From NCBI GenBank assembly GCA_903813345.2, contig CAIIXF020000010.1, forward strand, positions 31,118,828 to 31,182,827: DNA of 64,000 bases, given 5' to 3'. Below are positions 1 through 64,000 of this stretch, piece after piece (position 1 is the first letter of the stretch; every line of letters begins with the position of its first letter). A program made the translations under genes and the position numbers. Under the pieces are notes generated by a model. That model was not told the origin of the DNA. It made no database searches and saw nothing but the letters and a program-made list of their open reading frames with translations. The stretch comes from Owenia fusiformis (Eukaryota; Annelida; Polychaeta; Sabellida; Oweniidae).

Positions 1-1531
1 TGCATATTAGGACGTTTAGGTGATGCTATCTACGTCTTTGTTAAAGTTAGGTTAGCCTAGTGTATTAACATCTTCATTTTCTTACATCATCTGTAAACAT
101 TTGATTTCTTGTGATTAGGGAAGGGGGCAAGGGGAATGACTTTTACGTTTTCTGAAAATAAAACAATTTTGGATATGCACGTAGTTGCAAATATTAGACG
201 CAAGGTTTGCAAATATTAGGCAAACCGTTTGTATCAAAAGGCACGCAGTTTGGAAAATCTAGGTTAATGTAGGCAGTTTGTCAATGATTCAAACTACGCA
301 GGCATGCAGTTTGAGTACCACAACTACTATTATGAGACATTTCGAATCACTTCTCAACGAATCGTGTCCGAAAAAATGTTGAGTTTGAGATGATTTGAGT
401 ACTGTTCACACGCAATAAATGAAAAAAAGAGTTTTGGCCCATCCTGTATATGGATGATTGGATGATTGTTAACGCTCATCTAAACACATTGACTTCGTGC
501 GTTGACGTTCACACTAAAGCTTGAATGATATCTCATTATCGTATTTTTTATTGCTCGTTTTGATTGCAATAAAAAAATATAAAAATATATTACAATAGGC
601 ACCACATTTATGTTTTTCAATTATTCAAAGCAATGTACTCTACTGTTATTATCAATAAGCACATTACGAAAAACATTAAAATATTGTCAAAAGACTTAAT
701 AGTCTTCTGTACAATACTTTATTACTTTGTTTTTCTAGTTGAAATTTCAATAACGATAAAACATAATAACATTGTATTTCCAACCTTTGTCTGGATTTAA
801 CAATATCAATTACACTTGGTAATGATCGTGCTTTGCCGGTTATGTCTAACTATACTAATATTATTACTGGTTTTTCATTAAGATTTATCCAACCAGATTA
901 AAGGCCCAAAAGAAAAACAATTCTAAAGTTTGTCACTTTTCAACCTGGGTTTTCTTATTTACTTTCTTTGACAGAGATGACGGTAAAATTGACACGCTTG
1001 TGTTTACTAGTACCCGATATCCTGAAGAGTACTCTTGACAAAAATTGTTTCAATTTAGAATATTTTGGAATCATACCAGCCTTATCAGGTCTATTTTCTC
1101 AAAATTGTATACTGTATTTGAGGAAAACTCACATTTTTACAAAAATGGATGTCCTTGTTTATAAATATGGTTAGCATTTTTATTATTTCAGACAATTTAC
1201 ACTATTTCCCCAGTTTGGCATTTTGGCTCATTTACTTTCACTTTCATTTTTAAACTACAGTGACATCTTTTGATCTTTTCCGATATTAAGTAACCTTTAA
1301 ATCTCTCATAATTTGACATTCAATATTAAAGCCAGCTGGTAGGGGTGCTCCTTGCTCATGATCGGGTGATAGTGTCATTAAGTTTTTACCAATCACAGTG
1401 ACCAATGGGTCACGTGACCAGAGTCTGAAGCAAGGAGCAGGAGCGGTGTCTGTATGTCAGTTGCATTCTTGGTTTTAAGGTGTCAACGCCTTTTTATTAG
1501 ATAATACATTTGTACTTAACTGTTATATATA

Positions 1532-1723
1532 CAGGCCCGTAGCCAGAGGGGGAGCTGGGGGAGAGGAAGCTCCCCCCCCCCTGGCCAGAAATTCTTTCAA
1601 AATCATGCAGTTTTGCACCATTCTGAGAATTTTTCGCATGATTTTTAGCCAAAATAGTGAAAAAGCTCCCCCCCCCCCCCCTTGGAAAAAAGCTCCCCCT
1701 CCTAGTAAAAGCTGGCTACGGGC
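1532..1723. mobile_element. MITE with CAGGCCCGTAGCCAG terminal inverted repeats
   Basis: The left end reads CAGGCCCGTAGCCAG and the right end is its near complement, CTGGCTACGGGC. The interior has C-runs and G-runs around 1550-1690. A second complete copy lies at 45798-45987 and a lone left end at about 17474. There is no coding capacity, so this is a short non-autonomous DNA element. Confidence 0.75.
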
Positions 1724-2556
1724 AAGATATACATAATATTATTTTACAGGATAAAGGATATATAAACTTTGAGTGTTTGCTTGTTTGTTATTGATTGAAT
1801 GGTTAAACCAGTGAGATTTTTACAAAAAGCACGTCTTTGTTGAGACCGATGATATATCGCTACCACCCCCTCCCACATAGGTAAATCTCGAAAGAACCCA
1901 GTGCTTCAATATTTTTACTTAATTTGTAACATATTTGAGATTGTAAGAAATGTAATCACGAGAAAATGCATTTATGATTGTAGGTAGGACATCAATAAAG
2001 CTGATAGCATCACGTTTCATTGGAACCAACAAGTTGCCAAGTTTACTTTTCATTAAGGAACTTGCGTAGTTGCGTTAGCTGAGCTATAGCTACAAGTATT
2101 TTTATTTATTTATTATTTATTTCCTTATATTGTATGATAATAAAATTACATGAAGTGGAAGACCCCCTATTGGGGATATTATCCACAAAGTAGGAAATTA
2201 CAAAATGAAATTGATCAAATCGCCTGTACCTACCCCCTCCCCGAGGCCCGTCTGCTCATATGGTAAGGATATGTAAAATCAAATTTTGCTTTGTGCCAGA
2301 ATGAATGATGATGTACCTAGATTAAAATACTTGAAAATTGCAAGAAACAGTAAATAATTTCACACTCAATTATATTGCTGGATGATCAAAATAATAGTGT
2401 ATTGCATTGAACATATACTTCATGACAACAATTTTAATTTCAATTTACTTTTAAATTTAGAAGGAGCTAGAGTTAATGTGTTGCAGGTCATCTGTGAGAT
2501 TATTCCAGGAATCAGGTCCCTGTTTACTGATAGAAAATTGTCCAATATTTTTTCTA

Positions 2557-2955
2557 AAGGACGATTCTCGGTTTGGAGAACGAAATTCATCAATCTAAAT
2601 GAGCATTATCCCTGCTTCGGACAAATTTGATTTTTTTACATAATATAGATTTGAATGTCTTCTTTTGAATAGTCATAATTTAATTTGGGTAATATTTCTA
2701 GATTTTTCGCAAAAAAATATGAGCGCAGTACACTGATGAACTTCTTTCCCCGAATCGAGACTTGTATTTTATTGAATCGGTCAAATTGAGTGTTATCCCT
2801 GCTTCAGTCCAATTTGTTACTTTTACATCTAGTAGATTTAAATGTCCTCTTTCGAATATTCATAGTTTAATTTGGGTAATATTTCTATATTTTTCATGAG
2901 AAAAATTATTAGCCCAGGAGACTGTTCTCCAAACCGAGAATCGTCCTTTCGAAGG
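2557..2955. repeat. Inverted plus direct repeat next to the LINE fragment
   Basis: A motif at about 2557-2581 recurs in reverse complement at 2927-2951. Between these, 2600-2720 is repeated directly at 2790-2910; the shared core contains TTATCCCTGCTTC. This is best read as a rearranged LINE tail or a MITE inserted next to it. Confidence 0.6.
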
Positions 2956-3480
2956 TCTCAGTTTTAATTGTTGTCTTGTCAGGTGTTCATGAATTTCTCT
3001 ATTTGGGGTGAAGTAGTTATTAAATTGTCTCTCATAAGTTTTATTGATGCCTTTAACACATTTAAATATATAGAGAGCGTTCAACAATTTGGAAGATATT
3101 TAGTATGCTGGCCTCTTTAAAATAAGGGGCTGTGTTATCTCTAGGCTTACAGTTACTAAAAAGTATTCTAAATGAATTGTTTTTGTAATCTATGGATTTT
3201 AAGTAGGTATGAAGGTGGAACATTCCCCCAGATTATAATATTGTAATTGATGTAAGAATAAATAAGAAAGTAGTATATCGTTTTTAGTGCTTTGTAATCT
3301 AAGTTTTGTTTGACTCTATGGAGTACTGCCAAGGTCTTTGATATTTTTGTTTCAACATGTCTTATGTGAGGCTTCCAGGAAAGATGTTCATTGCCTTTTC
3401 AAAGTGAAAATAATCTTCATCTATTGAAAGAGATGGAAGAATTTTATTTTCCTCTAAAAGGGAGTCACCAAAGTCTTTTA
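2940..3480 (-). pseudogene. Non-LTR retrotransposon (LINE) reverse transcriptase, C-terminal fragment
   Basis: Read on the minus strand from about 3377 downward, a frame translates to a peptide starting WKPHIRHVETKISK. It continues through KTIYYFLIYSYINYN and then IIWGN, followed by a leucine-rich stretch ending near LQKQFIRILFSN. This is the thumb region typical of CR1/Jockey-type reverse transcriptases (a Y-x-x-x-x-Y-x-x-x-x-WG pattern after the palm). The frame then shifts and ends near 2940. The palm YxDD motif, endonuclease and 5' part are absent. It is a dead 5'-truncated fragment, and part of it (3395-3500) also survives in the second block A copy near 25575-25690. Confidence 0.85.
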
Positions 3481-4125
3481 AATACGATAAAAGCGCATTT
3501 CGTAATTAGATAATTTGAACATATTTATTTTAATATTTTTATTAACCTAAATACGGTTTATGTTTTCCTTATATCAGATATAATGGTGAATGAAAAAAAC
3601 GAATAATACACACCTCTATGTTGAACGTGGGTATACTATATCCTGAGACTACTCAGCTATATCTAGTTTCGCAGCGAAGAGTACCTTTACGATTGACTCG
3701 GCAGTCCAACGTCGGAGTTTTATATTCATAATACAATAGACAGACACCAATCACTGGGATCAACTGGAAACGAGGACAGTTTGTCCTCGTTTCAACATGG
3801 CTGCACGTCTGGAACCAGAGAACTTTTGCTTTCTCGATTCTAACTCTAATATTCTTCAAACTCAAACTCGAGTTTTCATAAAAGGTTATTAGTTGGATAT
3901 TTACAAATTAATTCAACCGCTTTGAAAAGAGAAAAGATTTTCCTCAGCAGTGATACAAAAGTGAGATGGCTTAACAGTGCAGTAGGCATATCCTGATTTT
4001 TCACCGCAATTGAAGTCACAGTAAAATGCCTGTTTTCATTGAGTAAAGTGATCACGAAAGCCAAAACAGTAAGTTCAATCCTTTTAAAGACATCGACGAT
4101 GCGCTATCATATGGAAATTTGACAC

Positions 4126-6198
4126 GGTATATACAGTTGAAATATGATAATGTTTTATATGTCTCTGATGTAACACTCAATGGCATTGGAAATTGTTGGA
4201 GACGGGGTAAATTGGTTTTCTTTTTTATTAGTTCAGGGGTCTAGATAAGCTGAAAAAATTATTAGTCAATGTGGCTTATATTTTCTAAAAAATTTTAGCC
4301 ACTCTGAAAAATGATTAGCCAAAATATTTTTTATCAAATGACATGAAAAGCGTACTTCAAACAAACTTCACATGTCATCGTCCCGCTAACGCTATTGCAT
4401 GTCAACCAAGGCTGCCCCGCCTTCCAATCTCTGGTCGGAAAGATCAATCCGGGACCTCAATGGTCCCAGAAAGTGCAAGAAGAAATGCTTACATGTAGGC
4501 TAGTCTACCACCTTCGTTTGTCCGAATTCTCACCGGTTTTCGAATATAATAAAAAGTGAACCCCTGCAACAGGCTATATTTTCCTTAATACATGCATTGA
4601 ATTGTATAGAAAGGTCAACATTTTTGTTGATGCCATAATTTATTCTGAGTCTTGAATTTTGAAGAAATTACAAGACTTAAACAAACATGCCTGAAAATTA
4701 TATATTGTGCAAAATTTTACCAATGTGATTCACGGAAATTGGATGATCTTAAAAAAGCTTACATTGAAATCTAGGAGTTTAAACCATACCATATGACAAA
4801 TGGGACACTATTTGTGCCGAAAACACATTTCACACTTTCATTAACCATTTTGAAGCAGTTTTAACCACTCAACAGTCAAGGGGCATGTTACCTACGCAAA
4901 CGGTTAGAGGTGGGCAAAGTTACCCCCTGTGACCAAAAATCTAAGAAGCCCTTCATATAAATATCTTACAAAAATCAAAAGGAAATCTAAAATTCAGTGT
5001 TTTAAGCCATATTTCATTAGAATTGGTCCATGATTAAAGGGACAATAAGGACTGCAGAGAAAATAGTTAAGTTTTTTCATTTTTTCTGAGCTATCAAGGC
5101 AACATTTGGTTTAACATCTTCTTTGACATACCCATTTTCTTAAAATGTATGGATAAATTATCAATTTCAGCATTAAGAAGTGTAAATTCAGTTCAAAGCT
5201 TCAAAAAGGGGACTTCCACTTTTATATTTTTAAGATCCACCATGTTTCAAGAGGAATATCAGCTAAAATAATGTTTATCTAGGGGGTTTCTTTGTAGATA
5301 ATAAAAATAGAAGTTAGTCTTGATGAAATATCCAAACTTAAATATATTTTGACACTGGTCCATGATCGTTGAATGACCCCTCTGCACTAATTATTGCACC
5401 TTTAATGAAGATATTGACATTTTAAGACCATATAGGGGTAGGTTGCGATTTCACTGGAAAATGTTTTCGTCTTTGGAAACATAGACCATTTCTTTGCTCA
5501 CAATAACTTTGCAACTACATGTAATGGAGGCAGGATCACGGTGTTCAAGTCTTAACAATGGAAATTGTTCAGGACGTGTTTTTTCAAACGATTTAGACGT
5601 GTTTTGTAAGAACATGGAATACGACATTCGTTAGATTGGAGCAAAAAGATAAGAATAATCTATATTTTACAAACTTACATTACTTGACTTCTACCTAAAA
5701 TGTTCATCTTCATACCCACGTATCTATTTTAGCGATCATTCCATCATACTTCATAGTACTCGCAATTATATACCAAAAATGTCAGAAATATGTACTAAAT
5801 TTGCATTAAGTGTTATTTAATTAAGTTTAAACAGACTATCCATTCAACAACGTGGAATAATATTCATATTAATGTTTTCACCATAACATGCGGGAATCAA
5901 AACCAAACAAAGTCAGACAACATTAGGTTTTTCAGACTGCAGCTAAAAAGATTTCCACAGGAAGTTTGTTGAAGGGTTGAAGAATCGCAAATGTTGAAAT
6001 TCACATTTTATCGATTTTCAGTGATGTTTGGTTAGGGCTTATAATTTCTGCAAATAACAAGACTTCGAAAAATGAATGGTACCAACAAAAATATTAGACC
6101 GTCCTCTACAACACGGGGAAATATGAAAGGATTCTTGCAGATAATAAAGGAAATATAGCCTGTTGCTTTTTGGACCACCCTGAATGATAATTTAAAAT
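4126..6198. other. Gene-free stretch
   Basis: AT-rich sequence with no open frame that looks coding and no splice-consistent exons. Around 4250-4330 there are several short ATTAGCCA-type repeats. Nothing else was recognised. Confidence 0.5.
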
Positions 6199-7479
6199 CT
6201 TTGGAGTAAATCCTAATAACTTATGTGCCATGAAATGGTATATGTATTCCCCAAATTATTATGAACTAGTGTATAAAAGTCTTGCAAAGGGTAGTTTAAC
6301 AGTATACGTTAAGTTAGATGAATTTAACAGTATTATACAGATATGTTAAATGTTGTGAGATACTTTAATACAATCGTCGTTTTAAATAGGTGTCATGTTC
6401 TCACTTCTAAATACTGATTAGATAATGTAGGTCAGTATGACATTACAAGTAATTGTTTAGAGTCACTTAAACTTGAACAAAACAAAACGAAACGTATCTT
6501 GATATGCTATTAACATTATCAACATTTGACATAAACGTAATTGTTTTTCAAATATCTAATAAACGTGATGTGTTATATGCGTGAATTACAGGGTGGACAC
6601 AAAAATATACAAATCTAAGTTGGGAAGAGTCTACGTAGATGTGGAGAATTTTTTTGCACTCTTAATTGATAATTTTTTCTTCGCGCGTCGATGGCATTAA
6701 ACCCTAGATATTTGGGCTATGTGTTTAAATTCTTTTACAAATGAAGGCTGTTATTTTGACACTCGTCTTGCGGACGTTGACACTGATTATGAATGTTGAA
6801 TACTGTATCTACAACTATTTGTGATATCCAGATTATTAGATGTATATATTATAGATATTCTAAGCATGTATTGAAATTACTTCTATATGATTGCCTTGGT
6901 CTTCTTGTAGTTTTCTCGGTCAGATAACAGTACCTGAAAATACAATGATGCATCATTCAGCTGAGTAAAAGGGACTTATAAAAACAAACATATTGGTCAA
7001 CGTAGTTGCTTCAATCAATTAAGTTAACTTTGAAAGTGTGCTACCCCATAACTCAAAAATATTGCCATATGCCGTCAAAACTGGTTGGTCTTAGGGGGCT
7101 GTCTTGCACCTTGCATTTAAAAGAAGATAATAAAAATCGTCTAAGATAAAAGTCTTAGAGGCAGTTTTGAAGAATTTTGGTCCACCTAGTATTCACTTTT
7201 ATCTCATAATATAAGTGTGTCGAGTTTTAAAGTTTTAATCTATGTTTGAGATTGATGAGTCGATGAAGTCAGTAGTTATGTAATACTATGAAAAGGACGA
7301 GGATGAAGCCGCTTATATTCATCAACTGGCTCTTTATTGCATTTATGGTTCCATTGGCTCAAGCAGATCTAGAAGGTAAGCAAATTTTGATCTACTACAC
7401 ATAACTAGACTTTGGACAAGATTCATGAGCCATTTCATAAAGCTGAACAAACATGATTTATATTTGCTAAATATAAATA
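6199..7479 (+). repeat. Segmental duplication block B, left copy (promoter plus signal-peptide exon)
   Basis: About 1.28 kb matches 30562-31843 in the same orientation at a constant offset of 24364. By eye I find only about five substitutions, including near 6203, 6224, 6742 and 6841. The block contains a TATA-like element, the putative 5' UTR, the first coding exon and about 100 bases of intron 1. The near-identity implies recent duplication or gene conversion, much younger than block A. Confidence 0.95.
6977..6984 (+). promoter_or_regulatory. TATA-like box upstream of the SBP gene
   Basis: TATAAAAA lies 311 bases upstream of the ATG at 7288. An identical element sits at the same distance in the duplicate. 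Promoter function is inferred from position and sequence only. Confidence 0.35.
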
Positions 7480-10400
7480 GGCGAGTAGAACCAATGGTCA
7501 AATGTGCCAGGAAAGTACTTTTTAAAATACATCATGGGGAAAAGGACAAATGAGGTACCGTTGTAAAGCTAAGGACTTCGGCTTTTCAAATCCACCTGTA
7601 CCTAAGTTTGAATTTGGGGCGAAAATTGCAAAAACATCCGTTTCCATAGCAACCATTTAAAATACAATCAATAAATCAGAAATCACCTTTCGGATCGCAG
7701 AACACCTGTTATCTGTCCAATTCAAATGATAGATATATCAAAATGAAGCTATTGATGTCCCCTTGTTTACAAACAAGAAAATATGCAAATTAGCTAATTT
7801 TCATATCTATTATGACATCATAAGTAGATTTTTTAACCGAATTTGAGACATTTTGGAGATGTATCTGATATAATAATGAAGCATTATTTGTAATTGAAAA
7901 TTATTGTTAGATATTACTTATAATTCATTATTTGAGTTAGAAATAAATTGACTGCAAGGTTTGAAAAGTGTTAAGAATCAAAATCATAGGATATCCTATA
8001 AATATTATACTTACATCAACAATATCACTGCTGTTTATCACAATAATATTGAAAATATTTTATTGCTCAATTCTATGTCTGAAGATATACAAAATAGTGT
8101 ACCTTATTATATTATCATATAGTCCTGCAAGATTTCAACTTATGATGGACATTTTGGATGCATGCTGTATTTGTAACTTTTCAGTATATTTAAGGGGTTC
8201 TGAATTCAAATCTGCCGGATGTAATTTGAGTACTGCGGCATTAATCTGTACAGCCATTTCAATATGTGCATCCAAGAGTCCATTTTTCTCAATTTTTTTT
8301 CAATTCAATGCATTTATATTTGCTAATTTTAAAGGAAACATATTGATCTAATCAATTTAATTGTGATTTTCCATGATATCTTATATATTTTCCAATTTGT
8401 TCCAGGAATTCCAGGTTCAAACAGTTAAAATAATTAAAGGTATTTGATTTTTTCCCTTGTTTTCATCATATTTTGGCCAGTTTTTGGCTTCCAGTATAAA
8501 ACTGCGCATTGTTTAAATATAGCATTAGGTGCACTTATAATGATTGGATTATAACTAAAACTTCCAAATATCATTAATAGAATATGAACAGCAGATTAAT
8601 ACCATAGGTAACATATTTGGTCTATACAAAATGACATTACTCCAAATTATAGATGTACTATGGTACCCCTACCCCATTCTTCTAAAATAGTGATTTTCAA
8701 GAAAAATAAACATATTAATGATACATAATACTAATTGGGGTAACTAGGGTGCCACACTGCCACTATAGGGTGCTAGAGAACTAATTGGGGTAACAAGGAT
8801 GCTACTAGAGAACCAATTGGGGTAACTAAGGTGCTATAGGGACTTACTAGAGAACCCATTTGGGTAACAAGGGTTGTACTAGGGGCTACTAGAGAACCGA
8901 TTTGGGGTAACTAGGGTGTCACTAGGGGCTACAAGAGAACCAATTAGGGTAATTAGAGTGCCACTAGGGGGTACTAGAGACCCATTTGGGGAAAGTATGG
9001 TCCCACTAGGTACTACTAGAGAATTAATTGGGGTAACTAGTATGCTATGGGGGCCTACTAGAGAACCTATTCAGGTAACAAGGGTGCCACTAGGGGCTAC
9101 TAGAAAAACAAGCGGGGCAATCAGGGTGCCATTAGGGGCTACTCGAGAACCAATTAGAGTAACCAGGGCGCAATTAGAAGCTGCTAGAAACCAATTAGGG
9201 CAACTAGGGAGCTAATAGGGGCTACTAGAGAACCAATTGAGAAACAAGGGTGTTACTAGAGAACTAATGGGGGCAACTAGGGTGCTACTAGAGAACCAAT
9301 TGGGGTAACTACGGTGCTACTAGAGAACCAATTGGGGTAACTAGGGTGCTACTAGAGGCCACTAGAGAACCAATTGGGGCAACTAGGGTGTTACAAGAGA
9401 ACCAATGGGGACAACTAGGGTGCTACTAGAGAACCAATTATGGTAACTAGGGTGCTACTAGAGGCCACAAGAGAACCAATTTGGGTAACTAGGGTGCTAC
9501 TGGGGCCTATTTGAGAACCAATTAGGGTAACTATGGTGCCACTAGGGGGTACTAGATAACCAATTGGGGTTAACTAGAGCAATACCGGGGGCAACTAGAA
9601 AACCGTTTGTGGTAGTTAGGGTGCTATTAGGGGCAACAAGAGAACCAATTGGATAAATAGGGGTTTACTAGGGGCTACTAGAGAACGAATTGGGAAACAA
9701 GGGTGTTACCAGAGAACCAATGGAGGCAACTAGGGTGCTACTAGAGAACCAATTGGGGTATCTAGGGTGCTACTAGAGGCTACTAGAGAACCAATTTGGG
9801 TCAACTAGGGTGCTATTGGGGCCTATTAGAGAACCAATTAGGGTAACTATGGTGCCACTAGGGGGTATTAGAGGCTACTAGAGAACCAATTTGGGTACCT
9901 ATGGTGCTATTGGGGCCTATTAGAGAACCAATTAGAGTAACTATGGTGCCACTAGGGGGTACTGGAGGCTACTAGAGAACCAATTTAGGTAACTAGGGTG
10001 CTACTGGGCCTATTAGAGAACCAATTAGGGTAACTATGGTGCCACTAGGAGGTACTAGAGAACCAATTGGGGTTAACTAGAGCAATACCGGGGGCAACTA
10101 GAGAACCGATTGGGGCAGTTAGGGTGCTATCAGGGGCAACAAGAGAACAAATTGGATAACTAGGGGTCTACTAGGTGTAACTAGAGAACAAATTGGGAAA
10201 CAAGGGTGTTACTAGAGAACCAATGGGGGCAACTAGGGTACTACTAGAGACCAATTGGGGTAACTAGAGTGCTACTAGAGGCTACTAGAGAACCAATTGG
10301 GGCAACTAGGGTGCTACTAGAGGCTACTAAAGAACCAATTGGGGTAACTAGGATGCTATTGGGGCCTTCTAGAGAACCAATAGGGGTAACTAGGGTGCCA

Positions 10401-13400
10401 TTAGGGGGTACTACAGAACCAATTGGGGTTAACTAGAGCAATACCAGGGGCAACTAGAGAACCAATTTGGGTAGTTAGGGTGCTATTAGGGGCAACAAGA
10501 GAACCAATTGAATAACTAGCTATGATCAGATTGCCATTTACTGACAAAAATCATCTTTAACGATGTAATGATTAATAAGAGAATGAGCTTATTAACATTT
10601 TTAATGCAGCCTATAGGTAATCTTTTTCCACTTCTTCTGGTGTCAATAAAGTTAAAATTGGTCGGGAAACAAAAATATATTAACCAAATTGCATTAACAA
10701 AATTCTAAAGACAGGGTTTGCATTCCATTTCCATAGCAATGGATGCAAATCTGGAAGAAATGGCTATCAGATTCTTGAATAAGATGTCTCTAGCTTTAAT
10801 TTGCTCTTCGTACCTCTTCAGAATTTAAATTCCTTATTTTCACATACAGGTAGTTCCTATTCTCGTACATTATGTATATTAGCACTATTCGTACAACTTG
10901 TATTATTGTACCTACCACAAGCTCAGCTTCAAACACCTCTCTTTTGTTTACCATAAATAGCATTAAGAAATATTAAAACCCCAAAAAGAGTTTGAATTTT
11001 AGACAGATTGCTCAGCAAAAACATTTTGGTGCTATATAAACCATTGCCCCTAGCAACAGTGTTTATGTTAAAGATGTTAAGATATCAAAATTCTTATTCA
11101 GTGCCTCAAACTCTATAAAGTAAACCCTGTTGCTAAACTGTAACGTTACATTTCTTTCCCACGGAGGCCTTTGAGGGATAACAAAACTGGACTATATAAG
11201 ATTCAGGGCAAATCGATCAACTAGTATTTGAGTTAGTAAAATTACATTTTTCATGAAAATTAGTGGCCATTTTATATTAAGCTGCCATATTGAAAATCCC
11301 TTCTCGAGTAGAGGTTCCACACATATAGGTTATTAGGCTATGAAATCTGAATCAAATCCGTTAACTGGTATTTGGGATCATTACCTATCATAAGGCTTGG
11401 ATATACATTCTGGAATTAGGCTAGGGGTATCATAATTCAACCATAAATGCCTTAATATAATTTTGGCACAAATAACTTGTAAACTATAGTATTTATTTAA
11501 TTGTTTTACTTTATATATCATATTCAGTTGCATTTATGTTATGCTCACAATCATAAAATGGGACATGGATTTTCAAGTATTTTTTAATTAACATTTAAAA
11601 ATACCCCTAGTACCACAGTGCATATATAATACGTGATTCTTTGATACAGAATGGCATTGTATTTTCATAGGTATTTTACTTCAAAATTAGGGCAGATATC
11701 ACAGAAATTTGAACAAATATAATTTTATTTAGACCAAGCATGATAACTATAGATGCTCATCGATCATTATATTACATATGACCATTTGAGACACACAAGT
11801 AAAAAAGAAATGTTTATCATTAATATGTGTATTTTTCTTGAAAATCACTATTATATGAAGTAATGTCATTTTGAAAAGACCAAATATATGTTACATATCG
11901 TATTAATTTGCTGTTCATATTCCATTTATGATATTTGGAAGTTTTAGTAGCCAGTCACTATAACTACACTAATTCTTTAATAAAGACAACATGGAATTGT
12001 ATCCATGTAGATATTTTACTTCAAATAATGGTAGGTACCACATAAATTTGACCAAATGTAATTATATCTAGACAAAGCATGATATCTATGGATGCTTATT
12101 GATCAAATACACACTACCTATCACATGTGAGCATTTTAGAGATAAAGATAAAAAGAGTTACATATGTATATTGATATTTGTATTTTTCTTGACAATCAAT
12201 ATTTTATAAAAATGGGGTAGGGATTCCATACTTTATTTAATACATGTAGTATATTATGAAGTAATATCATTTTGGAGAGACTACAGATGTAACCTATAAT
12301 ATTTATCTGCTGTTTGCACTTCATTTATTATACTTGGGAGTTTTAGTAATAATTCAGTCACGATAAATACATTTATTCCTTGGTAAAGTGAATATTGAAT
12401 CTTATTTGTATAGTTATTTACTTCAAAAATAGGGTAGGTACCACATAAATATGACCAAATGTAATTATATTTAGACAAATTATGATAACTATGGATGCTA
12501 ATTGATCATTACACATTAAATATTACATATGAGCATTATAAACACCAACCAATATGATAAAAGGTATTATCTATCATTATATGTGTACTTTTCTTGAAAA
12601 TCACTATTTTAGAAGAATGGGGTAGGGGTACCATACTAAATTTATAATATGGAGTAATGTCATTTTGTATAGACCAAATATGTTACCTATGGTATTAATC
12701 TGCTGTTCATATTCCATTAATGATATTTGGAAGTTTTACTTATAATCCAATCATTACAGGTGCACCTATTGCTATATTAAAACAATGCGCAGATTTATGC
12801 TGGAAGCCAAAAACTGGCCAAAATATGATGAAAACAAGGGAAAAAATCAAATGGACCCTGGGATGCATATATTGAAAAGGCTGTACAGATTAATGCCGCA
12901 AAGTACTCAAATTGCATTCGGCAGATTTGAATTCAGGACACTCTAAATATACTGAAAAGTTACAATATAGCACGCATCCAAAATTTCCATCATTCTTAAA
13001 AATATGGCAATATATTGCAGGACTAATATGCAGATCACTATTATGCATATTAACATACATGTCTTATATGTCTTATGTAAATAATGCTAGAATAGCAGAA
13101 ATATGGAAATACATTAATATTGTATGTATACATTTGAAATACAATTTGTTTATTCTTTATAAACATATGATTTATCTTAAAATGGATTTTGAATAAAATT
13201 AATAGTTCTAGTACCAATATGATATTATTTAAAAAATATTAACTTCACACGGTAAATGAATACATTTTGGTTTTAGTGCATTCTGCCCTCAATTCCTTTA
13301 ACCTAGAAATTTTTCTGGACATTAGTTACCAATAAGGATACTTTTCATACCCATTTATAAGTAGACTTTTCAAATACATTTAAAAGCTAATACTCAAATT

Positions 13401-16362
13401 ATTTCTAGCATCAATAATGATATTTAAATAGTAGTAATCCTACCAGTTTATTTATAATTATAACTAATATGTTATCATTAATATCTAAAACATCTCAAAA
13501 TTACCTAAACATTGGTTGAAAAAAATATAATTATGACATCACAATAAATATGCAAATGAGCAAATAGACATATCTTGTTAATTATGAACAGGGGGCCTCA
13601 ATAGCTCCAGTTTGGTATATATATCATTAAAATCGGACCAAGAACATATGTACTATGTTCAAAAATATGATTTCTGATTAATTGATTAAATTTTAAATGT
13701 TGCCATGGAAACGGCTGTTTTTAGCATTTTTCAAAGCTTGCAGCCAATTTATTTCGAACTCAAATGATGAAATTTAGTTATGTCTACCAATACATTTTCA
13801 ATTACAACTAATGTGCTATAATAATATCAAATATATCACCAAAATATCTCAAAATCAGCTCAAGAATCTACTTATGACGTCATAATAGATATGCTAATTA
13901 GCTAATGTGCATATTTTCTTGTCTATAAAGAAGGGGACATCAATAGCTTCATTTTGATATATGTATCATTAGAATTGGACAGATAACAGGCGTTCTATGA
14001 TCCGAAAGGTGATTTCTGATTTATTGATTATATTTTAAATGGTTGCTATGGAAACGGGTGTTTTTGCAATTTTTGCCCCAAATTCAAACTTAGGTACAGG
14101 TGGATTCGAAATGCTGAGGTTCTTAGCTTTACAACGATACCTCATTTGTCCTTTTCCCCTTCGTGTATATTAATCACAATTTTCAGACCTCCATTCTACT
14201 AGCAGCGAGTGAGTGTCCGTGTGGTTGATTTTGAAAAGAACATGGAACGTAGACTGAGACTTGATACATGTATATGTTTTGCCGGTATCGAGTGTAGCTG
14301 TTGAATATATTCACATCATATACGTTTTTTAAGTGTTCTTTTTCTGTTGCCCATCGATGATATCATCCATCTTGTTGTAAGGAAATCTTTCCATTTTGAA
14401 TTTTCGTCTGACCACTTCCTGTTGACGCACTAAACGAAAAGGATCGACAAATTGTTGTTTTCAGAGATGAGGCTACAGGAAAAGGCATTGGCTTCCTCCA
14501 TGATGCAGTGAGAGAAGTGTGTAAAGTTGCTGGCAAGAATTGTGGAATTGTGTACTCAATGTCAAATCTAGAGAATTGCTATAACCCTGAAAAACTGTCC
14601 GGAAAGGGTAAGTGACATAAAGTTTAAGACCAGAATGTACAAAGCAACACTTGTAACGTATAATCTGTCATAAGAGAGTAAGTGCAAAACAAGACACGAT
14701 GCCCTGCCCATGGCAAACCCTATGGCATGGGCAATGGCATCATCTGTGCCATAATCTTGAGGACAATATTTCGAGTCAAATCCTTATTAAAATGAAAAGG
14801 AAAGCCAAGAATATGAATAAGCTATAACGCGCTATTCAATCAGGAGTCTTTTTTGAGGGAGTGTGCACAACCTATACAACAGAAATATCTTTATTTTCTT
14901 TTGATATATTTTCTCATCCTCACATAATCAGTTTCACAAAAGTAAAGTGTCCCTATTTAAAAATCATCACAATTATAGGATTGAATGACAGACACTTTGG
15001 AGCATGCCTTGGATGGACTGCCACGATGCCAAGATGGAATGTCTTTAACTTCTCTTCACCCATGCTAGATATCACTCCTGCCCAGATCTACGTCAAGTCG
15101 GATTCTGGTATCTCTTCTGTTGATGCCCTTGAAGGAAAAACGTTTGGTAACTATAAATTGAATACTTTGTCAAACATATAAGTGCAAACTGGAGAAAGTG
15201 ATATCAATAGCATTAATGATCTACAGAGTATAGCTTTTATTGGTAGGGGTGGGGTCTCCGTATGTGCCTCCCAGGCTCAGGGAGGCTCACAGATGTCTCT
15301 CCCCATTGGAGCCCATGTTAGGGAGGGTAATATGAAAAATCGTGTCCCTCCCCATAGGACTCCATGTTATAGGTGTGTCAGAACTCTCGTTTCTGTAACT
15401 ACTCTGGATGATGGAAAGGTGTGGACAAATATATAATACTTCCAAACATTATTTTTATTTTTACAAAGGATCCATACAGTTTTTCAACTTTGCCATGCGA
15501 TTCCATTATTCTATATTTTTGTAATGCTTATTTCAAAATATAGAGGTCATCGATTGTGAAAATATAGATTATGGCTCCAAAAGTGTTTGAATCGTACCTT
15601 TTGGCTCTAATAAACCAAATATCAACTAAATATATATACATGTAATGAGGTATGAAAATTGGAATCCATTTCAAACTCTTGACTACAAAATATTTGTGTA
15701 CCTGCATAATTCACATTGAAGAAGATGATCCTAAAGTAAGTTGGCTTTTGCCAAAAGTTGGACAACTCTAAGCCAAGTGCATTATCACTTCTGTCTACGA
15801 ACTTTTTCAGATCAATTAGAGTTGTTGTTTAATTGAACCCGATGCATTTCGGCATTTATTTTTAATGTTTATTAAGGTTGATGCCGTGGTACTACCCGAC
15901 GGTCATGAATTAGCACGGGAAAAGAACCTCATGCCTTTGGTTACAGCCGTGGATTGCTCATATGGAGGCGCTACGGGTCTTATGCACAGGAAGGACGTTG
16001 ACACTACATGGTTCAGTGAGGCTCTGCGAGAGATTAAAGAGGGCTTTGCATATTCAGATTTATGCAGGAAGTGGAGTAAGTATTTTTGGTTCTTGTTAGC
16101 TCATATATATACAAGTATTGAAAAGGGACAAGCGACGTCTCAGTTAGATCAAAAAGCACAATATGGAGCATTTATAGAACATATATGAAATATATATATA
16201 GTCTCAACATTTATTATTTTATAACAGTCGAGTGTGAGGGCATCCAAAAGTTAGATCAATGGTTCAAATTTATGAATCGTACAATGATTGAGCGTGTATT
16301 ATGCACATCGTATATGTAATCAATTCATTCCAATTTCAGATGTGCAGAACTGTTGCCAGTAA
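7288..16362 (+). CDS. Secreted periplasmic-binding-protein-like protein (SBP family 3 / amino-acid-binding fold)
   Basis: Proposed exons are 7288-7375, 14187-14208 (a 22-nt microexon), 14465-14607, 14979-15146, 15183-15418, 15877-16075 and 16340-16362, giving about 292 aa. Phases agree at every junction. Residues 1-26 form a signal peptide ending LAQA. The mature part has the family-3 pattern: TGKGIGFLHDAV (substrate-lobe start), LGWTATMPRWNVFNFSSP, DALEGKTF followed by VQTGES, DDGK joined to VDAVVLP, and a C-terminal LCRKW. No membrane segment is seen, so it is probably secreted and binds an amino acid or similar small ligand. Bacterial homologues feed ABC importers; no importer partner is encoded nearby. 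Weak points are the 36-base intron 15147-15182, the weak GTGTGG donor at 15419, and about 35 extra residues in exon 5. A decaying gene is possible. Intron 1 is 6.8 kb and holds a foldback element. Confidence 0.72.
8738..10520. repeat. Degenerate minisatellite
   Basis: About 1.8 kb of head-to-tail variants of a unit containing GAGAACCAATTGGGGTAAC and TAGGGTGCTACTAGAGG, roughly 30-45 bases per unit, with higher-order blocks of about 400 bases (for example 9480-9640 against 10010-10160). An open frame at 8916-9215 is only a by-product of the repeat period. Confidence 0.95.
11490..12780. repeat. Tandem 350-400 base repeats in the foldback element
   Basis: Three diverged copies share CTTGAAAATCACTAT, TAATGTCATTTTG, TCTGCTGTTCATATTCC and GATATTTGGAAGTTTTA. 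They are anchored near 11838, 12188 and 12592. The last copy is part of the right inverted arm, and the same sequence occurs once, inverted, in the left arm near 8545-8710. Confidence 0.75.
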
Positions 16363-16787
16363 ATGGAGCCACCGTCAAAAAGAGAAATCAAAAAGGGACA
16401 ATTGGATGAAAAAGAGAGAAATTGAATTGTTCGCTACAGTATTAGTATCAAGAAAAAAAACAATTTGTACAAAATCCAAACTGACAAAATGTTACCTTTA
16501 GAAATTAATTAACTAACCAATATTTTAAGATATGAATGCTTATAATGTCAAAATATTATTTCATCCAGGTTAGCACCTGATGTGATTTTAGAAGATTTCT
16601 TATAAGGTGATATTTCAAAAGTATACATGGACAAAATGAAACTTCACTGTGGAACTTCCCATACTGTCGAATCCATCGTTTATATCACCCCATCCTGTCA
16701 CACCTATCCTGTCCACCTTCCACAATACAGCATTGTGAATTATGTAAAATATAGTATTTGGATTGAATTGATACTTGCATTATGAAG

Positions 16788-16793
16788 AATAAA
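16788..16793 (+). terminator. Polyadenylation signal AATAAA of the SBP gene
   Basis: This AATAAA lies 426 bases after the proposed SBP stop codon, on the same strand, before a TA microsatellite. Confidence 0.45.
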
Positions 16794-16822
16794 CGTTTAG
16801 GCATTTTACACTAGTTTTATGT

Positions 16823-16895
16823 AATATTTATATATATATTATATATATATATATTTAGCGAGGGATCGTGAGCTCGATCCCCACTGGGGTGGACT
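16823..16895 (+). repeat. TA microsatellite followed by a SINE-like fragment
   Basis: An AT/TA run (16823-16855) is followed by GAGGGATCGTGAGCTCGATCCCC, whose centre resembles a pol III B box (GTTCGANNCC type). No A box lies at the proper spacing, so this is at most the tail of a tRNA-derived SINE. Confidence 0.3.
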
Positions 16896-17886
16896 GCCTT
16901 TTTCACATCAGCCCTTAGCACAGGACTTCATTCTGTGTTTTCATTAACTATATAAGAAATTCAAAAATGGTTTTCTTTGTTTATATTTTGGTCAAGCTGT
17001 TTCGTTTTGACGTCCAAAACAAAACATGTTAAGTAATTTGGTACTGTATTTGAAATGGGTTCATATACAGTATATATACATTGGATACCGTATATGGAAA
17101 TAAGATATAGAGTCTATATTAAATTTGTCTTAAATCTCGAGTGCATTGTGAAATAAAACAAGACACATGGCATGAACGAAATCACACCACCAAACAGACA
17201 CACACATATCACAACCTTGTTTTAAACATTATTTTCAACTGCAAAACCATAGAGGTATAACTTTATGTAACTGTTACTGCTTTTGATGGGGTTTCTACCA
17301 GTGGCAAACAATTATGGGAGCTTTTCACTTCTTCCGTGTTCTTCCAATTGAACGGAAATCCTCATTACACTTTGGTCAGGGCAAACCTTTTCTCAATGTT
17401 TCAATGTTTGCCATCTATACGATAACTACAAATGTATTTCGCACATAAGATACATCTGGAGAAACTTAAATGACAGGCCCGTAGCCAGGTGGGCTCAGGG
17501 GGCTCGTACATCGTAAACCTTCCCCACATAAACTGGGCAATTTAAATAAAAACTGGCATTACTCGGCATTGTTTTTGTTTTAATTTGATCATTATATTTT
17601 AAAATTTGGGCCTACATGTTTCTACACGCAAGCGACATTTTTGTGCCACTTTCCCTTTGGATTTTCAGGATCTCCCTTTGAGTTTGTTGAGATGGTTTTG
17701 GCAATAGTTATTATAAAAGTTAAAATAATTTTAGACAACCGTGTAAAAGATAATGATCATATGTCCTGAGTAGATAAACAGTAATCATAGCAATACGTTA
17801 TAAGAAGACATATCATTCACACAAAGCAAAATGTTAGTGTAATGACCTTCGATAGCAAGTCGCTACTACAGTCTCAGATGTAGTGG

Positions 17887-17950
17887 CTAGCCCTTATGGC
17901 TCAGGGATAAAGCGTCTGACTCGAGAGCGGAAAATGCTTGATTATCGAAG
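17887..17950 (+). repeat. tRNA-derived SINE-like or tRNA-pseudogene sequence
   Basis: TTATGGCTCAGGGATAAAGC resembles a tRNA 5' half with an A box, followed by a possible anticodon arm GTCTGACTCGAGAGC. The 3' half, GCTTGATTATCG, is too degenerate for a B box. The rest of the gap 16900-18343 shows only a lone MITE end near 17474 and unassigned AT-rich DNA. Confidence 0.35.
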
Positions 17951-18343
17951 TATTTATTATTCATAATCTTATTTAACTGATTTATGTAACAGAGCAGTAA
18001 GCAGATATATCAAAACTTCGCAAAGAAGCATTTATAGTCGATTCGACGGTGTCCATAAAATACTTATAAAGAAACTTTGAACGTCTTCTGTTTTACACAG
18101 ACGTTGTATTGTTATTGTAAATACAGATTATGGACAACCTGTAAGGTCCTACTTGAGTCCGTTGTTCCCTATATTTTAAACAAAAATAATCATAAAAACC
18201 CTGTAGCTCTCACACCAAAGTTCAACAGTCCAGCATTACTGTGTAGGATTTGTCAATGATAAACCAACGTGAAGCGTGTTTTATGTCAACTTAACTCTGC
18301 AATACCTGTTGGCCGAGCTTAGTCCAGCACCCAAAGATTCAAA

Positions 18344-20390
18344 ATGGTTGCATTTAAAGTGGTAAGATTTGCGAAGTTGCTACTTTTGGTGAGTCACGTT
18401 GTAGAAGGTTCCAAACTGAACAAATTGCATGGAGTTAGCCACGTTGGTATTACAACTGAGGATTTAGATATTTCTACACGCTTCTACACTGATATTCTGG
18501 GTGGAAAGTTACTCAGCCAAATTTCAGGTAAACCATAGCTACATTTATTCTTCGTACTTTAGGTAAGTTCACTAGAATGCTTAAATGGCTAATTAACTTG
18601 AGTGTGTGCCAATTTGGTTTGATGTACTAGCACTAGTTACAAGTGAATATACAATTTATCTTGATTTGTTCTATCTGTCAAATTAACGTGAACAATGATA
18701 AAAGGTAAAAATATCGGTTTCGGATATTGGGGGTTCCTATTTCTGATGATGACTACATTAGTTGTGTTTTTTATGTGTTTTTTATGCCTTTTGTTCTTTT
18801 ACCTTTCGTCACTTGTGCTATTTTTATGTTTCCAGAGCATGGTCTCTTTGGTGATAATATCTACCAGGGGATGTTTGCTAAAGAATTAAAGGACGCTGAA
18901 GAGAAAGGAGTCAACCCCGAGTCTTTGGGGGTTCCTGATATCTCTAAAAATGGGAATTACCAGGTAATTTCTCCAAATAATCTCATTTCTTTTGATCCTC
19001 TATTAGCAGTGATTTATCCAAGGGATAATAACTGAATTTAATCAGTTGCTAAGATAAATATACAATTGATTTAACAACTAAATAACTATAAGCATATTGA
19101 AGTAAAAAAGGAGCGTTTCTAAATCAATCAGAGGTAAACATTTTACTTAAGCTTGACTGCGTTAATTTTTATTCATAGGTACGCTGGAATTGGGTTTTAT
19201 TTGACAATTTGATGGTCCAACTCCTCAACTTTTCTCCACGCTCAAAGGCTGATATCAGATCTGAAGATTACGATGATCAGGAAATGGTGCGCAAGTCCTC
19301 ACCTGCATATATTGCAGCGCCACATTTGGCATTTTGGGTTCAAGATGACACTGATCTTAGAGAGTATGTTATGGAGCTAGAAAGAAGGTCAAATGCAGCT
19401 GGGTTTGAGAAAATAAAATGCAGTCGTTTGACGGAAATTGAAAATGAAGAGGACAGATATCGTGTACCAATTGAAGCTTTTGCCAGTGTCTATGATGGTG
19501 AGGACTCTATGGGAGGTGGAGGACAAGGTTGGGTGTACTGTAAAGGTCCAAATGGTGAACAAATCGAATTTATAAAATTTGCCAAGTCAAGTGGTGATAA
19601 AATACGAGATGCATTTTGCGCCCGTAAGTCATTAACGACAAAGATATATCCTGCCTATAAAGACAATAAGTACAAAAGAAATGTTGGATTTCCTGGGCAA
19701 CTTTATGGACTTCATCATATCGGAATACGTACCTCTAGTTTGGATGAGTCTATTGATTTTTTCTCAGGCATACTAGGGGGAACATTAATGGAGGAACTCA
19801 AAGGTGATCATTTCTTTGGCTCGGCTTTACAGAATGCACTCTTCCAAACAGAAATGATCAAAGCAAGACAAACCAATGCAAATTATGATGACCTTGGAAT
19901 CGGCGATTTTGTCAAATCTGACTTAGAACTAAGTCTGAGGTTTGTCTTATTTGATAACTTTATTTTGGAGCAATTGATGTATGCTAGAAAGGGTGACGAA
20001 ACTAAAGGATATAACCCTCGCCATGAAAAAAGCTCTCCTGCACTCATTAACAATATGCAAATTGGTCTACAACTCCACAATGATGTTAAAATGGATGACT
20101 TTATAGATAATGTGCTGAAGAAATCGAAATCGAAATTTGGTAAAGTTATTGCTAACCCCATTGTTGATGATCCGAAACTTAATGGCTATAAATTTGCATT
20201 TGTGAAAGGACCAATGGGAGAACAGCTTGTATTCAGTCAATTCACGGGTAAAATGGCCGATATAATCAAATCAGAAATGCTAGCATATGGGTCACTTAGT
20301 ACCGCCTATGAGGAAACCAACCCATGGACTTGGGAAGGATTTAAGGAACCCTGTTCTGAAGCTGCAGATACAGGTCATACAGAACTATAA
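18344..20390 (+). CDS. Secreted double VOC (glyoxalase/dioxygenase-fold) protein
   Basis: Exons are 18344-18527, 18836-18963 and 19179-20390 (phases 1 and 0 agree), giving 507 aa. Residues 1-22 are a signal peptide. The protein then has two full VOC domains, each of two beta-alpha-beta-beta-beta halves. Half 1 has GVSHVGITTEDLD with His33. Half 2 has IAAPHLAFWVQDD (His153) and GPNGEQIEF (Glu231/Glu234). Half 3 has YGLHHIGIRTSSLD (His283/284). Half 4 ends GPMGEQLVF (Glu452). FDNLMVQLLNF in the first domain matches FDNFILEQLMY in the second, showing internal duplication. His and Glu at these places are the usual VOC metal ligands, so a metal-dependent enzyme is possible, but the substrate is unknown. 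The frame is intact. The ATG is followed directly by the signal peptide. A partial copy of exon 2 lies at 26441. Confidence 0.9.
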
Positions 20391-20521
20391 ATCAACCCCG
20401 TGGATGTTGATAATACAAATGACAAAAAGCTTGAAATCGAATACTGAACGATGTTGAAAAATTTGCAGGACACAGAAACAACGGCTGCAATCACAAGATG
20501 AATGCTTTTCTGCTTATAAGT

Positions 20522-20527
20522 AATAAA
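20522..20527 (+). terminator. Polyadenylation signal AATAAA of the VOC gene
   Basis: This is the first AATAAA on the plus strand after the VOC stop, 132 bases downstream. Confidence 0.5.
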
Positions 20528-20938
20528 TGTATTGTCGCGAAGGAATATACACTATTGAACAAAGATGTCAAAGATAAGTTTTTGCTGATTTTTAAAGTTC
20601 AAATACAAAAGAGAACTTCTGCAAAATCGTGATGAACAATTGAACATGCAATATTTATTTAATGTCTAGCTTGATAAATGTCTCACAGTTATTCATTTTA
20701 AGAAGTGTAATACTTATAATATTTCAAGTTTCAAAATGTCATAAAAAGGTTTTTTGGCATGGTTTTAAGTATGCAAAACTATGCGTAAACCATGAATGTA
20801 CCTATTTATAAAACACTTGACTTAAAACATGACGTATCATTGTCATCAAAAGTATTTGCATCACAAAAGGTCACATATAATTCATAAAACTAGATTAACA
20901 ACTGGGTCGACTTGCCAATGTGTCAATAGATCGAAGTA

Positions 20939-21551
20939 CAGGGTGTCAAATAAGTCCCGCCCCCCCCCCTGCTACAGCTAAAACCTTAACAGAAGGTACC
21001 TAGTGTGATATACCATTGGAAAGATCATCCAAAGTTATGTTAACTCACCAACTCTCAAGTATTTTGGATGAAATTTACCTATATTTTTATGATGTCTTTT
21101 AAAATTAACGTGCCCTCCTTTAAGTAGCTTTTTTGCGTCAAAATGACAAGGATATGACCTCAGAAATACATCAAAAAGTTAATCTTATTCACATTCCACT
21201 TGTTACAAAAAGGTTTTCACCACTTTCCTTGCGCCTCTATTTTCTACACATCTAACCCTATCCAGAAATAGGTTAAATTCATCGCCATAAACATATTTAG
21301 TCATATTTTGGTCCTGTGACCTTTCTTATACACGATTCTTAAAATCGTGCCAAATACGCCAAATTGCCATGTTTCTAGGCATATGGTCACCTCAATTGAT
21401 ACTATGTAAAAATTTCTGAGATTGATTGACATGTGTCAGATATATGCCAATCAACGTAACTTTGGAAGACCTTTCCAATGATATATCACACTTGGTACCA
21501 AATATCTTGGTTTTGGCTGTAGAGGGGGGACGGGACTTATTTGACACCCTG
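20939..21551. mobile_element. 613-base MITE with TA target duplication and CAGGGTGTC ends
   Basis: The termini CAGGGTGTCAAATAAGTCCC and GGGACTTATTTGACACCCTG are inverted repeats. They continue inward imperfectly (ATATACCATTGGAAAGATC against CCTTTCCAATGATATATC). TA lies directly outside both ends. This is the signature of Tc1/mariner-type non-autonomous elements. There is no coding capacity. Confidence 0.85.
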
Positions 21552-21628
21552 TATACTCAATTTGTGTATTGATCTTAGTGAATATTTTAAGGATTCAGCT
21601 GCATGCAATTTTCTTAATCGTGACTAGT

Positions 21629-22487
21629 GCTAATTGCTCAGATACGAGTAGGTAGATACCAGTTTCGCCACCAGGTGACTAATTCGAGGAAATAACACGG
21701 GAGGGTATTACAAAGTTCCCTTAAACTTGAAAATTCATCCGTTTTAGTGGTTCACCTTTCATATATCCTTATGTGTCTGATAATATAAATATATATATTG
21801 AAATATGTCCAGTAAACGAAAATATTATCTGTCCAATACAATAAATATTTTACGTTGTGATTAATCAGCATGGAGTGAGTCTATGGAGAACCTCCCCGAC
21901 CTAGATATTACATTTTCAAAGAAAATTAAATTTCAAAAATTGATAAACTCTTCAAAACCATATTTCTAGATGTAATTTTACATGTAGATTCTAAATTTGA
22001 CATCTGTTTGACTGAACTTTTAATTTTTACTAAGTGGCGATCGGTAGCACCCTTTTGCTAATTTGATTTTCATGAAATAACTGTATTAGTTGTGCCGACA
22101 TGTTGTAACTGAGGTAGAGGGGCATAATCACAATTACCCATGTTACAGAAAAAGCACCGAACGCCGAACATCATCCACACACAAGTTGGAGACTATAACA
22201 ATATGTCACAATATATACAACACTGGTATTTTAATTTGCCTTATACCGTATCTCAGATAAATTGACCTACGCGTTATATATTCGCAGTTTGTGTGACTTT
22301 TGGGTCGGGGGGATTCCCCATAGACCTCATGTTGTAAAATCACAAAAAGTGAAATATCTTTTCTTGTGTACATAAGGGTAATATGAAAAGTGAACTTCTA
22401 AAACTGATGAATATTCAGGTTTAAGGGAATTTTGTAATACCCTGCCATGTTATTTCCCAAATTAGCCACTCGCATCTGAGTAATTGA
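21629..22487. mobile_element. Foldback/MITE downstream of the C-type lectin gene
   Basis: Terminal sequence CTAATTGCTCAGATACGAGT is inverted at the right end (ACTCGCATCTGAGTAATTG). The arms about 21629-21905 and 22300-22487 pair over GGAAATAACA, GGTATTACAAA and CCCTTAAACTTGAA. A fragment of the ATGTCACC repeat family sits inside near 22120-22215. Confidence 0.75.
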
Positions 22488-22572
22488 ATAGATAATTTAT
22501 TTAGTCAATAAGTCAATCGATTTTAATTATACAAATATAGTGCAAGTAGAGTTCTTAGCCAGTGTGAATATT

Positions 22573-22578
22573 TTTATT
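22573..22578 (-). terminator. Polyadenylation signal of the C-type lectin gene
   Basis: AATAAA on the minus strand, about 86 bases after the stop codon. Confidence 0.55.
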
Positions 22579-22663
22579 CAATTTTGATTTCACAAATAAG
22601 AGCAGTTTCAAATGGCATTCACTTAATTTTGAAAATCATTTTAAGTTCTTACACTACGCAGTT

Positions 22664-23179
22664 CTATTGGATTTTCATTTCACAAATGTAGTACAATTTA
22701 AAGTCGCAATTCCAATTGTGAAAAAGAAAGTCGTCGCCACCATAGAGTATAACACACTTCTGAACATCAAGAGCATTCGGCTGGCCAGGTCTCCACGGGG
22801 CAAACGAGATTGGCTTTGTCTTCCACGATGGGCCACCTATCCACTGCCAGCCGTCGTTAAACAGTGTACCACCGACAAAAAATGTATCTCCGTCTACGTT
22901 GTTACCATTTCCAACAAAACCTCTTCCTTTAATCTCTCTCCTCAGATAATCGAGCTCTGCTTGCGTTTCTATAGCGGCAAGATTTGCATCCATCATTGAA
23001 CAAACTGAGAGAGCATCGTACCACGTGATCTTATCGGATGTGACGAAGTTATAGCAGGAACCCAGATCGGGGTTGTAAATAAAATTCAAAGGACAAACTG
23101 ATCTCCGGTTGCAAGTATATTGAACTCCTTGCACGGTACCAAGTGCAATGACGATCACACAGAGCAAAACTCTTGTCAT
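22664..23179 (-). CDS. Secreted single-domain C-type lectin-like protein
   Basis: A 171-residue uninterrupted frame with a signal peptide (1-18) followed by one long-form CTLD. Cysteines are placed as in the family: C29/C42 as the extra N-terminal pair, C60/C166 and C142/C158 as the two core disulfides. The motif WYDALSVC and the end WNCDFKLYYICE are typical. The usual EPN or QPD sugar motif is replaced by QPN (133-135), and WND by WNC, so calcium-dependent sugar binding is uncertain. The coding part lies in one exon. CCAG ends just upstream of 23193 on the minus strand, after a pyrimidine run, suggesting a splice acceptor and an upstream non-coding exon. It is most likely an extracellular recognition or matrix protein. 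Confidence 0.92.
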   Translation of the reverse strand: MTRVLLCVIVIALGTVQGVQYTCNRRSVCPLNFIYNPDLGSCYNFVTSDKITWYDALSVCSMMDANLAAIETQAELDYLRREIKGRGFVGNGNNVDGDTFFVGGTLFNDGWQWIGGPSWKTKPISFAPWRPGQPNALDVQKCVILYGGDDFLFHNWNCDFKLYYICEMKIQ

Positions 23180-23193
23180 TTTGGAATATTACC

Positions 23194-23805
23194 TGGAAAA
23201 ACATATGAAATCATTTGTCCACAACAATGCACTCTCTGTATAATGGGTACGTTGTCAATCGTCATCTAATAAACACTTGCATCTACAATTATCGCTTGAT
23301 TATTTCATGATGTTATCTAATAGCGTATCCGTTATCGTAAGAAAATGGCGAAATATCTGGGTGAAAATTACGACAAGACTTATCTTTCATCATGATTGCA
23401 CGAGATAGAATTGCTCGTCATGTGACAAAAAGTGATTTCTATAAGCTTTTTAAGTGTTAAACAATGTCAGTACTGATCCAATCTCGCTATAGAGTCGCAT
23501 TTATCATACAGGGTGTGCCAAAAAGGTAACCCAAATAAATGTTGATTACTCCGTCATCAAGCATGATTCGAAATTTGACACAATTTAACCTTGTGCAATA
23601 TCATTTCATTCTATATAAATTGCATTTGTCTATTTTTAATGGTCATGATTTTATGGCCATTTTACAAAACATTCTCAAAATACAAAAACATGCCAAAATC
23701 ACTCACTTTTTACATAAGCTTTGTGTGAGCGTGTAGTCAGAACAACTTCATCGATGCATTTAAATTAGCCATCAGAGACGAGACCCGTATTTTAAGGAAA
23801 CTTAA
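23194..23805. other. Upstream region of the lectin gene, no gene seen
   Basis: This should contain the promoter and first non-coding exon of the minus-strand lectin gene. CAGGGTGTGCCAAAAAGG at about 23510 resembles a mariner-type terminal repeat, but no partner end was found. Confidence 0.4.
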
Positions 23806-26345
23806 ATATGCACGTAGTTGCGAATATTAGACGTAAAGATTGCAAATATCAACAAATTTCATTGAGTAGGATATTACATTCGAAATCACAACTTTCAAAT
23901 TATTTTTTTTAACCGAGGATTGTAAGAACTTGAAACATGTTGTGAGTTTTTCAAACGGCATATCCTCATTCACGTTCTTTGAAAAGGATGAATCCATTTG
24001 AATACATGGATTTTCTTCATTATTCTTCAAAACCGAAAGTTCATTCTGTATGTAAACAAGAAAAAATACATTTATGGTTGGTTCATAATGAAAAATGACG
24101 AATAACATATATCTTTTGAAGTAGGGGTATACAGGGACACAGTGGAAAATCAGAAATTTAGGTCATATCCCAAAGATTGCTTCACCAATATGTAACAGAA
24201 CATCAAAATTATCATTTACATGTTTGCTGATAGGTTTATTGAAAATAATTAACCAGAGGTTTACTTCAATTGTGGCACCATTCTTAGTAAATATTGATGA
24301 ACATACGAATATCGAATGTTGACTAAGTTACTTGTCTTGACCGTTATATCAAAAGGCACGCAGTTTGGAAAATCTAGGTTAATGTAGGCAGGCAGTTTGT
24401 CAATGATTCAAACTACGCAGGCATGCAGTTTGAGTAGCACATCTAGTATTATGAGTACATCTCGAATCACTTCTCAACGAATCGTTTTCGAAAAAATGTT
24501 GAGTTTGAGATAATTTGAGTACTGCTCACACGCAATAAATAAAAAGAGTTTTGATCCATTTTATATATGGATGGTTGGATGACTGTTAATACGCTCACCT
24601 AAACACATCGAATTCGTGCGTTGACGTTCACACTAAAGCTTGAATGATATCATATCGCATTATCATATTTTTTATTGCTCGTTTTTAATGCAATAAAAAA
24701 AATATAAACGTATATTACAATAGGCACCACATTTTGTTCAAAATACAATGTGAAGTCTACTGTAAGTATCAATAAGCATTGTATTCCCTACCCTGAATGT
24801 GACAATTTTAGTTACACTTGGTGATGATCATGCTTTGCATGTTATGTCTAACCTATACTAATATTATTACTGGTTTTTCATTAAGATTTATCCAACCAAA
24901 TTAAAGGCCCAAAAGAAAAACAATTCTTTAGTTTGTCACATTTCAACCTGGGTTTTCTTATTTTCTTTCTTTGACAGAGATGACGGTAAAATTGACACGC
25001 TTGTGTTTACTAGTACTCAATATCTTAAAAAATGAATGCAGTTTCATATGTTAAAGGCAGAATGAGATATAACATATGATCTTGAAGAGTACTCTTGACA
25101 AAACTTGTTTCAATTTAGAATATTTTGGAATAATACCAGCCTTATCATGTCTATTTTCTCAAAATTGTATACTGTATTTGAGGAAAACTCACGTTTTTAC
25201 AATAATGGATATTCTTAATTATAAATATGGTTAGCATTTTTATTAGTTCGGACAATTTACATTATTTTTCCCCAGTTTGGCACTTTGAATCCTTAATGCC
25301 TTAATATCTTTACCTAATTTGTAACATATTTGAGATCGTAAGAAATGTAAACACGAGAAAATACATTCATGGTTGTAAGTCATTCTGATACTCATCACAT
25401 CTTTTTGTCTTCAACCAGAATAAAGCTAATAGAAGCAGGCCATGATTTCTCATGGTGCTTGTAAGTATCAATAAAGCTGATAGCATCACATTTCATATTG
25501 GAACCAAACAACAAATTGAGAAATTTACTTTTCATTAAGGAACTCGCGTTTGCTCAGCTATAGCTACAAGTATTGCCTTTTCAAAGTGAAAATAATCTTC
25601 ATCTATTGAAAGAGATGGAAGAATCTTATTTTCCCCTAAAAGGGAGTCACCAAAGTCTGTTAAATACGATAAAAGCGCATTTCGTAATTAGATAATTTGA
25701 ACATATTTCTTTTAATATTTTTATTAACCTCAATACTTTTTATGTTTTCCTTATATCAGATATAATGGTGAATGAAAAAAAACGAATACATACATACCTC
25801 AATGTTGAACGTGGGTATAATATATCTCGTATCACAACGAAGAGTACCTTTACGATTGACTCGGGATCCAACGTCGGAGTTTTATATTCATAACACAATA
25901 GCCAGACAGACAATCACTGGGATCAACTGGAAACGAGGACAGTTTGTACTCGTTTCAATATGGCTGCACGTCTGAAACCAGAGAACTTTTGTTTTCTCGA
26001 TTTTAACACTAATATTCTTCAAACTCAAACTTAAGTTTTCGTTACAGGTAGTTCATGAGTTCCGATTTCGAAATATGTTAGTTCTCAAAAATCACTAAAG
26101 GTTATTAGTTGGATACTTACAAATTGATTTAACCGCTTTGAAACAAGAAAAGGTCTTCCGTTTAGAAGCAGTGTGATACCAAAGTGAGCTGCCTTAACAG
26201 TAGGCATATCCTCATTTTACCGCAATTGAAGTCACAGTAAAATGTCTGCTTTTTTGAGTAAAGCGATCACGAAGAGCCAAACAATAAATTCAATCCCTCT
26301 TAAGACATCTACAATGCACTATCATAATGGAAATTTGACATAAAA
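23806..26345. repeat. Segmental duplication block A, right copy
   Basis: Colinear with 172-4125. It has an insertion at about 23850-24340 and lost most of the LINE-containing part (1341-1980 and 2100-3390 have no counterpart). Small insertions near 25020-25080 and 26040-26100 interrupt frames that are open in the left copy, which argues against coding function in either. Confidence 0.8.
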
Positions 26346-26440
26346 CATTTTAAATCATGTGACACACAATGGGAAATAATCAATATATTGGGGGCAATTT
26401 GTAATGTCCTTTCGGAACTGGTGCCCCTATATTTATGTTT

Positions 26441-27000
26441 ACAGAGCATGGTGTCTATGGTGACAATATCTACAATCACCCCGGAATAGCCTGACAACGG
26501 TAAAGTCGGATACCGTTGTCACAAATGTCGGACATAACCGTCGCTTCAATTAGATTTTCATGAACTGTATGTTTAATAGAGCACCTAGACTAAATTCCTT
26601 TGGAACAACAATCAATCAAAGTGTCTTTATATTCATTTTACAAATAATAATGTTCTACCATCGAAATAAAGTATTAAATTTAACCGATCAAAATGAGATA
26701 CGGGACAACGGACACTGTAATTACCAAATGCCGTTGTCTTTCTAAATTACTCAAATTCAGATTCCGTTGTCATTGACGATTTCGAAGACGCTATATTGTA
26801 GCGATTCGCGACCCAATTTTATCGAAAATGGGATTCCATATGATACATTATCACAAGAGCTTAATGCATGCACAGAATTAGCGACGATAAACAGTTGAAG
26901 CGACGGTTATGTCCGCCATTTGTGACAACGGTATCTGACTTTACCGTAGTCAGGCTATTCCGGTGAAACAATGGGATGCTTGCTAAAGAGCTGAATGACC
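26441..27000 (+). pseudogene. Broken copy of VOC exon 2, split by a MITE
   Basis: 26425-26476 matches the acceptor and start of VOC exon 2 (ATGTTTACAG then AGCATGGTGTCTATGGTGAC; the original at 18826 reads ATGTTTCCAG then AGCATGGTCTC). After the inserted element, 26966-27050 resumes with ATGGGATGCTTGCTAAAGAG, matching GGGGATGTTTGCTAAAGAA of the functional exon. Insertion and divergence destroy the frame. It shows that part of the VOC gene was duplicated too. Confidence 0.8.
26477..26965. mobile_element. 489-base MITE inserted in the VOC exon copy
   Basis: Terminal inverted repeats of about 75 bases: CACCCCGGAATAGCCTGAC on the left, GTCAGGCTATTCCGGTG on the right, continuing through CGGTAAAGTC and GACGGTTATGTCC. 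The flanks TCTACAAT (left) and AAACAAT (right) share ACAAT, a possible short target duplication. Confidence 0.85.
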
Positions 27001-27382
27001 CTCTTAGGCAATTCATAAGTCTTGAGTTGTTTGGAGTTGCCGTTATCTCTTACAAAACAAATCCAGAAAAGACCAGTCAAATCTTTATCAGGAGAGCTGT
27101 CAACACAACTGATAAGAAGTGTTCTAAAGCAGTCCCAGTGAAACACGATGCTATGTTTTGGTCTCCCAAGATGCTGCCTACTTGTAAATAAAATACAGTT
27201 TCCATTGTGCGATTTTATATGGTGAAATAAAAAATAATAAAACTTAAAATGTGTAACATATGTGGCACATATCAGGGTATGTGTCTTATCATATAATTTT
27301 GATATTATCGTTAATTTTTTATAAAGTGGAAATCTCATATATATGAGTTCTAAACATGAATTAAGGAGACTACAAGCATTTA
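27001..27382 (+). repeat. Terminal-exon-like sequence, duplicated at about 41700-42085
   Basis: An open frame reads to IFIRRAVNTTDKKCSKA and stops at 27191 with TAAATAAAA, so stop codon and polyadenylation signal overlap. The copy near 41710 begins similarly (IRRAVNTSDKKC) but soon stops. Similarity continues about 200 bases beyond the stop. It looks like the last exon and 3' UTR of a lost or rearranged gene; I do not recognise the protein. Confidence 0.5.
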
Positions 27383-27985
27383 CAAACGTAGAACCAAAAC
27401 AAAGAGTGTTAAGATCAGATTATTTTAGTGCGTTATGAATTTCTCCCAGTCCATTTTCCTATTTCTTCCCTTTTCATGCGTATTTTAACTGGCTGACATG
27501 TGAATAAAGTTACTTGGATAGAATTTAGTCTCATGTAAGGCATTCCTTTCTCAAATTTATCCAGTATCAGGGACACAAGTAATTGATCTACATTGACATT
27601 ATGTATAGCCTAAAAAGCCATCCAGCTTGGATGCTGCATATGCTGCAATACAATATATGATCTTTCTGTATAGTACAGTATTTTAGAATCATGTTGGATA
27701 AAACATTCATAACTTGGTAAGTTCAATTTACAGAAAGTTTGCTCTCCGAAGATTATTTAAACTGGTTTAAGCCGGATATTGCAGGAATTCTCTTCGATGA
27801 CGTATTAGATGAAAACGGGGAATACCCTTTAGGGAATTCTCTTCGATGACGTAGTTGATAAAACGGGGAATGCGCTTTATTATTATCCACCTATTCATCA
27901 TTGTCCGCCTTCCATAGGATTCTGTATTAAGGATATTTGAAAGCCCCCTTTCACGGTTTATTAAAATCGAGCTCCTGTGCGTGGT
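27383..27985. other. Gene-free stretch with a short tandem duplication
   Basis: GGGAATTCTCTTCGATGACG-type sequence with AAAACGGGGAAT occurs twice in tandem at about 27790-27870. Nothing else was recognised. Confidence 0.5.
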
Positions 27986-28225
27986 ACACTAGCTAGCAAC
28001 AAGCCGGCGCGGTTGACAACAGACGCTGTTACCCGACAAGTTTGACACATCGTTATTAGCGGTGTAAGTGCGCTTGGGTGAACTACTTTAGTTGAAAACG
28101 TATGGGCATCTAATTTGCAACGCATGGGCTCTTTGTTCTTTTTCGTGATACCTAAGGGGGATACTTATTATATTTTATGCAATGCACTTGCCCGCGGGTA
28201 CTTCAAAAACGCGGCCTAGATCATT
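27986..28225. repeat. Single-arm copy of the 31965-32380 palindromic repeat
   Basis: GACACATCGTTATTAGCGG, GGTGTAAGTGCGCTTGG and TCTTTGTTCTTTTTCGTGAT match the inverted arms in the intron at 31965-32380. Confidence 0.65.
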
Positions 28226-28353
28226 CCTGAGCAATAACTCGTTTTAACGATGAATACGTTACCAACTGCCAGCGTTAAACAGATTGTTCTTACAACAACA
28301 CGAATTTATGTTCCGTCCAATTAGCAACTGAGCAGATCAAGGGAAGAGACACA

Positions 28354-29480
28354 AATGCTTTTTATGCCAAAGGAACTAGTGCGTTCTCCATTATGATCTC
28401 CCCATGAAAAATGAAAAAAAATGTTCATCTGATTTTTCAAAATGTGTATACTGCTTTTATTATCACATTTATATGCACACTAGTATCTTGTTGACCTACA
28501 TTGAGCACTATATTGACGTATGGGCCACTTATTAGGGTCATAGAGGCATAGATTCCAAACCAGGAAGTATTTTTGTGTCTGTCAAAATCCATTTGCATCC
28601 TACACATCCATACATCCTATCCAAATATGTTATTAATTAATGAAACATAACAGTGTAATATTTGGATTTACAAAGTTATATGGCATTCCATAAGTGTAAA
28701 AGTGGCTTTTGAAGCATTTTTCTATGGCCATTTTGTAAGAAAAAATGATGAAAATTTGAAGTATGACCGTAACCGTCCGCTTAATATCTAATGTACATCT
28801 AATACAATACGTTACCGTCTATAGAATTCATACGTAGTCGTCTAACGACATTGCGTTTGAAACCTTATTATTTCCAATATGACCACGTTCCTGTTCTGGA
28901 TTTGTCATTTTATGGCTTGTTTATACACAGTTTACTTACTGTTATTAGTTTGAGTGGCCCCGAGGCACATATACTGAGAATGGACTAAAAAATATGAACT
29001 TGGACATCTCAGTCGGTAAGTTTACAGCTTATATTCCGCTTCTAGTAAACCACCTGGCAAATTTGACCAAGTCTTTATAACCATCCATATATACGTCACC
29101 GAATGGAACTGTGAATCTTTCCTACAGGCAAGAAAGAGGACACGCTGTCTCTCCCATCCGCCATTTTTTGTTATCGTTACCGCAAAATTGTGCAAATCGC
29201 CTTGTCGTAACCGTCATGCTATATTTAATTTGCAATCGATTCAGGGCATAGTGTATTAAGTCAATGGAGCACATGCAATGTCAAGTTAATACACCCTTGC
29301 TGAACTTAATGTCCTCAACCTCAGCCCATGCGGGTCCAAATGCTTAAATATTTTCCAAAGTATTATGTGACATAGTATTCTATACGTTACATATAAAAAT
29401 GGTTAATTTTGTTCATGCGGAAATCATAATGGAGAGCGCACTAGATCTTTTATGCCAAAAGAACTTAACAATACATGCAT
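28354..29480. mobile_element. 1.1-kb element with imperfect terminal inverted repeats
   Basis: TTTTATGCCAAAGGAACTAGTGCGTTCTCC near 28359-28388 is inverted near 29432-29462. Inside, 28390-28770 matches the reverse complement of 61430-61830, so at least one dispersed family is nested here. No protein was recognised. Confidence 0.55.
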
Positions 29481-30561
29481 AGTAATCAATTATTGCACAT
29501 AATTATTGTTTCCTATATCAATACAAACATACATAAAATGATGAGCAATTACATTGACCATACATGCAATATACCAATCAAGATGGAATCAATCCATCTT
29601 CCAATAAAACTAATTCCCGATGTACAGTAGCCATCTTACATAACTTTGGCATGGGGAATACTAACCAACCATGGTGTTCGCAGTTTGGACATTTGACTCA
29701 GTCTGCTGGTGACAACCCCCGAAAAGACGAGTCTGTATTTGAGCCAGGCCACAGGAAAAGGGGCCTTATCACAGATTTTTTTCAATATTCTGATTTTTTG
29801 TTTATCTTAGAAAGGACAAAGAGACCTTTCAAATGAGCCATGGCTTATGTCTTAACAATTTTTCCTTGCATATATAGACCAAAAAGTCGGATTTGAATTT
29901 AGCACATTTTCCTCTAAATCTTGGGCTCATTTGTGGCTCTGTAGCACAATTCTAATTTTTGTGATAAGACCGGTTTTCCTAGGGCCAGGCTCATTTATTG
30001 GAATGACTCGCACGAAGATACTGTATAAGTGGTATTTAATCCGAGTGGTTAATTTTCCGAATGGTCAAATTTCATCATTTTCCTAATTTTAATTTTCCTA
30101 ATGACAAGAAACCTCCCATTGGATAACATTATAAAGACAATATTTCCGACATTTAATTTTCCGAAGCTGGCAAAAATTAGGAAATAGGCAAATTAAATGA
30201 TTAGGCAAAATTACTTCTTATATATGTTAAGGGATGATGTCTTTGAAATTTGGGGGAAAGAACAAGGTAGAATGTTTGACAAGTGTTTTAAAAGGTTTTT
30301 AAAATCAGTTTATATTAAATGCTCAAAATGAATGTTTTTAGTAAGTTGTAATAATTGTTTTATCTTAACATGTACATTCGACGCACCTTTGCATTGCAGA
30401 GCGTGCCACTGTTTCAAAAGTGTAGATCGAAATAAATAAATAAATAAATAAATAAATAAATACAGTAATTGGTATATTTTCGGTATGTGCACAAACAATT
30501 ATGAGTCAAACATGTAAATGATAATTTAAAATGAGCAACTGAGCAGATCAAGGGACGGGAA
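29481..30561. other. Gene-free AT-rich stretch
   Basis: 29740-29990 contains a small inverted pair (GAGCCAGGCCACAGGAAAAG against TTTTCCTAGGGCCAGGCTC). 30030-30200 has repeated ATTTTCCTAAT/ATTTTCCGAA motifs. The motif GAGCAACTGAGCAGATCAAG at 30532 also occurs near 28327 and ends at the boundary of block B. Confidence 0.5.
30429..30462. repeat. AAAT microsatellite
   Basis: Eight or so uninterrupted AAAT (TAAA) units. Confidence 0.9.
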
Positions 30562-31843
30562 TGTTTGGGGTAAATCCTAATACCTTATATGCCATGAAAT
30601 GGTATATGTATTCCCCAAATTATTATGAACTAGTGTATAAAAGTCTTGCAAAGGGTAGTTTAACAGTATACGTTAAGTTAGATGAATTTAACAGTATTAT
30701 ACAGATATGTTAAATGTTGTGAGATACTTTAATACAATCGTCGTTTTAAATAGGTGTCATGTTCTCACTTCTAAATACTGATTAGATAATGTAGGTCAGT
30801 ATGACATTACAAGTAATTGTTTAGAGTCACTTAAACTTGAACAAAACAAAACGAAACGTATCTTGATATGCTATTAACATTATCAACATTTGACATAAAC
30901 GTAATTGTTTTTCAAATATCTAATAAACGTGATGTGTTATATGCGTGAATTACAGGGTGGACACAAAAATATACAAATCTAAGTTGGGAAGAGTCTACGT
31001 AGATGTGGAGAATTTTTTTGCACTCTTAATTGATAATTTTTTCTTCGCGCGTCGATGGCATTAAACCCTAGATATTTGGGCTATGTGTTTAAATTCTTTT
31101 ACGAATGAAGGCTGTTATTTTGACACTCGTCTTGCGGACGTTGACACTGATTATGAATGTTGAATACTGTATCTACAACTATTTGTGATATCCAGATTAT
31201 TAGATATATATATTATAGATATTCTAAGCATGTATTGAAATTACTTCTATATGATTGCCTTGGTCTTCTTGTAGTTTTCTCGGTCAGATAACAGTACCTG
31301 AAAATACAATGATGCATCATTCAGCTGAGTAAAAGGGACTTATAAAAACAAACATATTGGTCAACGTAGTTGCTTCAATCAATTAAGTTAACTTTGAAAG
31401 TGTGCTACCCCATAACTCAAAAATATTGCCATATGCCGTCAAAACTGGTTGGTCTTAGGGGGCTGTCTTGCACCTTGCATTTAAAAGAAGATAATAAAAA
31501 TCGTCTAAGATAAAAGTCTTAGAGGCAGTTTTGAAGAATTTTGGTCCACCTAGTATTCACTTTTATCTCATAATATAAGTGTGTCGAGTTTTAAAGTTTT
31601 AATCTATGTTTGAGATTGATGAGTCGATGAAGTCAGTAGTTATGTAATACTATGAAAAGGACGAGGATGAAGCCGCTTATATTCATCAACTGGCTCTTTA
31701 TTGCATTTATGGTTCCATTGGCTCAAGCAGATCTAGAAGGTAAGCAAATTTTGATCTACTACACATAACTAGACTTTGGACAAGATTCATGAGCCATTTC
31801 ATAAAGCTGAACAAACATGATTTATATTTGCTAAATATAAATA
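30562..31843 (+). repeat. Segmental duplication block B, right copy
   Basis: Nearly identical copy of 6199-7479 carrying the TATA-like box (31341-31348) and the whole signal-peptide exon 31652-31739 with its GTAAGC donor. Similarity ends at TAAATACATCAT. The left copy has about 50 extra bases there, followed by ACATCAT and the foldback element. Confidence 0.95.
31341..31348 (+). promoter_or_regulatory. TATA-like box of the duplicated promoter
   Basis: TATAAAAA, 311 bases before the ATG at 31652, identical in sequence and spacing to 6977-6984. Confidence 0.35.
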
Positions 31844-34800
31844 CATCATATATTAAAGTCTCAAGTCATATCAAATGAGTATACTTGACTTGACATTGTT
31901 TTGAGAATGTTAGCATCCTTTGGAAAAACATACATAGGACCAAGGCTGCGTTTTTGAACTGGCCGCCATGCAAGTCAACGGTGTAATATTTAATACGTTT
32001 CCCCCTAGGTATTACAAAAAGAACAATAAGCCCCTGTGGTGCAAATTACCTGGTCGCACGTTTTCAACAAAAACAATTCAATCAAGCGCACTTACACCGG
32101 TACCGCTTATTACGATGTGTCAAGCTTGTCGGGTAATTGCGTATGTCAACCGCATTGGCTAGTTGCTATTGCACTACAGAAGTTCGATCGCAATAAACCG
32201 TGATGTCTTTCAAAAGAATTAGTGAGTGTAAGTGCGCTTGGATGAGCTATTTGTGTTGAAACACATGAGCATGCAATTTGCACTGCAGGGCTTATTGTTC
32301 TTTTTAGTGATACCTTGTGCGAAAACTCATTAAAATGTTACGCAATTCGCTAGCACCGCGGACATACAATAATTCACTCCAACATTATAGTTTGATTGAT
32401 TTTTTAAATTGCCAAACATAAACAGGATTTAGAAGGCGATCTAAGACGGGATCCTAGATTACCAGACGTATGAGGGCTTGCAACACTTAGTCCACCATAT
32501 TATTTTTCAATATCAATCAAAAGGTCAAGATTTGAATTACACTTCTTATGACTATATCTCAATTACAATATCTTTAAAATTATGGGTTATCGCAACTTAT
32601 CATGTCATAACTACATAATATGACTGTATTGCAAAATAAGTAAATACCTCTAAATGATGTTCTATTTCTTATCACCTTTAGCAGAAAATATTAATGATGT
32701 TGGAATAACATTGTTTGTTAAATATTTACGCAATATGCTCAATTTTTCTTAATACCAATCATAGGGTTAATTAAATTCCGATTGTATTGGCATACTAGTA
32801 TCTCACTTACAAAACCCTTTAAGTAACATTGATTTTTAAACGTTCATTATCCTAAAATATGTTACTTATAGCATTCTATCATCATGTGCTGTTATTTGTA
32901 ATTAATACAGAAATGTTTCAGTTTGTACAAGGGGAGAGTTGGGAAGTACCATATCACTGTCGTGTCCTAATGAACTGCAAATTTGGATAACAACTGCTTC
33001 TCATATGGCATGTGACGGTGATAATATAGGATCTTGCCCATGTACTAGCGACAATACTTTAACAGACATACATGTATCACCTCAAGAAAAAAATGCATTG
33101 GAAAGCGATCTTGTGATTTCGCATCTACTCAAAAAACAAACTGTCCCTTGTGTAGTTCAATGAATTGCGAATATATGACAAAAATTTGCTATGTATGCGT
33201 AAAGTCAACTGCAGCGTACAAAAATAGATTAATGCATTTATATTGCAATGATGCGGAATCTTTAAAGATCTTAGATGTTTCATATGCAACATATGAACCC
33301 AAAAATACCATGTCACTGTGGTTAAAAATGGTCAAGTAATGACTGTAACAAGAATGTTGGTGTAAATGACCGTAAACAGATACGCCTAAAAGAACTAAAG
33401 GAACATTGCAACGGACATACGTATTGTAAATCTGTATATGCACAGCCATATGGTAACTGCAGAGGGAAAAGATTTATATTTGAAGGAATTCTGTATACGT
33501 GTATCAGCGCACATAATAATAATACAATTCCTGTAGAGAACCAACATCTTCCTTCTTCCATCACAGTGGGACAACGCCTATTACAGCGTCAACCAAGAAC
33601 GCCGCCATTGAGAGAATCACCTCTAGTGTATCTACTGATACATTTCTCGGTTGGTTTTACCCGTTTTTAGTTATAATAGGTTAGTACTGGCAAACAGCAA
33701 CATAAATTTTTCGCGACTACATTGGATAGGGTAAATTGATTGAACAAAATGAAACATGATAATCTCATCCCGTTGATTTAAAAGGCTCATCATTGTCTTT
33801 CATTTTAAGCATTTGGCCACCACATGTACAATGCCTCTAAATTGATCATGTCTAAATTCAGATTTGCGCGTACGTACTTTTCATTTACAATTTCATGAAA
33901 TTGAGTTACGATTTAAACGTCCCGTCCGATCATGCCATTCCTTCTCAAATTTGGAGAATCCCAATCGCATTCATGATAAATAGTTCACCATATTCAGTAT
34001 CGGGAAGTCGGTTTCAAAGTAAAGAGGCCAAACTCGTCCTTAACCCAAGACGTGGTCTGTACATTTCTTACCCCTCCTCCTCCATCAAAAAGACGATTGT
34101 CAACAACAATAAAACATATTTGAAAATATAAAATATTAAACATCGTTCTGTAACATATGAATGTATAAGAAATATGTTTTTCAGTTTTTCTGTTTGCATG
34201 CATACTAGCTCTCACATTTCGGAAAAAAATTAGACGCTTGATACGTAAACCATGGCATTACTTAACTCGAAGGTATGTGAATGAAATATAACATTATGCC
34301 AAATTAAATAGTTTTCTATTGTGTAAGAAAACTTTCTGTTTCTATTCAAGTGTTACCCTTTCTCGACAAATGTAAATACTTTGCAATTAGTTTTGAGCAA
34401 TGCAATGAACTACAAAAAGGTCCCGATTGTTTTATAATATTACATTTATTATTCTTAGCAAATCTATTCAAGACAGTAAAGAAGATAAAACAAAGTTCTT
34501 GCGTACGACTCAAAGTGATGTTAACTCGAAGCCAAAAAGTGTCAAACAGTATGAAGGTCAGAAGGTCACCAAAGAATTGACAAAGACAGGGTATGTAACA
34601 TCATGCAACAGAACTGTTGCTATTGTATAGACAAAACTTGTTCTAGGCAAATATCATTATTTTCCAACTAGTTTTAAAGAAACATTCTAAAGTGACTAAT
34701 ACACTATACAAAACAAGAATATCCTAAATGTCTTCTAATTATTACATTTAATATTCTCAAAGGGAAGCCGCAGAGAACATAAAAAGTGCAATAGCAGAGA

Positions 34801-35221
34801 ATAAAAAGGAAAGGAAAGAAAGAGCTCCGTTCACAACTGAGAGTGAATCTGAACTTAAACTGAAAGACTCGATGCTTAAAAGTCACATAGAGATTGAAAA
34901 ATGGAAAACCAAGGCAGAAAAGTACACATATAAAAGAATGACGTATGTAATATGCACACATTTTAATTTAAAGGCAAGACTTGTTTGCTAGAGTGCACTT
35001 CTCGACAAATATAGCTACTTTGCAGCTGGTTTTAAAGACATAAAAAGTGACTTATATCGCAATTGTTTTATATTTATTCCATTAATTTTATTATTCTTAA
35101 CAGAAAATCTAGCAGAGAAGATGAAAAACAGCTCTCGACGACTGATGTCAAGTGGATGCTAACAAGTGAAAAACAGTATGAAGGAAGGGCAGCTGAAGAT
35201 GAAAGAGAATCAACCGTGTGA
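31652..35221 (+). CDS. SUEL-type lectin transmembrane receptor (frame-broken; possible pseudogene)
   Basis: Proposed exons are 31652-31739 (signal peptide, identical to SBP exon 1), 32922-33679, 34185-34272, 34459-34590, 34763-34942 and 35104-35221. All junction phases agree (1, 1, 2, 2, 2). Exon 2 starts CTRGELGSTISLSCPNELQI and contains an SUEL/rhamnose-binding lectin domain: CIGKRSC-like core, then LKILDVSYATYE. A second partial module follows (HCNGHTYCKSVYA, then FEGILYTC). The end of exon 2 plus exon 3 form one membrane helix (WFYPFLVII then FLFACILALTF) followed by basic RKKIRRL. Exons 4-6 encode a charged cytoplasmic tail ending KQYEGRAAEDERESTV and stop. Exon 2 has three single-base frame breaks (about 33089 in a run of seven A, about 33325 in a run of five A, and 33500-33590). 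It is therefore either a decaying gene or carries assembly errors. SUEL domains bind rhamnose or galactose. Confidence 0.65.
31965..32380. mobile_element. Palindromic MITE in the receptor's first intron
   Basis: The arms about 31985-32165 and 32205-32375 are inverted copies. Shared motifs are AAGTGCGCTT, GAACAATAAGCCC with its complement, and GTGATACC/GGTATTAC. A third arm is at 27986-28225. Confidence 0.6.
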
Positions 35222-35610
35222 CATTAAGTAATGTTGTGTTGTGTTGTGTTGCAGTGTGTTGTGTATTTTGGTATATATTTTCCTGTACTTAACAATATTC
35301 TGCTTGCAAATCGGTACTAAGAGGAAAATGTTTTTGCAGGTTAAGCGCTATCGAGCGACATTTGTTTAGGATACAATCTGTGATACCTTGCAGATGGACT
35401 GTTTACTACCCTGCCAATTGACTTTGTTAGACTTGAGCTTCCAAGAGTTTAAAGAAACCCACCACCTTACAAAACTTCTTAACGGCGAGGAATAAGGGAA
35501 AATGCTTGCCGGATTCTGAATCTGTGTGTTTTTAATGATTTTTCACCGTCTTAGAATTTCAAATTTTTGTTTTAAAAAATCATGGATATCAAGGCTAAAT
35601 ATAGCTATAC

Positions 35611-35616
35611 AATAAA
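35611..35616 (+). terminator. Polyadenylation signal AATAAA of the SUEL receptor
   Basis: Located 390 bases after the stop at 35221. A GTTGT microsatellite-like run lies in the presumed 3' UTR at 35230-35265. Confidence 0.4.
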
Positions 35617-35733
35617 CATAAAAAAGCAATGCTTGGACTCTTCATATTCACACAAAAAATTAATAAGTAAATGAGGTTTGATATTTGTGAGAATAAGTTG
35701 TACGAGGTGCAATGCTCTACAGACACCAGACTA

Positions 35734-35946
35734 CAGGGTGGATTAGGATCAATGACACACATAAAAATTAGTTTAAAAATATTTCATTTTTGTTATAAAG
35801 ATGACCCATAGCTTTACTATTGACTTGCCACAGTCAACGTTGAGCGAGCACATCTGCTCAAGATACATTATGAAGATATCATATTTTAGCTTCGAAAATC
35901 ACAATCGTTGGATAATACATTTGTCTCAGAATGATAGGCCACCCTG
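35734..35946. mobile_element. 213-base MITE with TA target duplication
   Basis: CAGGGTGG at the left end and CCACCCTG at the right, with TA immediately outside both. This is mariner-like structure, with ends related to but distinct from the element at 20939-21551. Confidence 0.7.
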
Positions 35947-35948
35947 TA

Positions 35949-36988
35949 GCAATGTAGCTATCACTTGAAGTGGACCCTTGAGAATAATGAACTTACTTAC
36001 GTTTGTGGTGTATGTGGCTTTTTAGCAAATCTGCCACGCTCATTTCTTTCAAGAACCATCTTGTTCACATGTATCACTATACGCGCATGTATAGACAGAT
36101 GACATAGATATACCTATACATTATATATTGCACCTGTATTTACATAAATGGGAATATTCCCTTTGGAAAAATGCAAATGCATGAACATATATTTTCGTCT
36201 TATATATGACTTCAAGCTAACATATTATTTCATATTTATATTTTCATAGTAAGTTTAACATAAATAATAGATCCATGAGAACAATATTCTTTGTTTTCTT
36301 AAAAATTGATGGGTTTACTGTGAATTCGATAAATTACAATTTGCAAGGGGTAAGTATACTTTATGACCTTAGTTCATCCAGTAGTACGTTTACTGCAAAG
36401 TACTGTTTATATATGCAGCTTAATAGCATAAAATATGTTGAATGAAGCATATGGTGTGGATTAGTCGTGTGACACACAAACTGACCAATACATGGGGGAA
36501 TTAGCTACTTTTCACATAAACCAAAGGAAGACAGTGCTTTTATTTCAACTGGGAGCTTACCTCCACACGACTGATCATGTGACCATGCTGGTGCTCCCCT
36601 TTAATATCAGTTGATTGCACTGGTCCGATGCAGCATTATCAGGAATATAAGTATCCTATAGTATACGCTAATTTAGCTGTTTAGTATGTACACATGCACA
36701 TGCAGTCATGCACAATACATACTATAAATCATTCCGAAAAATTAAAGGCAGAATCAGAGCTATGGGGATGGCAAAAATTACAAGCAACATGTACAATTGA
36801 CCTACCAATCTATTCCTCACAATCTCAAATACAATATCTCCCAAAAGATTCTTGATATAGTATAAATTGGTCAAGGTATGATGGATTCAAAGTGCAAAAA
36901 TGAATGAAAAAGTTTAAATTCTCCCAAATAATAAGTATTATTAAGTTTTATGGTATATCATTATTTAAGTTCAAATTTATCATAATGT
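35949..36988. other. Gene-free stretch
   Basis: AT-rich; no coding frame, RNA gene or clear repeat was recognised. Confidence 0.5.
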
Positions 36989-37482
36989 CTGTCAACAAGC
37001 GTCCATAATATAAGTGACTTCATTTTCGTTTTAAAACGGGTTTTCCAAAATTGGCCAAAACCAAGTTTTTTGTCAACTTTATTTACATAGTCAGACGTTC
37101 AATATGTCCACCATTTTGATCATTATAGCCCTTAATTTTGGCCTTAATTGGTCATTACCACCATTGATATGCTGTTGAGACAATGGATTTCACTTTTTGA
37201 TAAATCTGTCCTTACGGTTCATGGTACACCGATTCTGTTAGTTGTCCCCATTCACTGTCCCCATTCCCTTTTAAGGATAGAATTTAAGAATTCATCGTCT
37301 CAACGAGAATTCATTGACCAGTTTAAGCCAAAATTGAAGGCTACAATTGATCGAAATGGTGGACATATTGAATGTCTGTTTATGTAAATAAAGTTGACAA
37401 AAAACTTGATTTTGGCAAATTTTGGAAATCCCGTTTTGAAACGAAAATTACGTCCATTTATATTATAGACGCTGGTTGACAG
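36989..37482. mobile_element. Foldback MITE
   Basis: The left arm 36989-37140 is inverted at 37338-37482: CTGTCAAC/GTTGACAG ends, CATAATATAAGTG against ATTTATATTATAG, and TTGTCAACTTTATTTACATA against ATGTAAATAAAGTTGAC. The open frame 37148-37387 crosses an arm and is not considered a gene. Confidence 0.8.
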
Positions 37483-38217
37483 TTTCGTATGATCTTTATA
37501 CGAAAAAGTATAACAAATTGATATTGTGCAAGAACTGGTCTAAAAGGTTTTCATTACGTGCTGCTCTGTCAAGTTTAATATATCAAGTTTTTACCAATGT
37601 CAATGAAAGATGGCGAAGTTGTTTGTATCATAGGATCAATTCATCTTTATAGAAGTGTCGCCATCTTTTAGATCAAACGTTATTTAAAACTTGCACTTTG
37701 TCAGACATGGGCGTGCACTACCAATGCTCTCTGAACTGCAAATGCTTTTTTCTAAGTGTTCTTTTTTACTAGGTTCAATATTAATGCAAATCAACCTTTG
37801 TATCATATTTGATTGAGTATGTGAGTAACAAGTTTCAAAGATTATTTTATCTTTTTTTCTTCTGAAGTAACAATAGTGGGGCTTTAAGTAAGGTGGTTGG
37901 GAAAGGTGAATTGATCTGACTATATCAGAATCTGTATATGCCGTCACATCCTTGGTCCATATGTGTCCTTTTTGAAGCTGCTCTTGCTCAATCAACCTAT
38001 TTTCGTGTTTCATCAGTCTTTCCCTCATGCAGATGTTGAAATGTTCTAAATGTTTATTAATTAAAGGGATTACGTTTCTTTAGTAAATATAGAGGTGCCG
38101 TTTGCGCTGTTTTATGAACACTTCTGATCCATTGTGGCCTAAAAAGGAAATTATCTCAAATTGATAGTAATATACGTTTGACTATAGAAATACATTATTT
38201 AATCATATAAAAAATGA

Positions 38218-38218
<1 letters not shown>
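37483..38218. other. Intergenic, one unrecognised frame
   Basis: A 114-codon frame on the minus strand (38028-37684) begins MRERLMKHENRLIEQEQ and is rich in charged residues. I see no domain, signal peptide or splice context and cannot tell whether it is expressed. Confidence 0.3.

Positions 38219-38291
<73 letters not shown>
38219..38291 (-). tRNA. tRNA-Asn (GTT)
   Basis: A 73-base sequence on the minus strand folds as a complete cloverleaf. The acceptor stem is GTCTCCG with CGGGGAC and the D arm contains GGCGCAATCGGTTAGCGC. The anticodon loop CTGTTAA carries GTT (plus-strand 38255-38257). The T arm is GGTTCAAGCC-type, matching the B box. There is no intron. The 3' CCA is not encoded, as usual in eukaryotes. 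Confidence 0.96.
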
Positions 38292-38377
38292 TGACATGAA
38301 TGCACACAGAATCAGTTGGATTTTATAACAACTAGAGGGAGACAACAAAATGCAGTGCCGCCGGCAAACATATTATA

Positions 38378-38690
38378 TTACAGGCCTCCTAGACTTCCAT
38401 CAACGCGAGCATCAGTTCTGACCTCGCGAACTGAGTTCCTTGCGCTCGAACTATGATTCTCACGTCGCGAACGTGAAATCTTTAGTCGCGTACCACCTTT
38501 AGTCGCGTTGAGCTCGTCAACCACACACCTGATCGAAAAAAGTCCGTAATTTTATTCGAATTATCACGCATAATGGTATAACGCGTGGGTACATTTACCT
38601 GAGATACGGTGTAACGCAAATTCACATTCCGTGTTGTACCTTACCGGTACCCACGTTACACCGTATACTACATTTGGAGTTTCTTAAGAT
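38378..38690. repeat. One arm of the 56618-57030 foldback family plus a small palindrome
   Basis: 38378-38560 matches 56618-56825 (GGCCTCCTAGACTT, CATCAGTTCTGA, ACACCTGATCGAAAAAAGTC). 38580-38680 is a separate palindrome in which GGGTACATTTACC / GATACGGTGTAACG pair with GGTACCCACGTTACACCGTAT. Confidence 0.65.
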
Positions 38691-38930
38691 CTAACTATGG
38701 AATTCACTGTCAAGTTCACTGTCCAGGATGTTGTTACAAACATTTACATAAAACAATATCTAGAAATTAGACCAGATCTTTCTGAAAATATATGAAAACA
38801 TCAGTTGACTCATTTCATCACCTTTGTGTTGTACCTAACCCCGCGCGTTCAACTGTCACAATTAATTTGGTACACACCCTGTGTTCTAAGACAATTTCAT
38901 GTAACCCCTGAATTGTATAGACTTTAATCG

Positions 38931-39638
38931 TAAAGGAGGAGGGAAATTAGCGCAATAGATTTTGTACAGTCATATGTTGGATTTTGGCCATTTTCTGAGG
39001 ATTTAAACAATTGCATATGTTAGGCCAATGCATTACCTCCAGGAAAATCACTTCTAGAGATGATAAAATAATTTCGACTTTGGTTGCAAACAACCCACCC
39101 ACATGATTTTTCTGAAATGTTTTCCTATTTTTCGACCCCTTCCATCCCTGCTTTTTTAATTTTTCTTGCATCAATATGTTGCATTTTGACACATAGTTAA
39201 CAACTTTAAAGGAATAAGTGATTCCTTCAGGGGTTTTAAAGATACCCATTATGGGTGACCAAACTTAGCTGAAAGCAATGATTTTTCCTATGGGAAAATA
39301 ACATGGGAAATATTGTTTTCCACTTTATCTAAATGGAATCATTTATTCCTTTTAAGGGATCAACTGTGTGTCAGAACGCAACATATTGATGCAAGAAAAA
39401 TTAAAAAGAAAGGATGGAAGGGGTTGAAAATCAGGAAAACATTTCAGAAAAAACATGTGGGTGGGTTGTTTGCATCTACCCTGTCTCAAAGTCAAAATTA
39501 TTTTATCATCTCTAGAAGTGATTTTACTGGAGGTAAAACATTCGCCTAACATATGCACCTGTTTAAATCCCCAGGAAATGGCTGAAATCCAACATATGAC
39601 TGTCCAAAATCTGTTGCGCTAACTTCCCTCCTCCTTTA
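38931..39638. mobile_element. 708-base foldback MITE with about 300-base arms
   Basis: The ends TAAAGGAGGAGGGAAATTAGC and GCTAACTTCCCTCCTCCTTTA are inverted. Arms run inward to about 39230 and 39345. The frames 38947-39249 (-) and 39313-39549 (+) are images of one another and share the peptide KIRKTFQKKHVGGLFA or a variant. They may be a fossil of a coding element but are not present-day genes. Confidence 0.85.
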
Positions 39639-40859
39639 ATATTGATTTGAAATAACTAATTCAAAATAGTAACTACTATTCAAATATCTTTATATATTCA
39701 TTTATTCATTGATCTTACATTATTATGAATAAATAACAATAACCTAGAAAAAAAGATCTTATAATTGTACAAAAAGTTATAAAAGTGAATGTATAATTTT
39801 ACAAGTGTTACATAGTTTACATATTTACACGTATTGTAGGATCATAGTAGGACCAGGATCATAGTAGGACCATATTGAAACAGTATATGAAAAATAGAAA
39901 CACAATCATTCAAAACACCTAACTTTTGTATATTTAAGTTTGTTTTATAGTTTGGCTATCATATGTGTGGCCTCTTATATTTTGATGCTTCTCTGCCATA
40001 TTATTTTCGACATGGCTGAAACTCCCTAAGTTTACAAAAGGCCACAGCTTAGCTGCACATTATACATAACTATCTGAAATATATAAAAGTTAGGCATTGT
40101 ACATATGTTCGTTTTTTCATATACTGTTGCAACTTGGTCCTTCGATTGCTTATTTTTTAGATTCAAAGATCTCAATGGAATAATATGCTTAAAACGTGTA
40201 ATAATCTATAGAAATTCTTGAGCTTAAATTGTGTAACAATATCAATAACGTAGTGATTGTATATCAATATTTTTAGCACATACCACTAATCTATTAAATG
40301 CATGTCATGGGATTGAATGACACAATCATGAAGAATTCCACACAATTGATCCGTTCTTAGATACCCCATTGCACAAATTTGGCATAATAGAGTTGGTTTC
40401 CTAATTGAAATATGTCACTGATGGTTAATACGCAAACATGGGGTCTTACATCTTCTGTTACAATGTTGAGTATATACCTGTATACTGGGTTAAATAAATG
40501 CAATCCAAACAGCTGAAGAGCCATGTATAGAACATGTCGAACGTGTAGAAGCGAACTATAAGCTTTTAGCGAAACAAATATTTCTATCGCACGATACCAG
40601 GAAAGTGTCCTATCCCGTTGTCCTATTATATAACGCTATATAAAACAAAAATAGCACAATTTACACACATATGACCTTCTCATACGAAGTATGCTCTCCA
40701 TGTAGGCATCTATATACAATATGAAGTTCATGAAATTATCCCGGGAAATTATTCCAATCAGCAAAGGTAAAAAGCCGTTAGCACTTTGTTCGTCATGTAC
40801 GATAATGAATGGCGCTTTGAGTTGATGTTTTCATACATTTACATGGTGACCTAATTCCG
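39639..40859. other. Gene-free stretch downstream of the orphan membrane protein
   Basis: AT-rich, with a short tandem duplication AGGATCATAGTAGGACC near 39838-39872. No coding signal. Confidence 0.5.
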
Positions 40860-40865
40860 TTTATT
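40860..40865 (-). terminator. Polyadenylation signal of the orphan membrane protein gene
   Basis: AATAAA on the minus strand, 138 bases after the stop codon at 41004. Confidence 0.5.
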
Positions 40866-41003
40866 AGTCATACAAAGATGGGACCAGCCAAATATTAGGA
40901 CAAAACTTCTTGTGGGACAGCATTTTCCTTTACATCGTCACTGTTCCATTTTAGGAATTAACACACATGGACACCATAGAGTATGTTAGTTATATCACAT
41001 CCG

Positions 41004-41393
41004 TTAATTTGGCCCATAGTAAGACCCAGCGTATGAGCTTTGGGCGTACGAGGTATGTCCACTTGGGCCACTGACCCAACTGCTTCCACTAACACTTTGA
41101 GCGTGTCCAGGTCCTAAATAACCCCTTTCAAGACTAACTGCATACACAGATCCTGCGTAATTGTCAGCCTGCATATTCCTATAGTTCTTTTCCCTCTGTT
41201 TGCCAGCATAGTGGGACAGGCAAATTGCTATAATGCCGAGAATTAAGAAGACTGCGAAGCACGTTCCAAGGGCAGTGCCGATGATCCTAAGACGCGCTAA
41301 TTCATAGTTGTTCGCAAGCTGGGCAGACGCTGTATTGATGAGAAACCCAGCGAAGATAAGAATCCTAAATGCTATACTTTTTTCATCCGCCAT
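41004..41393 (-). CDS. Small type I membrane protein with Tyr/Ser/Gly-rich tail, unrecognised
   Basis: A 129-residue single-exon frame. The ATG has a good context (AAGATGG). Residues about 8-24 are a hydrophobic signal peptide ending ASAQ. Residues 25-36 form a very short outer segment, 37-60 a membrane helix (IIGTALGTCFAVFLILGII then AICL), then HYAGKQREKNYRNM begins a cytoplasmic tail. The tail has many Tyr, Ser and Gly residues, with YAGSVYAVSL, YAQSSYAGSYYGPN and several YxxL-like sites. Such a layout resembles small adaptor or tetraspan-associated proteins, but I do not recognise the family. The intact frame, start context and downstream AATAAA support a real gene. Confidence 0.7.
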   Translation of the reverse strand: MADEKSIAFRILIFAGFLINTASAQLANNYELARLRIIGTALGTCFAVFLILGIIAICLSHYAGKQREKNYRNMQADNYAGSVYAVSLERGYLGPGHAQSVSGSSWVSGPSGHTSYAQSSYAGSYYGPN

Positions 41394-41699
41394 CTTACTT
41401 CCTGGACTTTTGAGTCGCGTCCAAATAAAGTTAAAGTTTATGCGTTATATGTGTCAAATAATTGTCTATAATATCAACCGTTACTTCAGACCATTACGCC
41501 TGCTAGTTTAATGTTAACCAAAGATCCAAATCGCTTCCAATTTAACATAAATCGAGTTGTTAATGTCGAATATTAACCGCCTTTTCACATACTAAAGCTG
41601 CAACTGAAATGACCCGATTAATATTATAGCTATACAACTTACAATCAATATGTTTACGTTTACCTGTACCTTTATTTCATATCAAATCCAGAAATTACC
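41394..41699. other. Presumed promoter of the orphan membrane protein
   Basis: Upstream of the minus-strand gene. No TATA box or other motif was recognised. Confidence 0.3.
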
Positions 41700-42085
41700 A
41701 GACACTTTCTTTATCAGGAGAGCTGTCAACACATCTGATAAGAAGTGTTCTATGCAGCTCTAGTGAAACTTGATGCTATGTTTTGGCAATACAAGATGCA
41801 GCCTACTTGTAAATAAAATACAGTTATCCATGTACGTAATATATGGTTCAACAAAAAACAACAACTAAAAAACAACAACTAAATATGACAAACTAATGTG
41901 GTATATGCCATGTTTATGTGTCTGATCATATAATCTTGAAATTATCCATCAATTTCTTAAGAAATTGGCGAAATTAAGGAAACCAGAAAACACATTTGTT
42001 GAAAGGGCGGTGTTTATAGCCTGTATGAAATGCCCCTGCATTAACGCTCACATATATGAGTTTTAAACATTAATTTAGTAGACTA
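41700..42085 (+). repeat. Second copy of the 27001-27382 terminal-exon-like sequence
   Basis: Starts TTTCTTTATCAGGAGAGCTG and keeps ACTTGTAAATAAAATACAG and CACATATATGAGTTTTAAAC in the same order as the copy at 27080-27360. The frame stops early, and an extra segment is inserted near 41970-42045. Confidence 0.7.
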
Positions 42086-42922
42086 AAGTGTTGATACGAA
42101 ATCTCAGTAATAGTACCAGTTAGGAGATAAGGTGATGTCCGATTTAACATTACGATTGCTGGATATGTGGATGGAGCTTATATTTATGCGTAGCCTTCAC
42201 AGGAAACCAATACTAAATGACTTAATATTGCTCTCGTCAATATGGGGTATATAGGCGATTCGGGAATAGAAAAACTGAGGTTGAGTTATCGCCGAGGAGT
42301 TGCGGTTTTATTTGTGATTCTTTTTTATTTTGAAGTAAAAGCCTTACTTAGTAGAAATGGACCTCATTTTAAATTTTTCAACATACGTTGGTGAACGTTT
42401 TCGGAAAGTTTGTAGCCAGCCCCAAAAGTATCTTTCTATACTAACTTACCCCCCCCCCCCCGTTCTTAAAATAAAAAAGCATACAACACATGTACATGCA
42501 TGTATATCGTTTGCACACCAGTCAATAAATTCAGTCACTGCGCCGGAGGCCCGGTGCAATAGAAATTATCGCTTTAGTAAGTATAGTCCGCGTTCGAATA
42601 CGTCATTTTAGTAGTAATAAACCCCACTTACATTGTAGGTAGCATCACAATAGGATAATAGAGCTGTGATTTATTTTTAAAAAATGTCCGGTTGTATCAA
42701 TAGGAAAATACTTTCTATATTATAATATTTCTATTCATATTTTCTTCATTGAGAAGGTCCTGAGAACATCATGATCACTGTACAAGGTGGGAGAATTTGC
42801 CACTCCAAAAATCCCCGAGTATTTAAGAATTCTTTTTCTGAAGTTAAATTCTCAATCAAATGGGTTAATTGGCAGATTATTTGTAACAAATGAGTATCAT
42901 GGTATTAGGAAGGCATTAGAAA

Positions 42923-43028
42923 AATGTCACCACCTGCCATTTGTGACAGACGCATTAACCGAACACCAACCGCCGATACACAAAAGCTGGAGACGGTAAC
43001 AATATGTCACTACTTGCGGTGGTGACAT
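42923..43028. repeat. Short copy of the ATGTCACCACC repeat family
   Basis: Ends ATGTCACCACCTG and GCGGTGGTGACAT, with AACCGCCGATACACAAAAGC and GTAACAATATGTCAC inside. Longer relatives are at 48212-48552 and 57360-57745. 42086-42922 holds a C-run at 42450-42462 and nothing else recognised. Confidence 0.65.
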
Positions 43029-43204
43029 AAAATTGTTGTAATTGTTTAAAAGTTTAAACCAGCTGAGAGGGGGACAATAATTAATAGAGGTTATAGGCGA
43101 TCAGCCTGGGGGGTTGGTCGGTACCAAATCAGGGGAATAATGGCCATGGTGATTTTTGGGAAGGTCTAGACCCCTAGAGTAAGAAAATATGTGATAGCAT
43201 TGCA

Positions 43205-43780
43205 GAAGTGGTAGCTTAATAGGTGTTATCACCCATTTTTCAAAATGGCCGCCGGTGCGCTTGCTACTAAATAAAAGGAGTTATATCTAAGCATATTGAG
43301 AGGCAAAATCAGTGATTTTAGGGTCTAATTCTGGGCTTTAGGGGTCAATGATTTGAGTTATGCCTAAATCCAAGTCATCAAAACATTAATTCATATGAAA
43401 ATCCAAGATGGCCGCCAAATTTGGTTCAAAAACAAATATGTACAAATGATACAAGCTCAAAAACGTTTCAACATGATTTTGAAGAGTTTTAGAAGAGGTT
43501 TTAGAGTCTGAAGATTTTATTCATGTCTAAAGCTATGTCATCATAGGATTACCTTATATTGAAATCCAAGATGGCCGCAAAATAGGTGCCAAAACGAATA
43601 TGTTATTACGGTATTGATATATATGCAAGCTCAAGGAATGGATAAAAAGCAATTTTGTAGAAAATGAAAGGGTTTAGGGGTCAAGGATTTCATTTATGAC
43701 TCATTTAAGTCCAAGTCAGGAAAGAATTGCTTTATATGGAAATCCAAGATGGCCACCAAAATGAATGGCAACTATACGGC
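43205..43780. repeat. Tandem repeat of about 165 bases with AAGATGGCCGCC cores
   Basis: Four diverged units carry ATCCAAGATGGCCGCC or a variant at about 43240, 43402, 43563 and 43742. Each is preceded by a TTAGGGGTCA and AAGTCATCA-like segment. There is no coding frame. Confidence 0.75.
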
Positions 43781-45797
43781 GGCTGCAGCTTCAAAAGTTG
43801 AGAAATATGCAGCATTAAATGCAGGGAGTAGCAGTTCGATGTAGATTTTTACATTGATTTTGTGAACCGTCGTGGGGCAAATGTGATTGAGGATTAAACC
43901 TCAATATATCTCAATGAAAACGACACAATTTGAGTTTTTAAAAGTTTATTTCTAAAACTCAACTAATCACCCAGAATATCATTGCTTTGACACAAGTTTC
44001 TCCCGTGAAGCAGTAGAATTCTGCCCCGTATTAAAGGGGTAATGGCTCTAATTCTTATCCTAAATGACCCTAAAATATTTTTAATTTATAATGTTATGTG
44101 ACTTACACATTCAATAGTCGTGGACATAAACCTACTCTTTGAAAATATTCTCTGACCCAGTAAAAGTTTTTGAATTGAATAAAGTATAAATCTTTTTTCA
44201 ATTACTAGACAATTATGAATTCACTCTCTTACATGAGTGATTTATCGTTCAAGTATATTGATCGCAGTAACGCATCATTCTGAATTATTTTAATTTTAAG
44301 TTTTTTTTCAGACAGGAATTATAGCCATTAGCCCTTTAACAATCGTCCAACTGCACTTTAGAATTATTTTGTTAATGGTCACACCACATGCTTCTGATAA
44401 TAACAAAAAGGAAATGTATATGAACTAATAATTTATTAATAATGAAACTTTGGGGAAACTGTGCAGTTGGACCAGGGATAAAATCATGTTTTCGGCAAAA
44501 ACAGGAGCAATCAAATGAACATAGAGAAATATACAACAAATACCATTAAAAAAACATATCTCCCAGGTTTGTGCATATATTGTAAATGAAAAATACAAGA
44601 ATTGAACAAGTCTGGATCAAGTCTCTAGTACCATTAGTTCGCTGGTTGTAGCAACCATTAGACTCGAGACCTCACATTCTAATTTAGTATCCCGGACTCA
44701 AGGCTATGATACGCTGAACAAGCTGATGGTATATTCAGATGATTCTTGATGGCGCCCTGGTAGTTCAATCAATAAATATTGGGAGATTATACAAAGGTAA
44801 AAAAATTAGAAAACTGATTGAAAACCAACATTGTCCAATTGTATATGGATAAAGCAATTGTAGAATTCATCTCATCACTGATTACAACATCAAGAATACA
44901 AGATTACCAGTACATCAATATATGCCTACTCATAATCTTCCTCCACCATTGCTTGGGATACATTCTCTCATATTTATCTTTAAATGCTTTTTTAAACATG
45001 AGTAATAACAAAAGTAATAAAAACTTAACATTCAAAATTAAAAATATACTACTGCCATAACTTTAAAATTAAAAATATACAATAAAACTTGAAATGTGAA
45101 TATTTTTTCCCAAAATTTTCCAAAATGTAAACAGTGCTATGGTCCCAGATTCAGTTTGAGACTTCTTAATGCGGTCACATATAGCTGGTCTAATAGTGTT
45201 CATTTTTCCGCTTTTACTTACTTTCAGTCTTACTGTATGCCTTAAAAGGACAAAATAATTCTTCAGTATATTTAAAAATAAGGACCCTTATTCTTAATAA
45301 AGGGAAAACTTAAGGAGAAAACTGATGTCCATAACCAATAAGAAAATAAATTATCTAATGACATAAATTGAATAAGCTTTGGTCTTGGCAAATAAATGTC
45401 TATGCCATTATAGTGAACAGTGACATTGAAAAAGCATTTACATTTTTTGAAAACCTACTACATATCACAGTCTTCTCTCAGTTTCCTTCGAGAACATTCT
45501 TGTGCATTGCAGAGATGGTCTGAGTATCAGAATGACTACTTTTAAGCTTACAAAAGTACACAAAGTGATAAAAGTTTAATACCACATTTAATTAATATAT
45601 CAGGATTACCAGATAAGGAAACATTCTGACCTACCTACAATAACTCATCAATTACGTTATATAAGCTTTTTTAAAGTAATTAGTAAACATCTTTTAGAAG
45701 CACTCAATGTTTCTATAAGAATCATATTCAATTGTATTTTCTGGAATAATTATTGAGATAAACCTGATCTAATATACACGTTTTTTTGTATGATACT
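43781..45797. other. Gene-free AT-rich stretch
   Basis: No exons, RNA genes or repeats with clear structure. The 80-codon frame at 44818-45060 is low-complexity and unsupported. Confidence 0.5.
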
Positions 45798-45987
45798 CAG
45801 GCCCGTAGCCAGGATTTGCCAAGGGGGTTCACTTTTTGGAAAATCCCAGGGGGTCACTTCTGACAATTTTGGTCCAAAAATGGCCAAAATCACTAAAAAG
45901 TGCTCAGAATGGTGAAAAACTGCATGATTTTGAAAGTTTTTTTGGTTAGGGTGGGGAACAATCGAACCCCCCCTGGCTACGGGCCTG
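45798..45987. mobile_element. MITE with CAGGCCCGTAGCCAG ends, second copy
   Basis: Complete inverted ends CAGGCCCGTAGCCAGG and CCTGGCTACGGGCCTG, 190 bases. Flanks share ATAC (GATACT left, AATACG right). Same family as 1532-1723. Confidence 0.85.
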
Positions 45988-46850
45988 AATACGTACAATC
46001 TAAGATGCAAAATGATTAATTTACACTCTCTATCCCATTTAATTCCTGTAATTGTGTTTATTTTATATATTAAAACCTGATAGCCTGTAAAGTCAGTGCA
46101 TATAAAATAAGATACACGTGTTTGACTGAGTTCTCTTGTACAAAGGGCACTTTATGACAATGTATTATAGCACACAAAATTAAAGAACATGTTGGCCTTC
46201 AAAGAAGCTTTCCTGGATATGTCTATAAAAGTTAAATGTACAGAAGTATGATTAAATGGTGGCACAACTACACAACACAACACATTACAAAACAGGGAAG
46301 AGTTATAATGACTCTGGTGATAATTTACAGGGAAAAATAATTGAAGAGCATGATTATGAAATATCAATATAGCAAATTAGACTTATTGTACTTATTAGTA
46401 ACATGAGTAAGAATATGATTGTTTCCTCGATTAAATTTACTCATTTTATAAGTTAATAAATAACAGTTTTGACATTTACAAGCATTTAATATGATTTCTG
46501 TATCTGTCGTTCATTAGCACCGCTGTAAAAGTTGCACCTTTTGAAACGTATGAAATACGAAAATAAGTTAAATGAGAATTTAGCACAGGGGAGATCACAA
46601 CCATTTTTCTCAATATATAATTCTACACAAGTTCTAACATATAGAAAGCATTTGCTGAAAAATCCTAATAGATGACGTTTGTTCCCATTTGTGGATATGA
46701 TTTCTTCACACATTTGATGTATTTATATTCTGATGAACTACTTCAACATTAAACCATTTGTGATTAATTCTATACCAGTCTGCCTCTTTAAATATAAAAT
46801 ACAGGACAATCAAATATGACTACACCATAAAATAGAAACTCCATCCTGTG
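45988..46850. other. 3' flank of the TTD14-like gene
   Basis: Probably contains the 3' UTR of the minus-strand gene ending at 46851. No other gene is seen. Confidence 0.4.
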
Positions 46851-49800
46851 TTATGAAGTCTCCAAAGCTTCATCTTTAGAATCCTCATCCTTTGAAAGAG
46901 ATTGTAAAAGTTTTTTCGAGCCAGTCCAGTCTTCTTTTAACGACAAGTTGAACATTGAATATTGTGTATCGACTGTGATTTCCCTAGTTATATCCAAAAA
47001 GTCTGGTAATTTTAACTTGTCGTCATGCAAAGTAGTGTAGGTCTCCAGGATGATAATTCCCTTGGCCCTAAAAGAAGATCAAAAGTAGACAATGCAAGAT
47101 CATAACATGTTCAATGCTAAAGCCTGATCACCCCGAAAGAAATTGAACCCAATGACCTCCTAACTAATGACTAATATTAAAGTCTATCTATATTTATTTT
47201 GAACAATTCATCAAAGTCATGAATTTTCATAAATGAAGAGGAAAATTTAAGCATAAACAGGCTATCCAATGGTAAGTTAGGGTTTCCAAACTTTTGACTG
47301 AGAGTGTATAAGTACATACCTTGGATGACATGGGTCTTGATAAATATCCATCTGGAAGTACTGGTTGTTCCATAGGAAACAGCGACGTTTCTTGTAGATG
47401 GTGAAGTGTTTCAGATCTCTCTGGGCCAAAAGCAGCTAGAAAACATGATAAAACAGCATTCAAAATAATGGTACTATTTATGGATTTCAACCTTGTATAT
47501 CTAATTTTTTATTCTTAAAACTGAAGATACTGAGCTTTTGTTCTGATTCAAGAGAGAATCTGACTAGAACTCTTTCATTCAGTTGGTCATATTTCTCTTC
47601 AAATCTTGAAAAGTTTTCAACATGCTTTCTGAGTAAACGAGTTGAAATAGCATCATTCATTCTGTTTTCTACAACTTCATCATTGGATTTAACTGGATGT
47701 TTTTAATTGAGCATTGTGAATGTATGTTAAAAGGTTGTATCCCAACAAATGCAAAATTGTTTCATTTGTTTGAATTTTTACCTGATATTCACGCTTGCTG
47801 ATATTCATTTTGGTCTCAACTTTTTGATGATCAACTCTAGGTTTACGTAATGTGTGTGTGTAGGTCCAGTTGCCCGTCTCAAGCTTCCATACTCCTCTTT
47901 CAACATCCCACTCAACTAAAATAATAATATTCAATTATACATGTATTTGAAATGAACAACATTTGTAGGTCTTATTCTATAAATAAGTCAACATTAAGTT
48001 TAATAATGACTTTTTAATAATTGAAAATTACCACCAAACCAAAGAATGTTTGAAATTCATATTACTTAAGTATATATGCTTCATTGCAAACGGATATCAA
48101 AACAGAACTAATGTGCATATTGGCTAATAGACTGATTGCCCATCGGCAAATTATGAATATCCTGTTTTCAAACTTAGTTTAGAACAAAGACCAACAAGGC
48201 ATTAACATGACAAAATGTCACCACCTAGTAGCTCACAATATTTTAAGTTCAATCTTCTGATAACTTGTAAGATGATTTTGAAAAAAAAACATTTGGTCAA
48301 TTTGAAGCAACTTGAAAAAAGACCTTTTGACCTTTTTTACCTTGAAGGTCAAATCTCAAATATAAAGTCAAATTTGAACTTGTAGATGATTTTGGAAAAA
48401 AATGAAGTGAGTCTATACAGTATTTGTTAAGTCATTGAAAGCTTTAAGAATTTGTTACAGACACCAACCACCAACAGCCAACTGCTGATCACCAACCGCC
48501 GTCACAAAAAACGGAGACAGTAACAATATGTCACCACTTTTTGGTGGTGACATAATAAACCCTGTCCTCAGTGAGAAACCTTCAAGTAGAACACAAATTT
48601 CATCTCACTAACCATTTTGTCCACGTCTCCTGACTCGAGCCTGCATCTTTGAGTTTGGTGTCACGAGGTAGTCATGGAGAACAATAAAGTCTTGGAATTG
48701 TGGATAAACCTGAAAAGTAAACTGACAAATTGTCTCCACATTCATACTAGACATAATACTATGAATTTTTGTGAGTAGCACTGTATGAAATGTGTATGCA
48801 TTAACTTAAATGTCCATCTGTTCATGCTTATTTCACTCCATTTCTCTCTACAATTTGAATGAAGTGTTTTCACTCCATTTTCAATATGAAAACATGATGT
48901 CTGGACATTTCTGTGTTATAACAATGCAGCTGTATGTTAATGTTACAGGCAGTTAGGCCAAAACACACACTATTCAAAACTCAAAGGAACACACAGGGAA
49001 AGGACACTGCAGAATGTTCTAAAATGGTTTAGTTTTTTTAAAAGTTGTCAAACTACACTCTAGTCTCACCTTTTTATCCCACAGATTTCCACCAGAAATT
49101 ATAACCTCAAGCCTCATTAATTATGAACCTGATAGTACTTGACCATTTTCGCAATTTACAATAATTTTTAGAATTCCAAGATTTTGTCATCTCAAGGTCA
49201 TTTATAGTTTTAACAATTATCAAATCATAAGTCCCCAATGTTGTCCTTATATGGCCACTTACTGTTTAATAACACTTATCAAGGTATTACGTATTGATCC
49301 CCTGTCATTTTTTGGTCCAGTATTCAGTTAAAAGGAAATCAAAAGGATAGAGATAGTTGACGCTAAGTTTCGAAAAAATTCTAACTTTACTTTATTTCAG
49401 TCCACTATTTGATGAAATTTCTCAATAATTTGCAAAAATAAAAAAGAGCATTGTAAGAAAAACGTTGCAATACTTTATGAAAAGATTAGATTATTCCAAT
49501 ATTTTTCACTCTCTATCCCTTCTAATTCCTTAAAATAGTGAACATCACTCTTCCATTCAACAAGAATGTTATAAATGGTAACATATAAGCATGGGCTTTC
49601 TAATTGAAAGCCCATGATATAAGGGAACAGTGGTGGTCATATATACCTTTCAATTGAAAAATGTAATGTGTTAATAAGAGAAAAACTATTTTTATGAGAA
49701 AAGAACCATTTTTGAAGAAAGAACTGTTCTTACAAGGGAAGAGCTACTTTTGAAGAGCGAATTTTATGAGGAAAAGTATATTTTTATTACGATGAGGAAA

Positions 49801-52800
49801 GAACTGTTTTATGATGAAAGAGAAGTATTACTTGTTATAAAAATAAAAGTAGATTTGAAGGCAGATTGAAATAAGAAAGAAATTAGTATTAAGCTTACTT
49901 AAGATTGAAAAGGAAATGTAAATGGCAGCTAAATATATCACTTTAAAAATACAGATTTTAATCAAAAAGCACATTTAAAAATTCTGTTGAATAGTTGAAT
50001 GAAACCAAAAACTCACACAATGGATGATTTAGAAATCAATCCCAGAAATGTCTAATTCTCAATTAAATTCAAATGTAAAGTTAAAAATACTTAGAAATAA
50101 ATAAAAAATAAGTTAATGGAAAGGATTGATATGGCCACCACCAATTATTACATTTATGTGGCACACCTCCGAATTTGTCGTCTTCAACTTATTGGATCCT
50201 TCTGCTGGTTGATCACTGGTAATACACACATCCTGTTAAAACAAAACACACACTACAAGTCAATGGTACTAACATGGTGAAGGGTCAAGAGAGCTGGCTA
50301 AGGGTGACAACTATAAATAAATTTAGAAATTTCATCTTTAAATTTGTGTATTGTTTTATTGGCCCACCCTGTATATACAGGAATACTCCCATTTCTTTGA
50401 CATTTTTTGTGGATTTGGAGAAAATATGGTTCAAATCTTATATCAGATTTGAAATTGCATGAAAAATTCAATATAAATAATCAGAAGTAACTTTGATTAA
50501 TTATCTTGTTCTTATACACTGTTCACCCTATCAAATTAATTACCCTGTCAAATGTTAATTAAGTCACTTAAAGGAGAATAAAAATGGAAGATTTTGAGTT
50601 TCTTTATCTTCTTGTGAATTGTCCCTTTCAATGCTTGTTTGAGAATTTCCATTACACTAAGAATGTTTCAGTTGAAGAAATGAAATTTTGTTTCGAGATT
50701 TTTTGTATAAATATAAAATAGTAAAATTGGCACTAATGCAATGGTTGAAAAGGGCTGATAAGGCAACTTGTGCAAAAACAGTAATACCAAAATGGGGTTT
50801 CAAATACATGTTAAAACATAGAAAAATAGATGTATAACACTTACAAATACATGTAAAAACCATTATACAATCACATGTATTATAATTTACAAATAAATTG
50901 ACATGGGTAAAACATTTTCCAAACACATTAATCAATGTCTAAATCGTGCTTGAAGCAAGCAAACATCACACTTGGACAGTCAAGCAAAATAAAGTAGAGT
51001 GATAATGTAATATAATCTATATATAGAGGATATTCTACGATTTTTGAGGGATATCATTTTTATTCACGAGTGGATATCAACCATCCTTAAAAGTAAGCAC
51101 AGCGAGAGTGGATATGGGTGATATCCACTAGCGAATAAAAATAATAGCTGGAGAAAGTCATAGGATATCATTTTTATCCTACGAATTTCACAATACATGT
51201 ATAATTATGCACATTCTAAAAATAGCTTTTATATCACTTCATCATAAAATCAATTAAAACTTATAAACATTCAAGAACTCAGTGATCTCCCCATGTCACT
51301 TTTCCCGGGGGCTCCCCCTACTTGAAACCAAAGGCCCCCCAGTTGGCACCCAGTTGGAATCTGCACTTTAACTTCTGATTTGAAAAATGAGTGAAGTAAG
51401 CACCTACACTGAGATATTGTGAGCGTAGCGAGTGCTGATTTTTTCAGACTTGAAATTTTGCACCCAGTTGAAATTCTTTTTGGGGAGAACACTGGAACTC
51501 AAATATCTTTTACTCAAACTGAACAGTGGTTTTGTAAAGTTGTTGTATATGTCATATTCTATTCGATCATACATATCATAGCCCATGAAATCAAATATCA
51601 TGAATTAAAATGGAGATAAAAATGTGTCTATAAAAATGTTTCATTGCTTCAATTAAATGAGAATGCAAAAAATAATTCAAAGATCCCACAAAAGATATAC
51701 AAGTATATTAAAATACAGATATTTACCAACAAATCTGGTGGAAGTTTTGCAACAAGGAATTTCCGCTTTTTGGCATCGAGGGATAATCTATCACCTGCAT
51801 CAATTCCTAATCTGTTACAGACAGCCTGGAATCAAATGAATCAATTCCTAATATTTGTAAATACAGTGAAACGTGTAAAGTGGAACACCTATAGAAGTGG
51901 AACACCTCTGTTAGTGAAACACTTTTCAGAGTCACAAGACCAACTGACTTCATGTTAAATAAACCTCTATAAGTAGAACACTTCTAAGAGCTACCACAAA
52001 GGAGCTCCACTTACTCAGGCTATCAATTTGGAGTGGGAATTTAGTTCAATGGGTCTGTTAAAATAAGCCCAAAAACTACAAAGAAAAAAATCAGTGTTAA
52101 CTCATACAAATGGCATTTTCAGACAAATGGAGACCATATTACTAGTATATGATTTGGGAATACTATAACTGATGCATACTTTTTTATAGTGAAAAGAAAT
52201 ATCTTGATATCAAAAGTCAATTTTATGAAAATTACTCAAAAATAAAAGGGACAAATGGTGTACATATTACATATGTGGCCCAATAAAATGGATATTTATC
52301 TTATTTGTTTGACGTTTTACAGATACATGGCTATTGAGACTAGTGCAAGATCTGATTAGGTTTTGGGTATGCTGGGTAAATTACATGGTGACCATTTTGC
52401 TCATCTCAGTGCAATATTTATTACAGTGTGTTTTAAATAATATTGATATGAGGCATGGTTAATAGTTTTCATTTTTCATTGGAGCCAGCACAGATTGTTT
52501 AAATCAACAACAAATCTAAACCAACAAAAGCTAAACAAATAAACATTGGTTTACTATCTACAATTCAATCAGGTTGAGGCCTAGGTTACATAAAGGTCAT
52601 TACTAGAATAATTCAGCCATTATCCTGCATGGTGACATACCCATTGTTAAAAAAAACAGTGTTTAGGCTAAGTGGCGGGAAGATAGTGGAGGGAAATGGG
52701 TGTGTGGGGGGAGATTTCTCATTCACATATTTAAGGTTCACCTTCAAGGAGGATTGGCTCCCAGAATGCAACACCGATATTCTGCAAAAAAATCACCTAG

Positions 52801-55800
52801 CGATAGCTTTGTTGGAGAGTATCGGGTCATTCTCCATGCAGTCGTACAAATTATACAGACACGAATAGCAAATGACGCATGCGTGGAGATTAAAGAATAT
52901 CGAGTTGGAACCCTGGCTTCCAATCCTCCTTGGTTCACCTTAAAGTAGATATAAAGTTAAAATACCAACTAAATTGAAGGGCAATTATTTTCAATCTGAT
53001 TCTTAATGGACGCTGTCACTTCAGGTAATTGACTGCAAAATACTTCAAACAAGCAACATTGGTGTACAATTTGTGGTAAAAACTATTGACTTTCCATTCA
53101 ATCAGTACCAAGTATTAAGATTACGCAACTAGATTTACTACTGGTTTCCCGGAATATGTAAGGAGAAATCTTACATAAACATAGGTAACAAAATGTATAA
53201 CTCAAATTGACCTTATATGTTACTGTTTCTTAGTGTGTTTGATAAGTCACAGTCAGTAAATGTTCTGTTTTTCAATGTTTGTTTGTTGTCACCTCAAATT
53301 GACCTTATGCAGCTGAAACGAGTGACAAGCAGAAAAGTAGAACATTTACTGACCATGACTTATCAAAACACGCAAAGAAACAATAACAAATGACTACCAT
53401 TCCATCAATATCAAATAACTATATTAAAATAAGACATGACATTGACATGTTATCTAGTTTAATTAATGATTTTCAACTCAAAGATAAATTCAAAATTTTT
53501 AAGGTCATAATTCACAATTAATCATCATATTTTTTAATCTGATTGAATTTTGACACGTTTTCCAATCTATTGTAAACATGATATAGTCAACATTAGAATA
53601 TCTACAAAGTAATCGTAATATCACATCAGATAAATATATCAAAGCAGTAAAAATGGCAACAATAATCAACATTGAAAAATCAACATAATATTTATATAAA
53701 CACAAGCAATTAAAGTGAAATTTAACATAAATGATGATAAAAAAGCAAAGGGAGAAAGCAGACGGATGAACATATGGATGTGAATTGAGAAAATCACTTG
53801 ATTGGCTAAAATATGGATTCTATTAATCATCAAATACAGAGGAGACATTTATTTCAGATACTATGTATAAGTACATTTGTGATAATAATATATATTAACA
53901 TTTATCCTTTAAGAATCCAAGAAGAATTAAGACAATTAAATGAAAATGGAAAAACAGGCTCAATTAAGGACATTACAAAGAATGATAATTATGAAACACC
54001 GAAAATATGGAGAAACTATTGTAAATCTTCATCTCAAAATAGCTACATATACAAATCTGGAGTGCTTAAAATTCAATCAAAACCCAAAACTAATCATAAA
54101 CCAATCTTAAAATTCAACAAAAATTCACTTTTTAATCAAAATTTAAAATTTGCCTACAAGTCATTTTCACGGACATCAGTTGAGATTTCGAAATCATGCT
54201 TCTTTGCAGACTTGGCAGAGGCACTTAGTAATGTTCATGGAAATATAGTCCATATGGTTTCTTTCGATAACAACTATATCCCTGATTTCCTTAATTGGTT
54301 GATAATCGCACGTTTTTTCGCAGTGCCACCTATTGATAATATCCTAATCATCACAACCGAACTAGGCGTTTTTCAATTCATAGCTAAGCAGGATATACCG
54401 ATTGTGTTCTTAAATCCTGAAGATGTAATAAAAGATTTCAATGTGCATAAGTTAAGTTCAATTCAACGACAACGTCACTGGGTACTCAGACTAATCACCT
54501 GGCGAATAATAAACTTTCTCGGCTATGATGTTTTTTCATATGATCTGGATGCTCTACCAATGAAAAACTTGGAGAAATTATTAAGGCGGTATCCCGGGAC
54601 TGATTTGATGGCAGGGGCAGTCGGTTGTGTTCCTCATGCCTTGATACAAAGATGGCATTTCTTTACATTGAATATGGGCGCCCTCTACCTTCGAGCAAAT
54701 ACTAAAATAGGTCAGCTTCATAATAACCTTAACTTCATCATAGCCATTAATATGTTTCAACCAGAACAACGGCAACGCCAAAGCGTAGCGAATCCCATCG
54801 AACAGCCATGGATGGCATTTTTACAAACAAAGTATTTAGCAAAAATGGCAGGCATTTTTCAAAATGGCCGCCTTCTACCAAAAGTGTCATTAGACCATTT
54901 GCCATACTTATAGTATTCATATACCAAATATGAACAAAATCGCTCTACTTCTTTTCGAGTTATAGTAAAATACGTTTAAATGGTGGCCATTTTGAAAAAT
55001 GGCCGCCTTCTACCAAAAGTGTCATTAGACAGTGTGCCATGCTTACAGTATTCACATACCAAATATGAACAAAATCGCTTCACTACTTTTCGAATTATTA
55101 TAAAATACGTTAAAATGGCGGCCATTTTTCAAATTTTTTTTCAAAATGGCCACCTTCTACTAAAAGTGTCATAGGACAGTGTGTCATGCTTTTAGTATTC
55201 ACATACCGAATATGACCAAAATCGCTCCACTACTTTTCGAGTTATAGTAAAATACGTCAAAATGGTGGCCATTTTGAAAAATGGCCGCCTTCTACCAAAA
55301 GTGTCATTAGATAGTGTGCCATGCTTATAGTATTCACATACCAAATATGAACAAAATCGCTTCACTACTTTTCGAGTTATAGTAAAATAGGTTAAAATGG
55401 CGGCTATTTTTCAATATGGCGGCCATTTTTTAAAATGGCCACCTTCTACCAAAAGTGTCTTTAGACAGTGTGCAATGTTTATAGTATTCACATACCAAAT
55501 ATGAACAAAATCGCTCCACTACTTTTCGAGTTACAGCAAAAATCGTAAAATAACGAGTAAAGGCCGCCATTTTTCAAGATGGCTGCCATGTGCTTCTTTA
55601 ACATCTACATTTCTAGCTTTATTAATGTCCTATATAATTTTTTTACATCTAAAACATATTGCTATTACAGTTTTACATATTGCACCTAAATTACTGTAAA
55701 TTCGGCACTAAAATGGCCGCCATTTTGTAATGAGCGGCCATTTTGAAAATCGGCTTTCGGGCAGAACTTCTACCCCCATAGGGTATATGTGTACAAAATA

Positions 55801-58800
55801 TGAACAAAATCGGGTGAACGGTATTTGAGTTATTGCCCGGACGGACGGACGTACATACGGACGTACATACGGACGGACAGACGGACGGACGGAGGCGTTC
55901 CCTATATCCCTCCGAACTTCGTTCGATGGGATAATTAAATGAAAGTATGAAATCTAACCAGAAAATCATATCATTTTTCAGATGTATTATGGGATATGGT
56001 TGCAGAGTTGACAGAAACGAAGACGGGACGTGGAACTGATCAAATGTATATAAATGCTGCCTTATATCATCTTAACATAACTTGGAAACAATCTTTAAGG
56101 TTATCCTGTGAATCAAGTTCTATTAGAATTCAGAATGAACTGACGAAACTTGACAGTCCTGTTGAATCGGTGACACCTGGTGGACTAAAAGTGGTAGCAA
56201 TCCCCGCCAAAATGTTTTGTAGATTTTCATGTAATATAAGAAATATCTCACAATACTACATTTGGCACAATCCAAGAAAACATCAAGAAAGAGACTCGAC
56301 TTGGTTGGTGAACTCTGATTGGTTGAATATTACAAGACAGACTCCAAAGAGAGGCTTAGAGTGGGTGCGTGCAATTACAAGAAGTTCAAAACTGACATAC
56401 CTGGCAAAATTATACAATAATGAGGATAAATAAAAAATAAATAGTTAAGAAATTGTCATTTTTATTTCATTATTTCATACATGAGCGATCCTTTAAAAAA
56501 TTACACTTGACAAAATTCTAGCTACAACCAACTTGTTAAGTTAAGTAGTTAAGTATTCCAATTGTCTATTTCAAGAGATTACACTACCAGCCGGCGAATT
56601 TGTTTTTTATAACTCAGGCCTCCTAGACTTTCAATAACGCGAACATCAGTTCTGAGCAAGCAAACTACGTTCTTTGCACTCGAACCACAATTCTCAAGTT
56701 GTGAACATAAAATCTTTAAAAGTGCACCACCATTTCCTCGGTCCCGAACATGTTTCTCCACTCACAGAGATCTATGCTCGTGAACCATACACCTGATCGA
56801 AAAAAGTCTGTAATTTTATTTGTATTATTATTTCGTATTATTCCAACGAAGTACAAATTGTTCGCGAGCACAGATCTCTGTTCGCGAATGGAGATACATG
56901 TTCGGGAGTGAGGAAATAGTGGTGCGCGACTAAAGATTTGACATCTGTGATGTGAGAATCCTGGTTGAGCGAAAAGAACGCAAGCTCAGAACTGATGTTC
57001 GCTTTGTTGGATGTCAACGAGGCCTGTAACTGAGTCAATTCAAAATTAATTATTAAATTCAAAATAAACAAACAATTGATTGCTAAAATTTTATGAAATT
57101 AGATTTAGCAGCAATAGTTGACAATAAATTGTTTTAAAATACTTTGTGAAACACTTCAATACTTACTGCAACAGTGCGAACACATTTTCCTTCAAAATCT
57201 GTGGTATTGTCTATGACATCATAATAGGGGTGCCCGACCCACGCCTAGAATGAAATGAAAATAAGTATGAGCAAAAACATAGTTATATAAAAGAGGACTG
57301 ACATTGTTGTGGTTGAATCTCCATCACATTTTATAAATAAACAAAGCAATAACATGACAAAATGTCACCACTTAGTTGCTCACAATATAAGGAGTTCAAT
57401 CTTAAGTCAGATTTGAATTTATGAGAACTTTGTAGACGATTTTGAAAAGAATTGGTCAATTTGAATCAAGATGAGAAATACCTTTTTGATCTTTAGAAGG
57501 TTATTGAAGGTCAAATCTCAAATATGACTTCAGATTTGAACTTCTGAGAACTTGTAGATGATTTTGAAAAAAATTGAAGTCAGTCTAAACAGAACTTGTG
57601 AAGTTAATGAAGGTAGTGAGAATTTGTTACAGACTCAGAAAGCTGATCACCAACTGCTGTCAATAAAAAGTTGGGGGTCATAACAATATGTCACCACTTC
57701 AGGTGGTAACATGACATCAACAATATGTCACCTGTGTGGTGACATCAAAATGATACATGTATGTAAGTGATTGTTACTCTAATGTTAACACCTGTAAATT
57801 GGTACAAAGAGCAAATAATTAACAATGGTACTGAGATCTTAAATAAAAAATTAGGATGAATCTTCAAGATTTTTTTTAGAATTCAAGTAATATTTACATC
57901 TTAATGTATAGACAGTTCTAATTCATTAAAACAGAATATAATTTTTACTGTGACCTTGTAAGAAATGATGTTTTGTCTCATTATTAATGTAAATGCTAGG
58001 ACAGTTATTACCAAGAGTGATTAAGTGATCATTTATATTGAAACAATGGGACATTATCAAGAACAGACATCAGCAAATAGATAAAACTAATTAATGGAGT
58101 TCATTTTGCCCCGGCATGGGCTAACTGATATATGGGCACATTTTAAATGTGAGAGCCACGCTCCGAATCAATAAGTTCATATTTTGAACAAATTGTAAAT
58201 GTATTGCTTTTTTCAATTTTAATATTTGCTCCCTGTTAATTGGTACGAGGAGAAGTTTTTAAAAGGACAAGGTGCAATCATTGGCAAATATCCCTATGGT
58301 CAAAATGAATCATTCGTAGTTGTAACATGAAGAATAAAATGTCATATAATACTTTGGAAAATATTAAAGTGTTCGGTCACACATAAGCTGAGATAGGGAT
58401 CATTTCGTTCAGTAAGGTTGTACTGACTTACATGGGGCTGTGTACCATTGACTTAACATGAGGATATCAGCAGATCCCAATAGAGGCCATTGGTTTCCAT
58501 TGATTATCACAGAAATATCAAAAATACACTATGACCTGAATCGATTGCAAACTTAATAATTTCACAATACGACACAAATGGTTTATCTCATCAAATGTGC
58601 AAATATGAAGTTTGCAATCGATTCAGGTCATACTTAAAGCTGGACTACGCTCCAAAACGCAATCTTGGGTTGTTTCGAGGGTGAACTTTATCATTTTGAG
58701 CTTAATGAAAGATTATAGAATGATGAACAAATGGGGCAAATCTTGTGTAGAAATACTTACGATAAATGTGTCATTTCAAAGATTTTTCATTGAATTTGCT

Positions 58801-61800
58801 TCGATCGGAGCCGGCGATTCCCTTAGGAAAAAAACAACCATTTTTTCCGAATTTCAACCGTTAAAATCCATTGCGCAACCATTACAAATCATTGCATAAC
58901 CATTGCTGCAACCAATTGAAATGGTTTCCAACCATTACATTGCAACCATTAAAATTTGGTTGAAAACTTTGGTTGCATATCATTGAAATTATGGAATCAT
59001 TTGCAACCATTACAAACCATTGATTGTTTAAGTTGGATTTTACCAAATGGTTGCAACTATTTTCAACCATATTGTGGAAATTATTTAGTTTAAGAATGAG
59101 ACAATTTGAAACATGAAGAACATACAAGTAAATTGAATGCATTATTATGTTTCCAAATACAGTAGTTCATGTTTATGGGCATATTATTTCTAATTAATTG
59201 AAGAGAATAAGGTTTATTCATTTTTGGCACTGGATATGACTTCAAGTTCATTCTCATAGGCATATTATTTCTATAAAGAATAAGGTTTATTCATTTTTGG
59301 TACTGAATATCACTTCAAGTTCATGTTCATAGAGATAGTATTTCTATTTTATTGAAGAGAATCAAGTGTATTCATTTTTGGCACTGGTCATTCTTGTAGT
59401 TTATTTGGAAATTCCTTCTTGATTTATTCAGTTTTACTGAACAATACAACAAAACGTTCTGTGGAAATTTTCTGTTTTTCTCCTATCTCAACAAAAAATG
59501 TTTCTGACTAAAAGTACATACATACATATTATGAAACATCAAAGATAGTATTTCCTGCCTCTTATTTATGATTTGGATTAAGCTAGTGCCAAAATAACTG
59601 CTTCTTCAATATCAAAGAAGTCTTATTACAACAATTAAGTAGATTAAACTGAAAATGTTTCCAAAACATGATTTTGAAACATCAACATCCTTGTATTTAT
59701 GCTTTGGATTAGGCAAGAGCCGGATTGATTGTCTTTTCTTCAATATCATTTACAAATCAAAAAATGTTAATTACTATTGGATTAAACTTTAATCATAATG
59801 ACTGAAAGGGAAATATCTTAAACACTTGAATAGATGATATTTCCTTTTACTAGACATGGTTTTATGCCTATGAGCATGAACTTGAAGTTTGATATGTCTC
59901 AAAATTGTATTATGAACTTAAGTTAACTATCGCTAGAAAAAAGAGAATTCATCAAGACCATAGCTGTCGCTTCAAAAATCTTAATGTGAATCTCATCTAA
60001 TTTACTATGATTGTGTCATTATTATGGTAGGGGGAATTCAAAAATAAATTATTCAGACAAAAATAATTCTTAAAAAAAGAATTAATTTGTAATGATTTTG
60101 TTAAACTATCAAAACAGAACTTTATCTAATTGGCTGTTCGAGGGTTATAATTAGCATTTCAATGGTTATAATTGGCTTTTCAATGGTTATAATTAGCATT
60201 TCAACCGTTGCCGCTCTGTCTGTGCAACTGTTGCTTCTCTGTCTTTGTACCTTATCTGAATTCAATAATGTGAAATCTTAATTTGTATTTCTACAATTTT
60301 TTTAATGAAAATAAGCCAGCAAAATTAAACAATATTGAATTGAAACAAAAAAGAATCCTTATTTTCTTACAAGATTTCTGCATTTTTCATTCTCCTTAAA
60401 AACGATACCTGATAAGTGATTGCAATAGTCATAGAAATAAGTGTTTAATATCCTAGGGATTAGATTAAATGATACAAATAAGTATATACAAATAAGTGTA
60501 TGTTTTTTGTTGTTCTGGAAGTGACGTCAGACTTGTCATTGAGAAAAAGATCCGAGACACACAAAGTCCAAAAAAAAATTCTTTAATGAGAGAAGAGTGT
60601 GATAGACTGCAGACTACAGACATGCTTACTTAAAAAAACATACTAATAATATCAACATAGCCATAGCCCAACATTATTTCAAATTCATGCAGTTTTTCAC
60701 CATATTGAGGACTTTCAAGTGATTTTGGCCAATCTTTGGCCATAGTTATAAAATATGAATCCCCTTGTAAATTTGTCAAAAGTGCAAAAGCTGGCTACAT
60801 GTCTGCCCATGAGCATTCATTTCGAGGATTAATGGTTGCAATAGTTGCAGTTCCCAATTAATGGTTGCAATCAATTGTAACTGTTAATTTCAATGGGTAA
60901 TGGTTGTAATGGTTTTGCAATGGTTTCTCAAAAATGGTTGCGTAACCATTGCAACTTTATGTTAAAAGGGTTGAAAAGATTGGGTGAAGTAATGGTTGCG
61001 CAATGGTTTTGAATGGTTGATATAATGATTTTTCCTTTGATCTTCAAGGTTGAAATGATGGTTACATGATATGCAATGAAACCATTGAATTTCGGAAAAA
61101 ATGGTTGTTTTTTTTATAAGGGTATGATTTTTGAAAGGTTTCTAAATGAAGAACGTGACGTCACTTCCGAATCATAGCATTCAAAATAAGTAGCGTTTAA
61201 TTACTTCCACCATCCATAATAATACGGTGGTGTAGTGGTAGAATCCTCGCCGAGCACGCGGGAGGCCCGGGTTCGAATCCCGCATTCGCCTTTTTATTTT
61301 TTTAACTAAATGATTGTTCTTTGATATTACGCAGAAAAAAACAATTTTTATTTACATAAACTTTATATTAGAGTTTGAAAATGTAAAAACAATATATGTC
61401 AACATATTACATTTGGAGCGATGTGCAGGTTTAAAATTAAAAGATTGTACATTTTTTCATCATTTTTTCCCTACAAAATGGCTATAGAAAAATGATCCAA
61501 AAACAACTTTTACACTTACCAAATATCATACAAGTTTGTAAAACCAAAGATTATACTATTATATTTCATTATGTAGTAACATATTTGGATAAGATGCAGG
61601 GATGCGTAGGATGTAAATGGATTTTGACCAGACACAAAAATACTTCTACCTGGTTTGGAATCTATGCATCTACACATCATGATTGAATTATGACCCTAAT
61701 AAGTGGCCTATACATCAATACAGTGCTGAATATAGGTCAACAAGATACTAGTGTGCATATAAATGTATTGAAGCAGAATACTCATTTTGAAAAATCAGAT

Positions 61801-63416
61801 GAATTATTTTTTTCCCATGGGGAGATCCCAATGGAGGGTGTATAAGGTCCTTTTGGCTGATGATGAAAATGTCAGGGGTGAACCTTGGGAGTAATCTCAT
61901 TGTTTTATAGATTAGGTTTAACCAGTCACACATACCTGTGATGCCTTGTCATCTAAATGTCGTGCAAGGTCAGGGGTGAACCTTGGAGTAATCTTATTGT
62001 TTTATAGATTAGGTTTACACACAGTCACACATACCTGTGATGCCTTGTCATCTAAATGCCGTGCAAGGTCAGGGGTGAACCTTGGAGTAATCTTATTGTT
62101 TTATAGGTTTACACAAAGTCACACATACCTGTGATGCCTTGTCATCTAAATGCCGTGCAAGGTCAGGGTGAACCTTGGAGTAATCTTATTGTTTTATAGA
62201 TTTACACACAGTCACACATACCTGTGATGCCTTGTCATCTAAATGTCGTGCAAGGTCAGGGGTGAACCTTGGAGTAATCTTATTGTTTTATAGATTAGGT
62301 TTACACAAAGTCACACATACCTGTGATGCCTTGTCATCTAAATGTCGTGCAAGGTCAGGGGTGAACCTTGGAGTAATCTTATTGTTTTATAGATTAGGTT
62401 TACACAAAGTCACACATACCTGTGATGCCTTGTCATCTAAATGCCGTGCAAGGTCAGGGGTGAACCTTGGAGTAATCGTATTGTTTTATAGATTTACACA
62501 CAGTCACACATACCTGTGATGCCTTGTCATCTAAATGCCATGTAAGGTCAGGGTGAACCTTGGAGTAATCTTATTGTTTTATAGATTTACACACAGTCAC
62601 ACATACCTGTGATGCCTTGTCATCTAAATGTCGTGCAAGGTCAGGGGTGAACCTTGGAGTAATCTTATTGTTTCATAGATTAGGTTTACACAAAGTCACA
62701 CATACCTGTGATGCCTTGTCATCTAAATGTCGTGCAAGGTCAGGGGTGAACCTTGGAGTAATCTTATTGTTTTTTGTTTTATAGATTAGGTTTACACAAA
62801 GTCACACATACCTGTGATGCCTTGTCATCTAAATGCCGTGCAAGGTCAGGGGTGAACCTTGGAGTAATCGTATTGTTTTATAGATTTACACACAGTCACA
62901 CATACCTGTGATGCCTTGTCATCTAAATGTCGTGCAAGGTCAGGGGTGAACCTTGGAGTAATCTTTTTGTTTTATAGATTTACACACAGTCACACATACC
63001 TGTGGTGCCTTGTCATCTAAATGTCGTGCAAGGTCAGGGATGAACCTTGGAGTAATCGTATTGTTTTATAGATTAGGTTTACACACAGTCACACATACCT
63101 GTGATGCCTTGTCATCTAAATGCTGTGCAAGGTCAGGGGTGAACATTGGAGTAATCTTATTGTTGTTTTATAGATTAGATTTACACACAGTCACACATAC
63201 CTGTGATGCCTTGTCATCTAAATGCCGTGCAAGGTCAGGGGTGAACCTTGGAGTAATCTTATTGTTTTATAGATTAGATTTACACACAGTCTCACATACC
63301 TGTGATGCCTTGTCATCTAAATGTCGTGCAAGATCCAATCCTTCAGACCTCTGCTGATTTGATTCACAACTGTAAAACTCCTCTGCTCCCTTAGCTGCAG
63401 ATACAAGATGAATCAC
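46851..63416 (-). CDS. ttd14: TRPL translocation defect protein 14-like (TTD14), C-terminal eight exons
   Basis: Exons on the minus strand are 63300-63416, 57167-57244, 51727-51825, 50167-50232, 48613-48709, 47782-47915, 47320-47435 and 46851-47067. All phases agree, giving 307 residues to the stop. Diagnostic stretches in order are [18 protein letters not shown] and [17 protein letters not shown] (end of the ATPase-like domain), then [16 protein letters not shown]. The CYTH-like part follows: [56 protein letters not shown], then LETYTTL and [18 protein letters not shown]. Drosophila TTD14 is a GTP- and phosphoinositide-binding protein needed for TRPL trafficking in photoreceptors; family assignment is from memory of its motifs. 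The P-loop exons lie beyond the right edge. Exon 50167-50232 (GTGTGC donor) looks like a lineage-specific insert. A glycosyltransferase gene is nested antisense in the 57167-51825 intron. Confidence 0.88.
48212..48552. repeat. ATGTCACCACC repeat family, intronic copy
   Basis: Runs from ATGTCACCACC to GGTGGTGACAT in a TTD14 intron. It contains AAGGTCAAATCTCAAATA and GTAGATGATTTTGGAAAAA, shared with 57360-57745. Confidence 0.7.
48710..50166 (-). other. TTD14 intron, no other feature
   Basis: AT-rich intron between the exons at 50167-50232 and 48613-48709. 49655-49870 is purine-rich on the plus strand with many GAAAGAACT-like repeats. No nested gene was recognised. Confidence 0.5.
50995..51190. 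repeat. Palindromic repeat with GATATCATTTTTATTC motifs
   Basis: GGGATATCATTTTTATTC and GAGTGGATATC on the left pair with GATATCCACTAGCGAATAAAAATAATA on the right. The rest of the intron 50233-51726 includes an unassigned repeat with two CACCCAGTTG(G/A)AAT motifs at 51340-51480. Confidence 0.55.
52735..52939. mobile_element. 205-base MITE flanked by TTAA
   Basis: TTAA at 52731-52734 and 52940-52943 borders inverted ends: GGTTCACCTTCAAGGAGGATT on the left and AATCCTCCTTGGTTCACC on the right. The inversion continues into CGATATTCT/AGAATATCG. The TTAA target suggests a piggyBac-type non-autonomous element. Confidence 0.7.
53813..56433 (+). CDS. Golgi-type glycosyltransferase, nucleotide-diphospho-sugar transferase family
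   Basis: Exons are 53813-54710 and 55982-56433 (phase 1 both sides), giving 449 aa. The short N-terminal tail is followed by one membrane segment (about 12-31, [19 protein letters not shown]), typical of type II Golgi enzymes. A low-complexity stem leads to the catalytic part: [36 protein letters not shown] with a DxD motif (Asp244, Asp246), [10 protein letters not shown], and in exon 2 [13 protein letters not shown]. This order matches the PF03407-type (GT77-like) domain that uses nucleotide sugars with a metal bound to DxD. Acceptor and sugar are unknown. The gene lies inside a TTD14 intron on the opposite strand. AATAAA overlaps and follows the stop (56436). Both exons are intact. Confidence 0.88.
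54836..55620. repeat. Tandem repeat of about 150-170 bases in the glycosyltransferase intron
   Basis: Five units contain AAAATGGCCGCCTTCTACC, AAAAGTGTCATTAGACAGTG, ATTCACATACCAAATATGAA and CTACTTTTCGAGTTATAG. The unit is followed by related sequence to 55830 and a GGAC-rich run. The string GCCATTTTGAAAAATGGC repeatedly forms short palindromes. Confidence 0.9.
55838..55895. repeat. GGAC/GTACATAC microsatellite
   Basis: Runs of GGACGGACGGAC interspersed with GTACATAC, after TTATTGCC. It belongs to the 3' end of the preceding repeat and is followed by TCCCTCCGAACTTCGTTCG. Confidence 0.85.
56618..57030. mobile_element. Foldback element, arms of about 200 bases
   Basis: The left arm 56618-56820 and right arm 56845-57030 are inverted (CAGGCCTCCTAGAC... 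against ...CAACGAGGCCTG; CGAACATGTTTCTCC against GGAGATACATGTTCGG). A single arm occurs at 38378-38560. The frames 56579-56761 and 56838-57071 on the minus strand lie in the arms and are not genes. Confidence 0.8.
57360..57745. repeat. ATGTCACCACT repeat family, intronic copy
   Basis: Starts AAAATGTCACCACTTAG, contains AGGTCAAATCTCAAATATGA and GTAGATGATTTTGAAAAAA, and ends with AATATGTCACC and GTGGTGACAT. Homologous to 48212-48552 and 42923-43028. Confidence 0.7.
57746..58819 (-). other. TTD14 intron, one short palindrome
   Basis: GACCTGAATCGATTGCAAAC at about 58532 is inverted at 58611-58630. No gene was recognised; the frame at 58612-58899 crosses into the following transposon. Confidence 0.5.
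58820..61122. mobile_element. 2.3-kb DNA transposon with subterminal AACCATT repeats
   Basis: Terminal inverted repeats of about 35 bases (CCCTTA, an A-run, CAACCATTTTTTCCGAA) are at 58820 and, inverted, at 61122. The left 250 bases carry about ten AACCATT motifs, many as GCAACCATT or CCAACCATT. The right 290 bases carry as many AATGGTTGC motifs in opposite orientation. A further cluster of AATGGTTATAATT is at 60150-60200. Clustered subterminal motifs are typical transposase-binding sites. No transposase frame is seen, so it is non-autonomous. The interior 59080-60130 is AT-rich with short duplicated blocks (AAGGTTTATTCATTTTTGG, about 59210 and 59282). Confidence 0.75.
61221..61290 (+). tRNA. 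tRNA-Gly-like gene with altered anticodon loop, probably a pseudogene
   Basis: A box TGGTGTAGTGGTAG, an anticodon stem CTCGC/GCGGG region and B box GGTTCGAATCC are like tRNA-Gly, and a T-run follows as a pol III terminator. The loop reads CGAGCAC instead of CTGCCAC, placing AGC (Ala) where GCC is expected and replacing the invariant U33 by G. The acceptor strands (AATACGG and ATTCGCC) do not pair. It is probably a tRNA pseudogene or tRNA-derived element. Confidence 0.6.
61430..61830. repeat. Dispersed repeat, inverted relative to 28390-28770
   Basis: AATGGATTTTGACCAGACAC, GGTTTGGAATCTATGC, CAACAAGATACTAGTGTGCA and GAAAAATCAGATGAA are all found in reverse complement at 28420-28640. The two copies are 33 kb apart. 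Confidence 0.8.
61860..63340 (-). repeat. Tandem array of a TTD14 exon end with its 5' splice site
   Basis: About fifteen units of 92-103 bases. On the minus strand each unit begins with the last 36-38 bases of the exon at 63300-63416 (coding [11 protein letters not shown] or a near variant), keeps CACAG followed by GTATGTGTGACT, and then has about 55 bases of intron ending in ACTCCAAGGTTCACCCCTGA. The rightmost unit is the real exon. The others lie in the downstream intron. Plus-strand frames at 61946-62134, 62232-62519 and 63010-63357 are products of the period. Confidence 0.95.
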
Positions 63417-64000
63417 CTAAAATGATAGTAAAACATACAGTATTTACATAGTAAAACATACAGTATCTGCTATTTCAATAACGCCGTCCAAGTATTGCAA
63501 AAACGTAATGAAAAATCCATGGACCCGGAAATAAAAAGTGATTGCGTTTTGTGGACGCAGTGCAAGCCATACTCATACAATCAACTTTGGATGAATGATT
63601 TGATAAAGATCTTACCTTCAGTCTTTATTTCGTCAGAATCCAATAAATAATTGAAGAAAATTCTATTTCTAAAAGAAATAAAATTTTCTTTCGAAATTTC
63701 CTTCCCGGAAGTTGATTTCTGATCGAAATAGTACGAGGCATGTGATAGGGACAAAAATTTATACAATACTCGATTTCCGAGCAGTAATCAGTATGAGTCC
63801 TACGATTGGCCGGTAGCTTAAGACCTGATTCAAACCATTTTCAATTGGTCAAGTGTGATCACGTGATCATTATTTGAGACTGCATATGCGCAAGAAACTG
63901 AACTAAAATGTTGAACCTCGCGCAGATTGCCCCTAAACTAAACATGCTAAAGCAAAATCAATAGCAAATTGTTTCGAAATTCGCAAGGAAAAGGTGTTTT
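63417..64000. other. TTD14 intron or 5' region, nothing certain
   Basis: On the minus strand a frame (63766 downward) ends in GACTGAAG followed by the donor-like GTAAGATC at about 63610. It could be an upstream exon, but its peptide has no TTD14 P-loop motif. No other feature is recognised. Confidence 0.25.

Follow-up and report, generated by a model that had tools for sequence, protein, structure and literature searches.

Does one upstream region, with its signal-peptide exon, serve two unrelated secretory genes in the annelid Owenia fusiformis? The question is raised by two near-identical blocks in a 64,000-base stretch of DNA (hereafter the window; positions 31118828-31182827 of its contig, in a 498-Mb genome of 525 contigs). 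The left block stands before a solute-binding-protein (SBP) sequence and the right block before a lectin-like gene. The first-pass annotation of this DNA had attributed the arrangement to recent exon shuffling that placed two genes under one control region. We reject this account, since the block is the end of a larger tandem duplication, a complete SBP gene outside the window has a signal exon of its own, and the SBP copy inside the window is truncated. It is instead very probable that a tandem duplication running from SBP intron 2 to lectin-like intron 1 left the left block behind as an orphan 5' end.

Two near-identical blocks and the lectin-like gene

The resemblance between the two blocks, already seen by the first-pass annotation, was confirmed by alignment. 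The alignment covers 1,284 bases and contains no gap; 1,278 positions are identical (99.5%), and the longest identical run is 637 bases. The six substitutions lie at left-block positions 6199, 6205, 6219, 6225, 6739 and 6842. Because four of them fall within the first 30 bases, the idea that the block edges are end-joining points was dropped. Immediately upstream, AATGATAATTTAAAAT is common to both blocks, followed on the right side by about 30 extra bases. The 88-base signal-peptide exon previously described in each block is also present as reported: it consists of MKRTRMKPLIFINWLFIAFMVPLAQADLE plus one base, ends in a phase-1 GTAAGC donor, and is identical in both copies. A search of the 498-Mb genome gave two full-length copies of the block among the matches listed (at least 18). 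The others listed (at least 16) are partial and represent dispersed repeats, two of them matching the first ~60 bases and 14 matching bases ~601-718.

As for the right block, its exon is part of a public gene model. P0004, a public Owenia fusiformis protein of 149 residues, joins the signal exon to VCTRGELG... in phase 1 at the acceptor at 32922, which is exactly the junction that had been predicted. The window matches P0004 at 29 of 29 residues over the signal exon, and at 90% and 99% over the lectin-like stretches. The published Owenia annotation is described as a merger of RNA-seq models, Augustus and PASA, with RNA-seq support for 99.29% of transcripts in the set as a whole (PMC9977687). 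P0004 can be read from the window DNA only by skipping 56 nt (33052-33107) with non-canonical CA...CG ends, and we count this fit against our preferred explanation. The protein ends just past five consecutive A residues at 33324-33328, after which cysteine-rich sequence carries on in another frame, and seven consecutive A residues lie at 33087-33093 in the coding region; taken together, these irregularities could reflect either errors in the sequence or genuine damage. The public model is short and contains a non-canonical gap, and we do not count it as a complete secreted protein.

The acceptor at 32922 had also been assigned to the first exon of a SUEL lectin. Its position and phase are as described, but Pfam does not recognise SUEL (PF02140) here, which is a weak test since the reading frame is broken. 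The sub-threshold Pfam match in this sequence is to Seadorna_Vp10 (E 0.012 and 0.039). Searching the genome for PF02140 gave 32 matches at E <=1, 14 of them over the cut-off and none on the window's contig, and a sequence search of solved structures returned chance-level matches alone (E 0.7 and 3.5). With a profile made from four pieces of the same genome, one of three window pieces outranks 900 shuffles (E 0.02), the others ranking 8 and 224, which is a weak hint of lectin kinship for that one piece. We therefore name the gene lectin-like and not SUEL.

A broken solute-binding copy at the edge of a probable tandem duplication

The 40 kb of sequence next to the window on its left side contain SBP1, a complete solute-binding-protein gene some 33 kb away, with its own signal-peptide-like start and a frame that is open and unbroken across six exons. 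Its paralogue P0001, which is on another chromosome and matches SBP_bac_3 (PF00497; 3.6e-13), shares 73-88% identity with SBP1 over five longer stretches. Four of these correspond to exons 3 to 6; there is also a match in exon 2 (14/16). These comparisons take tblastn rows with E <1, and DNA matches among the ~120 first listed.

The copy inside the window, SBP2, has neither exon 1 nor exon 2, is missing most of exon 5, and does not encode a complete SBP_bac_3 domain; Pfam gave no SBP match in its three single exons. The repeat fragment found in place of most of exon 5 recurs at -20236..-20075 and, inverted, at -25937..-25776. The first-pass annotation had the left exon continuing in phase into a solute-binding protein, and this was not confirmed. 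When the block exon is spliced directly to SBP2 exon 3 (14465), the join is out of frame. A path through a cryptic 22-base exon stays in frame across exons 3 and 4, for a total of 141 residues, and then meets a stop, since exons 4 and 6 are not compatible in frame and most of exon 5 is lost. SBP2 is broken in both splice paths tried. Since neither path gives a complete in-frame product, we speak of an orphan 5' end at the left block rather than of a chimeric gene. There is no SBP2 model among the four public proteins found, which is no evidence either way since SBP1, apparently intact, is absent from those four as well. Our search for literature on horizontal transfer of solute-binding proteins in annelids found none, and the 8 papers listed, out of 2,507, by a wider search were general ones.

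The blocks are the last of five collinear pairs of segments, which start in the left and right units at -32935/14203 (SBP), -16765/18276 (VOC), -4284/22369 (C-type lectin), 224/24340 (the non-coding segment R1) and 6196/30560 (block), in the same order in both copies. This chain consists of 22 rows, plus strand only, and left-unit coordinates in the chain table are one too high. The right-unit VOC copy is 91.9% identical to -16765..-14082, and the right-unit C-type lectin copy 90.4% to -4284..-3309. Of the two incomplete copies, that of SBP is truncated on its 5' side and that of the lectin-like gene on its 3' side; these truncated ends meet at the junction, with the complete SBP1 and the lectin-like gene outside. 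This is the shape expected of a tandem-duplication chimera, here with a right-hand parent that has frame problems of its own, and it suggests that the lectin-like gene is most likely the first owner of the signal exon. Two features count against our preferred explanation. The unit is discontinuous near the block, no homology having been found between 4144-6180 and 26356-30515, and there are ~75 filler bases at the junction. There, positions 7479 and 14203 are kept apart by 42 filler bases, a probable element of 6.65 kb and 29 further filler bases. In the rest of the 124-kb stretch, nothing matches the first filler over more than 17 bases.

Table 1. Coordinates of features at the locus. Negative values continue the window numbering leftward of base 1.
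Feature	Coordinates	Strand	Remarks
SBP1 exon 1	-33441..-33332		signal-peptide-like start
SBP1 exon 2	-33197..-33147		
SBP1 exon 3	-32675..-32533		
SBP1 exon 4	-32162..-31995		
SBP1 exon 5	-31214..-31081		
SBP1 exon 6	-28647..-28449		followed by short last exon
R1 (non-coding segment), left unit	224..4143	+	in pieces
Left block	6196..7479	+	very probably an orphaned copy of the 5' end of the lectin-like gene (upstream DNA, exon 1, first part of intron 1)
Signal-peptide exon, left copy	7288..7375	+	29 codons + 1 base; ATG at 7288
Filler	7480..7521	+	42 bases between left block and inserted element
Probable transposable element	7522..14173	.	TTAA at either end; terminal inverted repeats of 456 bases (88% alike); internal tandem array
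Cryptic exon, 22 bases	14187..14208	+	needed for in-phase path; straddles duplication breakpoint at ~14203
Duplicated SBP segment	14203..15243	+	98.8% to SBP1 -32935..-31898; start falls in SBP1 intron 2
SBP2 exon 3	14465..14607	+	phase-2 acceptor
SBP2 exon 4	14979..15146	+	
Repeat fragment	15242..15403	.	occupies place of most of SBP exon 5
SBP2 exon 6	15877..16075	+	
VOC/glyoxalase-domain gene, right unit	18344..20390	+	signal-peptide-like start; PF00903 in last exon, E 4.5e-5
C-type lectin gene, right unit	22667..23179	-	PF00059, E 6.6e-10
R1, right unit	24340..26355	+	
VOC exon fragment	26408..27040	+	interrupted by small inverted-repeat element; right limit placed by eye
Right block	30560..31843	+	5' end of the lectin-like gene (upstream DNA, exon 1, first part of intron 1); presumed original place
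Signal-peptide exon, lectin-like gene	31652..31739	+	P0004 residues 1-29 + 1 base; ATG at 31652
Small inverted-repeat element, probable	31943..32364	.	within intron 1 of lectin-like gene
Lectin-like coding region of P0004	32922..33336	+	match to public gene model

Age of the near-identical tracts and alternative readings

The duplicated segments differ markedly in their divergence. Over 20 of the 22 chain rows, which we term the interior, 534 of 8,044 sites differ (6.6%). In the two rows excluded from this sum, the block and the SBP stretch, the figure is 15 of 2,322 (0.65%; Fisher p 1.5e-41 versus the interior). Divergence within the interior is itself uneven: in stretches of more than 50 bases K2P lies between 0.036 and 0.13, and one 44-base stretch is identical. 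Constraint was considered as an explanation for the near-identity of the blocks and rejected, since the other young tract, which is mostly SBP intron sequence, has diverged similarly little. Both young tracts show an edge richer in differences. For the block, 4 of 30 sites differ at the left edge versus 2 of 1,254 beyond it (p 3.5e-6), and for the SBP tract there are 5 substitutions in 173 bases versus 4 in 868 (p 0.0085), or 7 versus 5 events when indels are included (p 0.0012). The tests on both tracts lean towards their result, as the edges were set after the differences had been seen. With edges chosen in this way, the near-identical tracts lie within more diverged paralogous sequence, as they would after ectopic gene conversion, and we think it probable that they reflect later conversion between the tandem copies.

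The sequence of events that we favour would thus be as follows. A tandem segmental duplication would have copied the DNA from SBP1 intron 2 through the VOC gene, the C-type lectin gene and non-coding DNA to lectin-like intron 1. At the new junction, the copied lectin-like 5' end, now the left block, would have faced the 5'-truncated SBP2, the right block staying on as the start of the lectin-like gene. A transposable element presumably landed at the junction, and SBP2 would have lost most of exon 5 afterwards. Later, gene conversion may have homogenised the copies over ~1.25 kb in the block and ~0.9 kb in the SBP segment, which would explain why these tracts look far younger than the rest. The left copy would yield no useful SBP product.

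A different age for the junction is a possible, clearly less likely alternative, which keeps the same duplication and the same orphan status. An array with old SBP-VOC-CTL copies would have undergone a new tandem duplication whose breakpoints fell within SBP intron 2 and lectin intron 1; old units would then have been lost by unequal crossing-over, leaving young tracts only beside the junction. Both young tracts do flank a single junction, and the block tract reaches its very edge; a conversion tract is not required to do so, and we count this against our preferred explanation. The stray VOC exon fragment at 26408-27040 also hints at more lost units. However, this history needs one duplication and two contractions, and the differences clustered in the first 173 bases by the SBP breakpoint look older than the remaining tract. 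On balance, gene conversion is favoured to a moderate degree over a recent junction with contractions.

The remaining readings are all improbable. It is very unlikely that the orphan 5' end is transcribed and that the exon made by the breakpoint leads to a secreted solute-binding N-lobe fragment of 141 residues, co-regulated with the lectin-like gene, the two control regions being kept identical by conversion. Recent exon shuffling, in which a promoter and signal exon came to lie before a second secretory gene and brought both genes under one control region, would fit the 99.5% identity of the blocks and the cryptic exon through which exons 3 and 4 can be read in frame. Against it, that exon straddles the breakpoint, the block belongs to a larger collinear duplication, and SBP2 is without exons 1 and 2 and most of exon 5, its frame ending at the exon 4/6 join. 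Complete secreted proteins are not encoded by both recipients, and we reject a promoter shared by two working genes as highly improbable. Equally hard to accept as the fragment reading is an assembly artefact, one block being left over from a second haplotype. The published Owenia assembly is described as long-read based and passed through purge_haplotigs (PMC9977687), and the assembly analysed here may be another one, but the divergence between the paired segments around the blocks is 6.6%, and each block lies between long flanks that are distinct from those of the other. Least probable is a mobile origin of the block, either as an element in its own right or as a piece of a gene inside such an element. 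The first 60 bases of the block and bases 601-718 do match dispersed repeats, but there are two full copies among the matches listed, the wider order is shared with the tandem duplication, and by eye the block ends lack terminal repeats and a target-site duplication. Both of these readings were rejected.

Related cases and implications

The tandem duplication that we favour has described counterparts. In Drosophila yakuba, tandem duplications that cross gene boundaries are reported to fuse the 5' end of a gene with the 3' portion of a second gene, with raised expression in 24 of 76 such chimeras (PMC5460883). The Owenia locus is similar in that the 5' end of one gene meets the 3' part of the other at the junction, the outer parental copies being intact. 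In contrast to the Drosophila chimeras described there, the Owenia duplication is 6.6% diverged, its 3' partner has lost an exon and the frame, and its junction contains a probable element. As for the young tracts, the mosaic divergence, with near-identical tracts within older paralogous DNA, is like that produced by ectopic gene conversion between linked duplicates (reviewed in PMC3924832), and it is unlike the cases described in that review in that one tract terminates at the duplication junction. Compared with SBP_bac_3 proteins, SBP1 shares the exons of P0001, whereas SBP2 is truncated and frame-broken. The locus therefore looks like a known kind of event, an ordinary duplication leftover with a frame-broken partner.

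The locus provides an annelid example of how a tandem duplication can strand an upstream region and a signal exon before another gene. It also illustrates that a phase-compatible pair of exons can suggest a new gene even though the downstream partner is broken. Finally, the young tracts within these old duplicates caution against dating a duplication from its most similar stretch alone.

Duplication junction and neighbouring reading frames

The probable transposable element at the duplication junction contains an internal tandem array at 8730-10519. To its right, the fragment of an exon of VOC, the glyoxalase-domain gene of the duplicated segment, hints at additional duplicate units that were lost or rearranged. 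Whereas the frames are open in the neighbouring VOC last exon and in the C-type lectin gene CTL, the lectin-like gene exhibits two apparent frame changes between 33087 and 33328, one where seven A stand in a row (33087-33093) and the other at a stretch of five A (33324-33328).

Other features of the window

The open reading frame with a sub-threshold Nucleotid_trans match is perhaps a glycosyltransferase-like gene.

Features in and beside the window (negative coordinates lie left of its first base)
Feature	Position	Strand	Details
Solute-binding protein family 3 locus	-33441..-28449		complete gene
Probable transposable element	7522-14173		6.65 kb; 456-base terminal inverted repeats, TTAA ends
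Solute-binding protein family 3 locus	14465-16075		broken copy
Stray VOC-gene exon fragment	26408-27040		interrupted by small inverted-repeat element
tRNA gene	38218-38291	minus	RF00005, 67.7 bits
Open reading frame	53810-54910		Nucleotid_trans (PF03407) match, sub-threshold, E 0.0027
Tandem array	61868-63335		~100-base units, copies about 90-96% alike

Solute-binding proteins in the genome

When P0001, a paralogue encoded on another chromosome, was used as a query against the genome assembly (G000), 48 matches, counted per exon, were found across chromosomes C1, C2, C3, C6, C7, and C10, the last of which carries the window. In the annelid Owenia fusiformis, bacterial-type solute-binding proteins of family 3 appear to be encoded by a gene family with multiple members.
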